Below, piece by piece: positions 1-64,000 of a stretch of DNA of 64,000 nucleotides. This DNA is from Planoprotostelium fungivorum (Eukaryota > Evosea > Variosea > Cavosteliida > Cavosteliaceae), in contig MDYQ01000010.1 in NCBI GenBank assembly GCA_003024175.1, positions 124,001 through 188,000 of the forward strand, written 5' to 3'. Below the pieces are notes generated by a model. The model did no database searches and was not told the origin of the DNA. It was given only the letters and a program-made list of their open reading frames with translations. How positions within the stretch are numbered: the stretch's first letter is position 1; the number at the start of each line of letters is the position of its first letter. The position numbers and the translations under genes were made by a program.

Positions 1-348
1 GAGGTCAGCATTGTGAGGTTGCCAATGATAAATGCGATGGTTCCATTCGAGATGGTGGGGGCGGAGAGTGTGATAGAGGTGACCTCTCCGACAGCACAAG
101 TGAGACCTATGAAATCGGAAGCATTACAGAACTGATCCAGTCAGAAAATGAGATGAGACGATCCGCTCACATCGGTTCCGATCCAATAGTCTTGAGATCC
201 TAAGAAGCATACTTCAGTATGTGTTCATCCTCTATAACGCCTCACCGTTGAACGACGTCCATAGCTCTCGCAGGACCTGAAGAGTATCACCGTTTGTATG
301 GAGGACAGAAACGAACAAGACATAGAGGATGACGATGCGTGGCTGCAT
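1..348 (-). CDS. LRR receptor-like protein, N-terminus (cut by window edge)
   Basis: The gene starts at 348 and runs off the left edge, so only about 85 residues are visible. They are a signal peptide beginning MQPRIVILYVLFVSVLHTNG, then a plant-type LRR cap in which spliced exons read SFNGSQDYWIGTDFCNASDF and IGLTCAVGEVTSITL, followed by an LRR-like IGNLTMLT. Two short introns remove stops: one starts GTGAGGCG and ends CTTCTTAG, the other starts GTGAGCGG and ends CTGGATCAG. The cap (hydrophobic segment, Trp, paired Cys around a GLTC strand) matches that of the complete LRR receptor kinase at 39304-44989. Whether a kinase follows cannot be seen. Assignment to the LRR receptor class is fairly safe; the ligand is unknown. 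Confidence 0.65.
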
Positions 349-923
349 CTGTCTCTGTGCTCTGACTAGTTTGTGGCGTAGCGGAAACACGGACTTTCTT
401 TCTTTTGGGAACGGACAATTGTCAAGAGACATGTGACAGACAGTGATCTCTTTGAAGAGGACATCCACCTCAGTCTTTGCGTCACTGATCACGGCGGTCA
501 TAAGAGTTCCTCAAAGCTACCATTCGTTCGTGGTGGTGCGGTGTGTGGAGCATTTATCACTTGTCAAACACCTGTTCGCCCAAGCGAGCAGCTTGGAGTC
601 GACTAGAGTATTGATTTCCAGGCATGAATGAAGGATAGAACGACAGCTCTCTCTGGAACACAGCGATCGAGCCATAGCACACAACACTCCCAAGACAGAG
701 AACCTTTCCGTAAATGATTTTCATAGAACGTCGTGAGCAACATTGGTCAAACTCCCTGCTCGAGAACACTCAGCTCTGTCTGAGCAATCCTGGTGGACTG
801 TGAGCTACCAATGTTATTTGAAGCTCCTCGTCCATTTGAACTTCAAAGATGAACGAGGTGAAAGAAATAAAAACGGGATTTATTCGTATTTCAACACCCG
901 AGATCTCATCTAAGACAAACAAG
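349..923. other. Intergenic, no supported gene
   Basis: This is the divergent upstream region between the LRR receptor (minus) and the small plus-strand gene at 924. Short open frames exist on both strands, but none continues through plausible splice sites or resembles a known family. Confidence 0.5.
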
Positions 924-1369
924 ATGATTCGCCAGACACGCCTCCTGCTGGTAAGACCTCAAGTGTGAGCCAACATCCTTGTATGTATACAATCCAGGAG
1001 ATTGATTCGTCCAGGGTTTCCGCTCAACCATGCCGTCGTATGAGCGCAATTAAGAAGGGTGGCGTCATCAACAAAGAGCCCACAGAAGAAGCCAACCCTG
1101 GTGAACGATTTCGCTTAATACATCATTTCCAATTCGTCCATCTTCATTGACCAAATTGCAGGTGCTGCACCCAAGCTGAACGACGAGTTTGAGGATCCCA
1201 CTTTACTCTTAATCAGGTAACCTCTTCGTTGCCTTCCATTCGACTATCCGATTGATGGCTGAACAGATCACCCTTTGATAGAATGAAGGAACACGTATTA
1301 CAGATGCAACAAGAGAAGACGAAGACATACAAGAACATACCCACTCCCGAATATCTGAAGCAACAGTGA
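924..1369 (+). CDS. Small protein with presequence-like N-terminus, unknown function
   Basis: Four exons joined across three GT-AG introns give about 95 residues. They run from MIRQTRLLL through KKGGVINKEPTEEANPG, AAPKLNDEFEDPTLLLIR and SPFDRMKEHVLQMQQEK to a TGA after PTPEYLKQQ. All junctions stay in frame, and each intron has a GTAA or GTGA donor and an AG acceptor. The N-terminus is rich in Arg, Ser and hydrophobic residues with few acids, like a mitochondrial targeting sequence, and the rest is polar. I do not recognise the family; a small organelle-complex subunit would fit but is a guess. The first exon is short and is the least certain part. Confidence 0.5.
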
Positions 1370-1464
1370 ATACATCATCACCCCTCCTGATTCCAACCAT
1401 TGCATTCGTTGTCCATTTGCACGGTTCAACTTCCTCCATTTATTTCCTTTCCGTTATACATGTT

Positions 1465-2322
1465 CTATCGCTGGGAATTGACGTTCGTGTGGTCCTGCAT
1501 GATCATTGGGCTGTTGATTGATCCCAGAGAGGGATGCTGTTGGTGATGGTGCAATTGTGATAGAGGTGCTCCCAATAGTTGAGTGTGGTGTGGATGGTTC
1601 TGTCCTACGTCTGTGTCGTCGTCCATCTTTCGGTTGTATTGCTTCCTGGCTCTCTTCTTCCTCTCTGGATAGTCCATGTTAGACTTCCTCTCCTCTTCGA
1701 TGATTCGGTCTGCATCGTGAGGATGTTCTTCGATCCACTTGGCGGTCTCCATGTAATAATCGATCCAAGCATTGTAAAACTGTCTCTCGTATCTCTGAAG
1801 TTCGTATTAGAGGAGAGATGAGATAGTACGCGTTACCTTCTTTGTTGGGTCGTTCGAATTCCATATCTCTGCTATCTTGGCGAAAATCTGAAATCGTCAG
1901 TTGGAAGATGTACCTGACGCTCACTTGGTCGTTGGGAGTGTCTAGTTCAACTAGTCGAGGTCGAATCTTGTCACTGAAGTAATGATATGGATTTGCCTTC
2001 GGTGCTTTTGGCGGTTGAGGGGTGGTTGAATCAGCAACACTTTCCAATCCCTCGAAGAACGCCTCCTCTTGTCTTCTCGATTGTCTTGCAGATATCCTCG
2101 AATTCCCATACATGGTGTCTAACGTTTCGGATCAGCATTCAGATGGGACTCGATGTTCTCTTTTGTTTCGTGTATCATGATGGAGTTTGGGATGTGTACC
2201 AAAAAACGAGGATTCAGGACTCACGTGAAACTGCTCTCTCGGTTATAGACGCGCCCCCTGCTCGTGGTTCTGATTTCCTTCGCATCTACAACGTAATTTT
2301 CTGTTTTCTTTTGAGGAACCAT
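1465..2322 (-). CDS. HMG-box protein
   Basis: This is a probable DNA-binding chromatin protein. Reading from 2322, exon 1 encodes MVPQKKTENYVVDAKEIR. After an intron comes the core, with PKAPKANPYHYFSDKIRP, then IFAKIAEIWNSNDPTKK, then RYERQFYNAWIDYYMETAK, each separated by introns of about 40 nt. This is the usual HMG-box layout: Pro and aromatic residues at the start of helix 1, a Trp in helix 2 and a Tyr/Trp-rich helix 3. A basic stretch (PERKKRARKQYNRK) and a His/Gln-rich tail follow, ending VNSQR and a TAG stop. The joint between exon 1 and the core is ambiguous, and MYGNS at 2113 is an alternative start. Target genes are unknown. Confidence 0.7.
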
Positions 2323-2370
2323 TTTTTGAATTTTGAAGCGCTGAGATCATATCTGATCAATATCTGATCA

Positions 2371-2551
2371 GCTGCAGCGAGTATAGATATGGTGAATAGA
2401 GGAGACGTGGAAGCTGTGATGTAATACTGCCGATATCGAGTACAGAGATTGTCCATTGACAAAACAAACTACATGAGGATGTTCGAGAGTCGACCTCCAA
2501 TCCTTTCATCCTCTCTGCAGAAGAACCAAAGTTTGTATATAAATAAACTTT
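2371..2551. other. Short intergenic stretch
   Basis: This AT-richer spacer lies between the 5' side of the HMG-box gene and the 3' end of the CRAL-TRIO gene. I see nothing else in it. Confidence 0.4.
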
Positions 2552-3596
2552 TTATATTGGTTTCTGCTCTGACAGAGTGTATCTGGCATCGTATTCGTCT
2601 AGATCTCTCACAAACTTTTCTACGGTGAGATCAGTTGTTCCTCCCACCAGAGGTGGTAGACTGCTCGCGGGCACCAACTGATGTCGTGTCACGTGAGTGC
2701 AGAGATGATGGTCTCACCTTTTTGAGATCTTCGTTGCCGATCATGGCGACTCTCTTGGTCATCTTTCGCGGCATGATGGTCTTTGCGATCTGGTAGACGA
2801 TCTTGAAGATGGCGCCTCCGTTGACGACAGCCATCTGTCTAACTCTCCTTGGAAATAATCCCATCATTCCCTTCGATGCCTCTTTTCCCTCTGAACTGGT
2901 GTCCATCTGTTTGATGGCTGGATCATGATTAGCGTCTGAGACAGTCGTGATGTGACTCACACATTCCCTCCATGTTACCGACGAGGACCAGACCATTCCT
3001 GAGATATCGCACGGTGTAGACGTCTGTGTGAAATTGGATCTCATACCAAACAGCAGGCCAGAGGAATTGCTAAAGACCGTCAGATCAGACGATCGCGCTG
3101 CGATCCTCACTTTTCGGTTCCTCTTAGGATCAGCTTTAGACATGTCCAGGAAGACGAGAATGCGATCGTGAACATCGACCGTATTGGCGAAGAACATGTA
3201 TCTTCCAACATCTAGATCGGCAATCTCCTTCCTTGTCAACCTTCGGCCATAGAGATTCATTTCCTGTGTATGTGATCAGCCAAGGTCGACCGCTGGCATC
3301 TCCTATACCTTGAGCATTTTCACGTTAAGATCTAACAGCTCTTGCGTTTTCTCCAACTGTGTACATCGTCAGTCATCTACCTCTATGTCTCTCATCACAT
3401 CATGTCTACGAGCGAACAGGAAATACAAGATGAGTTTGTCACTCCAATCCTGGATGTCAGGGTTGGCGTCTCTCAGTTTCAAGATCATCTCCCTCTCTCT
3501 GGGAAAGATATGATCTTCATCCAGATCTGGGGTCCACTGGAATTCGGCTGCCAAGCGATTGAACGGCTTGTCTTCTTTGTTCTTAGTCTTTCCCAT
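2552..3596 (-). CDS. CRAL-TRIO (Sec14-like) lipid-binding protein
   Basis: The predicted role is binding and moving a phospholipid or other hydrophobic ligand. From MGKTKNKEDKPF, the exons give an N-terminal helical CRAL-TRIO-N region (SDKLILYFLFARRHDVMRD), then LDVGRYMFFANTVDVHDRIL and YTVRYLRNGLVLVGNMEGM. The typical C-terminal lobe follows: GLFPRRVRQMAVVNGG, IFKIVYQIAKTIMPRKM, KRVAMIGNEDLKK and PPLVGGT. That lobe corresponds to the family pattern of YPERL-type and VN-type strands, an IxxxxxPFL-type helix, and the final GGT before the stop. The stop is TAA after SEQKPI. About five introns of 35 to 60 nt interrupt it. No GOLD domain or membrane segment is visible. Confidence 0.8.
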
Positions 3597-4031
3597 GATG
3601 ATATGAAGCTGCTGTTTGTGTGTTCCCTCGCGTGGTTTTGCTGGTTCCTAGCCCTCGGGCGAGCAATTCGGCCGATCGTGTCACGCGAAGTGCCGAACTT
3701 AAGTCTCCCGTGGTGAATTTGAATGAAATCTAGCATCGATCCACTCACACGATCGAGATGAGCTCAACATGAACTGCACGTGTGGTTGGATGATGATCCC
3801 ATTCAAAACCGTCCGGGTGTGATGTCGACATCCACAATCATCGCGGTTGCAATGGCGGACGATGATGAGTTCGGGATAAGATGCACGGAATCGTGTTATA
3901 AGGCCTTCAATCCTTGTTCTAGAAGACAGAGAATGGATATGAATGAGCTCTCGTTGCGTACTCCATATTTTCGATTGTAGACGCCGCGGATGACCCACGA
4001 AGCGCACGACATCAATCATCGATGATAAAGG
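3597..4031. other. Divergent intergenic region
   Basis: This separates the CRAL-TRIO gene (minus) from the G-patch gene (plus) and probably holds both promoters. A 106-codon minus-strand frame at 3699-4019 crosses it, but it shows no family features and was not accepted. Confidence 0.4.
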
Positions 4032-5335
4032 ATGGACGAGGCGACAGCGGAAGTTTACAGAGCGAACATTAGGCAGATAGAGGAAGCCCTGTCAGTTGCC
4101 GCCGATGATGACAAGCCTCAATTGCAAACTGTTCTCGCTGAACTGCGGGAGGTCTTGAATTTGTATGATTCACTATCGAATCAGAAAGAGGAACAAGAAG
4201 GCCAAGTTGTCACCCAGGACAACGCCACATCTGAGGATGAATCATCATGTTCTGGAGAGAGCCAAGAGGAAGAGGAGGACATGTTTGCCGTAAGTTTGAT
4301 GTTGGCATCGTTTGATTGAAACTGATCTGCAGGATGAACCAATCGCTAAGAAGAGAAAGACAGAGAACGGGAAAGACACAATCATAGACCTCACATCTAT
4401 CTCCCATGACCTGAAACTGGCACCACCAATCACATCGACATTCATATCAGATGGAGAGCACATCATCACCATGGAGGACTCCTCCATCAAAGTCATTCAC
4501 GAACAGCACGCAGAATCAACAACACAAGATGAGCCGCTGCTGGCTGATTGGGAGAAGTTTACAAAGGTAATCGACACCGTCATTGCACTTGTCTAAACGA
4601 TAGAAGGGTATTGGAACGAAATTACTGTTGAAAATGGGATTTTAGAGGGTGAGCCAATCATCACGCACGTCGGATGGCTGATGGAGTGTCTTTTGTAGGG
4701 AAGGGGTTTGGGAAGTCAAGGAGAGGGTATCTCTGTACCTGTGGGCATAGGAGCGAAACCAGTGAAGGGATGTATAGGACTCGGCCATTCGAAGAGGTGA
4801 TGTCATTTGCATCTTCCACATCTTCCATTCATCGAACATCATCTCACTCCCATCTTCTTTGTCTCATTTTAATCAGATCAGAAACAGAGAAGAAGAGAAG
4901 GAGACGTCCAAAGAAGAAGGTGGAGGAGAAGAAAGAAGAGCACACGTTCCTCAAACTCATCGACGGCCTCGGGTCAGGAAAGAAAGTCATCACATCACAT
5001 CATGCATCGGTGGAGCGGGTTACATCGATCGATGTCATCAAGATGGACACGGCCAAATTGAACTCTTCCATCGATGAGAACGAAAAATTGGTCAACGAGT
5101 TAAAGAAGGTGAAGATGGTCGCTGGATGCAACATCTGATGTATGCATTACAGAAGATGATCAAGTATAAAGAGTCTTACGAGAGGAATAAGAAGAAGGAT
5201 AAAGCTTTCGCAGACGGTATCGCTGCCAAGATGAGAGAGACACAGCAGCAGCTCGAGAGATTAGATGTAAAGAAGAAGCAAGTAGAAGGCAGGATTCGAA
5301 TGCAAAACGAGAGGAAGAAGTTGAATGTATTTTGA
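4032..5335 (+). CDS. ZGPAT-like G-patch protein
   Basis: This is the likely homologue of ZGPAT, a nuclear G-patch factor tied to RNA helicases and splicing. The N-terminal coiled coil starts MDEATAEVYRANIRQIEEAL and is followed by an acidic linker. The G-patch then reads DWEKFTK, GIGTKLLLKMGF and, after an intron, GRGLGSQGEGI and GIGAKPVKGCIGLGHSKR. A Lys-rich stretch (KRRRRPKKKVEEKKEEH) and a C-terminal coiled coil end in LNVF, comparable to the end of human ZGPAT. The CCCH finger and Tudor domain of the human protein are missing. One in-frame TAG (4643-4645) falls directly after KMGF, at a position of the G-patch that normally varies, so the copy shown would be truncated unless the base is an error or is bypassed. 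Confidence 0.75.
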
Positions 5336-5797
5336 AATGGTGTAGACTCATCTGCAGCTGCATCATCTTCGTGTCTCTTGCACCCCGCGGCAAATCATTC
5401 GCGCGGGAATAATTCAGTCTCGTTAGCTACTGTAGAACACTACGTTAGTTAACAACGGTCATCCACCGTGAGACATTCTTTAGAGTGCCCGATGGGTTCA
5501 TTCCAAACAGCGACGTCTAAAAGATCTTAATCTTCAGGTCTATGGGTGGCTGGGACACAAAACGGGATACATTCTATGGAACGTGCTGTCATGCATGAGA
5601 AGAATCCCGTATAACCCACGGATCTTTCGACAACTGAAGACGTGCAGATATGAAGACCGCGATGAAGAGGGAGATCATCGAGAAGAACATTTTAGAAGGA
5701 CTCACAGAGGGAAAAGGGGCTCGCTCCTTGTATCATCTTCATCGGACATCGAACATCAGTTTCGAGTCTCTGTAATTAGTTTAAAGAGGAAGCCATC
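5336..5797. other. Upstream region of the GH16 gene
   Basis: This is 460 bases between the G-patch gene and the secreted glucanase, both on the plus strand. It should contain the glucanase promoter, but no clear core element stands out. A 72-codon frame at 5583-5801 has no family features. Confidence 0.35.
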
Positions 5798-7440
5798 ATG
5801 AAAGGATTCACATTTGTAATGCTGACCGGGCTGGTCGCTGCTGCCATGGCAGGTCAATCATATCAGCTCGTATGGTCAGATGAATTCAACGGAAACTCCC
5901 TCGACACCTCTAAATGGGGCTACGTGAGTCTTCTACCCCCAACAACTTCTCATTCTGACCTGTTCTAAAGCAAAACCTCTGTGATGGAGCTGGAAACAAT
6001 GAGATGGAATGTTACACCAGCCGACCCCAGAACGTCGCTGTTCAGGGAGGAAACCTAGTCCTGTCTGCTCTCATCGAAAACTACGGAGGGAAGCAGTACA
6101 CATCCGGTCGTATCAGCACATCCGGAAAGTACTCTTGGAAGTACGGACGTTTCGAAGTTCGAGCCAAGATCCCCAATGGAATCTATCTGTGGCCAGGTAA
6201 GAGGAGAGATTTTTGTGTGTCATTCTAATCGTGATGCAGCCATCTGGATGATGCCCGAGAGCAGTGTCTACGGAGGTTGGGCTGCCTCTGGAGAGATCGA
6301 CATCGTGAGTTCATCCACATCGTCCACCATCTCATCTCGTTCAGATGGAAAACCGTGGTGGACAGAACAACGAACATTCCAGCACCCTCCACTACGGTGG
6401 AAGCTGGCCCAAGAACACTTACAAGAGCAGCGGCAGCCTCTATGCCAGCGTCGACCTGACGCAAGACTTCCACGTCTATTCTGCCATCTGGACGCCTGAC
6501 GCCATCCAATTCGCTCTAGATGGTAACGTGTACTTCACCGTACCTCTCCAGCAGAGCTTCAACAACGCCGGTGCCGGCTCTTACCCCTACAGCAAGAACG
6601 GCCAGGTGAGAGACCGCATCTACAACGAGTCAAATCTGATCCGTACAGCCGTTCGACCAGAACTTCCATTTCATTCTCAATCTGGCCGTAGGAGGGGGCT
6701 TTTTCGGCGCGAATTCGCAGTCACTGACTACTGCGATGGCCAGAGGTTGGGCCAACCCCAAATTCCTCGTCGATTACGTTCGCGTCTACCAGCTCAAGGA
6801 CGACAACATCGTGGTCAATCCTTCTCCCGTGCCCACGGCTTCATCTACAACCTGCCAGACCATGTTCAACTCCCTCAAGTGCAGGACATCCACCAATGAC
6901 GTCAACCAGTTGGACTCTGGCAAGATCAGTGGAGCGAGAGCGTGGCTGTGCAACAACTATGGAAAGTACTGCAACGACATCAACAACGGAGGTTCTCTCA
7001 GCTCCTGCAATGCCGCCGAGCAGATCTCATACGCCATGAACTCGTACTACCAAGACTATTCGGCCCAACAGGTACCATCATCATCAGATCATGCGATCGG
7101 ACCATGACGATGAAGACTCACAATGTATCAGGGAGCAGGTGCCTGCGATTTCGGTGGATTGGGTAAAGTCTATACGACTCAGACACCGACGAGCCAGACC
7201 CCCACAACAAAGACACCCGCCTCTACCGTCACACCCACCACCTCATCTTGCCCCTCTGGACAGAGTCAATGCACGGACGCCACCTTTGGCAATCAGTGCT
7301 ATCCTTCCTCCGTCTACAGCTGTGTGTTGGGAGATGACAACAAGTACCATCTGTGCCCCAAGGGTACCAGTGCTTGTGGCTCAGCTTGCTATCTGGCGAG
7401 CCAGTACAATTGTGCCAGTGGATGGTTGGTTAGAAAGTGA
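5798..7440 (+). CDS. Secreted GH16 beta-glucanase with X8 and Cys-rich binding modules
   Basis: This is a secreted endo-beta-1,3(4)-glucanase or laminarinase-type enzyme. A signal peptide (MKGFTFVMLTGLVAAAMAG) leads into the GH16 fold: LVWSDEFNGNSLDTSKW, ASGEIDIMENRGG with the catalytic ExDxxE glutamates, and FHFILNLAVGGGFFG. It ends its jelly-roll at VDYVRVYQ. An X8/CBM43-like module follows (CQTMFNSLKCRTSTNDVNQL to CDFGGLGKV, six Cys), then a Thr/Pro-rich linker. The C-terminal Cys-rich domain (CPKGTSACGSACYLASQYNC) resembles the CBM52 type of yeast Eng1-like glucanases. Introns split the gene four or five times, one of them inside the active-site motif. The stop is TGA, with AATAAA about 65 bases downstream. 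It converges on the GH17 gene, which shares the X8 module. Confidence 0.9.
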
Positions 7441-7595
7441 AGTGTATAAAGTGGAATCAGTTTTCGATGTCTATTCATCTTTCGCTCACTCGTACGATAA
7501 GAAAGAATAAATCATTTATCCTCGAATATCGTACCATCTCTCGAAAATAGTCTCGAACGATAAGACAAAATCTTGCGTTTCGATTTATTCCGCAT

Positions 7596-10500
7596 TCAAA
7601 AGAATAAGACGGCTGAGAGAGTGAAGAAGGATAAAGTCGCGACTATAGATGCCCCTCCAACGATGGCGTTCGTATTGTCTCCTTGCGTCTCTGTCGTCCC
7701 CCTCGAGTCCACCGATGACCTCGTCGGCTCAATCAAAACTCGTCCTACTCCTCCAAATGAACAGGCGGCACCTCCTTGGGTGTCGTAATACCTCAGATAG
7801 TATTCGTTCATGGTGAACGAAGCTCTCTGCAGGGTGTTGCACGTGGTGTAAGGTCCGGTGGCGTTTAGAGGTCCGCACAGATCAGGGTTGCTCTCACAAA
7901 TGTATTGAATGGCCAGGCCCACCACCGTTGCGTTCATGCCCGAAGGGTCTTCCACGGTGGTGCGGCAGCTCAAACTGTTGAACATCGCGTGGCAGACGTT
8001 ATCTTCAGAGACCAAGTTCCATTGGATCGTTCCGATGCCGTTGAAGTAGCAGGCTGCATCGCCCGCAGTAGAATAGAAGTCACGGTAGTACTGGTTCATG
8101 ACGTACGTGGCCTTCTGTATTGTCGAGCACTGAGCGTAGAGACCTCCCGCGCCGTACAATTCGTAGCAGTAGGAGGGAAAATTGGAGCAGAGGTAATCCA
8201 AGATGCCCCCCACGGCGTCGGCATCGAGGGCGTTGATTCCCGACGATTTTGTTCTGCACTGAGCGTCGTCGTATACCTCTTGACACATCGTGGCATTGTA
8301 CGAGATGTTTCGGTGGATGTTACCAAGGCCGTCGAAGCTGCAGGTACCATCACCGCGTGACTTTGAAAAACGGTCGTAGTAGAAAGACATGGCATAAGAG
8401 ACCTTCTGGGCCGCATTGCAGGCGGCGTACTTTCCGTAGATCCCGCTCAGTTCTCCACAAGCTGATACACCATACTGTCCACAGACGTAAGCCAGGGCGG
8501 AACCGATGAGTGTGGCGTTCAGTGTTGAAACATCTTGTGATGCAGTGCGGCAGGCGAGTGACTCGAACATATCCGAGCAGAGCGAAGCGTTCAGTGGTGT
8601 TGCCCTCCGGATGTTCCCCAGGCCATCGAAATCGCAGGCTGCGTCCCCCAGCGTTGGAAAATTGGTGGTGTAGTACAAGTCCATGACGTAAGAGGCCTGC
8701 TGGGTGAGGGAACATTGAGAGAAAGAGCCGTTGTAACCACGCAGAGAGAGGCAGAGTGATGGAGAATCTTGACAGATGTAGGAGATCGCGGCACCCACGG
8801 CGGCTCCATCGACCAGACTGACGTTCTCTGAGGCCGTTCTACAACGAGACAGAGAATAAGCCTGGTGGCAGATGGTCTCGTTGACGGGTGGCAGATTGAG
8901 ACGTCCCAATCCATTGAAATCGCAGGCGACCTTTCCTTGCGTGAAAACGTGATCGTTGTAGTACTTGTTCATGACAAATGTGGCCTTCTGTGTGGCATTG
9001 CAGCGGAAATAAATGGAGCTCGAGTCGTTGAGAGGTATGCAGTACTGAGGGTATTGACTGCACAAATAGTCCAAGGTGCCTTGTACGGACGTCTCCAGCC
9101 CGGTCGGACTTTCCGAGTACGTACGACACTGTGCGGAGGCGTACATCTTGTGACAAGCTTCTGGCGTCGAAGTTGAATAGATCTGTCCGATCCCCCCAAA
9201 GTAGCACGCGTCGTCTCCTTGCGTGTGAAGGAATTGCTCGTAGTATTGATCCATGACATAGGAAGCCTTCTCGATTGGATTGCAGTGCGCATATTTAGCT
9301 CCCACTCCCCGTATGTCTGAGCAGTAGTGAGGAAAGTGGGTGCAGAGGTAGCTGGTGGCTTGTCCTGCTAAGGTGGCATTGACAGCAGACACATCGTTGG
9401 ACACCGTGCGGCAAGTCAAACCGTTGAACATAGACGTACAGTCCGTCTTTGCGTACGTACCCACGGGAGCGGAAGTGTACGTACTCTGAATGTATGTGGA
9501 TGGAGCATCTGTGGGAGAGTGAGAAGAAATTGGAGGACGTGAAGCTCACTCTTGCACTTGAAATTGGACGATGTTTTGATCGTGCGATTGTTGTGGAAGA
9601 GACCATACTGTCTTTCGTTGGGCCAGTACTGCCACGGCTGCTCGAACGCATCGAACCAAAACATCGGCATGTTCTCTGTAAAAGCTCTGCAGGCCATATT
9701 TTGGAGGTACCACGTGAGAGAACCGTAAGAGTTCTGGACATCACGATCAGATCGACACCACTCCATCATGATGCGATCACCTGTCCGTTTCTGACATCAT
9801 AGGTAGACCAGCCTGTTTCTCCCATCCAGATGGTCGTCGTGTTGGGTTGAGCTTTCTTGATCTGGTTCCAGATGCTGATGACGTAATCGGGGCCGGAGTT
9901 GTCGTTGGGACCATTGAAGGTGATCCACGATTCGTATACGGGGAAGGTCTATACTGATGTGAGTCGATACGGATGATGAGAGGCAATCGGCTTCAATCAT
10001 CTCCTGTGGAGGGCTCACATTAGACAGAAGAATGTCACAGACAGTTCCTAGAATGGGGTTGTTCAAGAGGACGTAGTGGGTGTCTGCATAGCCGACGGGA
10101 AAGGTGAAGCCGTAATCTCGAGTCCAATTCTACACGTCCATCAATAAAGAGGTGTGCGATGGCTTTTAGTGCGATCTATAAATGAGCTCACTTTGACGAG
10201 TGAAACGCGCTCGAGAACGGTCGTGACGTCTAAGTCTCTTCGATAGAGAGATTCCGTGCCAACTGTGGCTCCGATGATCGTATCGTGGACTTGGTAATTA
10301 TCCTCCAACCACTGTAGGATATACAGTTGGTAATACACCATGTCTATGGGGTCGTTTTGGAATCCAATGACGACCTTGAGATGAATCAGATCTCCATTCT
10401 GTTATTATCGCGTCACGCACCTTCATGCCAAGCTGCTGTGCGATCCTGACTGTATAGTTTCCTTGGTCACAATCGTGCGTGTTGTAGATCCGAACACGGT

Positions 10501-10660
10501 TGGTGAATGGCTTTAAGAGAGTCATATCCTCATAAACTTCATCATACGACGGACAGCTGGTGAGATTTCTTCGTGCTGTGTAGTCGATTCCATAGATCTC
10601 TGCATCAACTAGAAACAGAGACAAAGAAAGCAATACCAGTGAGAAGATGTGGCTCCTCAT
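7596..10660 (-). CDS. GPI-anchored GH17 glucan 1,3-beta-glucosidase with six X8 repeats
   Basis: Read from 10660, a signal peptide (MRSHIFSLVLLSLSLFLVDA) is followed by a GH17 barrel: IYGIDYTARRNLTSCPSYDE, NRVRIYNTHDCDQGNYTVR, IIGATVGTESLYRRD with the acid/base Glu, and TTTIWMGETGWST with the nucleophile Glu. Then FWFDAFEQPWQYWPNERQYG closes the domain. From 9464 to about 7730 one long exon carries six X8/CBM43-like modules, each opening with a pattern such as CTSMFNGLTCRT and closing with ACxFxGxG. The tail (NAIVGGASIVATLSFFTLSA, then VLFF and TGA) looks like a GPI-attachment signal. In plants X8 modules bind beta-1,3-glucan. The protein probably sits on the cell surface and handles fungal, algal or self cyst-wall glucan. 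Confidence 0.9.
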
Positions 10661-11236
10661 GTTGCTTGATACGTTCTAGTTCGTAGGTGGATTTCTGATG
10701 TCCGTCAGGTTGGTCCGAAGCTGATGGTCTGAATCAAACTCACGAGCTGATGTGCTGCTGAGCTCGGCTGAGAAAGAATGCCGCCAGTAAGTGACCACCC
10801 GCTCAGGCGTCCCAGACGTTAAGGCCATCTTACGTCAAGGAATGCGACAGAAATCTCTCCAAGGCATGAAAATGAACGGCTCATTACCCTGCGCCAGCTC
10901 ATTCCATTCTGCCGCTTGCAGTGAAAAGCCAAAAGGAGTCCTCACAGTGTAACATCGAGCCTATCACGGTCGTACAGAAAAGTCATACGGCTGCATCATC
11001 ATCTGCCGGCTGAATCGATGCATTCGAATCTATCACAGAGACACTGCGACTTGTCCTGTAGACTTCGCACGCACGTGTCGTTCGTGAGAGTAGATGTGGG
11101 GTGTGTTGTTAGTGAGAGTAGATGTGGGGTGTGTTTGTCTTCTTTGTGGAAATTCGAGTTTCCGTGGGCTGAGGGAAGCCGTTGGGGCATTTATTCTACT
11201 TTTATTGGAAGAGAGGACAGCGGCCTCTTAAGAGTT
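10661..11236. other. Intergenic spacer
   Basis: This lies upstream of the GH17 gene and downstream of the acyl-CoA synthetase. It contains a small tandem duplication at 11084-11137. No gene is supported. Confidence 0.4.
11084..11137. repeat. Two-copy 28-bp tandem repeat
   Basis: GTGAGAGTAGATGTGGGGTG starts at 11084 and again at 11112, and the copies agree over about 25 bases. This looks like a recent local duplication in non-coding DNA. Confidence 0.85.
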
Positions 11237-13370
11237 TTACAGTTTCGACTTGGCTTGGGGTTTGAAGAAGGCCTCAGATACCTTTGCCCTCTGAATTTTA
11301 CCGGTGGCCGTCTTAGGCATCTTGTCTGTGAGGTAGATTCTCCTTGGAACTTTAAATGCCGCCAATTTCTGTCCGACCCAACTGCATGACGTCACCATCA
11401 CGAACATCACGCTTCATCTTCTCACGTTCTCAACTCTTCTTCGGTGACGGACTTGTCTGCCTTCAGAACGACGGCGGCTTGGATGTCTTGTCCATATTTC
11501 TCGTCCGGCACCGCGAAAGCTACGGCCTCAGCGATGGCAGGATGGTCTAAGAGGATGTGGTCCACTTCTGCAGGTGCAATCTTCTCTCCTCCACGATTAA
11601 CCAACTCCTGTCTTATGTCACAAATAAAAATGATTCAATGAAAGATTAAAATAGAATAAAATGGGAGACAACAGAGAGAAATAGAATGGATGGATGTGAG
11701 GACCTTGATACGGCCAGTGAGAGTTAGATAGCCTTCTGAATCGAGGACACCCTCGTCACCCGTGCGGAAAAATCCGTCCGAGTGAAAAGACGAGGCGTTC
11801 GCCTTCGGGTTGTTGAGATAGCCCCTCGTGACGTTGCTTCCACGGATGCACACCTCCATCTCATGAGACGATGACTCATCCTCCATCTGGTCTCACCTCT
11901 CCCTTCTGCACCACGTCACCCTTGTCGTTACGGATGGATATCTGCACGATGTGACTCGTTGTAGATGGATGAATATTTCACCTCGACGCCCTGTCCTAGT
12001 CCAACGGTTCCAGGTTTGTGTGCTGCCGGTGGAAGAGGGTTCGATGAGACCTGATGAGCTGCCTCCGTCATGGCGTAAGCCTCTAAGACGGGTGCCTGAG
12101 GGTACGTAAGATGAAATCTCGTCGAAATTTCATCACCTTGAACGCCGCCTCTAATGCGGAGAGGGTGGCAGGCGCGAGGGAAGAAGAACAGGACCGGATG
12201 AATCTCAATTTTCCGGTAGAGGAGGGAGACCTCTTCAAGTGAATACAGTGTCACGTTTAGAATGTCACCTGCTGTCGGGCGATGCCAAGAGAATCTGATG
12301 GATGGTGGGGACGGCTGTGTACCACGTGCACTCGTTATCTACGAAATTTCTCCAGAAATTCTGCGGGGTGAAACTGAACTGAGTCAATCTGCAACTCGTC
12401 GAGACGTCTCACCGGGGAGGTACGACAACGGCGCCACCGGATAAGAAGGTGGCGAGCAGACCAGCGACTAGACCGTGGACGTGAAAGAGAGGCATGACTA
12501 GATAAGTTCTATCTCTCGTCTTCAATTGGTACGTGTTGATGACGTTGTTCATCGTCCTCGATAGATTGCCATGAGACAGAGGGACCGCTGATGATGTGTC
12601 ATGAAGGTGATGAGGATGAGCGTCATGATGTCACCCTTGGGTAGGCCGGTGGTGCCTGAAGTGTGGAGTAAGAGGGCGATGTCATCGGGTTGGGGTGTCT
12701 CGTTGTAGATCAACCTCTTGGCGGGAAATTTTCCCTCGAAGAGGACGTGCAGCTTTCCTCCCTCGTAAGAGACTTCAGCTGCAGCCACGCCGACCTGAAA
12801 CATTTTTATCATTTTATTTATCATCTACAACAAGCCCACCTCCTTGGCTGCCTTCAGCACGGTGGAATCCTTCTTGGAGAATTCTCCCTTGGGTACGAGG
12901 ACTAACTTTGACTGAGAATCTTTCAGGTAGAAGACAAACTCTTGTTGCGCCAAGGCGGGGTTAAGAGGGCATGATATTCCACGGAAATTGGAGACACCTG
13001 TGGAGGATGTGAGATCTCACATCAGAGATATGTCATGGATGATGTTTCACCGAAGAAGGAGATGATGAATTCAACAGTGTTTCCTAAGACGATGGAGACA
13101 GCTGATCCTTTTGTGAGCCCAGCTCCTGCTAGCACTTCTCTGAACTCTATACATCATCAGTCGTTTGATTCACATCACGCTGAATGCGGGCCAATGAGAG
13201 GTAAACCTTTTGGCCGTTGAATTTTCACCTTCGATTATGTTTCCAAGATGATAGTAATCGAGAGAAGGTCCACCCCCTGGGACGATGATAGCAGGATGAG
13301 CACTGAAGGTGATGTTCTTTGCGAACGGACTAGCTAGAGTGTTGAGAGGGAAAGGCACGAGAGCTGGCAT
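11237..13370 (-). CDS. Peroxisomal acyl-CoA (oxalate-CoA-like) synthetase
   Basis: This is an AMP-forming CoA ligase of the ANL superfamily, nearest in layout to yeast Pcs60 and plant AAE3. Exons from [18 protein letters not shown] give [20 protein letters not shown] and then the ATP-binding loop [20 protein letters not shown]. Next come [39 protein letters not shown], the hinge region [38 protein letters not shown] and the catalytic-lysine loop [19 protein letters not shown]. The last residues are SKL, a classical PTS1, so import into peroxisomes is expected. It activates a carboxylate, possibly oxalate or a fatty acid. About ten short introns interrupt it, some carrying the recurring GTTGTAGAT motif. 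Confidence 0.88.
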
Positions 13371-13480
13371 GATGACGAAATGTGCCAGAGGTCTGTAATG
13401 TCGGCGTTGTAGATTGAAGATTCACGGAATGGCGTCCCCAAGCACATTGTGCGCGCCATTTCATCACGTCAGCCCCATTG

Positions 13481-15564
13481 ATGCCCAAGAAGGACTTGTT
13501 ATCGGAGTTGGGTGAGTCCAGAGAGTGTTGGTGGTGGGAATTGATGAGGTCATGTGTAGCTGATTGCCCTGGATTTAATCGCGGTGCTGTGACTGATTTG
13601 GGAGGAAAGAGACGTGCAGCTCAGAAACAAAGTGGGTTGACCTTATTCATCGAGCGATTTTTCATCAAATAATCACCTCTCATTTCTGATGTTGAAACAG
13701 AAACAACCTACAGAGATTTATACCCCGAAGATGGATCCAGCTCCGATTTTTCCGGCGAAGAAGCTTCATCCAAGACTGCCAAAGGTAATGATCATCACAA
13801 TCATCTCTTTTGTGATGACATCACAGCCAAACGAAAGAAACATGACAGCGACGACGATGTCAGTCCTTTCAAAGTGATTCCAAAGAATAAGAAGTACATG
13901 ATCCGTCTACGATGATCACACGCTGATACACGTCAGGCGAAGTGGAGAGAACAAAAAGCAGGCGATCACTCTCTCATCTGATTCAGATGACTTTCAGACA
14001 CCCGTGAAGAAACCAAAGCGGCCGAAGAATGAGGACATGGGTGAGCGTTGTTTTACGCAATTCATTTCAACTATCGCACGATTTATCGTGTGAAAAGAGA
14101 AAAAGAGTCATACAAGTGATTCATTTCACACACATCAATAGAGAATGAATTTACCGAAAGAATGGGAAACTGCGTGATCTGAAAGAAGAAATACTGATGA
14201 AACGACAGAAGTGGACATCATGCACAGCACACCACCATCAGGTCGTTCCCTGTAACGTTCAAAGTCCACTGACACATCACCAGTCAAATTAGAAGTGAAA
14301 AAGAACGATCCCATCCCATCAGTCCGATCACCATCATCAGCCACAGACAACCTCATCCACAAACCTCCTTCGGTGAGTCTATTCATTCACGATCATGTCC
14401 TGTGATCATTCACGTTATACATTACCGTCTCTACAACGAGCCAACTTTGTTTCTCAGCGGCGGAAATCGATTCGCATCGAAGATTCAGAATCAGAGAAAG
14501 AGGATCAACCCGCCAAACTGAACCCTTTTCCCGCCAAAATCGAAAGCCCGCCAAAATCGGAAAACGAGGTGCGTTGTAGATGGATGATCTCCCTCACCAA
14601 TGGAGGGATCACAGATCTACGATGAGATTGAAGATGCGAGAGGATCAGATCTGGATGAATCTTCAGAGTCTTCCGTGTACGATGAAGTGAATCTGGATCA
14701 ATCGATCGTGAGTCAAAGTACAAGTGTCGGAGCTGATGAAAAGACAGTCTGATGAGGAAGAGAAGACGGAGAGGTGAATGGTTTGTCATGTGGATATGAT
14801 GATGATGATGAACAGTGGAGCGATGATGAGAGAAGAGGAGGAGAGAGAAGAAGAGAAGAAGAGGCAACAGCAAGAAGACAAGACAAGACAACAAGAAGAA
14901 AAGAAGAAACAACAAGAAGAGAAAAAGAGACAACAAGAAGAAAAGAAGAAGCAAGAGGAAAAGAGAAAGCAAGAAGAGAAGAAACAAGAAGAGCAGAAGA
15001 GACAAGAAGAGAAGAAGAAGCAGGAAGAGCAGAAGAGACAAGAAGAGAAGAAGAAACAAGAGAAGACGGAGAGAGTGACTGTGAAGAGCACACCACCCAG
15101 CAAGACACAGACCAAAGTGGAAGAGAAGAAGATTGTGAAAGAGCCACCGAAGGCAAAGACGAAAGAAGATGAAGATGCAGATGATGAACATCCAGAGGAG
15201 AACGGACACAACAACGACGATGATGAGACGCCTCCACCCGAGGAGAAAGACACGTCGAAGATCACCAGTCCAGGTGATCTCATCTTCTCCTCCATCTTCT
15301 GATGTCTTCCATCAGTTCGACGGGGCAACTTTGTCTATCCAAAACAAGTCTCAGCTTCTCCTCTCAGAAAGGGTCTGGGAACATTTAAACCACCAGCACA
15401 GATACCAACCATCGCCAAACAAGTAGAGGCGGAGAGGAAGAGTGAGTATAGGGGATGACGTCATCGCGCTGATGTAATCAGGTGTGACGACGGGGGCGAC
15501 GGCGGCACCACCGGTCAAATTGAGGATGGGATTGAGTCGAAGAGCTCTCGTGAATAAAAAGTGA
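13481..15564 (+). CDS. RAD51AP1-like protein with C-terminal RAD51-interaction motif
   Basis: This is probably a homologous-recombination accessory factor. Exons give MPKKDLLSEL, then DLYPEDGSSSDFSGEEASSK, KRKKHDSDDDVSPFKVIPK and LSSDSDDFQTPVKKPKRPK. These are short acidic-then-basic blocks like those of RAD51AP1. A long Glu/Lys/Gln/Arg-rich helix at about 14820-15070 follows, then a linker. The end, PVKLRMGLSRRALVNKK, closely matches the RAD51-binding end of RAD51AP1 (LRxGLSRLARVKPLHP type). The gene is disordered apart from the coiled region. I rest the call mainly on the C-terminal motif and on the similar domain order. The exact start and several N-terminal junctions are uncertain. Confidence 0.6.
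14815..15075 (+). repeat. Purine-rich KEQ-coding low-complexity tract
   Basis: Imperfect AAG/GAA/CAA repeats encode tandem EEKKKQ-type units, probably one long charged helix. Long open frames on the opposite strand here are Leu/Phe/Ser-rich mirror artefacts. Confidence 0.85.
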
Positions 15565-15648
15565 AGACGATGGTGTGCGAATCATGTTTCATCACGAGGG
15601 ACATTGACATCAGAAGTGGACTCTTTGGGTGTCTTACATACAAATTGT

Positions 15649-16266
15649 TTATAGTTTGGACAGTCTTTGTAATCTAGCCCTCGCGATCTGTATCATCTCC
15701 CTCAGACCTGCATCACATAAGATCGCCTTCTACTTTCTCTCCTCTCCACCTATCTCCATCTCTGCATGCTTGTCGTTCGATGCCAGCCTCTGCTTCAAGA
15801 TGGGGATGACTTCTTCCTTACTCTTCTCTCCCTTGAAGATGACAAATCGGAATCCATACTGCTCTTCGTAACATCTGTTGAGGTCTTGCAGCTCTGCATC
15901 CACGGCGTCGAGCCGATCTCTCGTCATTGATTTCTCTTTCTCTCCGTGTTGTTCACTCTGACTCATTGTGGATAGCTTTCCGGCCTCTCCAATGCGAGGG
16001 TGTGCGTTGATCACCTGTGTTCATTTGTACACGTCGCGCGGTAGAATGTGACTGTGACGTACCTCAAGACGGTCTTTATCATCGAGAGTCTTGATTGTCT
16101 CTTCCGCTTTGCAAATGATGTCTTTATAAGAAGAGAAAGGTCGCGATGATAACAGAGATTTAGACAATGGAGGCGCCGTTTCAAAGAGAATATTCACCGC
16201 ATGAAGAAACTCTGAGGGAGAAGACGAATTTAAGACGTCGATGGGAGGTAATTGGTTGCTGCTCAT
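15649..16266 (-). CDS. OHCU decarboxylase (ureide pathway), peroxisomal
   Basis: This enzyme converts 2-oxo-4-hydroxy-4-carboxy-5-ureidoimidazoline to S-allantoin in urate breakdown. From MSSNQLPPIDVLNSSSPSEF the three exons give LHAVNILFETAPPLSKSLLS, DRLEVINAHPRIGEAGKLS with the family's HPRIG motif, and LNRCYEEQYGFRFVIFKG, the hallmark FGFRFVxF strand. The last exon, EMIQIARARLQRLSKL, ends in SKL. That is a PTS1 signal, as expected for a pathway that runs in peroxisomes with urate oxidase. The length, about 170 residues, is typical. The last intron is about 33 nt. Confidence 0.9.
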
Positions 16267-16599
16267 CGTAGATCGTTTGTAATGACGATCTGATGTCAAA
16301 AATCAAATTTACAACGATGAGAGGGTAGATCATCGCGATGCACAGAGATCGCACGCTAATAAGTTCATTGACGTCTGACGGAGGTATATGAGCGACGATA
16401 GAATGTTCAGCATCATCACTGTCTTGACAGAGCGATAACCTATCCGGTATTTCTACCACTTTTCAACCTCTTCTTCAGGTGATCAGGATGTGCCAGATGG
16501 ACACATAACATCACTCACCCCCACTCACACTGCTAAACGACGAACTTCATCACAGGTAAGTTCTACATCCGACCATCATCCTGACGTATACAGACAGCA

Positions 16600-17844
16600 A
16601 TGTCCCATCATTTCGCAGGCATCGCCAATTTCCGCGATCTATTCGAGAGTAGCGGGGGCATCATTCCTCCAGGCCGTATCTATCGTTGTGCCACACCATC
16701 AGAAGCAACGCCAGAAGATGTAGATTACCTCTTGAACACACTCAAAGTCAAGACCATCATCGACCTCCGAACCACCGCTGAATCGGCAGCTGACATCGGT
16801 CAGAACCTCTTGAGAAAGCACTTCACCGTCATTCCAGAGAACATGTTACACCGAACGGCCGAGATTGAGAGCATGAAGAGCAGTCACGACAGACTTCTCT
16901 TTCAGATCCCCGTCATTCCATCCAATCTGAGCTTCTTGAGAGAATTGGCATACACGGACAAGGCCAAACTCGCCTTCTACGGGCTCATGGGCTGGTCCGA
17001 GCAGTCTAATCGTATCATTGGTGATATGATGGTCAATCTCAGACTAGAGGTGATGCATCGTCTCTCCATTCTCCTTCACTCACTGACTCTCTACAGGGAC
17101 TCTACCGTCTCATCTTGAAGACATCATGGAAGAACATCCTCCGCACTCTGGACATTTTGTCTGACCCCAGCGTTTATCCTGTGGTCATTCATTGCACTCA
17201 GGGCAAAGATCGAACTGGCATGATCGCCTCTCTCATCATGCACATCTGTCAGGTACCCGAGCAGATCATCTCGGAAGACTACACCAAATCAGAGAAGGAA
17301 TTAGAACCTATGAGGCTCGATCCCGAATACATGAAGAGGAATTTTGCCAGAGCGGCACCTCTCGGTTTAGACATGACAAGGTCAGTTGCATCATCATCAT
17401 CCGAAAGCCAGCGAAAAAATATTCTATATGCCATCATCTGAAGAGAAGATGTGATATTGAATGGATACCAGTTGGATGCTCTCTCCCATGGAAGCCATCA
17501 CGACCACTCACGAGTGGGTCAAGTCTTACTTTGGCAGCTACCATCAATACCTAGAATGGATCGGCTTCAACGTACTCAATCAGGCCAAATTGAAAGAACT
17601 CCTCGTACCTAAGCCACGAGTCGTCACCGACAGCCAGATGTCTTCTCGCAATGCATCGGCGGCATCATCCATCGATCGATCTCCATTCTTATCCGATCAA
17701 CTCGCGGGAGGAGATGACAAAGAATACGGAAAGAAGGAGAAGAAGAAGAGTGGTTTGAGATTCAGTATTACGTTTGATGATGAGAAGAAAGACAGTCATG
17801 TAGTCATACCCAATGACATCTCAGAACCTTCCACTTCTACTTAA
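16600..17844 (+). CDS. IphP-type protein tyrosine phosphatase
   Basis: This is a Cys-dependent phosphatase of the Y_phosphatase3/IphP family. MSHHFAGIANFRDLFESSGG carries the family-opening NFRDL motif, and RIYRCATPSEATPEDVDYLL and TIIDLRTTAESAADIG follow. The P-loop is VIHCTQGKDRTGMIASLI, that is CX5R with Cys and Arg present and KDRTG typical of IphP and LipA enzymes. Downstream exons give MEAITTTHEWVKSYFGSYHQ. A low-complexity polar tail rich in Ser, Asp and Lys ends STST with TAA. AATAAA lies immediately at the stop. A probable 5'-UTR intron ends just before the ATG. Members dephosphorylate phosphotyrosine or phosphoinositides; which applies here cannot be told. Confidence 0.85.
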
Positions 17845-17933
17845 TAAATGGAAGCGTACTGCACATGTTTGATTTTCGATAAATGCCAAAGTGCATGTAA
17901 GTCAGTCGGGGAGTGAAGCTAATCGTCTTACCA

Positions 17934-18304
17934 TCAGCTGACACTCGTGATGGTGAGCGTCTCAGGTTGCTCGGGTCTGCTCTCCGTCAGAATATCGTCT
18001 TGCATCAAATGGACTCGTTTGACGATCACGATGGTGTCGCCTGACTTCCATGATGCTGTCAGACGAACTGGCGTATCGCTGGCCTTCGCTGCACTCGGTG
18101 TGGTCCAGCTGGGTCCGCTCTTCCAGCCGTACAGTTGGAGAGTACCACCTGACCCCATCCACAGAATTGCACGAGATGACATGGCTGTAGATAATGGACT
18201 TCTCACCCTTACCACCGAAAGCAGTGTCACCATTAAGAGGCGCCAAAGACAACACTGAACAGTGAAGAGACCAACAGTGAGCACAACAGATGGGCTCGTG
18301 GCAT
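17934..18304 (-). CDS. Small possibly secreted protein, unknown
   Basis: The clearest coding part reads GTLQLYGWKSGPSWTTPSAA, then DTPVRLTASWKSGDTIVIVK and ends ETLTITSVS. Upstream, an ATG at 18304 opens a signal-like MPRAHLLCSLLVSSLFS. It could join the rest by an intron of roughly 118 nt with donor GTGTTGTC and acceptor GGGGTCAG. The alternative is an unspliced start at 18233. The beta-strand-like pattern suggests a small extracellular domain. I do not recognise a family. Confidence 0.35.
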
Positions 18305-18514
18305 CGCTGCGAAATGACTAAACGACACAACATTCTCCGAACGCATTTATGGTTTCTTTTCTAGGTAGCATTTGACGGCTACCTGCTTCTTCTTCTCTTC
18401 CTCAAGCGAACAATGACATATAGGTGCTCTCCTCTTCTCTTCCTCACGCGAACGAAGCCAGACGGTATGTACCAAGAATTTTATGGCCGCATTCTTCCAT
18501 TTCCACCCGACAAG
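18305..18514. other. Divergent intergenic region
   Basis: This is about 200 bases between two divergently oriented probable secreted-protein genes. It contains two similar copies of a CTCTTCCTCAxGCGAACxA stretch near 18393 and 18435, which could be paired regulatory sites. Confidence 0.35.
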
Positions 18515-20118
18515 ATGCAGCGACAGCTGTTGCTCTTCTGCCTTGTGGCGTCGTCTGTGGCTCACTATGCGATGATGTGAGATCGATCTTTCGATGTTTC
18601 ATCGGATGTAACCTCCTTCGAGAACCTCTGATGATGGTTCAGGCACCCCTCTGTGTTCAACATCAACGACACCAAGGGCGATTTATTTCGTAACAACTGT
18701 GAGCACCCCAACCATTATGACGTCTCATGTGTATTTAGGGCCCATGAGTGGTTGGAACTTTTCGAGCTGGTGGTTTCACGGCAACGTCGACTCCCCTCCT
18801 CCGAAGGGCGTCGTGAGTCGACAACACCTGTAACGCAAAACTCAAGATGATGGCAGGTATTCAATCTTCCCGCCAACGGACAGGTCTACACCACTCTGGT
18901 CACCGGCCTTCCCATGACTCAACCCACAGTGCCAGACCCTTGGTATGAATTTGGACGTGAGAAGACGCCTGCAGACGATGAAATCCACTCACGATCGCAG
19001 TTCTCCACACACCTTATCGCAATAGCACCAGAGGTTGTGCCTTGGCCATCGCGTGAGGGTCCCTCGTCGCTCGCTGCGTCATCACATCATCTGACATCAG
19101 ACAGGTACAAGTCTGACCCCAAGCAAGTGACCGTCAAAGACTTTGTCGTCTTCTCTGTGAGTGATTCACCTTCCTTCTCGTCTCCCAGCTGATGCGCAGC
19201 CTACAGGTGGTCCACGACTGCATCAAGCAACAGAACCAATCCTTCTCCATTCCCAACCTGCCTAGCTGCCCCAACGGACAGTGCCTCTGCTTCTGGCTGT
19301 GGCAAGCTCAAGGACGCTCCGATCAGTTTATGACTGCCTTCACTTGCAACGTGACCGGTGTCCACTCTGGCGCCCAACCCATCGATTATGCCAGAGCGCA
19401 GCCTGCGAGAAAATGCTACAACCCATCGAGATGCTATCAGGGACCCAGGTATCCTTACTATTACGGCCAACTGCAGGGTAAGACGACGCATCGCTGATGC
19501 AACGTCTTGACATCATCGTCTTGACATCACCGTCAGGTAACAACATGCCCGAGATTCCGCATCAGCCCCCTTACTATTCTATACTGTACGGATGGTCGGA
19601 GGGAGCTCAACACGATATCTTCGTAAACACGAATCCAAACACCTTCCAGCAGGTACCTCTGCCCGCCGAGCAGAGATGTGTAAATGCCACGCTCAACCCT
19701 CACAATCTAGGTTCTCGGGTCGTGAGCAACAATGCATCCACCTACATCAACGAGAGCAAGTGAGCGACGGTACTATACGCCATACCAGAGGTTCACACTT
19801 GTCAGCATCGGTGGCATCATCTCTCCCAATTGCCTTTGGAAATTTTACGCGGAGAAGGGATCTGGTGTGATTCAAATGGTCAGCACGTTCAACTCTTCCC
19901 AACTGTACCGAATCAGTACCTCGGTAAAGAGTCCTTACCAGCTACAAGTCAGCTCCCTCGGTGGCATCTGCCTCAACGGCGCTAACAGTACCTCCTGGTG
20001 CGTTCAGAACATAGAAGGCTATGGACAGGGACCTTTCCACCTGGATATCACGGACGACGGCATGCTGACGCTGACGGATAGCATGGGAATGCACAGATGG
20101 GAGTCCACGTTCAAGTGA
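18515..20118 (+). CDS. Secreted fungal-type protein with predicted N-terminal His
   Basis: Cleavage of the signal peptide MQRQLLLFCLVASSVA would leave His as the first mature residue (HYAMMHPSVFNIN). Exons continue NNWPMSGWNFSSWWFHGN, FNLPANGQVYTTLVTGLP, LPSCPNGQCLCFWLWQAQGR, FMTAFTCNVTGVHSGA and YYSILYGWSEGAQHDIF. From memory, this pattern matches a family of fungal secreted proteins starting HxxMxHPS with WWFHG and CPxGxCxCxW motifs. A C-terminal part (about residues 290-400) reads LYRISTSVKSPYQLQV and ITDDGMLTLTDSMGMHRW, like bulb-type lectin strands. Several introns are needed; one ends GTCAG before IGGIISPNCLWKFYAEK. A copper-binding role from the first His and the inner WFHG His is a hypothesis. 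Function is unproven. Confidence 0.65.
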
Positions 20119-20172
20119 AAGATGAGCTATCGTCGGTGGAGGTTGACGAAAGAGTAGAGACAACAGAGAAGA

Positions 20173-20538
20173 TCAAGTCAATCCGTGGGAACCTGATCCA
20201 GCTATCTGGAAGACATAGTGAGGCGTGGTATGACGAACATCAAGATCTGACAGCGTCAGCGATGACGTCACTGAGACTTCCATCCATGATGTGACTGGCT
20301 CGAGCACGATGGTCTTGGGTACATCGACTGGCGTTTCGTTGCAGTGCACCGGACTTCTGGCTCTAGCTTTCATCTGCTGGATTTTATGAGGCCTCTCGAT
20401 AAATCGATTGCATGATCATCAAAACCCACCAAGCGTGTGATATTCCGCCGGACTTCTCTTGCGTTTGCGTGTTTGTTCTTGTTGTTGAGGCTGATCATGT
20501 GCACCAGTCACATCCCAACACTCTTTCCCAATCAACAT
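20173..20538 (-). CDS. Hypothetical basic protein
   Basis: Two exons can be joined. MLIGKECWDVTGAHDQPQQQ and a Lys/Arg-rich KRKRSPAEYHT are followed, after an intron ending ATCCAG, by QMKARARSPVHCNETPVDVP and a Ser/Thr-rich end. No family was recognised. The frame overlaps non-coding-looking sequence, and the start may lie further upstream. Treat it as tentative. Confidence 0.25.
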
Positions 20539-20639
20539 GAATGCAGCAACTACATCGGTCTCGACGTTTTAGAGGGGGAGATTTCGCCTCGGTAGAGCTC
20601 AAAGACAGACCTTACATCAGGTGGTCTTGCAGGTGATCC

Positions 20640-20997
20640 TCCTCACATCTTCACCGTCCCATTTCGAATCAGCTACACTGTCACTGCTCTTCTGATTCGG
20701 ATCTCTTCTTTCCTCCTGGATGACCAGCTTTCTTTCGCTCTGAGCAAAGCCACACCCACTCGCGCCATCTTCCTGGCCAACGAATTCAAATGCAAGACTT
20801 TCCCCCACAATGGCGCTAAACCTTTTCCACACAGAACCAGGCCGCACCGAAGCCGATCCACATCATCTCTCACACAGGTGATCATCACCATCATGGGGCT
20901 GCTCCCCGTGTCTTCCGTTTGTCGTTCCCTCTACCAGATCTGTCAGGACGATGTGTTGTGGCAGGCTCTGTTCAAGAGGAACCACCCACACTCCTAA
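20640..20997 (+). CDS. F-box-like fragment
   Basis: A frame open for about 120 codons ends with LPVSSVCRSLYQICQDDVLW, QALFKRNHPHS and TAA. That resembles the end of an F-box (LPxxxLCR...C...DD.LW..L), which links substrates to SCF ubiquitin ligases. The upstream residues (PPHIFTVPFRISYTVTALLI and onward) have no recognised domain, and no start codon or first exon was settled. An opposite-strand gene cannot be excluded. Confidence 0.35.
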
Positions 20998-21136
20998 GGG
21001 ATTGATAGCTCTCGTTCATTCTCACCACTAGAATTGTTCATGCAGATCCAGTGATCATAGAAGGTTAGAATCAAGGTAGATTGTGTTTCGATTTGGGTGA
21101 AGTTCAACTCATCGAGCTTGTTGGTAATGATTACAT

Positions 21137-21524
21137 TTATTGTTGAGCTCCTCCAGTAGGTGCTTTGTCCGAATTGACAGCTGCGGGTTCAGCGTGAATA
21201 ACTTTTGAGGGATCTTCCTCTTCCATGTTATTCAGATCGAAACCTGATACGCATATCAGTCGACGTCGCTCGTTTAGAAACATGATCTCAGGCAGATTGA
21301 ATGTAAAATCACGCACCTGCGTCGTCCCAGTCTTGGTTATCCTCTTCTTCCTCCTCCTTCACGTTAAACGTTGGAATGTTTCCATTATCGAGGTGCATCG
21401 ATATCTCCTCTCTCACGGTCGTACTGAGGTCGATGTATCCACTCGAAGCAGAACAGTTGGGCTGGGTGGCGTCTCCGATGACAGTGCGATGTAGCGTGTC
21501 GGGCTGAGTCTGTATTGATAGCAT
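21137..21524 (-). CDS. Small acidic protein, unknown
   Basis: Two exons join at DWDDAG/FDLNN across a 73-nt intron (GTGCGTGA to GTATCAG) to give about 104 residues. They start MLSIQTQPDTLHRTVIGD, continue YIDLSTTVREEISMHLDNG and IPTFNVKEEEEEDNQ, and end SDKAPTGGAQQ with TAA. It is strongly acidic and probably disordered apart from one helix. I do not recognise it. Confidence 0.5.
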
Positions 21525-21607
21525 GGCTTAGAACTCATGTCGTTTCGCTACTGCTCGCGATATGACCCGAAACACGTGACCAGGATTAGACCAGTTTAAT
21601 GTGCTAT

Positions 21608-21631
21608 TCTGATCTGATCTGATCTGATCTC
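21608..21631. repeat. CTGAT microsatellite
   Basis: About five tandem copies of a 5-bp TCTGA unit lie in the divergent spacer before the large ankyrin gene. Confidence 0.85.
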
Positions 21632-21892
21632 AGGCTATGTTATCGAACATCAACCAGACCTACGGACGATCCCTTTCCGGCTGATCTGATCAGCCATCAT
21701 CAAAATCCCCGTTCAAAAATGTTTTAATTAACGACAGCACATGAATGATGGTTCAGTCCGCGGACATTGTCACAAATTTTCGAAAATTATGGATTTGTGA
21801 TCGTGACGTGGTTAATCAATTGTAGATTACGGAGTCAATTCCTGGAACGTGGAGGGATGATTACACCAAAAGAAGATCACTCCACGACCAAC

Positions 21893-24800
21893 ATGGCAGC
21901 GAGAACCCCACCCAAATTCGTCAGCAAGGACTACATCCACACCTATGAACAGGTCAAAGGAAACTTTGAAGAGAAGTTTCGTCTCTTCGATCAACTTCGC
22001 GAGGAGGAAAACTGGTGATTTAGACACACATTGAGGGATCACTGACCTCTCAAGGTATCGTGAAGTCTTTGCCCAACAGAGAGACTCAGAGGTGCTCAAC
22101 GATCCTCACCTGTGTCTTGTCCCAGCTCACGATGTACCCTCCGACTTCTTCAAGATAGTGGAACAATCTGAACAAGAGAAGAACCTACCTCGCATCTTTG
22201 GAGAAGAATGGGCCGAGACCAGAAGACAATCGAAGGCCAGCAATGCAATTGTGAACGAAGACGATGAAGTAGAAGAGGACCAAGAGACCCCCGAGAAGGC
22301 AGAGATCCCTGCCGCCGTCCGCACTGACACGGCTTCATCCATCGTGTCTGAGTCAGAATTTCACAAACAATTCGACATCTTTACCGAAGGTAGACATCGA
22401 CCTACATCTCTTCCATCTTCTAAACGAAATACAGGACAATTTCGTTACTTCAATTGGGACAATGTGTTTGCCGCTGGTGGTTCCATCCTCGCCGCTCTCA
22501 TGCCCGTTCCAGAGGAACACGCTGCGAAGAACAGCACCCGAAGGAACTATTTCCACAAGCTCATGTATTCCAACTCGGACATCGACCTCTTCATCTACGG
22601 ATTGAATGAAGAAGATGCCAACAAGAAGTTGGTAGAGGTGTATGAGTCCATCAAGGTGAGAAGAAGAAATTCCATGTCTCCTTCGCTCATCTTGAACACA
22701 GGACAACCTCCCGGTGGAAGCCATCTGCTTCAGAAGTAAATACGCTGTGACCATTGTGTCCAGATATCCCTTCCGTCACATCCAAATCGTCCTCCGTCTC
22801 TACAAGTCCCCCGCCGAGATCCTCATGGTGATCCATCATCCACTCGACATCATCGTCCACCACTCTCCACCTCTCTCTGATCTCTATCAAAGGGCTTTGA
22901 TGTCGACGTCTGTTCGGTCGGTTTCGATGGAAAGAAGGTCTGGATGACGCCCAGAGCTCATCGTGCCCTGACTCATCGTTACAATACGGTAGACATGGAG
23001 AGACGTTCACCCTCTTATGAGACTCGTCTGACCAAATACGCCGAGAGAGGTAAAGACAGATGTCTCGTTGTAGATCGATGGAACTGAAGACGAAAGGTTT
23101 CTCGGTCGTCGTTCCGTCTCTGGACCGTACCCGGATCGATCCTCAGGTGCCTCTTATATTTCATTTTATTCTTCGAAATTTGGGACTGATAGAGGATAGA
23201 TCTTTGAGAGGAGATTCGATCAACTGCAGGGACTGCCCAGGCTGTTGCTCATGGAAGCCATGCCGGATGTCAACGATCGCATCTCTTACAAGAAGATGAT
23301 GAGAAAGCTCAAACTACAACCTGCCATCGATGACTCCCGCCGTGAGCTCTCGTGATGAAATGATGTCACTGATGATGACGATGCAGCGACGGTTTGGAAC
23401 CGTCTGACGGGTCAAGAAGAAGACATCGAGACAGAAGACGAAGAAGAAGAAGAAGAGGAAGAAGAAGAAGACTACGACGACGAGTATTACTACGCCAGGT
23501 GACCCTCCATCTACAACGAGCCACATCCTCACGAAAGACCAGAAAGAAAGCCTCGGAATCGGATTATTCCAGCGTCTTTCTTCCTTGGGGAGATGATTTC
23601 ACTGCAGAGAAGATCAGAAAGTTGATGTATACCAAGGACATGGTACTCAATTCGGAGTGGTACGATCCATCGAAGAAGTATCACACTCACCCTTGCTTCT
23701 TTGGAACTGCATCGGAAGTCTTGAGAGACTGCTGTGGACACTGTCCTCCGGTACCAGCCGAGATCAACATGGCAGAAGAGCCGTACGTACAAGGCGTACT
23801 CACTTGGGTGACCGTAAATCCCGGTGAAATTTCGAAGTCCTCAACTTGGACTGTACGCTGACTCTTCAAAGGAGCGCAAGGAAAAATCGGATCTTTCCAC
23901 CCGATCACAGAAGGAGATTGGACCGAGGTGACCATCTACAACGTTGTAGATGGACCTTCCCTGACCTTCCCAGGGAGCTTACATCATCGATCTCAACATC
24001 CAACTCCTCCAAGCCGTCAATCTGAACGACGTAGGAAGGGTCAAAGATCTACTGCAACAAGGTGTCGACGTCGACGGTAGAGATCCATACGGTAGAACAT
24101 CTCTCATGTTAGCCTGCATGGGTGGATGTGTCGAATCGGCTGAGGTCTTGATTCAGAGGGGAGCCAGGATATCGAGCCACACACCCGATGGAAGGACTGG
24201 CCTCATGTTAGCTGTGGGTGAGAATGATGTGGTGGTGAGGGAGGTGGAGTGATGGTGAATAGAGAACGGCAATGCAAAGGTGGTGGAACTACTGTTGAAG
24301 AGAAAGGATGAGATCGACGTGGAGTGGAAGGAGAGACATTCAGGAGAGGATTCTGGTGGGGAGAGTAGATGTGATGACACAATTCTCATCTTATCATAGA
24401 ACCATCCAAATCCGAGGAGGAAGGAGAAGAAGGAGAGGGAGAAGAAGAAGAGGGAGAAGAAGAAGGATCAGAGGTGAGAAAGACATATGAAAATCTTTAA
24501 AATGAAATAAAACAGGCATCCAGCCAAGATGAAGACTTTAAGAAGATTCGAAAGAGCCTTCCAAAGGCAGGAGGCGTCATCAGCGAAGAATTCAAAGACG
24601 ATCTCAACCTCAACGCTGGCAGTTGGGACCGCCCCACCATCACCCCATTAGACATCGCACTACAATACGACTACGTCGACATCTGTCGACTACTCATCGC
24701 TCGGCCAGGTAACGTCCATCTACAACGCTCACTCACCCTCCACAGAAGTGAGAGAGAGTAAGAGGTGGCTGTCGAGCGCCACGAAGAAGACATTTTCCTT

Positions 24801-27800
24801 CCTTTTAGATTCTCTCACTGCAAACGATGTCAACCAAGTCGAAGAATTCCAATGGTTCCGACTGTCCACCGCAGACGAATTGAGAGATATTGAAAGCTGG
24901 TACGACCGACGGGGACTGCAGGGAAGATGGACTGTCTTTCCATCTCAGGATCAGCAGTCCTATCCTAGACCGATGGATCCCATCGCACGTTGCATGCAGC
25001 AGGGTGGGAAGATGGGGAGATTTCGCGTGGATCTCACGCGTACAGGTCTGCCCGAATTGAAGGAGGAGCAGCTGGAGTTGATCGAGATGATTCTTAGAAA
25101 AGTCCACGGTGATGATAAAATTTGGAAGAGAGAACCAAGGAGGATCAAAGAATGTCTTCGTCAGGACCTGAAGGTGAACGGAAGAGACGTAAGATGATCT
25201 GACTCGTTGTAGATGGCCGTAGAAAAGGGTTACTTGAAGGTAGTAGAGCTATTCTTAGGTTACGATCTGTTGGGCAGTGTGAAGGATACAGAGCTGAAGT
25301 CATCTCAATCGAAAGAAAGAGACGGTGAAGAGAAAGAAGAGGAGACATCTCTGTACGCTCAGAATCTGTTGACGCTGGCCACTCAAAAATTCACAAACAC
25401 ATCAGCATGGGTTCGTATTTATCATCTGACGTACACCTGAAGACATCGTTCAGTTGAAACAAGCTCAAGAGAATTTGAAGACTGCACAGAAGGACAAGGA
25501 GAAGTTAGAAAGAGAGAGGGAGATTTGCGGCCGAGACCCTTCCACGGTACAAGATCATCTCATTTTTAAACCCTAAACCTCACAGATCCCCGTTGTACAC
25601 GTTGAAGACAAGAGACACGAAGATCCCGATTACAGAGCCCTCCATAGAGTTCTCAACACCATCCAACCTTCTACCTTCTGGTACGACGAGTTGAAATTTC
25701 ACATCGAGTCCAAATTTCCCCTGCCCAGAGAGGAGAGCGAAGAAGAGCTCATCAGAAGAAATCGTCAAGGCAACCAGAATTGGGACTACTACATGAATTA
25801 TGCCGACCAACGTATCACACAAGCCATGCAGTGAGGGTATCTCTATTGTATGGAGAGATTGAATGGTGAGCAGGGTTGTAGATGGACACGAAAAGAAATC
25901 GAGAAATTATCACCACATCGCGAAGCTTATCGAAGAGAAGATGCCACTCAGAGACGTCCAATTCAAGGTGATTCAGATATTCGATATTTTTATCCATCTA
26001 CAACTGTGTAGACAGACGTAACCTTTCTTGCAGGCGAGACGAGCGGACACTTGGGAAGAATTACGTGGTGATTATCTTCCCTTGTTCGAGTCCATCTACA
26101 ACAAGGACGTTGAAAAATTCCTCCAAATCACTTCGGGTGACTCGCCCCTCCTGGCGGGCGTTACGTAAGTAGAATTTTCGATGAAAACTGACGTGAAACA
26201 GGAGCGTCCTGACAAACAGATCTGCCTTCGAGTTTGCCTTGGAGACAAAAGACCCACAAATGATCGGAACCTTCTTAAGAGTAGTACAATTACAATCTCT
26301 ATCAAAGGAGAAGGTGGAGGAAGTTCAGAAGAAGCAACTACCCTTCAACAATTTCGATCTGTTGAACCAAAAGGTGAGAGGACAATAACGAGAAAAGTCC
26401 AATAATCATTCACTTAAACGTGTCCATTAACAACGGTGTAGATCAGAGTGGGAGATTTTGTTGATAAGAAGGGAAGGGCCAGATCTTCCGAATCGAAGAG
26501 AGTGGAAGGTCCAAAAGCGAGAGACATCCTTTCTCGTGGGTTCTACGTCCCAAATCCGTTCTATATATAGATCGAATCACGAAAACTCATGTTTGACATC
26601 AGGTGTAAACAATTGGGACGTGACGCATCGATCGGTGGAGACATTGAAGGCAGTTCTAGAAGCTTTCCCGGAGGATCCCAAATGGGTGACACCATTCTAC
26701 AACCTGCCATCACGTAATCTGATAGTATGTAGGTGACTGCAGTCATCAACGCCACAGGCATCTACAAATGCAGCATGGAAGACAAAAATATCATGGATGT
26801 CATATATCTATTTTTAGATGCACAGAGGACGGCACCGAAGCCAGTCAAGCAGCAGCTGTACGAGGGGCTGGTGAGTCATATCCCATCGATGATTTGATGA
26901 CATCATCAGGACATCAGCGGAAAAAAATCAGAGTGGGCAGGAGAACATCACATGCAGGGAAGAGCCATGTGTGAGACGATCATGATCATGATGATCATGA
27001 TGATGATCTGATGAGGTTGCAGGCAGTGTCGATCTATTCAAACGGTCCACTTCTCGCGTAGATATCCTTCTACAACTCCACGAATATTCCAAGAGATATC
27101 CCGGATGTTTCCAAGAGACAGATCCTTCGTTGATCACAGACATGACAGATGCCACACTCTACTCTTCTTTAGAGGATAAGGAAGGATCATTCAACCAGAC
27201 ACTATTCGACACACTCGTCCGCATCGATTCAGACATCGACCACGATGGAAGAGGTACGTGTGATCAAATCGACGATGTCATCTCTGATGGATGCCATCGA
27301 ATCGACGATGTGATTCTGATATATGACATCAGGTTACCTCTATCACGATGCGGTGGTTCCAGCCATTCGTTCGGGTCATTTCAAGACACTTGCTGCTCTC
27401 ATTCAACGTGGCGCGAAATTATCCGGCGTAATCCATGATGTCATCGCTGCGGGCAAGATCGAGCAGGTGAATCGATCTGTCTACAACATTGTAGATTGAT
27501 TCCATCAGATCCTACCCCTACTGTCCGACGAAGAAGTGACGCGACTGAACGAGAACCGTGACACGGCGTTGCACACGGCCGTACGTTACGCTCCACGCTA
27601 CAAGACAGAAGATACGAGTAAGTGATATCACGTGACATCAGCCATTCACACGTGATGCAGAGAATTACGAAGAAGTCGTGAAAAAGTTTATGAGAGATCC
27701 AAGAATAGATCTGCAGCATAGAAACATCCAGGGCTATACGGCCATGGAGATAGCAGTACGAGAGGAGAGACATTGGATCGCTCAGATTCTAATGGAGAAG

Positions 27801-27839
27801 ACCTCGGAAGAGCAGTTGAAGAGAGGTGATGATGATGAC

Positions 27840-27871
<32 letters not shown>

Positions 27872-28100
27872 CGATTGGTGATGGAGCTGACGTGGGACAG
27901 AGAATCCATTGGGAATGACACTCTTCGACATGAAATCGGCACAAGATCGATCGGACATGGCACAAGCCAACAAGGAAGAGACGAAGGGGATGAGAAGAAC
28001 ACCGAGGGTCCTGGCCACACCAGAAGAAGCGGCAAAGATGTCGGAGACCGTGTTGACTCTGTGGAAGAAAGATCCCGCCAAGGCTCACAGATGGTTCTGA
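21893..28100 (+). CDS. Nucleotidyltransferase-like ankyrin repeat protein
   Basis: This is a large intracellular protein of roughly 1,300 residues in more than 20 exons. From MAARTPPKFVSKDYIHTYEQ comes a helical N-terminus and an acidic linker. Next is a pol-beta-type nucleotidyltransferase signature: NVFAAGGSILAALMPVP, about 20 residues, then SNSDIDLFIYGL, matching hG[GS]...DhDhh. AVTIVSRYPFRHIQIVLRLY and SPAEILMGFDVDVCSVGFDG continue that domain. A Glu-rich tract follows, then ankyrin units (DPYGRTSLMLACMGGCVESA; TPLDIALQYDYVDICRLLIA; NIQGYTAMEIAVREERHWIA) and a short Lys-rich end, WKKDPAKAHRWF. Similar ankyrin proteins exist across fungi and protists without known function. An upstream in-frame ATG at 21857 is an alternative start. 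Many introns hold the GTTGTAGAT motif. Confidence 0.75.
23932..23953. repeat. Perfect 22-bp palindrome inside an intron
   Basis: CCATCTACAAC followed directly by GTTGTAGATGG fills nearly half of the 46-nt intron at 23928-23973. This is the full palindromic form of the motif that recurs as half-sites in many other introns. Confidence 0.95.
27828..27877. repeat. GAT trinucleotide microsatellite in an intron
   Basis: GATGATGATGACGATGATG-type repeats can be read as a poly-Asp run. The flanking exons instead splice cleanly as LKR/ENPLGMTLFDMK with donor GTGATGATG and acceptor GGGACAG, so the repeat is probably intronic. Confidence 0.8.
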
Positions 28101-29085
28101 AAGGGATAAAGGATCTCGTCATGATGGTTACCTTGTTTCACACCGGGGATGACTCGTCTTCTTAACATACTTTTTTTCCGTTTGCTTGCTCTACTGTAGA
28201 TCGTGCAGATGAAAATCGTTCGAATGTTTGGAACGAACGAGCGTAATGAAATCGACGAGAACATCAACACGTGAACGGGATGAAAACGGTGGACATTGGT
28301 GGTAGGTTCCATAGAGAGATTTAAAACAGCAAAGTTACGGCGGCGACCATCAGAGCAAGCGCTCTCGTTCAGACTACTATTCGCGCTGCGAAGAGCAAAT
28401 GAAACCTTATCTCGTGACTCAGAGATCTAGTTAACGAAACTTTGCAAGATCTTATAAGAAGAGATACTTTTATCACAAAACAGAAGAGCGGAGGATGAGA
28501 CGTCGAGTCATGTGGATGGACAAGCCGGCGCCGGCGTATCTGCAAATCATCAAGTACAGACATTTTGAATATCACGGCGAGGTGCAAACAGATCATCTGA
28601 TAGGTTCAGAGACGATGAACCGGACGGATATCATCTCGCAAGTAACAGACAGAGATGATCACAAGCTGTACAACACGCTCATTGTTCACCATGAAATCAA
28701 TACAAGATGAGTAACCAGAATTATGTTGCATCCGAGGGATGGAATTGATGGTGATCATCCAGAGATGGATCGTTCAGTCAGTATCATGATTTAAAGCAGT
28801 GCGCTTGCCGCTCTTCTCTCATTCCCACTCTCTTCCTTCGTCAGGAACTCTTCGATCGATTAGGCCACGCTGTGGGATAGGGATGATCCTGCAATTGCGG
28901 TTACCTGACATCTCTGGCTGAGTTTTTTAACATGATCAGGTACTTTCTGTCACTTCTAATGTTTGTCTAAGACCTAACAACCACCTTCTCATGTCAAAAC
29001 AGCCGACCGATCAGTTTGATATCCATCCCAAAACTGCCAGCCCAATTGTAATTGTCTCCTGTGTTCATAATCACTGAGTAGAAGC
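28101..29085. other. Intergenic, about 1 kb, no supported gene
   Basis: This separates two plus-strand genes. A 71-codon ATG frame at 28495-28710 (MRRRVMWMDKPAPAYLQIIK onward) has no family resemblance. I looked for tRNA and snRNA consensus blocks and saw none. Confidence 0.4.
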
Positions 29086-30365
29086 ATGAGCATACGGTGG
29101 GAGCATAGGTGCATTCGAGGATGCATACTGACCGATAGTAGGAAGCCTTGTTCGTTCTTCCCCTCTGGGAAATGTCGCAGTGGTGACAACTGCCGCTTCG
29201 AACACGATACCTCTCTAGTGAAGAACAAAAATGTTATTCGAGTGAAAGAGGCTCGTCTGGAAGACTACGATGGTTCCGTAGACGATGTCTCTAACGGTGC
29301 ATTCATCATCGGACCCAAAGATGTCATTGAGAGATGTTCCAAGATGGTCAACGAGCGGATGGAAGACAACTTTACTGAATGTGCCTCTCAACTTCGAGTT
29401 ATCGCCGAGAGATGCAGCCCCGATAATTACAAAGCCTCCATTAAATACAGAGGAATAACAAGGAGAGAGGCATTAGCTCGGTATATGAAGGACTTGAGCA
29501 TCGAAACCAAGGTGATCTTTCGTGTATCGACCGGAGCTAATGAGGATGATTGTAGGTCCTCGATGAGACAGAGCACGCAACAACCTTTGGAATCGCGTTG
29601 GGTCAGAGCATGAAGAAATTTACAGAGACTTTGTCGGACGACATCAAGTCTGATGCTCTGAGGGTGAGAGCAGACATGTCCTCGTGCTTCTGACCGAGCG
29701 ATAGAGAGTAAAAGCCGCCAACGCTGCCATATTCGGACAGATACCCCACTGGAAGAAATGGAGCATGGGAGAGAAGAAGTTAGAGAACTTCTCGTCCTTC
29801 CCTTGCAACGACAACGCGGAAAAGATTGTTGAAAAGTTCCGTGAGGCATTGCGAGACAAGGACATATTCAAAGATTGGTACTATCTCGTGGGCTGTGAGC
29901 CAGATAGCATCAAGAGCGTCCTCAGAGCTGGTTGGGATGAGAACCATCAATGGAAGGTCAGACGGGTCAACGAACCACCTGCCGATCTCTCCTTGTTCAG
30001 CGGAAAGAGCAGAGGCTTGAATATCCCCAAAGAGGTGAAGATATGGATGAATGAGACGTTATCATCTTTAAACGAGATCATTTGGATGATGTCACTCATC
30101 ATCACAGATCGCCGTACAAGAATTGCGAGAGGAATTACGCCTCGACCTCAGTCAAGCTATCGATCACAAGACACAGAGGGAGAGGGCGAGCCAGTGTGGC
30201 CTCGCTCCCTTAATCTTACAAGAGATTGTCGAGAGAGAAGGAAAGAAAAAGGAGACCCAGAGGATCTTCCTCATTATACTCACTGAAGAAGACATCGTAG
30301 AACGAGAGGAGTCTGACCCTTTAGCCGAACAGTTGAACTCTATGGGGTTGAAAGGAGAGAAATGA
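29086..30365 (+). CDS. CCCH zinc-finger protein
   Basis: This is a probable RNA-binding protein of about 380 residues. Near the N-terminus is one CCCH finger, KPCSFFPSGKCRSGDNCRFEH region, with C-X7-C-X5-C-X3-H spacing. The rest is alpha-helical and without a recognised domain: DDVSNGAFIIGPKDVIERCS, YKASIKYRGITRREALARYM, IPHWKKWSMGEKKLENFSSF, KDWYYLVGCEPDSIKSVLRA and a charged C-terminus ending NSMGLKGEK. About four introns were joined. A small intron may remove the first residues after MSIRWEH, which would place the finger closer to the start. The RNA target is unknown. Confidence 0.7.
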
Positions 30366-30554
30366 AGATGACTTTGGTCTTAATCACGATTCATTTTTTC
30401 GGTGATGGGGTTGTTCATATCATAAGCAGGTTGGAAATGAATGATTTCACGTCGAACGAGATGAAGAGAGGGAGAAGGCGCAGGGACGGTGTACAATTCA
30501 AAATTGTTATTTATTACATAACCGATGATACACTGATTACAAACGGATTGTCCC

Positions 30555-33500
30555 TCACAAGACGCTCGATTTCCTCCTCTTCAGAGCTGAGTTCTGATAA
30601 GCTTCTCGATCGATCGCATTGTAGATGTCCTCTCTTTGGAACGGTTTCGTGATGTACGAGTTCATGCCTGACGATTAAGCGTCAGAAGACGATACCACCA
30701 GATTGTGACGATCACCTATCTCTATGGCCGTCTGTGCATGAGCCGTACGTGCATTCGCTGATACACCTATGATGGGCACCATCCCGTGAAAGTTTTCCTT
30801 TTCAAACTGCCTGATCTTCTGCGTGCATTCCACTCCATTCATCACCTGATCGAGTCAGGTGTGAAGGGTCAGAGTTCGAATCGACTCACGGGCATCTCGA
30901 AATCCATCAGAATGCAATGGAACATGGTGGATCGTGAATTGTAGAGAGACGTCACACGCTCCCAAGCTTCTTTACCGTTGACTGCGATCTGCAGAATGAT
31001 GAACGTGTGGACTTGAATCGTTTCAATCGTCTCACCTCCACGTGATATCCTGCCCCTTCCAAGATCTTCTTCAGTAATTTCGAATTGATCGAATTGTCTT
31101 CCACCACCAGAATCGATCGACCCAGGCCGTGCGATGCGGTGGATGCCTGTCAGACGTCAGGTGAGTGTCGAGTGACGTCATCACCTCTACTTCCAATCTC
31201 CTCTTCTTCTTATCTTGTGCTTGTCTCTCCACGTTGGAGGCGGATAATTTAGACACGACGTGAAATTTCACCGTAGTCCCCTCGCCCAATTTGCTCTGTA
31301 TGGTGATCTATCACAGTCAATCGTCTGCGATTTCAAAATTTGAATTCTCACTTTCCCGCCCATTCTCTCTACGATCTCTTTGGTGATGGTCAGACCTAAC
31401 CCAGATCCACCGTATTTCTCGGAAATTTCAGAGTTTGCTTGTGAAAATCTCTTGAAGAGATTCTTCGCTTCTTCTTCTGTGAGGCCGATACCTGTATCTC
31501 TGACCTACGACATCATCGTGAGATGTCATGACGTCACATTTGAGGTATGGAATGAGGTGACCCACCTCGAAGCTGAGTACCATCTTTTCTTCCGGAGTTT
31601 TCATCCAGTTTTCACTTATGTCGTACAATTGTCGTATCCTCTCGTCTAGCCGGTAGCATTTACAATGGACGATGACTCCACCCCTTTGCGTAAATTTGAT
31701 CGAATTTGAAATCAAATTGATCAATATCTAACGTCGTTCAGTGGAAATGGAACCAACAGAAGACATTCGCATGCAACGAAGAGGTGATTGTGTGTGAAGA
31801 ACCGTCACCTGTGATAATCTCTGTGGATCGCCGATGACAGAGAAATCTTGATGAAAAGCTTCCGATGCATTGCAACACCAATTGAATCCCTTCTCGATGA
31901 TCCTCGCGTGGAACATCAACTCGACCTTTTCTCGTCAGCGATACGTCATCTGACGTCATCGTGACGTCATCACCTTCCTGAGGACCGAGGCGGGGCGGAA
32001 GGGTATCTCTCGCAGCTCGATCTGGTTGTTGTTCGAATTGATCTTTGAAGAGTTCAACACGGTGTCGACGATTTCTTTCAGGTGATCACAAGATACGGAA
32101 ATCGCATCAGTCAGCTGATGAGGTTCAGAATCGCCTCGTTGTAGATCGTCACCTCTTTGATCTCTTTCATGATGGAGAGATCTTCTTGATTTTGATATCT
32201 CTTCAATCTTGCTTTCAATTTGTCGCAGTTTTCTTCCAACAGTTCCTTGCTGCCGTAGATACCGTTCAAAGGATTACGTAACTCTACGCCGTGTCAGACG
32301 TACGTACGCATGTCAATGCAGTGTCTCACCGTGACACAGTACGTCGATGAATTCTTCCAAGCTCTTACGGTTGATCTCTAATTCCGCCACAATTTCCTTC
32401 GATCTACAATTCACATTCAATCTCATTTCAAAAATCATCAAGACAACTCACCTCTTCTCACTCTCCAGTAACTGTGCGAATTTCGCATTTTCCAGTAAAA
32501 CGACCATCTGCGATGCGATGATGCGAACGACCTTGGCTCTCGTCTCGTTGAATACACCTCCGGAGAGGCTATTGTCGAGATAGATGATTCCCTTCAGATG
32601 TCCCTTCTGCCCTTCTCCATTCATCACGATAGGAAGACACATGACCGACTTGACGTGATTCGTCTGATGAGAGCATGAGACGTGGCTCGTTGTAGACGAG
32701 ATCGAGCGATTCGCATCGAAATTTCACCTGGATGTACGGGTCGACGTCGATTCCGTGAACGGATAATTCTTCTGATGCCCTCTCCATGATGACTTGTGTC
32801 TGTGATTTGACGACACGGTTGATGATGTGATGTGGATACAGCACCAGGGACGACAACCTCGACACTCTCAGAGGATTCACAGTGAAGCCGCTCGAATCTC
32901 CCTCCGCGATCAGCAGCAGCTCTCCCTCACTGTCCGGCAGCAAGAAGAGAACTATGGATTTTGCGTCACGTTCCGTCGATATTTTTCGAGTCACCTCTCT
33001 GTGCGGCGGAATTTTGTATGAGTAATTTAAGCATGGCGCTCAACATTTGTTCCAAATTCATGTCGGCCGTGACCACTTTGGTCACTTTCGTGACGACCTG
33101 AAGACGTCAGTCTCTCGTCAGGAGATGAAATGCATCTCACTTCCATGTCCAACATCGATTCTAACTCGGGGAGGTTGGGAGAGCCCAACGATGAATGGTT
33201 GACCGTTTGGCTGGAGGACAAATGGGACACTTTGACTTTCGAGCCCCAGATGTCGTAGAGTCGTAACGCTTCCTTCTGGTGGAATTCCACGTAACGCCTC
33301 TTGCCCAGACGCTCCCACACTTGAGACGACAGTTCATTGGCCAGAGCCTGTACGTTCAATTGAGTCCATCACATCATCGCTGTAACGCATTTCGTGGACA
33401 CGTCTCACTTCGTATTGTATCAAGAGAGCCTCGTTCGCTTGTTCTGCCGCGTCTTCCAGATGGGATATGACGTCGATGGTCTTTCCCTCCACCCACGATA

Positions 33501-36500
33501 TCATGGCCTCCAATATCGATAACTTGTGCTGGTTGTTCACTTTGCATATCAGAGTGTTACCTCTGACGTGAGAGACAACCATATCGATTCGCTCCTGCGT
33601 CTGCTTCTGTACGGCCTGGAAGATTCAGAGAGAGAGACTCGTGAGATGTTACCTCAGAGAGGGTGGAGACGTATCCAGACAGACGACATCGTAAGAGGAT
33701 GAACCCAGCACAGAACAAAGTCTCCGTGGTAGTATAGCCAAATGCCATCGGTAGAAATCTGCGAGAAATTTCAGTGAACCGTTCAGCGAATCACCACGTA
33801 CTGCAGGGCCGTATCTACAACGCTCATCTGCTCCACGTCGGGTACATCATCCCTCCATATCAGAGTCTGCATCTTTCCAATGAACCACATTCCACGGTTC
33901 AAGATGTTATCGTTCTTCAGCATGAAGCTCTCCTCTGTCAGCGTGTCGTTCTGTGATGAAAGTGAGCGACATGTGATGAACGGAGCACGTACGCCCAGAT
34001 GATATCGTAAGGGTGATGTGATGCCGAGGCAGAAGCCAAGAGCTACGGGGTTGCATTTCTCGAGAAATTTGACGTGGCGAGTGTAGACATCGGAGGCCTC
34101 TCTCAGAGGTCGACCACTAGAAGGGAGATCAGTTTGTGTCACGATCGCGATGATGATCACGTTGATGATGACGATCGTCAGCTCATCGGTGATGAGATGG
34201 AATTCACCTGAGATAGCGGTACGTCAGGGCTTGGTGACAGATGTAAGCGGCGTAAGGTACGTCTCCCTTATCCAATGCCACCTTGAAGTTGAAATCCAAG
34301 AGAGAGACGGAGTCAGCGAGAGGCATCAATCTGGGGCTGATACCACAAGCAAACACAGACTGACATCGATAACTGCAGCTATGTCAACATCCTCGCAATG
34401 TCATCACATCCGATGGATCGATGATCGATGATCGATGTGATGACACATCACCTCTGTCGTTCGTTTGGAAAGCGAGATTTCAAGAGGAGAATGGCGAGCG
34501 AAGCGAGATCGAAATTTCGATGAGATTCCGATCGGTCGTGCCTCGTGAAGGCAAAGTTACAGAGAGCCGGCGGGGATTCCTACCGAATTTCAACGAGATT
34601 TCCGAGCCATAAATCTTCATGCGAAACGATGACACACCATTGATAATCCGTACGAGAAAGTTAGATTGAGTGCGTAAGTGGAGAGATATTCACAATAGAT
34701 GGGGTGACCTGAATCATGAGTTGTAGATGTGATGAATCGTCTCACCGATGCAATAGCTGCTGGACCATATTAGATTACAGATGGCTTGTGCCTCTTTCTT
34801 CGAATCATCCGTGACTTCCTCTAGATCTTGCAGTCGAGATATCTGATGATATCGTGAGATGTGAGCACGATAACGAACACGATTCACCTGCTTATCCGAC
34901 AGATACTGTGTCAGTTTGTTGTTCTCAATCAGCAATCTTTCCTTCAATAGACTTTCTTCTGCTGTGGGTGGTAGAACGTCGTGTGACAGCCATGCTAAGC
35001 ATTTGACACCCACCAAGAGACAATCGATGAATCTTTGTATCGATGAGAAGAGAGAGAAAATAGGAGACGCACCGATTCTGTTGCTCGTATTGCTCCATTT
35101 GGATCCTGCACAGAGATATCTTATCGTCTGTACTCTTACAGTGTGTTATGATGTCTTCGTACATCTTCTCGGCCTCGGCATATCTCTCAGATAGATATTC
35201 CGTTCTCACGACGATCTACAACGCGTCAGATGGTGCGAAATTTCGATCAATTTTCTGTCCCACCTTGTGCAGCCGTAACGACACATCGTAATGAGTTTCC
35301 CATGAATTCTCCGGTAGCAATCGAATGCCTAACGATGCGTAACTGTTGGCACCAGAATACGCAGCGTTACTCGCAGCCTTCTGTCCTCCCAGGTCACACA
35401 GGTTACACACCGACATCCTTTCAAGAGAGTGAGCCATCGGTAGATTGAAGACATGAAACACACCTCTCTTCTATGTCGTTCAGCAGCTGCTCACACTGAA
35501 TGTAATGCGTCAGGCAATCGAAGAGGAGACTATCAGGAGATGTCGACGTAGAGAATGTCGACAGTGATGACGTCATACGGAGACGTAAGATCCTGGCTAT
35601 GGACAGGTGAAACTGCGGCAGATCACTCGCAGAAATGAGATCGAAAGCTGCCCGCTGCACTCGATCGTGGGAGAATCTGATGAATCTGAATCCATCTTCA
35701 TGCAAATTGATTCACCTCAATTTGATGGTAGACAAACTCAGGATCTCAATTTCTCCCCCGAATTCGAGAATGGATTCACTGCCTCCTTCCATCAGCAGAT
35801 AACCCTCTATCCATTATGTCAACCATCGAATTGATCGTTTCAAGTTCACCTCTCACGGCATGGCATACGTGTTTGGCGAGGTACTGTAGATTCCATCCAG
35901 TGAGAGATGTGAGGATGTCTAGATCACACTGCTCTCCCGCGATTGCGGCGAACGAGAGGATCTACACCGATGAACATCTAGATCTCAGATCTACAATCGA
36001 CTCACAGATCGAATCTCGTGGGAAAGCTCCATGCGTGACGTCAACATCTCGGTGGCATTCTCCATGGTGGCCATACCTTGAATCTTTGTGATATCCCACA
36101 TCCACACACCTGCTCATCATCAATGAATTAGATCGTCATCTGATATCTGATCGTGGACTGAATCGAAGTAGATCGACCCACCCAGATCGTGATCGAAGAT
36201 CAACAGACCACGATCGCAGAGCGTGGAAACGAATGTGGTGATGTCGTATGGAATCCCCGCCGTCTTCTGATGCACCACTTGGGACAATTTGGATGCATCG
36301 TCACGATAGGATGTCATGAACGATGTCATCCACTCTTGTATCTGCCTTCGTGAGTGACTTGAACGATGCATCGATCACCTCGGAAGTTGTCAGAGGACAT
36401 AGCTCGAATTGGAGGACACATCTCTTGCCTTTCATCTGTTCTAACAGGTGATCCGTCTCCGTCTTGATCTGTTTCCCGTCAGCCAACGGTACACACTGAC

Positions 36501-38434
36501 CCTCTCGATTCGATCACGATGTATAGGAGGGAATCACCTCTCCACTTCTGTATGTCATGATGAGGACCATCTGAGGTATGACGTCACTCAATAGATCTAA
36601 CATCATCTTCAATGAGAAGTCGTCAGCCCACTGCGATGCGTCAGAATCGTCTCGTGATGTGGTTTGGTGGAAGCATCTCACTTGTATGTCATCAAAGTAC
36701 ATGATGAGGAGACCTTGGTGGAGAGTGAAAGTGGAGAGGAAAGTGTGGAATAAGAGTCTCAATCGATTGTACCTCTCGTTCGGTCCCATGTCTTCCACCG
36801 AGGGTTGCATTCCAATGAGATTCTCCATCTGTCATACATTCGATTCTCGTTGATCTTAATATCGATCTACACCGTTGTAGATCGTCTCACCTCGGGCAAT
36901 AGATCCAAGAGTGGTTTTCCTTTTCCTCCCAGTTCTCTGAGTAGATTGGCCTTCATAGGATTCAATTCAACGGCATCCAATTGTAATATCTTCTTCATCA
37001 GTGAACCCAAAAGCTGACAGAAGCTAGAGTAAGGTGTACCCTGGACATACTGATCCGATTTCGTGTCCACGTACGTGTGATGATGCTTAAAGTCTTGTAA
37101 GGTCTGCGGAAATCAGGAGAAAATCGAGTGAAATTTCGGATGAATACCGATCGGATGAGACTCGTCTTTCCAACTCCGCTGACACCAGAGATGAGAATGA
37201 CGCTGTCTGAAGTTCGATCTACAACGATCCTCTCTAATTCTTCCGTGATCCTTCGCTTCTGTTCCGATCTTCCGTACAAGCTATAAATAGATCAACTGGG
37301 TATCGTCTCTCGTCGAGGTCCACCTCTTAGGTGGTTGAAATGTCGTTAAGATATCTTTCTCGCCCACGGTGGTCATCGATGCTGTCTTCTCATCTGATGA
37401 TTTATGAATGGGGGATGACGGATGCCTGTAGACTCACCAAGGCAGAGTTGTAGATCGTACTTTATACCGTAGGTGGATTGGTATCGATCTCCTGCATCCT
37501 TGGACAACAACTTGATGATGATCTGCGACACTCATTTGCCTCATCGATCATCGTCTCATCTCTCACCTTGTTCAATCGGGGTGGGATCTGATCGTTGATG
37601 AGTGCTGGCTCTATGATCGTCCCCGTCATGATGGAGTAGATGATGTCCGCCTTATCTGTCGCTGTGACGTGATGTGTGCCCGTACACATCTGGTATAGAA
37701 TGGCACCCAGAGCATGAAAATCAGCTCTGTAGTCGATCTCCTGTATACACGTCATCCATCGAATCATGATTCGGACACCGTGATTTCGATCCTCACCTTG
37801 TTGGTGCGACCCAATTGTTCGGGAGATAGCCATCTCAATTTGTTTATGTTCAACCTGGCATCGATCTCCTTGACACGATGTTTCGAGTGACTGCAAGCAT
37901 TGCTAAAGTCGATGATTCGAACGGGGTGATCTGGACAACCATCCCATAGAATGTGTCTGGAAGACAGGGAGTGATGTAAAACCCCCTTCTCGTGCATGAT
38001 ATGTATCGCATCGGCGATCTGAAGGGATTAAGACGAGAGGGAGGTGCCATTCACCTGCAAACCGACACGAATAACATCTTGGATGGACAGCTTCGCCTAA
38101 AGATGTGAGGAACGATTTCGGTCGGTTCTGAACTCACTGTCTCCAAAGAAGACAGCTGAGGTATCTCTTTCATCATCAGACACGGACGTCCAGAGTGCCA
38201 ACCCAGTCCAGCATACTGGACCACACATGATGTGTTCTTCAATTTTTTCCCGTACATCCATTCTTTGTAGAATGGAGATGCATCTGTTCCCTTCTCGAGT
38301 TTGACGATCAGTCTCTCCTGATTATCCATCCGGATCGCCCTGCACACCATCGTCTTCTCCGATCGGTGGATGCATTCGGCCAGACGGATATCTCTGTCCA
38401 ATTGACCAGAGTCGCCACCCTCCGGCAGTTCCAT
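30555..38434 (-). CDS. Giant hybrid histidine kinase: pseudokinase-ATPase-GAF-HisKA-HATPase-receiver
   Basis: This has the layout of the trifunctional protein kinase/ATP-binding/sensor histidine kinases, like Dictyostelium DhkG. Read from 38434, a protein-kinase fold keeps the ATP lysine (RLIVKLEKG). It has HHSLSSRHIL where HRDLKxxN is expected and IIDFSNA for DFG, so it is probably inactive. A P-loop ATPase follows (VILISGVSGVGKTSLIRSVF) with a long helical region, then a GAF domain (GHLKGIIYLDNSLSGGVFNE). The H-box VLCHELRNPLNGIYGS has its His and Asn split by an intron. The HATPase domain shows LINLISNSIKFTQRGG and KYGGSGLGLTITKEIVERMG. The C-terminal receiver has FHCILMDFEMPVMNGVECTQ with the phospho-Asp, VPIIGVSANA and the Lys of SYITKPF. 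It has dozens of short introns. The stimulus is unknown. Confidence 0.88.
36863..36884. repeat. Intron hairpin with GTTGTAGAT arms
   Basis: CGATCTACA and TGTAGATCG flank a 4-base loop inside an intron of the histidine kinase gene. This is the same motif family as the palindrome at 23932. Confidence 0.85.
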
Positions 38435-39303
38435 GAGTTTGAATTTATGAGCTGACTGATGAGGTGCTCAATAAATTGGAAGACTTTGCGAGATCCAAGC
38501 TTCAGGCCCTTCTTAGCGACATGCTGGGAACGTGTTGACGCGATGGCGGGATACTCGATTGTACTCCGCTCCCGTGAGGACATATTAGATCTGAATTGTT
38601 GTATTTACACCTCTCCTCGCTATAGAACGAACAAGGTCCAAAATGGGGTGAAATATTCTCATGGCTGTTAATGTCTTCATGAAGGTGACGAGCGTAAAAT
38701 GGTTGCAACCGGTGAGTACGGAATACGAAGTATCGTCATATTCCGTGCGGCACTGCAGTTGTCATGTGCAGAAGCTTCTGGACATCCATCATCTTGACGA
38801 TGTGAAATGATGAACAGAGGATTGAGGTGAGTTGACGTAGTGTGTCCTCTCTCACAGGAAAGACTGAGTCCACAGACATCGTAATATAATGAGAGAATAT
38901 GAATCCTCTAAAACTGAAGGAAAAGAACGAAGAACTAATCTAGGCCCGCAATCGAGATCTAATGCTGTAGTATCAGTGTGTCCTCACGGTCGCAAAGTCC
39001 GGTCACGTGACATCTCCGTTCGGAGTTCGCGTCACGTGATCTACGCAGCTCTGTTTTTTCTGAACGTCCAGACGAAGAGACCCCCAGCACATCTGCAACT
39101 GAGAGTTCCTCGTCCCAGGAAGGATGTCTGTGAAGATGGTGACTCCTCTTTCCATCCTCCAAAAAAATTCCTGATGCGTACGACTCGTGAAACGTTATTC
39201 ATCACACCAAGTTTCGATGTTCTGGACGCCCTCATCCATACAACAAGTTCTTTCATTCCATTTTAATCTTTCATCACATCGACATCAGTTGTACCTCTGT
39301 CTA
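38435..39303. other. Intergenic, about 870 bases
   Basis: This lies upstream of the histidine kinase and downstream of the LRR receptor kinase, both on the minus strand. It contains paired palindromic E-box sites at 39002-39040. No coding frame is supported. Confidence 0.45.
39002..39040. promoter_or_regulatory. Paired CACGTG E-box palindromes
   Basis: GTCACGTGAC (39002-39011, a perfect palindrome) and GTCACGTGAT (39031-39040) are 29 bases apart, about 570 bases upstream of the histidine kinase start. In other eukaryotes GTCACGTGAC is bound by bHLH-zip factors. Use here is inferred. Confidence 0.4.
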
Positions 39304-42300
39304 TCACTCTTTCTTGTTTGGTAGAGGAGCATCGAAAGAATCATACTCTTGAGATAGTGCACCGATTGTAGCGTACTCGGTGGGTCCGTCTTGCGTCGTG
39401 TCATGCACTGATGTCACCGGAGAACTATCCATCAGCTGTTTTCCATCACTGAGGTATCTACAAATCTCCTCAAAGGTGGGACGATCTTCTGGTGCAGCTC
39501 TCCAGCAGACTGTCGAAGTTAGACCAACGATCCAAAGTGCCGTCGTCGCTTCACCTTGGATGAGCTTATGGATGGACGGATCACAGTCCGAAGGTATGAG
39601 TAGCCTCTCTCCCCTCGTAGAGACCGCTATGGCGGCTTCCACTGGGCCCATGTCTTCCCAAGGGTCTCTCACTGATTCACGTCAATTCGATTCAAAAGAA
39701 TCTGAATCACCCGTGATGATCTCCCAGCAGACTACACCGAAGGAGAAGACGTCCGATTTGACCGAGTATTGGCGTTGAGTGAGAGCTGAAGAGGTGAGAA
39801 GGAGGGAGGGGGAGTGATTCACCTTCGGGTGACATCCATTTCAGAGGACCGATCTCGCTATTCGTGTTGTTGCTGTCGTCGACTTGGACTCTGGACATGC
39901 CAAAGTCTGAGACCTTCGGTTCGTTGAATTTCGACAGTAATATGTTGCTGAATCAGGGTTAAACTCTCTAATAGAGGGAAACCCACCGAACGGCTAAGTC
40001 CCTGTGAATGACTTTCTCGATGTGAAGGTGAAGCATTCCTTGCGCTGTGAAGATTTCAGGTCTACTTCACGATTCGGATGACGTCACCGATTCCTTTGAT
40101 GAATTGAAGTTTCGTGTCCCAATCGACTTCATTCTTCCTCAGATATTCGTACAGTCCCCCTCCCTCGCAGAATTCGGTCACGAGACTCAGTGGATCGGGA
40201 GGTATAGTCATTCCTGATACGAGTCAATGGATTCTTCATATGAGAGGGTTCATAGAGGGATGATATTGAATCACCGATGAACATGACCACATTCGGATGT
40301 GCTCTCAATCTATGCAGTATGGAAACCTCGGATAAGAAAGACTGCACTTGTTCGGCAGTCACGTGCTCAGCTCGAATCTGTCATGATGTCATCACACGTC
40401 ACCACTCGAGGTACTCACCTGCTTCACTGCCACAGAGATGTCCCTCCATTTCGACTTGAAGACGATACCGAAAGATCCTTCTCCCAACATGGTGGACCCT
40501 TGCAACTCGGAGAATTGAAGGAGACTATTCTTGGCACCGTCCAGATTGAACTGACTCATGTCCAGGACGACGCCTCTGTAGTTACTGAGTGAGATCATCC
40601 TCCTACGATGTAAGAAGAAGGCCAGAGCCATAATGATGATGGCCACCATAGCTAGTATTCCGATCACAATGCCTGGTATCCTCATCAGCGAATGTTGACA
40701 TCAACGCGAGTACGAACCGACTATTGCCCCAGTTGATAGAGGGTGATCACTGGTCGGTGCACTGACTACCTTCGGTATGGGAGATACAGTACCGTTCATC
40801 GTCACGATACCGTACGAAGCGTAAGCGGAATTGTTGAGAGCGACTGCGGCTAAGAACAGATCCACTACCCTCTGTGCTGATCCTTGAGGAGATTTTTCCT
40901 TGGGCGGCACCACGGTCAGATCGACGATGACACTTCCCTGCATGACGTTGATGATGGTGAATCGATCGATGGATGTGTCGGTGGCCTGAGCTAAATTGTT
41001 GATGAAGGTCTGCGAGCGGAAGGTTGAGAGGTTGCCTTCCATCCGTAACCGGAGTGACACTGGAATCAAGTCGCTCGTGTTGCAGGATGTTGGCAGTTTA
41101 GCCTGACAGAAGAAGGAATGGGACATTGGAAGTTGTTGCCACTGAGATCACAATAGACGTTCGGGCTGACGATGAGGTCGTCCGCAAATTGTAACCTGTT
41201 TCGCGTTATCTTTCGTGATAAAGAGCGAGATGGCCTCACTGGTTGTCATTCATGATGATCTGTTCTATGGTGAGTGGTAAGGATGATATCTGTCCTTGAA
41301 ATCGATTATGGCTGATGTCCACGGTGGATAACAACTTTGCACTGCCGAGATTCATCATGGTTCCCTCCAGTTGATTGCGGCTGACGTTGAGATGGACTAA
41401 TTTGAGATTGACCGTAGAGATTGGGACTTGTCCGGAGAACATGTTGTCGCTGTCACCATCAGCTCTCCACAAGTATTCTTGGAGTTTCCTTACCTCACAT
41501 CAAAGTACCTCAGAGAAGTACCTATGTTAGATAGCCAATCGAGTGATCCTACAAAGAAGTTTTCGTGCAGATCTACCACATTCGGATCGGATAAGATGGC
41601 GGGGACCTCTCCCTCCAGCTGATTGTTAGACAGATCCAAGACAGACAGAGATCTCAGAGCTCCCACTTCTCTCGGTATCGCACCCGTGAGTAAATTACTA
41701 GTGAGATTTAAACTCGACAGACGAGAAAGCCTCCCAAATTCAGGAGGGATCTACAGTCGAATCAGAACTACCCACGGACGAACTCTCACTCGTCCGGATA
41801 GATAGTTGTTGGACAGATCGATGGTCTCTATCAGAGAACAGTCGGCCAGCGAGGGATCTATGCTTCCGCTCAGAAGATTTCCATTGGCGGAGAAAACACG
41901 GAGCTGGGGTGGGAAAGCGGTGGGAAGTCTTCCGGTAAAATAATTGTGTGACAGGTCCAATTGACTCAATACGGGATTGGGCAATATAAAGTTGATTCCA
42001 CCGGAGAATTGATTGTGGGAGCTGTCTACGTTCAATATTCTCCGTGCATCGCATCAACCGTGCTCACATATTGAGGTAATTGAGTCCGATGAGTGAAGCG
42101 ATGACGGTAGGTAGAAGCCCATTCAAAGCATTATCTGAAGCTGATTAAAATGTCGAATGAGACATCGTGATGAGAATCACCTGATAGATCGAGGTAAGTT
42201 GTGTACAAGAAACCAGTACTCCAATAAGCTAAACCATATCCACTCAGTTGATTGCTGCGCATACTGATGTACTGTCTGCATCAGCTCCGATCCTACCCTT

Positions 42301-44989
42301 TCATCTCACCTGAACATTGTACAGACCCTTCGCATCCGGTAGGGGCCCGGTCAATTGATTGTAAGACTGTGAACATCCGTCAGCTAGTTATCCGATTTAT
42401 ATGAAGAGGCTCACCATATCGATGGTGATAACACTGTACATGGTATCATAAGCGTCCTTTGGGATATATTCGAAAGAATTATTCGCCGCATAGATCTCCA
42501 ACAGGTACGGAGAATAGCCTGGCGCCGCACCTGTGCCAAGGTCAAAATGACGACACCATCGCACGATATCACCCGTAAACCCATTGTACGCGATTTTTAA
42601 GGTCTGTAGTGTGGGTATGGCCGAGAGGGCCTGAGGTAGCTCCCCCGTGAATCGATTCGAGGTGAAGATGAGCGCGTTGATCAGGAGCAGATTGGCAATT
42701 TCATCCGTCAGACTACCCGATAGACCGTTGTAAGAGACATCGAGAACTTGCAAGAGGGGTAAACTCATGAGACATTGGATGTCTCCTTGTAGAAAGTTCG
42801 ATCCCAAATTGAGATAAGATATCTGTGTCAGTTGAGAGAAAGTGTTGGGGATAGATCCATTAATGTAGTTGTAACTCATGTCTAGATCTGACCATCGGTG
42901 AATCTTCACGTGGATTTCGATGATACATCACATGTGAGGCTGGCGACGCTACCGAGGCAAGGTGGAATGACAGACTCTACGTTGTTTACGGAGATGTCGA
43001 GGTGGTCAAATTGCGGATAGTTGCAGAGGAACGTGGGGATTTCACCGGAGAATAAGTTATGACTGAGATCGGCGTATTGGATACTAGTAGATAACTCGGG
43101 AATACCTCCGGTAAAGAAATTGTTTGTCCGTGGAGACGTCAGAATTTTCGAGGAATTTGAATCGACTCACCAAGTCAATAAACTACGTAGGGTCAATACA
43201 ATCGATAACGTGTGTTGATATCACCTGCAGTCCGGATAATTTGGAGAAATTCGATGAAATTTCTCCGGAGAAGGAGTTCGAACCTATGATGACCTGCCTC
43301 AACTGCGGACCTATGTCGAAAAGATCTTCCGGAAGTGTTCCGGTCAACTGATTGGTTTTACAACCAATGTGCTGTAATGAACGACCCCACAGCAGTGGCA
43401 GACTACCTGACAAAAGATTTCCAGAGAGATCGAGATGTTGGAGCTGATAGATCGTCAAGAGAAGTGGTGACGCCATATCACGTCACCACATCCGATTGTA
43501 CCAGGGAGGATAATATCGGACCTTGAAAGTTGTTGTAGGATAGACTGATGTACACGAGAGACGTGAGATTTCCCAGAAAATCCGGGAGAGTACCTGTGAG
43601 AGATCATCACTTCTCTTGACATCATATGGCATCGAGATACTGAAGACAGTACCTTTCATGAGGTTGTGACCCAGATCCAAATGTTGAATGAGAGATGAAT
43701 TCTGAAGGGGAAGGAGTGATCCAGTGAGAGAGCAGCGGAAGGCATCCAGGGTGAGTAAATTGCTATGATGGTTCATATACCACTCGCCACATGTTGTTCC
43801 ACCTGTTCGATGATAGACTGTCGAGAGAGCCTTTGACGTATGTCTCTGAGACGTTTAGATACGTTAACCCCGGCACACCAGAGAAATTGGGTAGATATCC
43901 GCTCAACCGATTTAACGACACGTCGAGTGATCTACCGTCAGATCAGACGAAACGATCGGAATTTGTCATGATCCGTCGTCACTCACACGAGAGAGGTTAA
44001 CTGCTGCAGACCGTCCATAGAGCCAGTCAGACCGCAGTTGGATACGTGAAGTGTCTGCAGGTTGCCGTAGTGAGTGAAAGTTGACAAGGGAACGCGCAGT
44101 CGATTCCAATCCAGGTGGAGAGACGTCAGACTCTCGTTGTAGATGGGTCCCAGGTTATAGATGGCATTGTAAGACAATTTGAGGACTCTAAAGATGGTGT
44201 GAAAAGCATGCGTTGGGAAGATCGTCGGCCTCACCGAAGATGAAGAAGGGTGGATAGATCGATGACGGATCCGGACAGTTGGTTCTGTGAGAGGTCGATG
44301 GTCTGGATATTGGAGAGTCTACAGTCGTTAGACGATGAAACGAAAAGGACTAGCCTTTACCTTAGGATTTGAGAAGAAACGCTGCCACCGATTGCATTAG
44401 AAGTCAGTATCAGTGACTGTATGGAAGATGGAAGGAGCGTCAGTAACCCATCCAAAGACCCATTCAGCTCGTTACCACCTCAGAAATTTCAAAAGACGAT
44501 CACGTGCTCCTGTTTCACCAGCATCAAGTAATGTGAGGTTGTAGTTTTGAGTGAGGTTGGGTATGGCTCTATAAAATTGGTTGTAAGACACGTTCAGATG
44601 TGAAAGACTCGACAGTGCGGACAGACCATCCGATAGTCTCCCTCCCAGATGATTGAGAGAGACATCCAAGGAGGTCAGATTAGCGAAGGAGGAGGTCCAA
44701 GATCCATCGAGCGTTCCACTCAAGTTGTTGTTGGTCAGAGAGAGTGAAGAGATGTAGGAATCTCGACATGCGACTCCAAAGTATCTGCATGAGTCAGTGC
44801 CTCGATCAATCCATCCGGTGTTGTTCTTCCACATCGGACCTAGTGAAAGAGGTCATCACGTATTCCTTCCTGCTTCATCTCACCCCCTGCGAGGTGAAAT
44901 AGGTTTTGGAGGGCATCGAGGACAGCTGCGTCCGTGCCCAACTGACTGAGAACGTAAAGAGGATAGAGAAGAAGGAGTGTGGCCCTCAT
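39304..44989 (-). CDS. LRR receptor kinase (plant-like ectodomain, TKL kinase)
   Basis: This is a cell-surface receptor. From 44989 a signal peptide ([20 protein letters not shown]) leads to an LRR cap ([40 protein letters not shown]) and then about 25 or more LRR units of the LxxLDLSxNxLxG type across many exons. Examples are [19 protein letters not shown] and [18 protein letters not shown]. After a juxtamembrane domain comes one membrane helix ([20 protein letters not shown]) followed by basic HRRRM. The kinase has the glycine loop [20 protein letters not shown] with VKQ lysine, the catalytic loop HRDLAVRN, SDFGMSR and LKWMSPE. HRDLAxRN is typical of tyrosine-kinase and TKL enzymes, so it looks active. 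The tail is short and Asp/Ser-rich, ending NKKE. The ligand is unknown. Confidence 0.9.
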
Positions 44990-45521
44990 CTTCTCCTGTT
45001 GCGGTTGTGGAATATCTGGTACCTCCCAGATTTAGATTGAGGAATGTCAAATGTGAGGTAAAGCCTTGACAAGCTCAAAACATCTTTGCAAGAAATATGG
45101 CATGTGACTGCAATGTTTGAGCGGATTAAACTTAAAGCAGCAGTGTCGTGACAGTCCGACATAATGCGCTCGCGGCAATTGGTCCGACTGCAGCGACCTG
45201 AGTTTCCTCGGATCCCACATCGACCAGGATAGAGAGGGAATCTGATAGTGCACAATGTCTCAATTTACATTGAATGTGTCCTTCAACTATCGTTGGATCA
45301 TATTCTGGCTTACATCATCGTTCACTGCCAGGATGAGTTTAGAAGCTGCAAATGAATCTCACATTTAATGACTGCGAGTGAACAGAACTGATCGTGTGAG
45401 TCCTGAACAGGATTGAGAAAAGAGCGATGACCTTCTGAGTTCCCCGAATTGCGATATCACGTGACCTCCTACTTTGGCAAGAAAAATCAAGAAAGATCAC
45501 ATCCGCACATCACAAGGCACC
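44990..45521. promoter_or_regulatory. Divergent spacer with E-box at 45458
   Basis: This lies between the LRR receptor kinase (minus) and the UXT gene (plus). TCACGTGA at 45457-45464 is about 60 bases before the UXT start and could be a promoter element. The 89-codon minus frame covering 44986-45255 has no family support. Confidence 0.35.
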
Positions 45522-46180
45522 ATGTCAACAAAGGGAGCAATGTCATCAAATACAGAGCAAGCGAGATTATTAGAAGAGAGACAGAAGAAGATCTTAGAGT
45601 ATGAGCGATTCATCGATGAGCGATTGAAAGTCGATCTGCAACAGACATTAGAAATTCGTGATAAAATTTATGATAAGCTCTCCCAATTGTGAGTGTATTT
45701 CTCATCATAGTTAATTCTGATGAGATCTGTAGGGTAGAATTACGAACAAAGATCCAAACGGTGAAAGAAGAGAAATTGAGCGAAATGAAGACGATGATCA
45801 ACCTGGGAAGTGAGATCTATGTTCAAGCCAACGTGTGAGATCAAGTGATGGTTGTTCACAACACTAATGGACGACAGTAAGGACACCTCGAAGATCTACG
45901 TCAACGTAGGTCTAGGATTTCACGTAGAATACACTCTCGACGAAGCGTTAGACTTCATTTCAACGCGTGAAGTTTTATACAACAAGTGAGTCTCTCGTCA
46001 TTCGATCGATTGACACAAGCACAGGAGAGCAGAAGAGGTCACACAGAAGGCAGCCAAAATCAAGACGCAAATCAAACTGGTGAGAACAAGAAAAATAGTT
46101 GACCACTTCTGACTTACACATCACAGTTCTATGAGGGCTTAGCTCAATTGATGAATCTTCCAATACAAGACAACCAATGA
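45522..46180 (+). CDS. UXT: UXT-like prefoldin alpha subunit
   Basis: This is a small coiled-coil chaperone subunit of the prefoldin-like (R2TP-associated) complex. The N-terminal helix ILEYERFIDERLKVDLQQTL matches UXT's RYETFIxDVLxxDLxxVL pattern. A short linker follows, then NLGSEIYVQANVKDTSKIYV and VGLGFHVEYTLDEALDFIS. The latter is the diagnostic UXT hairpin (DLGxNFxVxxxVPDTSRIYV and LGYGFFxEFTLAEALKFI). The second helix ends KTQIKLFYEGLAQLMNLPIQ. Four introns of about 35 to 60 nt interrupt it. I chose ATG 45522 because the frame upstream has no ATG; ATG 45540 is also possible. Its stop is only 12 bases from the stop of the convergent kinase gene. Confidence 0.88.
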
Positions 46181-46192
46181 ATTCTCCACAAT

Positions 46193-47150
46193 TTATCTCT
46201 TCATGTTCTTCAGTAGAGCCAACACTTGGCTCGACACTTGATCGGGTGATGCCTCTCCCGATATCTGATGCAGCCTTCTCAATTCGGATGTCTATGTCTC
46301 TTGTGAGGGACTCTCTCTAACGTCATCGTTTCACCTGACTCGATTCCTTCATGATGCCTGAGACATCGCCATCGACAAAGAGGTAGCTGTGCAGATTCGA
46401 ATAGGCGGGCCACACCTGTTTGAATCATCAGTTCATCTTGACGATCCGTCTGATGGACGATGTGACGCACGTATTCATCGAAGTAACCGGGAGGATCCTT
46501 CCACCAACCCCCACCCTCTATGATGTACCCTCCTCGTCTTCAGTTTTACATGCTATGACTCTCTTCACCTGATCGGCTCTCTCTTCTGGCTTTGAGAATG
46601 GAATAGGGAGCCGTGAGGAAGATCATCTCATCGAATAGAGAGAGGAGTCTCTCCCTCGTGGGTGATGAAGTCGATTGAAGAGACGACGACACGTATGGAT
46701 CGCTGTCTAGACTTCCAAAGAGGAGGAATCCTTCTACGATGATCAAGATGGTCGATGCGTTCCAACCCTCTTTGATCTGCATGTTGTCTCAGAACACGAA
46801 GAGAAGAGGATGATTCACCAAAAGAGCTCGTGTTTCGTCTAATCTCTCGTTAGAGAGACTGCCATTTGTTGCATCCTTGCTGTCTAATTGAACCGGATTG
46901 TGTTTGGTCGTTTCTATTGCGGATATGAAGTCCTCCCATCGTATAGATGTTGGAACATCCCAGTGTTGCTCTCCCTTGTGGGGGTGTATGGGGATGTCTG
47001 CCTCCTTCTATATTTGGCCATTGAGACACTTCATGGACTCGCACCTACCTTATAAAAATCGTCCTGGTGGATCGTAATAGTGTTTGGAATGACTTGAGAG
47101 AGATGTGATGTCAGAAGTGATTTACCACTGGAAGAAGGGCCCCTACGCAT
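46193..47150 (-). CDS. Nicotinamide riboside kinase
   Basis: This enzyme phosphorylates nicotinamide riboside to NMN in NAD salvage. From 47150, the P-loop GPSSSGKSLLTSHLSQ and the acceptor strand ITIHQDDFYK match the family's GxTNSGKT and ISQDDFFKP motifs. An exon then reads IPIHPHKGEQHWDVPTSIRW, followed by ILIIVEGFLLFGSLD, IFLTAPYSILKARRE and KDPPGYFDEYVRHIV, the last matching NRK's DPPGYFDxxVWP. It ends LALLKNMKR with TAA. Five or so introns were joined. The first residues (MRRG before the P-loop) are short for the family, so a small upstream exon may be missing. Confidence 0.85.
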
Positions 47151-47415
47151 ATCAACTCGGATCGTGCACGCTTCACCTCTCACGAGATACCAATGCACAA
47201 GACCCTCTTCTCTTCCGCCATCTTCGTCTCTCCCTTCGCGAATTTATACGAACATCCCACACGTCCCGTCCAGATATAGGAAGGACTTCGCAGGATATAG
47301 ACAATCTTGGGAGCAGTAGACACGTCTTACACAACCAAATCACATACAAAGACTTGTTACAAGGGTATTTTATGTGCGATGCTCAAGCGTATCGAAAATG
47401 AAAACGCCTATGCGT

Positions 47416-47961
47416 CTAGTTGCTGTTTCCAGAGTAGTCGGCTCCGGAGGCCTTCTTGACTCTTTGGGCCAGCTCCTCAGCGTTCAGATCGGCTTGGGTG
47501 GTGGCGTGGAGCTCGATTCCGAAATCCTTGACGACCTACATGGAGGTCAGACGATGCATAGTTGAAGGAATCGAAAGAAGAAGAAAAGAGGTACGTACCG
47601 ACTTGACGGAGGCCTTGTGGACGGACATCTTGGCGCGCTTCAGGGCACCGACACCCTCACCGCACCAGGAGATGAAGACAAACTTGGCACGCTTGGACTC
47701 GGCGTCTCCAGAGGTGACGCGGACAAAGGCGTATTGGGCCTGGTCGTCCTGGAAGTGTGACTTGACGGCATCGAGATCTCCTGAGCCCTTGGCCTGGACC
47801 TTGATGGCGTTGCCCTCGTATCCGTAGACAACCCTGAAGGTTTCGTTTGAGAAAAAGAAGGACGGAGAGGAAGAGGGAGAGACTCACCAGTCGGTGTTGT
47901 TGCTGTCTTGACGGACCTCCTGGTAGGCCTGGGCGAGTTCGGGATCAGATACGTCGGCCAT
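47416..47961 (-). CDS. Coactosin (ADF-homology actin-binding protein)
   Basis: This F-actin-binding protein has a single ADF-H domain and counteracts capping. Exon 1 gives MADVSDPELAQAYQEVRQDS and NNTDWVVYGYEGNAIKV. The next exons give LDAVKSHFQDDQAQYAFVRV, KFVFISWCGEGVGALKRAKM, SVHKASVKSVVKDFGIELHA and end SGADYSGNSN with TAG. The length, about 140 residues, and the FVxWxGExVxxxxRAKxSxHK block are as in coactosin and coactosin-like 1 rather than cofilin. Two introns were joined. Confidence 0.93.
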
Positions 47962-48855
47962 TGTTTCTGTCGAAAATAAGAGACTGGGGGGAGATGAAAG
48001 AGATGGAGGCAGGGAAACGAGGGATTCGCTAGGCAGCGATCCTGCTTAGGGACAACAGAGATGGAAGACCTACCTTCTTAGACTATCTCTAGTGTTGGGT
48101 TTTTTGAAATGATCCGCAACGAAAGCAGCTCTGTTTCGGAGATGTCGACACCGTTCCGTCGTCCTCCAAATATTGGTTCCAAAATCTATCCGATCTTGGA
48201 GGACATTTTCCAATGAGGACAAACGAGCACTTCCGCGTTGTATACCTCTCATCACATGCACTCGCCCTGCGACTATCAGTCTCTCCCTCTCTCCTTCCTC
48301 TATATCGTCTCTGCCCTCAGTCGAGTACATCGCCTCTCGCTGCGACCTCTGAACTTCAAAACAACGTGGCACCATTTCCGTGCTTCCTGGTCCGCCTGTG
48401 ATCACGTGACTGATGACTTGTCGCTTCCCTTTGTTTGGCGACACTATCGGCTCTCTTTGCGCCTATTCGTCTTCGATTCCTCATACGATCGAGACATACC
48501 TAACGAGGTGTGACCTCAGGGGATGGAAGGGGTTTGCTTTCAGCTGGCAGCACATTTTATCATATGAGGATCGGTAAGCGTCCACGCCTACGATGAGCGG
48601 AACGATCATATCGCACCCTATTCTATTATATGGGAAGGGAGCGACGAACATGTATGAGAATGCAAGAACATCATCTGTCAACTGTTCCGATATCGTTGAG
48701 CACACCTCCATAGATGATCATACTTTAGAGTAGCTCAAGTCCTCAGTGAGAGTTAAACATTTACATCAGGTAAATGGCTCATGTTTATTGTGATGCACAT
48801 CAGATAGAGTTCATACCTCAGGTATTCCACTGCACGCAAGGAGAACTCATCCACA
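47962..48855. other. Intergenic, about 890 bases
   Basis: This lies upstream of coactosin and downstream of the EF-hand gene, both on the minus strand. A CACGTG E-box lies at 48403-48408. Minus-strand frames at 48070-48444 and 48481-48711 show no family features. Confidence 0.4.
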
Positions 48856-50153
48856 TCACAAGGGGCTCAGAAAATCAAGATCATTGGATGGATCGTACTT
48901 TTCACACCATAGACTGAGCTCGATCAGAGGACGTCTTTCCACAGGAGAACTCACTTGGTTTGTCATTCGAATGTACAGAGGAATAAATTCATCGAAGCTG
49001 ATCTGACCGTTACCATCTTTATCGTACGCACTGAATTGCGAATCTACAAACCTGTGATCTATTCAGTGCTTCGTAACAGGAGAGGCTCACTCTTGTATCA
49101 TCTTTGGTGTGGCATTTTCCCCCATAACAGAAATGAGAATTGCTTTCAACTCTTCTTTGTCTATGAATCCACTCTGATCTACGTCTGATCTCGCAAAGTG
49201 AGCGTGAGCATCACTGAGCTCGTCCAAAGTCAGCTGCCTTTTGATCTCCTCCAAGGATAGATTTGGGGACATATTCAGAACTCTTCTTCCATCAGAGATC
49301 CAAACGAAGGACAGTGTTCATCACTCACCTGGGCTCTGGTGGCTTGATCGACGGCGTCGAACGGAATCTCGGCTGCTGAAGGACTGTGAGAAGGTTTCCT
49401 AACACTGACGGGGTAGACTCACTCCCTGATCGACGTGAAGACGGGAATACAGACCGATGAAGTCTCTGCAGCGAAGGCCACGCGATGTATCGAGGGTTTG
49501 ATCGGCAAATTGAAGATCAACGATGTATTGCATCGGTGCGGCGTCGTTTGACTTGGGCAATAGCGTCAGTAACAAGTCTCTGACTTTCACTTTGTCAAGG
49601 ACACCTATCCGTGGTCAGTTCATCTCTTCATGATACGTGATCACCAGTCTTCTGTGTATCAAATTCTTCGAATTTATGCTCGATCTCTTGTCGCTGTCCA
49701 TTCGTCAACTCTGACTCTGCGACAACTTTCCAGGGTGCATCCGATTCATCGACATTGACCGTTGTACTGTATGTCTTAAATAATCTCGATCCTGCCTGTG
49801 TCATCAACGGACATAGAACGCTCGTGATGATCATCCCACCTGTCATACCTCTAGCTCTGCTATTGAAGGGCCTCCCGGCGAATCCTTTTGACGATGTGTT
49901 ATATATAGGGGCTCTATTCGACACGTTTGTCACCGAGGGTGGATCGAGTGGAATTTCTGAAGGTACAGGCTGAACTGACGGGATATACTATCGAAGTTAT
50001 CATCCGATGTCGAGACGACCGACTCACAGAGACAGCCGACGACTTCTGTTCCTCAGCGAATAGGTCATCTTCTACAAGTGGAGTGTTTTTGGTATCTGAA
50101 GGCAACAACTTATTCACTACAGGTTTGGCAAACTTGGGACTGAAGCCACCCAT
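48856..50153 (-). CDS. EF-hand protein with proline-poor N-terminal extension
   Basis: This is a probable calcium-binding protein of about 350 residues. From MGGFSPKFAKPVVNKLLPSD a low-complexity N-terminus is followed by FEEFDTQKTGVLDKVKVRDL and DLQFADQTLDTSRGLRCRDF, which are degenerate EF-like helices. Two good EF-hands come next: loops DVDQSGFIDKEE (preceded by HAHFARS) and DKDGNGQISFDE (preceded by QFSAY). They have the Asp/Asn/Gly/Ile/Glu pattern at the calcium positions. The end, YDPSNDLDFLSPL, has a TGA stop. The partner is unknown. Its start lies only 75 bases from the divergent Nudix gene. Confidence 0.8.
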
Positions 50154-50228
50154 CCTTCTCGAGGTCGTGGCCTGCTATCCGTTATTTATTTTTGGAAATG
50201 ACAAGTTTTAATTTTACGGAGACACAAG

Positions 50229-52277
50229 ATGAGCGGTTACGGAAGGACCAATTTGAATGAAAGACATAACGATGGCGACAGTCAACACTCTCAGGTGTGT
50301 CTGGATGAAATAAGCATGAGAGCATCGCCCGAAATGTGAGGTGGTGTGAGACATGCACGTTACCTCTAAAATAGTGCTGACGGATGCTAGAACCATCATT
50401 CTCACAATCCGAAGGAACAGATCGACAGAGGAACCGAGACATCATCATCTGTGAGGTGAGATCGCTCTGAAGGTGTCGATAAATTGAAGAAGCTCTACAG
50501 TCAGAGAAAGAAGAGAGTACCACAGAAGAATTTAGAAGAAAATACGACACAGAGGAATGAGGAAAGGGACAATACAAGTGCCGAGAGACACGAGCCGGAG
50601 AGAGAGGATGACACGTTTGGGGAAGGAGTAGTAGAAGGAACAACAAATGATCAGACGAAGGGGAAGAAAGGGACAAAGAGGAAGAGAGCACCAGAAGTGA
50701 AGAAGACTGAGGAGGAGATCAAACAGCAGAAGGAAATCAAAAAGCAGAGGAAGAAAGAGAATAAGAAGAAGAGAGCACCAGAAGTGAAGAAGACCGAGGA
50801 GATCAAACAACAAAAGGAAATCAAAAAGCAGAGGAAGAAAGAGAATAAGAAGAAGAACAAAGAAATGAAGAGACAGAACGAGGAGATGCAGAGAGAGAAG
50901 GAAGGAGAGCACGGGAGGGATCCAATGTACGGTGGAGAATACAGAAACAGAGGAGAGCACAGAAGAGAGTATGAAGGAGAGCACCAAGGAGGGTACAGAG
51001 AATACAGAGGATATCCAGACAGAGGAAACTACGGAGAGGAGTACATAGGAGGCTATAGAGGAGATAATGGAGGAGGCTACAGAGGAGATTATAGAAGAGA
51101 ATACACCGGAGGACAAGACTACATGGACAGAGGAGGCTACACCAGAGGGAACCACCAACGAGGATACACAGAGGGAGGAGGATATAGAGAAGGAGGAGGA
51201 TATAGAGGAGGAGGAGGATATAGAGAAGGAGAATACACAGAGGGAGGAGGATATAGAGGAGGAGGAGGATATAGAGAAGGAGGAGGATATAGAGAGGGAG
51301 GAGGATATAGAGAGGGAGAATACACAGAGGGAGGAGGATATAGAGGAGAATATAGAGAAGGAGGAGGATATAGAGAGGGAGGAGGATATAGAGGAGGAGA
51401 ATACACAGAGGGAGGAGGATATACCTTCAGAGGAAGAGAAGAAGGATGGAACCACGATCAGGGGAGAGTTCCATGGGATCCAAGAGATAATGGATGGGAC
51501 CCAAGGAGAAATAATGGACGGGATCCAAGGAGAGAACCACCCCCGATAGACATTCTACCCAATGACCAGATCTATTGTGATGAACTGCCTGAAGGTGAGG
51601 AGAGAGGAGAGAAGAGAGGAAATGAAGAGAGACAGTGATCAAGAAGAAGTACAAAGCGGCGGGGGTGTTGATCCTATCGAAGGAGGCAAGACATTGGATC
51701 TTACTGGGATGCGAAGACCGAACGAGAAAGAAGGACGGAAACAGAGTGTGGTCCCACTTTGGAGGCAAGAAAGAGCCCAAGGTGAGAGGGAGAGGAAGGG
51801 AGAGATTGACGGGTGCAGGATGAAGAAGATCCGATGAGAACGGCACTGAGAGAGTTGATCGAAGAGACTGGAGGAGTGCTGCGAGAATACGAGGGAGAAG
51901 TGACGAGGGAGATTCGAAAGAGAGAATGTCCAAAGATCTGGAACAAGAGCGGAAAGTATGTCATCTACGTGGTCCGAGTCAGGGACATCCACTGGGACAT
52001 CAATCAACGGTTTCAAGAGAGGGTGGTAGACCCCAGCATCGATTGTGATCAGGTGAGGACGAACGGAAGGACGTCTGTCGGTGACTCAGATCAGACCGAC
52101 ATCGATTGGGTGGAGGCATCTGCTGTCCTCGCGGCCACTTGCCATCCCGGGCTGATGTTCGATCACAAGGGGAGATTGGAACAGTTCTCTCGGTATTTCA
52201 AAGAGTTACTTCGGTGTTCAGTCGGTCCCACGTCCTATCTCTCGCAACTCTTATCTACACCTCATCGAATGGAATGA
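50229..52277 (+). CDS. Nudix hydrolase with charged and Gly-Tyr-Arg repeat N-terminus
   Basis: MSGYGRTNLNERHNDGDSQH opens the gene. After two introns a long exon encodes a Lys/Glu-rich region and then about 30 copies of a GGGYREG/GGGYRGG/GEYTEG-type repeat. The exon end ELPE joins to VIKKKYKAAGVLILSKE across a 47-nt intron, starting the Nudix fold. LLGCEDRTRKKDGNRVWSHF precedes the box, which splices as FGGKKEPKDEEDPMRTALRE and LIEETGGVL. REx2EExG is intact, while the first spacing is two residues longer than GX5E. The catalytic fold should cleave a nucleoside diphosphate-linked substrate; the RG-rich part may bind RNA or drive condensation. The stop is 30 bases from the convergent WD40 stop. 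Confidence 0.8.
51157..51427 (+). repeat. Tandem GGA-rich coding repeat (Gly-Tyr-Arg)
   Basis: Imperfect 18- to 27-bp units such as GGAGGAGGATATAGAGAAGG repeat without spacers through the Nudix gene's long exon. The units lack the regular spacers of a CRISPR array and stay in reading frame. Confidence 0.9.
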
Positions 52278-52307
52278 GAGATAAAAATTGGCAATCCGTT
52301 TTTATGA

Positions 52308-54434
52308 TTATCTCTGGCTCTCCCACGTTTTGATCGTTCCATCTTGTGAACAACTGATGACATCAGATGAGAAGAGAAGAGAATCTCACCTCGCGGCCAG
52401 CATTTGGTTCTTGTTCCAAACGGCAGAGTAAACCATATTCGTGTGACCCTGCAGCTTCTGCAGTAGATCACCCGACTCGATATCCCAAATATATACACAT
52501 CCATCCTCCGATCCCCCCAATACGAGAGTCTCATCCGCACCAAAGGAACAACGCACGAAATTCTTCGTCGTGTTCTGATGGCCTTTGAATCTCGTCACTG
52601 GTCTCGCCTGTTGTCTTCAGTTGGCTTATCCTATGAGACAGACTCACCGTGGACATCTCCCACAGACGATTCGCATTGTCTTTCGATCCACTGAGGAGCA
52701 TCGTTCCGTTCGAATTGACCTCCACGGAAGTGACTTCACCCAAGTGAGAGGAGATGGTTCGAACGCAGATTCCACTGCTGATGTCCCAGAACTTGATGGT
52801 GCTGTCCTTTGACCTGCACATTCTCACTCTTCTCTCTCTGTGTCAATCTCACCCCGTGATGATGAGGTTGCCCGATGGATTGAATATGGCGCGGGAGACT
52901 GATGAATTGTGGCCCACGAAAGTTCGGATGTTCTGCCCTGTCGTGATATCGAACAGACGCACCGTCTTATCGTAGCCTCCGGTCACCACGTGATGCTGTC
53001 TTCTCTCAATGTCTCTCCTCCTTCGTCTTCTCACCTGTCCGGGGTGGAATTTGGCAGAGTAAACGTCACCCTTGTGACCTTCCAGGGTGTGGCTGGTCTG
53101 ATAAGCAGTGTCGTAGGTATCTGAAAACCTCCATATCTGCCCGTCAGATTCATCTCTTTCTATTCCTCACCTTCGAAGTGGAATCACCAGAAGCAGATAC
53201 GATGATATCACCCAGAGAATTACTATCCACGTCCCAGATTCTCGAAGTGTGACCTCGCATGGTAGAAATGTGTCTCCCCGTTTGTACCTTTCTTCTTCAA
53301 TCGATGTCATTGTGATAAAAAATCACCTCCCACAGTCTGATCATGTTATCGCTAGATCCTGATATGATGTTGACACCGCTGGATCCCACGAAGGTGAGAC
53401 ATTTGATGTTGTCAGTGTGTCCTGTGAACGTGTTCTTTAGTTCGTTGGGTAGTGTGAAACCCTTGTAGTCAGTCATGAGACTGAGGCTATCAGCGATGCT
53501 CATCTCTTCCTCTCACCCCTTGATCTGTGGTGCCAATCTGGAGTGATGAGAGTGGTTGTCGATCTGATAAGCCACGGCCTGTTTCATCAGATCCATCAAT
53601 CTGCACCTGAATGCGTGTCACCCTCCATTTTCATATCAGATGTACCGTGATATCGTAGATGCGTTCTCTCGTTGCATCTCTGAAAGAAACGATCACAGTA
53701 TCACATCTCACCTTCTTCCCTCCACACTTCTCTCTCCGTAATTCTTCTGAGTGGAATTTGTATCTAGACCCAACATGGATGTGAATTGTTCCACCAGCTT
53801 CGCACGAGACGTCGATTTATCCGTATCCCAACTCTGTCCTCCTTGAGTGAACATTCGTACACGGACACACCTTGAAAGATGGAGCGTCTTGTACGGATCG
53901 ACAGGTGAGTAGATAACATAAGTCTCTGAACTCCTCGGAATCTGCTTGTCTACCCTCCAACGGTTTCAGTCTCTCGCAGAGATAACCGAACGCCTGTCTC
54001 TCTTCAATTGAAATTCCTTTACGATTCTGATGTGAAGGTGATGCTCCTCTGATCGTGTTGTGATGGTCTCTCGTTCGTGCCTCACCTTTTGATATTCTTG
54101 TTTTTCGATGAGTTCAAAGTATCTCTGTTTGTACACGACGTAGAGAAAGCTCTTGAAGTTCTTGAATGCATATTTGGTGCACAGCTTCTCTACTTCAGTC
54201 CAATCTCCCTCTGCATTCAAATTTCAACCGTCGATTTCCTTATCGTCCATCACCTTCGATGGCTTTCTTCGCCCTCTTCAACAGGACCAACTTTGCCAAT
54301 TGTTTGTCTAAAGATGTATGCGGTGTCTGTATATCTGCTTCTTGCTGTAAAACAAGGGCTGAACTGGCGTATCCCTCTTGCTTCAGATACTCTGCGATAG
54401 ATGCAATGATTTCCTGCATTGAATCATAAATCAT
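52308..54434 (-). CDS. LisH-CTLH-WD40 repeat protein
   Basis: From 54434, the LisH motif MQEIIASIAEYLKQEGYASS, ALVLQQEADIQ is followed by a CTLH-like region: EGDWTEVEKLCTKYAFKNFK, QRYFELIEKQEYQKAFGYLC and ERLKPLEGRQADSEEFRDLC. A propeller of about seven WD repeats follows: FTGHTDNIKCLTFVGSSGVN, TIRLWE-like ends, VTGGYDKTVRLFDITTGQNI, SKDSTIKFWDISSGICVRTI, LGGSEDGCVYIWDIESGDLL and SCSQDGTIKTWES. The same domain order occurs in WDR26 and SMU1, which act in a ubiquitin ligase and in splicing. Closeness to WDR26 is suggested by the CTLH part but not proven. About nine introns were joined. Confidence 0.8.
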
Positions 54435-54598
54435 TGACGACTAACAATACACACTCTTCGAATATCTTGTTGCTGTGGATCAAATTTCAGGGATTGGACT
54501 GTCTCATGAGCCATCTTGTCCTCGGAGAATTGAAAATTGGTTTTATTCCGAAGATCCAATCATCAGATCACAGATTTCATTCCACGCATCTTTTAAAC

Positions 54599-54754
54599 AT
54601 GGACCCCAGCCAATTCGAAGAAGGAAAACAAAGCACCGTGAAGGATGCTCTCAGCACATTTGGCACATTAGTGGCCACCATCGTCGGCCTCAGATTGACG
54701 AGCCGAGCTGTCCAATACGGACTGGAGGCTGCAGGATTAGAGCATTGGCTGTAA
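54599..54754 (+). CDS. 51-residue single-helix membrane micro-protein
   Basis: An intron-free frame reads MDPSQFEEGKQSTVKDALST, FGTLVATIVGLRLTSRAVQY and GLEAAGLEHWL with TAA. It has a short acidic/polar head, one likely membrane helix and a short tail. Size and layout resemble small mitochondrial outer-membrane subunits such as Tom5, Tom6 or Tom7, but I see no decisive motif. It sits between the WD40 gene and the coiled-coil gene. Confidence 0.5.
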   Translation: MDPSQFEEGKQSTVKDALSTFGTLVATIVGLRLTSRAVQYGLEAAGLEHWL

Positions 54755-54768
54755 TAGCAATCGATTGA

Positions 54769-55842
54769 ATACACTCTTTGGATATCGTTATTGATAATCA
54801 GATCTTCTCACCACATCTCCCTGCTTCTTCCACAACATATCGTAATTGTTATGAAATTGAACCTCTAACATGTGCCCTCTGGGAATCGTTCCAATACTCG
54901 GATTGGAAGGCTCAATGGAAACGCATCGTATGTCCCCATTTCACACGCCCATACATCAACACAAACCACATGCTCACCCCACTCAAGATTTTCTTCTGCA
55001 GATTGAAGAATGTCTGCATACCAATATCAACGGTCGGCTCTCCAGTGTTCGAACAGCCATCACAAGTAAGTCATGATGATGATGAAATTCCTGTCAACCA
55101 TTCATAGGCCTTCCCTCTCGAACGATTGCACAAATTAGACAACATGACAGAGAACTCTCTCGTGGCCTTTCAGATCATCGTACAGAAACACATGGATCAC
55201 GTGCAACACCAATTCGTGCAACATTCGGGCAGACGGTACGCTGATTCGATTTGCACCGAGTGAATCGAAACAGCGGAATTCGAAGGAAGAAGGAGAGGAA
55301 AGCCGGGGCTTACCACCTAGAGAAGGTGAAGAGAGGGCTGGAAGTAGAGTCTGAAGAGATCAGACGGTCTCTGTTTCAGAAGAGACATCGGTTGCCAAAC
55401 AGATCGAAAGGTACATGAGAATTCAGTTCATTCCTCTGACACCATGCAGGGAAAAAGTATGCAGACTCTTTCGATCAGACAGAGATGAACTCCATTCGAG
55501 TGGACAGGAGAGAAGGAGACTTCGCCTTCTCCGCTGAAACGCTAAAGAGAGCAGAGGAGGCCCTCGCCACTCTAACGAAGCTGGCAGAAAGAGAAGTCAT
55601 CGGTGCCAAGCTGGGTGAGAAGGAGTACCCGAGAGAGGGGACTGAAGGGTACAGCGGAGTACAAGAGAGTGATGGACAGGAGATATTTATTGCAAGGCAT
55701 CGAAGAAGCCCTATCACACCAACAGCGAGAGCTGATCCAAGAAGAGGAGATGCTCAAGTACCACCTGTTCGTATCGCTGGAGCACATACATTATTACGAC
55801 ATCCGCTTGAAACAGATCCAAGTGGCACAACGAACAGTGTAA
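54769..55842 (+). CDS. Coiled-coil protein, unknown; 5' end unresolved
   Basis: The frame-consistent path is YEIEPLTCALWESFQYSDWK, then (after an intron from GTATGTCC to TTCTGCAG) IEECLHTNINGRLSSVRTAI and NNMTENSLVAFQIIVQKHMD. It continues AYHLEKVKRGLEVESEEIRR, DFAFSAETLKRAEEALATLT and, across a 40-nt intron, LAEYKRVMDRRYLLQGIEEA. It ends HYYDIRLKQIQVAQRTV with TAA. It is mostly amphipathic helix. No in-frame ATG lies in the first visible exon, so an upstream start exon is missing. I do not recognise a family. Confidence 0.5.
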
Positions 55843-55922
55843 TCACATGAACAGTATTCGATGTTATGAATTTATTAGACGGTTCGTCGTGGGTGTAGTG
55901 ATGTGGTGCATTGCTGAGACGT

Positions 55923-58900
55923 TTACTTGGTTTCGTTGGCCGTCGTCTGCGTAGTCTGCTGTTGTTCGTTCATGTTCACTATTGCCTGTTGTACCATCGC
56001 TTCTCTGTCCTTGCTGGTCAACCTTCCTCTTCCCGCTCCCTGCTGAAATCCCTTTCCTCCGTCTGCTGGTGTGGGTTGTCTGCTTCTGTTCAGAACATAC
56101 GTCCAACTGTCATAGAGATACACACCTCAGCAAGAAAACGTCGGGAGAACCGGAACCGGGAGGTCTCTGCACTCTGGCTCTGCTCTTGGGAGTGAAAGCC
56201 TCACTGCTGCTCCTGAGGCCACCGCTGGATCGGAGCCCCGTGGTCTGGGGAGAATGGACGGGGAGGCCGTTGAGGGAGGTACCGAGACCGGGAGAATTCC
56301 TCGCGTTGAGTTGGATGCCTGGGCTGCTGAAGGAGATGCCCTGACCAGACTTACGGATGCCCTGAGCCGACAGAGTCTTCGTTCTGGGGTTGACTACGGT
56401 GTGGAATTCCACTTGGTCTCCGGGGTTGAGAGAGACACCGCCTCCCACCTCACTCTGGTGGAAGAAGATCTCCTCTTGAGATGCCGCCAACTTGATGAAT
56501 CCAAAGTTCTCCTTGGTTGCAGCCACGACACCCATCTCAGTGTGGGGGACAATGTTTGTGGCTCTCAGGTTCTTTGTTCTGGGGTCTTCAACGATGTTGA
56601 AAGAGACACGGTCACCCTTTCGGAGGGTGTATCTCTGATCAACATCTTCTCCGTTGAAATCAATGAGATCGGGTGCCTCCTCGGTACCTTCCGTTTTGTA
56701 CGAGATCTTTCCTCCGTATCCTTCCCTTCCCCTTCCTCTCAGCTCTCTGTCCACTGTTCCCGTGTGCTTTCCTTCGAGGACCTTCACCTGACACCGTCAG
56801 ATCTTCCTCCTCTCTCTCCTCTCACCGGAAACTTTACGGAGCCCTTGGACAATGGCTTGATGCGGATGGCGAGGAGCTTCTTGAACCATGAATTCTTCAC
56901 GACGGAGAACTCGAGCTCCATGCCGGGTGTGATGGCGTCTGGGTTAGCCACCTCAGAGAAGTGGAAGTAAACCTCCTCGTCTCGATCGGTACACTTGATG
57001 AAACCGAAAGAGTTCTTCACGGAGGAAACAACTCCGACTTCACGGGGGAGTTGGGTGGGGGTCACCAGCTCGACGTTCACGGCCGATCGGGTCTTGGTTC
57101 TCTTGTCTGTCGCCACGTTGAATCCAACGATATCTCCGGGCCACAAGGCCAGCTGAAGAATCGCATCAGAACACTATCACAAAGAGAGAGAGAGAAAAGT
57201 ACAACAATGAGAGAGATAGGAGAAACGTATGACAAAGAGAGATGAGAGAGAAGAGAATTTTCACCTTGGTGTCCTTCACATCATTGCAACCAAAGGTGAC
57301 GGTCTCGTTCTTCTTTCCACTGGGGGTGTTGATCTCGTACTCGATCATTCCGAGATCGGAAGGTTGTCTCTTTCCAGTGTAACCAGTCTGTCCGGGCTTG
57401 CACTCTCGGATGACAATTCCCTGCAGTCTAGAGTCGCTGACGTCCTCAAACTTTACAGTTCCCGCGTTGAGCAGGTGGATGTGTGCCGCCTTCTTCTTTC
57501 CGGTCCTCGAATCGGGCACGATGATGAACTGTACCTCCATTCCAGGGTGGATGTCCTTCTCTCCCGTGGTCAGAGATTCCAACAAGTTGTTGTCCTGCCC
57601 TCATCAATTTCTCTCCCCTCTCTCCTTCTCACCTCGAAATCGGTAAAGTGGAAGAACAAGTCTTCGTCTTGTTCGGCACACGTGATGTGACCGTAGTTCT
57701 TCTTGACGGAGCAGACGACACCCATCTCTACCTTCTCAGTCACTGCAGTGACAAGGGTGATGTCACTGGCGTGCTTCCTTCCGTTCCTCTTGTCAATGAG
57801 AACGGTGCACTCTATCTCGTCTCCGTATCGGAGGAAAGGGAAGACTCTGCCCATGTTGGTGTGGTTTCGAATGTCCTGGAGACCAAAGAGGAGGGAATCC
57901 GTACCCTCGGGGGTGTTGAATGTGATGACACCCTTGTCTTCGTCCTCTCTTCGTGTGAAGGGAGAGGCACCGAGTGGGGTGGGGAAATTGGGTGACAACT
58001 CCCTCTGTACGGTTCCACGGACTCTCTCTTCGTGCTGAACGGTGAAGGAGACGGTTCCCTTGGGAAGTCCTCTCACACGTACGGCGCAAAGTTTTCCGGC
58101 CCTCTCATCGTTGGCGACGGTGTACTCGACTTCTACACCCTTGCTGATCTCCTGGCCCCTCTGGAGCAGGACGACGTCTCTAAAGTGGAAGTAGAGGGAT
58201 CGGGGGGAGTCGCAGCATCGGATGAAACCGAAACCGTCCTGCATCTCTCGTCAACGTACGATCTCACATGTGACTCGTTGTAGACGAACGAGAGTAGAGG
58301 GAAAGGGAATAGATAGAGTACATACCTTGACGGAATGGATGACACCGGTCTGTCTGTCACCACCGAATCGCATGAGGACGACGTGAGCGGCACACTTTCC
58401 CTTCAATCTCCTGTTGTAGACGATATCAAACTCCACTTCATCCTCGGGGGCGAGGGGGACTCTGGGCTCGTCGAGATCCATGGGACCAAAGCGTAACTGC
58501 TCCACCGTGTCTTCCGTGGTACGGTACGCCACGACACCGAAATCGTTCTCGTCACTGTGCTCTGAGATTTCTCTGAGGATGATACCCCTGACCTTCTCTT
58601 GGATCGTCTCAGTGAAGACGACAGAGCCCTTGGGCAGGAGGGACAAGTTGACTGCAGAGAGTTTGTTCGTGCGTGTGTCGTTGACGACGTGGAAGGAGAC
58701 CTCGTTGCCCACACGGATGGAAGTGATGAAGGCGTGGAGTTCCTCTGAGTTGAGGGGCTGGGGGGGAATGAGGGAGGTGCAGTGGAAGAAGATATCTTCC
58801 TCTCGATCGACGCAGCGGACGAAACCGTAGTTGTCTTTGAGGAGGCAGATGACACCGAGTTCTAATGGGACAGTGGCATCGACGGGAACGGGGATGGGGT

Positions 58901-59628
58901 GGACGCCCGAAGCTCGGAGGGAGGTGCCCGTCATGATGCCGGTGTTGCTGCTGCGGAGACCACCGGAGGAAGAGGTGAGGGGGTGACCGGTGGCGAGGGG
59001 GGAGCCGATGGCACCGGGGGGCAGAAGGCCGGTGTGAGATTGGGACAGACCACTGCGGGGGACGTGGATGGCGGGAGAGCTGTTGAGAGAGCCAGAGTTG
59101 AGACCGTAGCGGGGAGCGTCACCGCGAATGTCTGCGTATGGGCCGGTGGGATTGTAGGGTGCATTACCGAAAGAGCTGTTGGGTGGAAATCCTCCCTGTC
59201 TGTTGGTCTCGGATCAGTCTTTCGTCCGTCCATCGTGCAGATAAATAGAAAGATGTGAGAAAACTAACCCGTTTGGATTGAAAGTGGCAACACTGGGGAA
59301 ACTGCGCGTGAGTGCGCCTCTGGACTGAGATTGAGCAGCTCTGAGGGACATGTTAGACAGACCCTGAGGAAGATTCTCCCAAGGCTTAGAGCCGAGGGGA
59401 GCGGATGATCCGGCTGTTAAAGCTGGGGCGATGGAGCCCGTGATTTCTCCTCCTCTACCTCCTTCCCAGCCCGGTGGAGCACTGCTGCTCACTAGGTTCT
59501 GCTGGCCCTCATAAGAAGGGACTCCTTGCTGCTATTCAACGCATTCAGTACTCGTTCCACAGTGCAACTTTGATTCAGAAACACAAGATTTCAAGAAATA
59601 CGGTTACCTCAGATGGATTCGACGACAT
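55923..59628 (-). CDS. CSDE1: UNR/CSDE1-type multi-cold-shock-domain RNA-binding protein
   Basis: This is a translational regulator that binds single-stranded mRNA. From MSSNPSE at 59628, a 5' intron leads to a Ser/Gly/Pro-rich head. Five canonical cold-shock domains follow with FGF or YGF RNP1-like strands: LKDNYGFVRCVDREEDIFFH; MQDGFGFIRCCDSPRSLYFH; VKKNYGHITCAEQDEDLFFH; VKNSFGFIKCTDRDEEVYFH; TKENFGFIKLAASQEEIFFH. Four non-canonical ones alternate with them (such as DFGVVAYRTTEDTVEQLRFG and LGMIEYEINTPSGKKNETVT). Five plus four is exactly the alternating arrangement of animal UNR. A Ser/Arg/Gly-rich tail ends QQQTTQTTANETK with TAA. Seven introns were joined. The linker repeats KKxxAxxIxLLxKGTV are conserved. 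Confidence 0.93.
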
Positions 59629-60027
59629 TAGTGTTGTTTGTTTCTTCGCCGTTCGTTCACTTACGTTGAGGTTATTGATGTGTTGTGCGCTTCGGTTATG
59701 TTCACGCGATGTGGCAGAGCGTCGTTCCGCCTTTTCTTTTCCCCTTTAAGAACCGAGTGTTCTAGAAGAATCACTTCGAAGGGTGTTTCCTGTGGACAAC
59801 TACCGTTGACTCTTTGGTTGTCTCCTCGTGGAGGATGAGAATGCTCCCCAACAGACCAGTTCTCCGTTTGTGAAACAATGTAGACACCCGTGCTCTCTTT
59901 ACAAACGTCTTGTCCACTTTTTCCGATTTGTGTATACTTACTCGCAAGGAGTGTACCGCTGGGCTCTACACAACAGACAAGAGTTGATCGATATATCTAC
60001 TCTTTTTATAAAATATATAAGATATAT
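59629..60027. other. Intergenic spacer
   Basis: This lies upstream of the cold-shock-domain gene and downstream of the EF-hand gene. A TATA-rich stretch (about 59990-60025) flanks the EF-hand stop. No gene is seen. Confidence 0.4.
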
Positions 60028-60877
60028 TCAGAATAACGTTTTCAGGTTCGGGTCTCGGCTGAAGGCAGTTACAATTTCGTCTCGTGTGAGTTTCCCATCA
60101 TCATTCGAGTCCACAATCCTATCTCAAGTGAGAACAACACTCACGACGCTTGCCTCTCACCCGAAAATCTTTCTTACAGATTCTTCCACCGTCTTCCTCT
60201 GGTTCGGTCCACCCTTCCCGTCTGCCTTTGATTTGGCGAGTGAAAACCTGAGCAACTCTTCGTGTGTAATGGCTCCGTCTCCATCTTCGTCGTACACTGA
60301 TATACATACTATCGATCGTCAGTGATGAATGGCTCTGAGCGTCATTGAGCACTCACGGTGAGCAAACTGCTCTGCACTCTTTGGCAGGATGAGGACCAAG
60401 ACGAATTCAGCGAACTCCATCAGGCCGTTACCATCCTTGTCCATCATGCGGAACATGTTCCTTGCATCTTGTTCTTTGCCTAACGATTCAATTAATACTC
60501 CAGTGGCTCAGAGTGAACATGGTACAAAGCGTGAACACCCTTAACATCACGAGAACAGCTCGTGGTTCATCATCACGCGCATAGTCCAACGATGATTCTT
60601 ATAATCACCTATTGGGATATTGCTCTGCCTTACAAAGCGCACAAACTCATTGATGGTGAGTCTTCCCGTCGGTGTGATGCCGTCCCACACCGTCTTCCTG
60701 ATATCCAATCATTTGGCAATCGAGAGGCCGACATTAGGCCGTTTGGCTCGAGAGTCTCGGCACGATTGGGACTCACCAATACTTGATGTCTTTATCTGGT
60801 ACGTCTCTCCCTGAATATTTCTTGATGGTATTGATATCGTCGTGAGAGACGTTGCCAGTTGAGGCACCGCAGCCCAT
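60028..60877 (-). CDS. N-myristoylated EF-hand calcium sensor
   Basis: MGCGASTGNVSHDDINTIKK begins with an N-myristoylation consensus plus a palmitoylatable Cys, so membrane attachment is likely. Spliced exons continue YSGRDVPDKDIKYW, TVWDGITPTGRLTINEFVRF and ARNMFRMMDKDGNGLMEFAE. EF-hand loops follow: DKDGNGLMEFAE, DEDGDGAITHEE (FSLAKSKADGKG after) and DSNDDGKLTRDE. It ends FSRDPNLKTLF with TGA. The layout of a degenerate first EF-hand and three good ones, ending in a short helix, is that of calcineurin B or neuronal calcium-sensor relatives. Five introns. The partner is unknown. Confidence 0.83.
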
Positions 60878-61005
60878 GAACGAGCACCGTTCCGAGTGCT
60901 AAAAATAAAATCTCAGATTAGGAAAGAGGAAATTGCATTTATTTACAACCCGCCTCCCACGCATATGATGTGATGTGATTGCGAATCAATTGTGAAGCTA
61001 GTAGA

Positions 61006-62509
61006 ATGGAGGCTGGTTTCAGTATAGATTTTCCATACTTTTCAGCACCGATCTTCTTTGGATATGAAGAATATTCGGCTGTAAAACATAACAACTTTCT
61101 GAAGCTAGGTCGTTGGTAAACAGACATATGTTGAAACAAAGTTCTCAAACTCCAACAGGTCCCCTGATGGATTATGTTTCCTGACAAGCAGTGATGACAA
61201 CATTCTCAGATTGTTTGAACTGTATCCACAAAATTTTGAATGGATGACGATACTATTGTGCTTAATTCGATAGAAAAGACCGCAGAGTTTTAGTGGAGAG
61301 CAACCAGTGGAAATGAGATCAGTTCTAGTGATGAATGAGGCAGAAACGATATATGATTTCTGCTGGTACCCTGGCATGAGTTCGACAGGTGAGAGAATCG
61401 AAGCTTGATCTTCTCTATCATGACCGACAGGTGAATAGATTCTGCCACTTGTAAATTTGTAGCATCGAACAGAGATCATCCCGTCCATCTGTGGGACGCT
61501 TTCACGGGTAAAATCATCGGCTCTTACGTTGGAAGAAACGAAATGGATGAGGTCTCTCTTGTTCGTCATCTGATTTTTTCTCAATCGACTGGATAGGTCA
61601 TCGCCGCTATATCCACTTCGTTCAATTTGAGGGGAGATAAACTATATTGCGGATACAACAATTCGATCAAGGTGTAGTTGGTAGACGGTGAAGAATCTGA
61701 ATGGAATAGGTATTCGACACGGAGATCGGGGGAAACACTGGAATCAATCTCGCAGCCAGAGGAAGGGACAAAAAGAAACAGAGGGTGAGAAGAAAAGATG
61801 AGAGATGAGTGACTGTTCAGGGGATGATGTCCACCATCAGCTTTGCAAACAACAGTCATCTATTTGCAGTCGGTGAGTCTTTGTGTTTGCGCGTGGAAAT
61901 GAAGGAGGATAGGTTGTTATTCCAATCGAGTCATTCTGTACAGCGAACAGGCACCGAACGAAATCGCCATGGATTTCGACACCAGTAGTTCAGGAAACGG
62001 AGTGACACAAGTGATGAAGGCTATATGACCATCCAACTGATGTCTCAGGTGTTGTTCTCTCCTGATGGACAGTATCTGTTCGCAGGTTCACGCAGATCCC
62101 ACGAGATCCTGGGATGGGATCTGAGGTACACAGAGTCACCCCTCTATCGCTTACCGAGGTTCGTCTTCCTTCTTGTCATCGAATGACCAAGAGAACAGGA
62201 AAGTGACCACCAGTCAAAGATACACCTTCGACATCGTGTGTGACACAGAGCGGTGCCTCTTGATCACACCGAGTGAGGGAGAGATACTGGTCTACGATCT
62301 CACGCACGATGGCTCCTTACTGACCTCAAATCCATCCGGTGAGTACGCCTCTTGATTCAGGCGTTGATGAAGGAACAGGATCCATCAACGGGTGTGCTTA
62401 TCATCCTCACTCACCTTACCTCGCCACCACACACGGAGAGAGGAGGGATCCTCAAGTGAGTATGTCTGTCGAGAGAGAGGTGACCATCGTAGATCAATGG
62501 AGATGGTGA
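61006..62509 (+). CDS. WRAP53: WRAP53/TCAB1-like WD40 protein
   Basis: This is the scaRNA- and telomerase-RNA-binding WD40 protein that delivers RNPs to Cajal bodies. From MEAGFSIDFPYFSAPIFFGY, the exons give NNFLKLGRW, then SPDGLCFLTSSDDNILRLFE, matching WRAP53's NFLKxxxWxPDGSCxLTxSxDNxLRxxxL. AETIYDFCWYPGMSS and FVASNRDHPVHLWDAFTGKI follow, equivalent to DTIYDYCWY and VASSSRExPIHIWDAFTGxL. Next come LRGDKLYCGYNNSIKVFDT, VLFSPDGQYLFAGSRRSHEI, LGWDLRYTESPLYRLPR, KVTTSQRYTFDI and CAYHPHSPYLATTHGERRDP. The last strand VTIVDQWRW ends at TGA. About ten introns were joined. The opposite-strand frames here are shadows. Confidence 0.88.
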
Positions 62510-63070
62510 GGGGAGCACAACGGTGGGAGGTGAGGGACTCGGGAGGGTCACAGCTGAATCGCACAGGAATGGATGGATTCTGCGTCTATGCCACACATCA
62601 CACAGCGATCGCCAATCAAGATGGAATGGAGGCTCAATGAGATACACTGTCGTCAATCTATCCATTGATTGAAAAAGCATTCATGCTGGCCTCCTGTGAT
62701 AAATATTGACGTGGCTTTTGTTGTGCACCCTATGAAATTCGGATTGGTGTACGTTTGGAACTGTTACCATATAGTCGCTGTCGTCGATTCTGATGACGAT
62801 TCGCTCGAAGTGGCAGCGAATTGGTGCATCGTGGCGTTGTCTGTCGTTGTGATGACACTGACGGAGAATGTCCATTTGGATGGCGCGTACCCTCCTGTTC
62901 CTATCACTGACATACACCTCAATGGGTACGAACACCCCGTCACAACAGGCGCAATCGGAGCCACCATCTGATTCAACAAACAACAATATTTGCCAATCGA
63001 TCCTATCCCTTCGAATCAGGTGAGTTGAACCAGCACAACAAATCTGAATGATGTCTCCATCCACATGACG
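62510..63070. other. Intergenic or decayed sequence
   Basis: Between WRAP53 and the receiver-like fragment there is no intact gene. The plus-strand frame at 62669-62971 contains VPITDIHLNGYEHPVTTGAI, which may be a weakened echo of a receiver domain. A 152-codon minus-strand frame covers the same area without family features. Confidence 0.3.
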
Positions 63071-63163
63071 AGTCTGTTCCAAAGAGAGGACATTTACAAT
63101 GCAATCAATCGAGAAGCTCACCAGACACAAGATTTGCAACGTGCCTCTAATACGCAGACATAG
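63071..63163 (+). pseudogene. Fragment matching the end of the hybrid histidine kinase
   Basis: The frame reads TSLFQREDIYNAINREAHQT and stops at TAG soon after. The intact histidine kinase at 30555-38434 ends with PFQREDIYNAIDREAYQN before its own tail. About 43 of 48 bases agree from 63077 to 63124. The catalytic parts expected upstream are not present in recognisable form, so this is probably the eroded end of a paralogous histidine kinase, or a partial duplication. Confidence 0.55.
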
Positions 63164-63831
63164 GGGTACGTTATATGACTCAGCCCTGAAGATAAGACCT
63201 CGAGATCAGCCTACAACAATATCATTGTTCAGCTGAAGGCGAACGACAATACTCTGAGGCCTCGCCTACCTCTTTCTAGAGTGTTCTCTCCTATCTTCCG
63301 GTTTCACCCTGGAGGCTCCTTCCACATTCACGCAAAATTAATCTCATGATCAAGCAGGTCTGTCGCTGGAGGAGGACGACACAAAGGAGTCGGCGGTCGC
63401 TGCCATACCTGAGCCAGGATGGTGAATCAAAGGTGGCAAAGTCTAGCCAAAAGTCGGAACGAGTGATATAAACGTTTCGAATTCCATACATCTGTATCAT
63501 ATTAGAATGGTCAAATGAATTGACTGGAATATAAGAGATGTTCCAAGCAAGAGTGCTGAACGTATTTCGACGTGATCACAGCTGCATCATTGTGTTGGTC
63601 TTTTAGAAGGATTGTCGAAAGAATGAGACGAAACATCGCATGAAGACTGATGAAATGAAGAAATAATGTGAGAGAACATACTTTTTCATCTTCTCCCACA
63701 ACGTTGTGAGCTCTTTCTTGGAAGAGCTTCGCGGGTAGGAAAAAAGTGGTTGCGAAATTGTACTGCATATTGAGAATAACACCGAGAACTACAACGGAGT
63801 GAGACCTCCCACAAAAACAATCAGATTAGAA
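63164..63831. other. Intergenic, about 670 bases
   Basis: Nothing is supported here. Short frames on the minus strand (63291-63500, 63511-63768) lack family features. It presumably contains the promoter of the gene starting at 63832. Confidence 0.4.
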
Positions 63832-64000
63832 ATGATCAACCTTCTGAGATCAGCCCAGAGCATTAATCTCGCTCGCAATACAGTATCGCATGTCAAGACA
63901 AATGTCATAAGTCCTGTAAAACAGTCGGCCCTCATCAGGAGTAACATCGCTGAAGGTCAAGCCAGAGGCAGCTACGCAACATGGAGTTCTGCATCTAGAG
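63832..64000 (+). CDS. N-terminus of a probable mitochondrial protein (cut by window edge)
   Basis: The frame MINLLRSAQSINLARNTVSH, VKTNVISPVKQSALIRSNIA, EGQARGSYATWSSASR runs off the right edge. It is rich in Ser, Asn, Arg and Lys, with a single acidic residue in the first 50 and regular hydrophobic spacing, as in a mitochondrial presequence. The mature part is outside the window, so function cannot be named. Confidence 0.55.
   Translation, partial: MINLLRSAQSINLARNTVSHVKTNVISPVKQSALIRSNIAEGQARGSYATWSSASR

What the first reader, a model, noticed from the sequence alone, without database searches (positions are those of the whole stretch)
6619..58284. A short motif, CTCGTTGTAGATGG, recurs in about twenty introns of unrelated genes
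GTTGTAGAT or ATCTACAAC occurs in introns near 6619, 11958, 12823, 14430, 14573, 23067, 23509, 23932, 24718, 25206, 25875, 25996, 27480, 32138, 32689, 34720, 35214 and 58277. Both orientations occur, often flanked by CTC/GAG and GG/CC. A 9-mer should appear far less often in a few kb of intron. Possible explanations are a splicing enhancer, footprints of tiny intron-forming (introner-like) insertions, or a nuclear protein site tolerated mainly in introns.
Basis: partly seen in the sequence, partly recalled or inferred. Interest (0 to 1): 0.85.

Follow-up and report, generated by a model that had tools for sequence, protein, structure and literature searches.

The report
Repeated DNA word inside gene bodies
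In the genome of an unnamed single-celled eukaryote, a DNA word of about 20 letters recurs in the inner part of most of the long genes examined, in both orientations, in tiny introns and also in coding stretches through the choice of synonymous codons, while it is rare near gene ends and between genes; this suggests a signal read on the DNA itself, perhaps by chromatin, and not a splicing signal or the mark of new introns.

Summary
GTTGTAGAT occurs 26 times in the window (0.46 expected); the 14-mer occurs 683 times in the 36.9-Mb genome, the reversed word twice. In 264 kb with self-trained gene models (90 genes, 904 introns, median 43 nt) the site, M1, is about 20 bp (yTGRCwCGTTGTAGATGGA).

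It is not an intron signal as such. (1) Orientations are equal inside introns (39:38; 45:38 genome-wide), against an RNA signal. (2) Of 17 motif introns with a position-matched paralogue intron, 15 have a partner without the motif, against introner footprints. (3) It marks gene interiors: 103 of 458 interior introns, 7 of 254 near starts, 2 of 105 near ends. (4) Interior exons hold 53 sites against 8.2 after synonymous shuffling.

A second interior word, GAAATTTCGnnGAAATTTC, behaves alike and resembles a published nucleosome pattern. Best reading: DNA-level gene-interior elements that may organise chromatin beyond the reach of arrays anchored at gene ends. The DNA-level location is well supported; the function is inferred, and spacing tests did not support it.

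The parts
6613..6634 (-). M1 site in a 43-nt intron (6606-6648) of the GH16/X8 gene 5798-7440
   Evidence: PWM 19.9; GH16 and X8 exons
6838..6859 (-). M1 site in a coding exon of the same gene
   Evidence: PWM 23.7
8832..8853 (-). M1 site in a coding exon of the X8-repeat gene 7596-10525
   Evidence: PWM 19.1; six X8 stretches
11950..11971 (+). M1 site in a 40-nt intron (11942-11981) of the AMP-binding gene 11237-13370
   Evidence: PWM 26.7; Pfam
12694..12715 (+). M1 site in a coding exon of the AMP-binding gene
   Evidence: PWM 22.4
12818..12839 (-). M1 site in a 45-nt intron
   Evidence: PWM 14.2
14565..14586 (+). M1 site outside the predicted genes
   Evidence: PWM 19.9
23059..23080 (+). 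M1 site in a 47-nt intron of gene 21376-28100 (ankyrin repeats in one exon)
   Evidence: PWM 21.7; Ank
23504..23525 (-). M1 site in a 44-nt intron
   Evidence: PWM 28.0
23935..23956 (+). M1 full dyad CCATCTACAACGTTGTAGATGG (23932-23953) in a 46-nt intron
   Evidence: PWM 29.3; dyad at 8 places genome-wide
24713..24734 (-). M1 site in a 37-nt intron
   Evidence: PWM 21.1
25198..25219 (+). M1 site that overlaps branch region and 3' splice site of a 39-nt intron
   Evidence: PWM 26.3; 3'ss class
25867..25888 (+). M1 site in a predicted exon
   Evidence: PWM 22.7
25991..26012 (-). M1 site in a 66-nt intron
   Evidence: PWM 22.1
26089..26110 (-). M1 site in a coding exon
   Evidence: PWM 18.5
27474..27495 (-). 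M1 site in a 42-nt intron
   Evidence: PWM 18.3
32130..32151 (+). M1 site in a 38-nt intron of gene 30555-33923
   Evidence: PWM 20.3
32681..32702 (+). M1 site in a 121-nt intron
   Evidence: PWM 19.6
35209..35230 (-). M1 site at the 3' splice site of a 48-nt intron of gene 34204-38434
   Evidence: PWM 23.6
36866..36887 (+). M1 site in a 62-nt intron
   Evidence: PWM 22.4
37212..37233 (-). M1 site in a coding exon
   Evidence: PWM 22.7
44128..44149 (+). M1 site in a coding exon near the start of the LRR gene 40701-44834
   Evidence: PWM 15.5; LRR
58269..58290 (+). M1 site in an 87-nt intron of the CSDE1/UNR-like gene 55923-59628
   Evidence: PWM 25.4; cold-shock domains
12112..12133 (-). M2 element (GAAATTTCGnnGAAATTTC) in a 41-nt intron
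   Evidence: PWM 28.3
32706..32727 (-). M2 element in the 121-nt intron that also holds M1
   Evidence: PWM 21.2
34509..34530 (+). M2 element in a coding exon
   Evidence: PWM 22.3
35235..35256 (+). M2 element in the 48-nt intron that also holds M1
   Evidence: PWM 24.2
37128..37149 (+). M2 element in an 80-nt intron
   Evidence: PWM 18.4
33753..33774 (-). M2 element in a 43-nt intron
   Evidence: PWM 17.6

Best explanation
The motif (M1) is a DNA-level, gene-interior element: a partly dyad-like recognition site of about 20 bp for a sequence-specific nuclear DNA-binding protein, present at nearly two per kilobase in the inner part of genes, in either orientation, wherever the sequence is free to hold it (short introns, synonymous positions in exons, even on top of a branch point and 3' splice site). 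With a second word, M2 (GAAATTTCGnnGAAATTTC, two copies one helical turn apart), it forms a gene-body code. Proposed mechanism (inferred): near the start and stop codon nucleosomes are ordered by anchored arrays. Beyond about four nucleosomes from the start and two to three from the stop that order fades, and the interior is organised by sequence: M2 favours a rotational setting of the nucleosome and M1 holds a barrier protein, which keeps the interior packed and blocks cryptic initiation. Shown here: enrichment, strand symmetry of M1 inside introns, interior concentration, excess in exons through synonymous codons, turnover inside old introns. Inferred: the binding protein, the nucleosomal role, the benefit.
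For: M1 is strand-symmetric in intron cores (39:38) and genome-wide downstream of AG|GTGAGT (45:38, dyads counting in both; reversed controls 1 and 0). Sense, antisense and 3'-splice-site copies share most of the same flanks (46, 49, 27 copies). Interior profile in 72 genes: of introns more than 600 nt from the stop, 1 of 86 within 300 nt of the ATG carry it, 2 of 98 at 300-600, 4 of 54 at 600-800, 9 of 51 at 800-1000, then 16-33% per bin; of introns more than 1000 nt from the ATG, 0 of 24 in the last 150 nt, 3 of 83 at 150-450, 5 of 35 at 450-600, then 20-29%. Convergent gene ends, with no promoter near, are also poor in it: 0 of 23, 2 of 33 and 2 of 21 in the last three 200-nt bins. Interior exons: 53 sites against a mean of 8.2 (max 15) in 100 synonymous shuffles, 14 sense against 0.8 and 39 antisense against 7.5; 41 against 4.6 at score 12; 33 of 44 (score 12) lie outside any conceivable hidden in-frame intron. 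M2: interior exons 53 against 10.3 (max 19 in 40 shuffles), intron hits 84 interior, 9 start, 3 end, reversed control 5 hits in all; GAAATTTCGNNGRAATTTC matches 92 times genome-wide, control 0. The published CG-type nucleosome pattern is CGGAAATTTCCG (one passage of PMC3117857). A/T-triplet autocorrelation at lag 10-11 peaks at 1.76 in interiors, 1.28 near starts, 1.28 outside genes, 1.44 near ends. [quoted passage not shown] that this organism is like Dictyostelium is not shown.
Against: No chromatin, ChIP or expression data exist here. M1-M1 distances show no nucleosome-like period (154 pairs, p = 0.44). M1-M2 order is borderline (p 0.04-0.08 at three cut-offs) and A/T periodicity around M1 is not significant (p 0.05 upstream, 0.87 downstream). 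The M2 period fades after two to three turns, so M2 could be an ordinary factor site. M2's equal orientation (49:48) says little, because its half is a palindrome and one element is often hit on both strands (190 hits, 154 sites after collapsing). The exon excess is not confined to interiors: near starts 9 sites against 2.2, near ends 5 against 1.9, so density, not mere presence, marks the interior. One of 8 hold-out genic sites lies 413 nt from a predicted start. Four of 27 genes with 8 or more interior introns lack M1 in those introns (1.6 expected). Matrix, gene models and tests rest on the same 264 kb; the models are self-trained and have no transcript support.
Confidence: 0.4

Rival explanations
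1. Licensing code: M1 and M2 mark the gene as self and protect its body from silencing by small RNA or heterochromatin, as intronic PATCs do in C. elegans. The sites are read on DNA by a chromatin protein; dose in the body matters, exact position does not.
For: Same facts as the main reading: intron and gene-body location, strand symmetry, many interchangeable copies. 33 of 40 genes of 2 kb or more carry it in an intron (12 of 17, 12 of 13, 9 of 10 by length class). PATC-rich introns protect transgenes from germline silencing (abstract and introduction of PMC7725773).
Against: No test of silencing possible. Early introns should serve as well, yet they rarely have the motif. The share of interior introns with the motif does not follow gene length, GC3 or coding score (43 genes).
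Confidence: 0.15
2. Ordinary transcription-factor sites: intragenic enhancers or silencers for a widespread regulator; sites near promoters are selected against because they disturb initiation.
For: Dyad-like form (23 of 95 internal copies have TACAAC on the left); other words that look like known factor sites are also intron-rich (TGACGTCA, TCACGTGA).
Against: 33 of 40 genes of 2 kb or more carry it and interior introns carry it almost at random among genes (clustering p = 0.08), unlike a regulon. Depletion at convergent 3' ends is not explained by promoter avoidance.
Confidence: 0.17
3. Molecular drive: the word spreads because a copying or repair process favours alleles that carry it, as uptake sequences do in Haemophilus and Neisseria (recalled); it has no local function.
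For: Both orientations, exons and introns, synonymous accommodation, independent placement in paralogues (both-carry pairs 5, expected 4.1, of 48 interior pairs).
Against: Such drive gives no reason for a sharp interior zone or for the low intergenic density (0.20/kb). Two unrelated words share the pattern.
Confidence: 0.1
4. Introner-like insertions: each motif is the trace of a mobile intron-forming element.
For: High copy number, both orientations, intron location; a full 22-bp inverted repeat exists at 8 places.
Against: No shared sequence beyond about 20 bp; motif introns not longer; of 17 motif introns with a position-matched paralogue intron 15 have a partner without the motif; exonic copies in excess of synonymous shuffles.
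Confidence: 0.03
5. RNA-level splicing signal (enhancer, silencer or snRNA pairing).
For: Lies in introns of about 43 nt; 28 of 75 sense copies in introns up to 60 nt sit exactly at the 3' splice site, typically after a TGAC-type branch point.
Against: Strand symmetry of the internal copies, exonic copies, rarity in introns near gene ends although those have much the same length, composition and splice sites.
Confidence: 0.03

Closest known systems
Periodic An/Tn Clusters (PATC) of C. elegans introns
   Same: DNA signature in introns, many copies; M2 is also a helically phased A/T element
   Different: M1 is a defined site of about 20 bp, not an A/T pattern; M2 has two phased units, not long clusters; both also occur in exons; no silencing data here
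CG-containing nucleosome positioning pattern CGGAAATTTCCG (quoted in PMC3117857)
   Same: M2 core GAAATTTC with G/C edges repeated one helical turn apart
   Different: M2 spacing is 11 bp and the signal spans about two turns; M1 has no counterpart; no nucleosome map for this organism
General regulatory factor sites of yeast (Reb1, Abf1, Rap1; recalled)
   Same: Long specific sites held to act as barriers that order nucleosomes
   Different: Those sit mainly at promoters and gene borders; M1 is rare there and fills the interior
DNA uptake sequences of Haemophilus and Neisseria (recalled)
   Same: Short word far above chance, both strands, order of 1 per kb, present in coding DNA
   Different: Eukaryote; concentrated in gene interiors; two words
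Introners / introner-like elements
   Same: Many copies in introns of unrelated genes
   Different: Introners are whole introns that share sequence; here only about 20 bp inside otherwise unrelated introns

Membership tests
Introner / introner-like element | Members are similar along the whole intron | tested here: not met
   Conservation ends at about -8 and +6 around the core
Introner / introner-like element | The intron is gained with the element (absent in homologues) | tested here: not met
   Of 17 motif introns with a position-matched paralogue intron 15 have a partner that keeps the intron and lacks the motif (108 pairs; one gene family supplies most). No other species could be compared.
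Introner / introner-like element | Target-site duplications or terminal inverted repeats at intron ends | not tested
   Where an inverted repeat exists it lies inside the intron; no TSD search was run
Intronic splicing enhancer | Acts in RNA, hence one orientation | tested here: not met
   39:38 in intron cores; 45:38 genome-wide
PATC | A/T runs with about 10-bp period over long stretches | tested here: not met
   M1 consensus has none; M2 period fades after two to three turns
PATC | Protects from germline silencing | not testable with these tools
   Needs transgenes
Sequence-coded nucleosome positioning signal | Core matches the published pattern | tested here: met
   M2 core GAAATTTC with a G/C edge against CGGAAATTTCCG in a passage of PMC3117857
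Sequence-coded nucleosome positioning signal | Periodicity of about 10-11 bp in the zone concerned | tested here: inconclusive
   Lag 10-11 autocorrelation highest in interiors, but M2 itself may cause it; none clear around M1
Sequence-coded nucleosome positioning signal | Nucleosomes are in fact positioned there | not testable with these tools
   No MNase data
Barrier-factor (GRF-like) site | Sites spaced by the nucleosome repeat | tested here: not met
   No period of 140-220 bp among 154 site pairs, p = 0.44; power is low
DNA uptake sequence type drive | Both strands, coding and non-coding, above chance | tested here: met
DNA uptake sequence type drive | Biased transmission of motif-bearing alleles | not testable with these tools
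   No population data

The most novel reading that the evidence does not exclude
This eukaryote writes a gene-interior address code into its DNA with at least two long words, M1 and M2, M1 alone at nearly two sites per kilobase. The words thin out in the first 700-800 and last 450-500 nt of genes, are held in tiny introns and in synonymous codons alike, and take over chromatin organisation where nucleosome order anchored at gene ends stops. One purpose of its many 40-nt introns would be to give the interior free letters in which to write the code.
Probability: 0.25. Interest if true: 0.93.

Novelty: categorically new. Interest (0 to 1): 0.83.

Why it matters
I know of no described eukaryotic DNA element that is concentrated in gene interiors, rare at both gene ends and between genes, indifferent to strand, and present both in introns and in synonymous codons of exons; ten searches of an open-access library (listings and a few passages) showed none, which is a limited look. 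If confirmed it would show selection on coding sequence for a chromatin or DNA signal, would offer a reason for keeping many very short introns, and would make the question of what orders chromatin in the middle of genes testable by removing known letters.

Tried and rejected
Introner footprint and splicing signal: rejected for the reasons given under rivals. Copies of a longer repeat or MITE: flanks carry almost no information beyond about 20 bp. Promoter avoidance alone: convergent gene ends are also poor in the motif. Gene-body CpG methylation as cause: CpG is not depleted in interiors (observed/expected 1.30 in interior intron cores, 1.13 near starts, 1.09 near ends). Long-range RNA pairing of sense and antisense copies: 14 of 41 genes with hits hold a single motif intron, 13 of these a lone non-dyad copy. 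Regulon-like gene choice, codon bias, gene length: no correlation in 43 genes. Nucleosome-period spacing of M1 and A/T periodicity around M1: not found. M1-M2 order: borderline, left open. Rfam on the window: no family at gathering score. Naming the organism: not achieved; the SSU rRNA was found but no tool here compares it. My first guess, the amoeba Protostelium aurantium (deposited as Planoprotostelium), is a recalled lead that no call tests. Search for the exact words: 585 papers hold at least one; the 15 listed have unrelated titles, and I did not read where the words stand. Papers: PMC9860276, PMC10639083, PMC3117857 and PMC5378177 seen as passages; PMC13075793 abstract and outline; PMC7725773 abstract, outline and introduction; all others as search listings. 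The first gene-finder run failed and was repaired.
Full report
Observation. The 9-mer GTTGTAGAT occurs 26 times in the 64-kb window against 0.46 expected. The window is contig C30:124001-188000 of an unnamed 36.86-Mb assembly of 471 contigs; the exact 14-mer CTCGTTGTAGATGG occurs 683 times in it, 348 and 335 on the two strands, against 2 for the reversed word. The 22-bp dyad CCATCTACAACGTTGTAGATGG occurs at 8 places, control 0. A eukaryotic SSU rRNA is present.

Gene models. It gave 90 genes and 904 introns with a sharp length peak at 40-50 nt, donors AG|GTGAG, acceptors YAG|, and a branch A about 10 nt upstream. Of 20 predicted exons given to Pfam 10 matched a family in the predicted strand and frame (GH16, X8, AMP-binding, ankyrin, LRR, cold-shock/CSDE1; one, CBM_15, only just) and 10 matched none; an ORF of the CSDE1-like gene also matches UNR structures. 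The models have no transcript support. Tests by zone use the 72 genes with score 25 or more (the convergent-end test uses score 15 or more).

Where the motif lies. A 22-position matrix from 95 internal intron copies finds, at score 10, 142 sites in introns (2.95/kb), 74 in exons (0.50/kb) and 14 in intergenic DNA (0.20/kb); the reversed matrix finds 4, 11 and 6. 114 of 904 introns hold a site. In gene interiors the density over introns and exons together is 184 sites in 94.8 kb, dyads counting on both strands.

Anatomy. Copies in sense, antisense and 3'-splice-site position share most of the consensus yTGRCwCGTTGTAGATGGA (46, 49 and 27 copies). 23 of 95 internal copies have TACAAC on the left and are thus dyads; others have TGGCTC, TGACTC and the like. 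In introns up to 60 nt, 28 of 75 sense copies lie exactly at the 3' splice site: the site can double as branch point and acceptor, which accounts for the surplus of sense copies (84 same, 58 opposite). Words inside intron cores are balanced (39:38).

Not RNA, not introners. Strand symmetry holds genome-wide behind AG|GTGAGT (45 sense, 38 antisense, dyads counting in both). Introns with CTACAAC in either orientation are as long as others (median 42 against 43 nt) and share nothing beyond the site. Among 108 position-matched intron pairs of paralogues, mostly from one family on C1, 17 distinct motif introns occur and 15 of them have a partner intron without the motif. Among 48 pairs in which both introns are interior, both carry it in 5, against 4.1 expected by chance. 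So sites seem to come and go inside old introns, and paralogues place them independently.

Gene interiors. Interior introns (more than 800 nt after the ATG, more than 400 nt before the stop) carry the motif in 103 of 458 cases, introns near the start in 7 of 254, near the end in 2 of 105; the window and C1 each show this (18 of 94, 1 of 54, 0 of 19; 85 of 364, 6 of 200, 2 of 86). First introns: 1 of 90. The share rises to 16-33% per bin from about 800-1000 nt after the ATG and to 20-29% from 600 nt before the stop. Convergent neighbours give the same edge at the stop, so a nearby promoter is not the cause. Interior and other introns are alike in median length (43, 44), GC (0.463, 0.461) and donor type. 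None of 12 genes under 1.3 kb carries it in an intron, 8 of 20 of 1.3-2 kb, 12 of 17 of 2-3 kb, 12 of 13 of 3-4 kb, 9 of 10 above 4 kb. Of 16 fetched loci 9 lie outside the training DNA: 7 sites in introns, 1 in an exon, 1 with no gene model; one of the 8 genic sites lies 413 nt from a predicted start, the others at least 756.

Exons. Interior exons hold 53 sites wholly inside one exon; shuffling synonymous codons within each gene gives 8.2 on average and at most 15 in 100 runs. Near starts it is 9 against 2.2, near ends 5 against 1.9, so some excess exists there too. The antisense surplus in exons (39:14) is also in the shuffles (7.5:0.8) and comes from the codons. At score 12, 33 of 44 interior exon sites lie outside any conceivable in-frame hidden intron. 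The reversed matrix gives 3 against 2.8 in interiors and 4 against 1.25 near starts. Hence the word is favoured on the DNA, and introns are only the easier place for it.

A second word. Introns without M1 still differ between interior and ends by AAATTTCG (15 against 1). The refined element M2, GAAATTTCGnnGAAATTTC, shows the same pattern: intron hits 84 interior, 9 start, 3 end; interior exons 53 against 10.3 in 40 synonymous shuffles, near starts 10 against 5.4, near ends 4 against 1.9; reversed control 5 in all. These are uncollapsed hits: 190 hits are 154 sites, and since the half is a palindrome its equal orientation (49:48) is no evidence. GAAATTTCGNNGRAATTTC matches 92 times genome-wide, 6 places counting on both strands, control 0. 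Its core agrees with the CG-type nucleosome pattern CGGAAATTTCCG quoted in PMC3117857. TGACGTCA is also intron-rich, but only mildly interior-biased.

Mechanism. [quoted passage not shown] I therefore favour chromatin organisation of the interior. Results against it: no nucleosome-like spacing among M1 sites, no clear M1-M2 phase or A/T periodicity around M1, short range of the M2 period. That M1 is a DNA-level gene-interior element I hold at about 0.85; the chromatin role at 0.4.

Noticed in passing
window introns and C1:200001-400000: TGACGTCA (CRE-like palindrome) is 1.08/kb in introns, 0.09 in exons and 0.03 in intergenic DNA; TCACGTGA is also intron-rich. Mildly interior-biased.
   Followed up: partly
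whole sample of 264 kb: Very short, dense introns: 904 in 90 predicted genes, most 30-50 nt long, donor with G at +3 in 82%.
   Followed up: partly
window:51048-51423: GGAGGATATAGAG occurs 12 times with at most one mismatch: tandem repeat in the coding part of gene 50384-52277 (Gly/Tyr/Arg-rich); it explains the top 10-mers of the window.
   Followed up: yes
window:5798-10525: A GH16 gene with an X8 domain stands tail to tail with a gene of six X8 stretches.
   Followed up: no
window:40701-44834: LRR gene with 16 interior introns and no M1 in any intron; four of 27 intron-rich genes lack M1 in their interior introns, 1.6 expected.
   Followed up: no
L038 (G000:C425, 10.9 kb): Bacterial-type SSU rRNA match (69 bits) on a short contig: mitochondrial gene or bacterial contaminant in the assembly.
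   Followed up: no
C1:200001-400000, genes at about 31, 108-120 and 162 kb of the piece: A paralogue family (about 40-64% identity) with intron positions largely kept; useful for studying motif turnover.
   Followed up: partly
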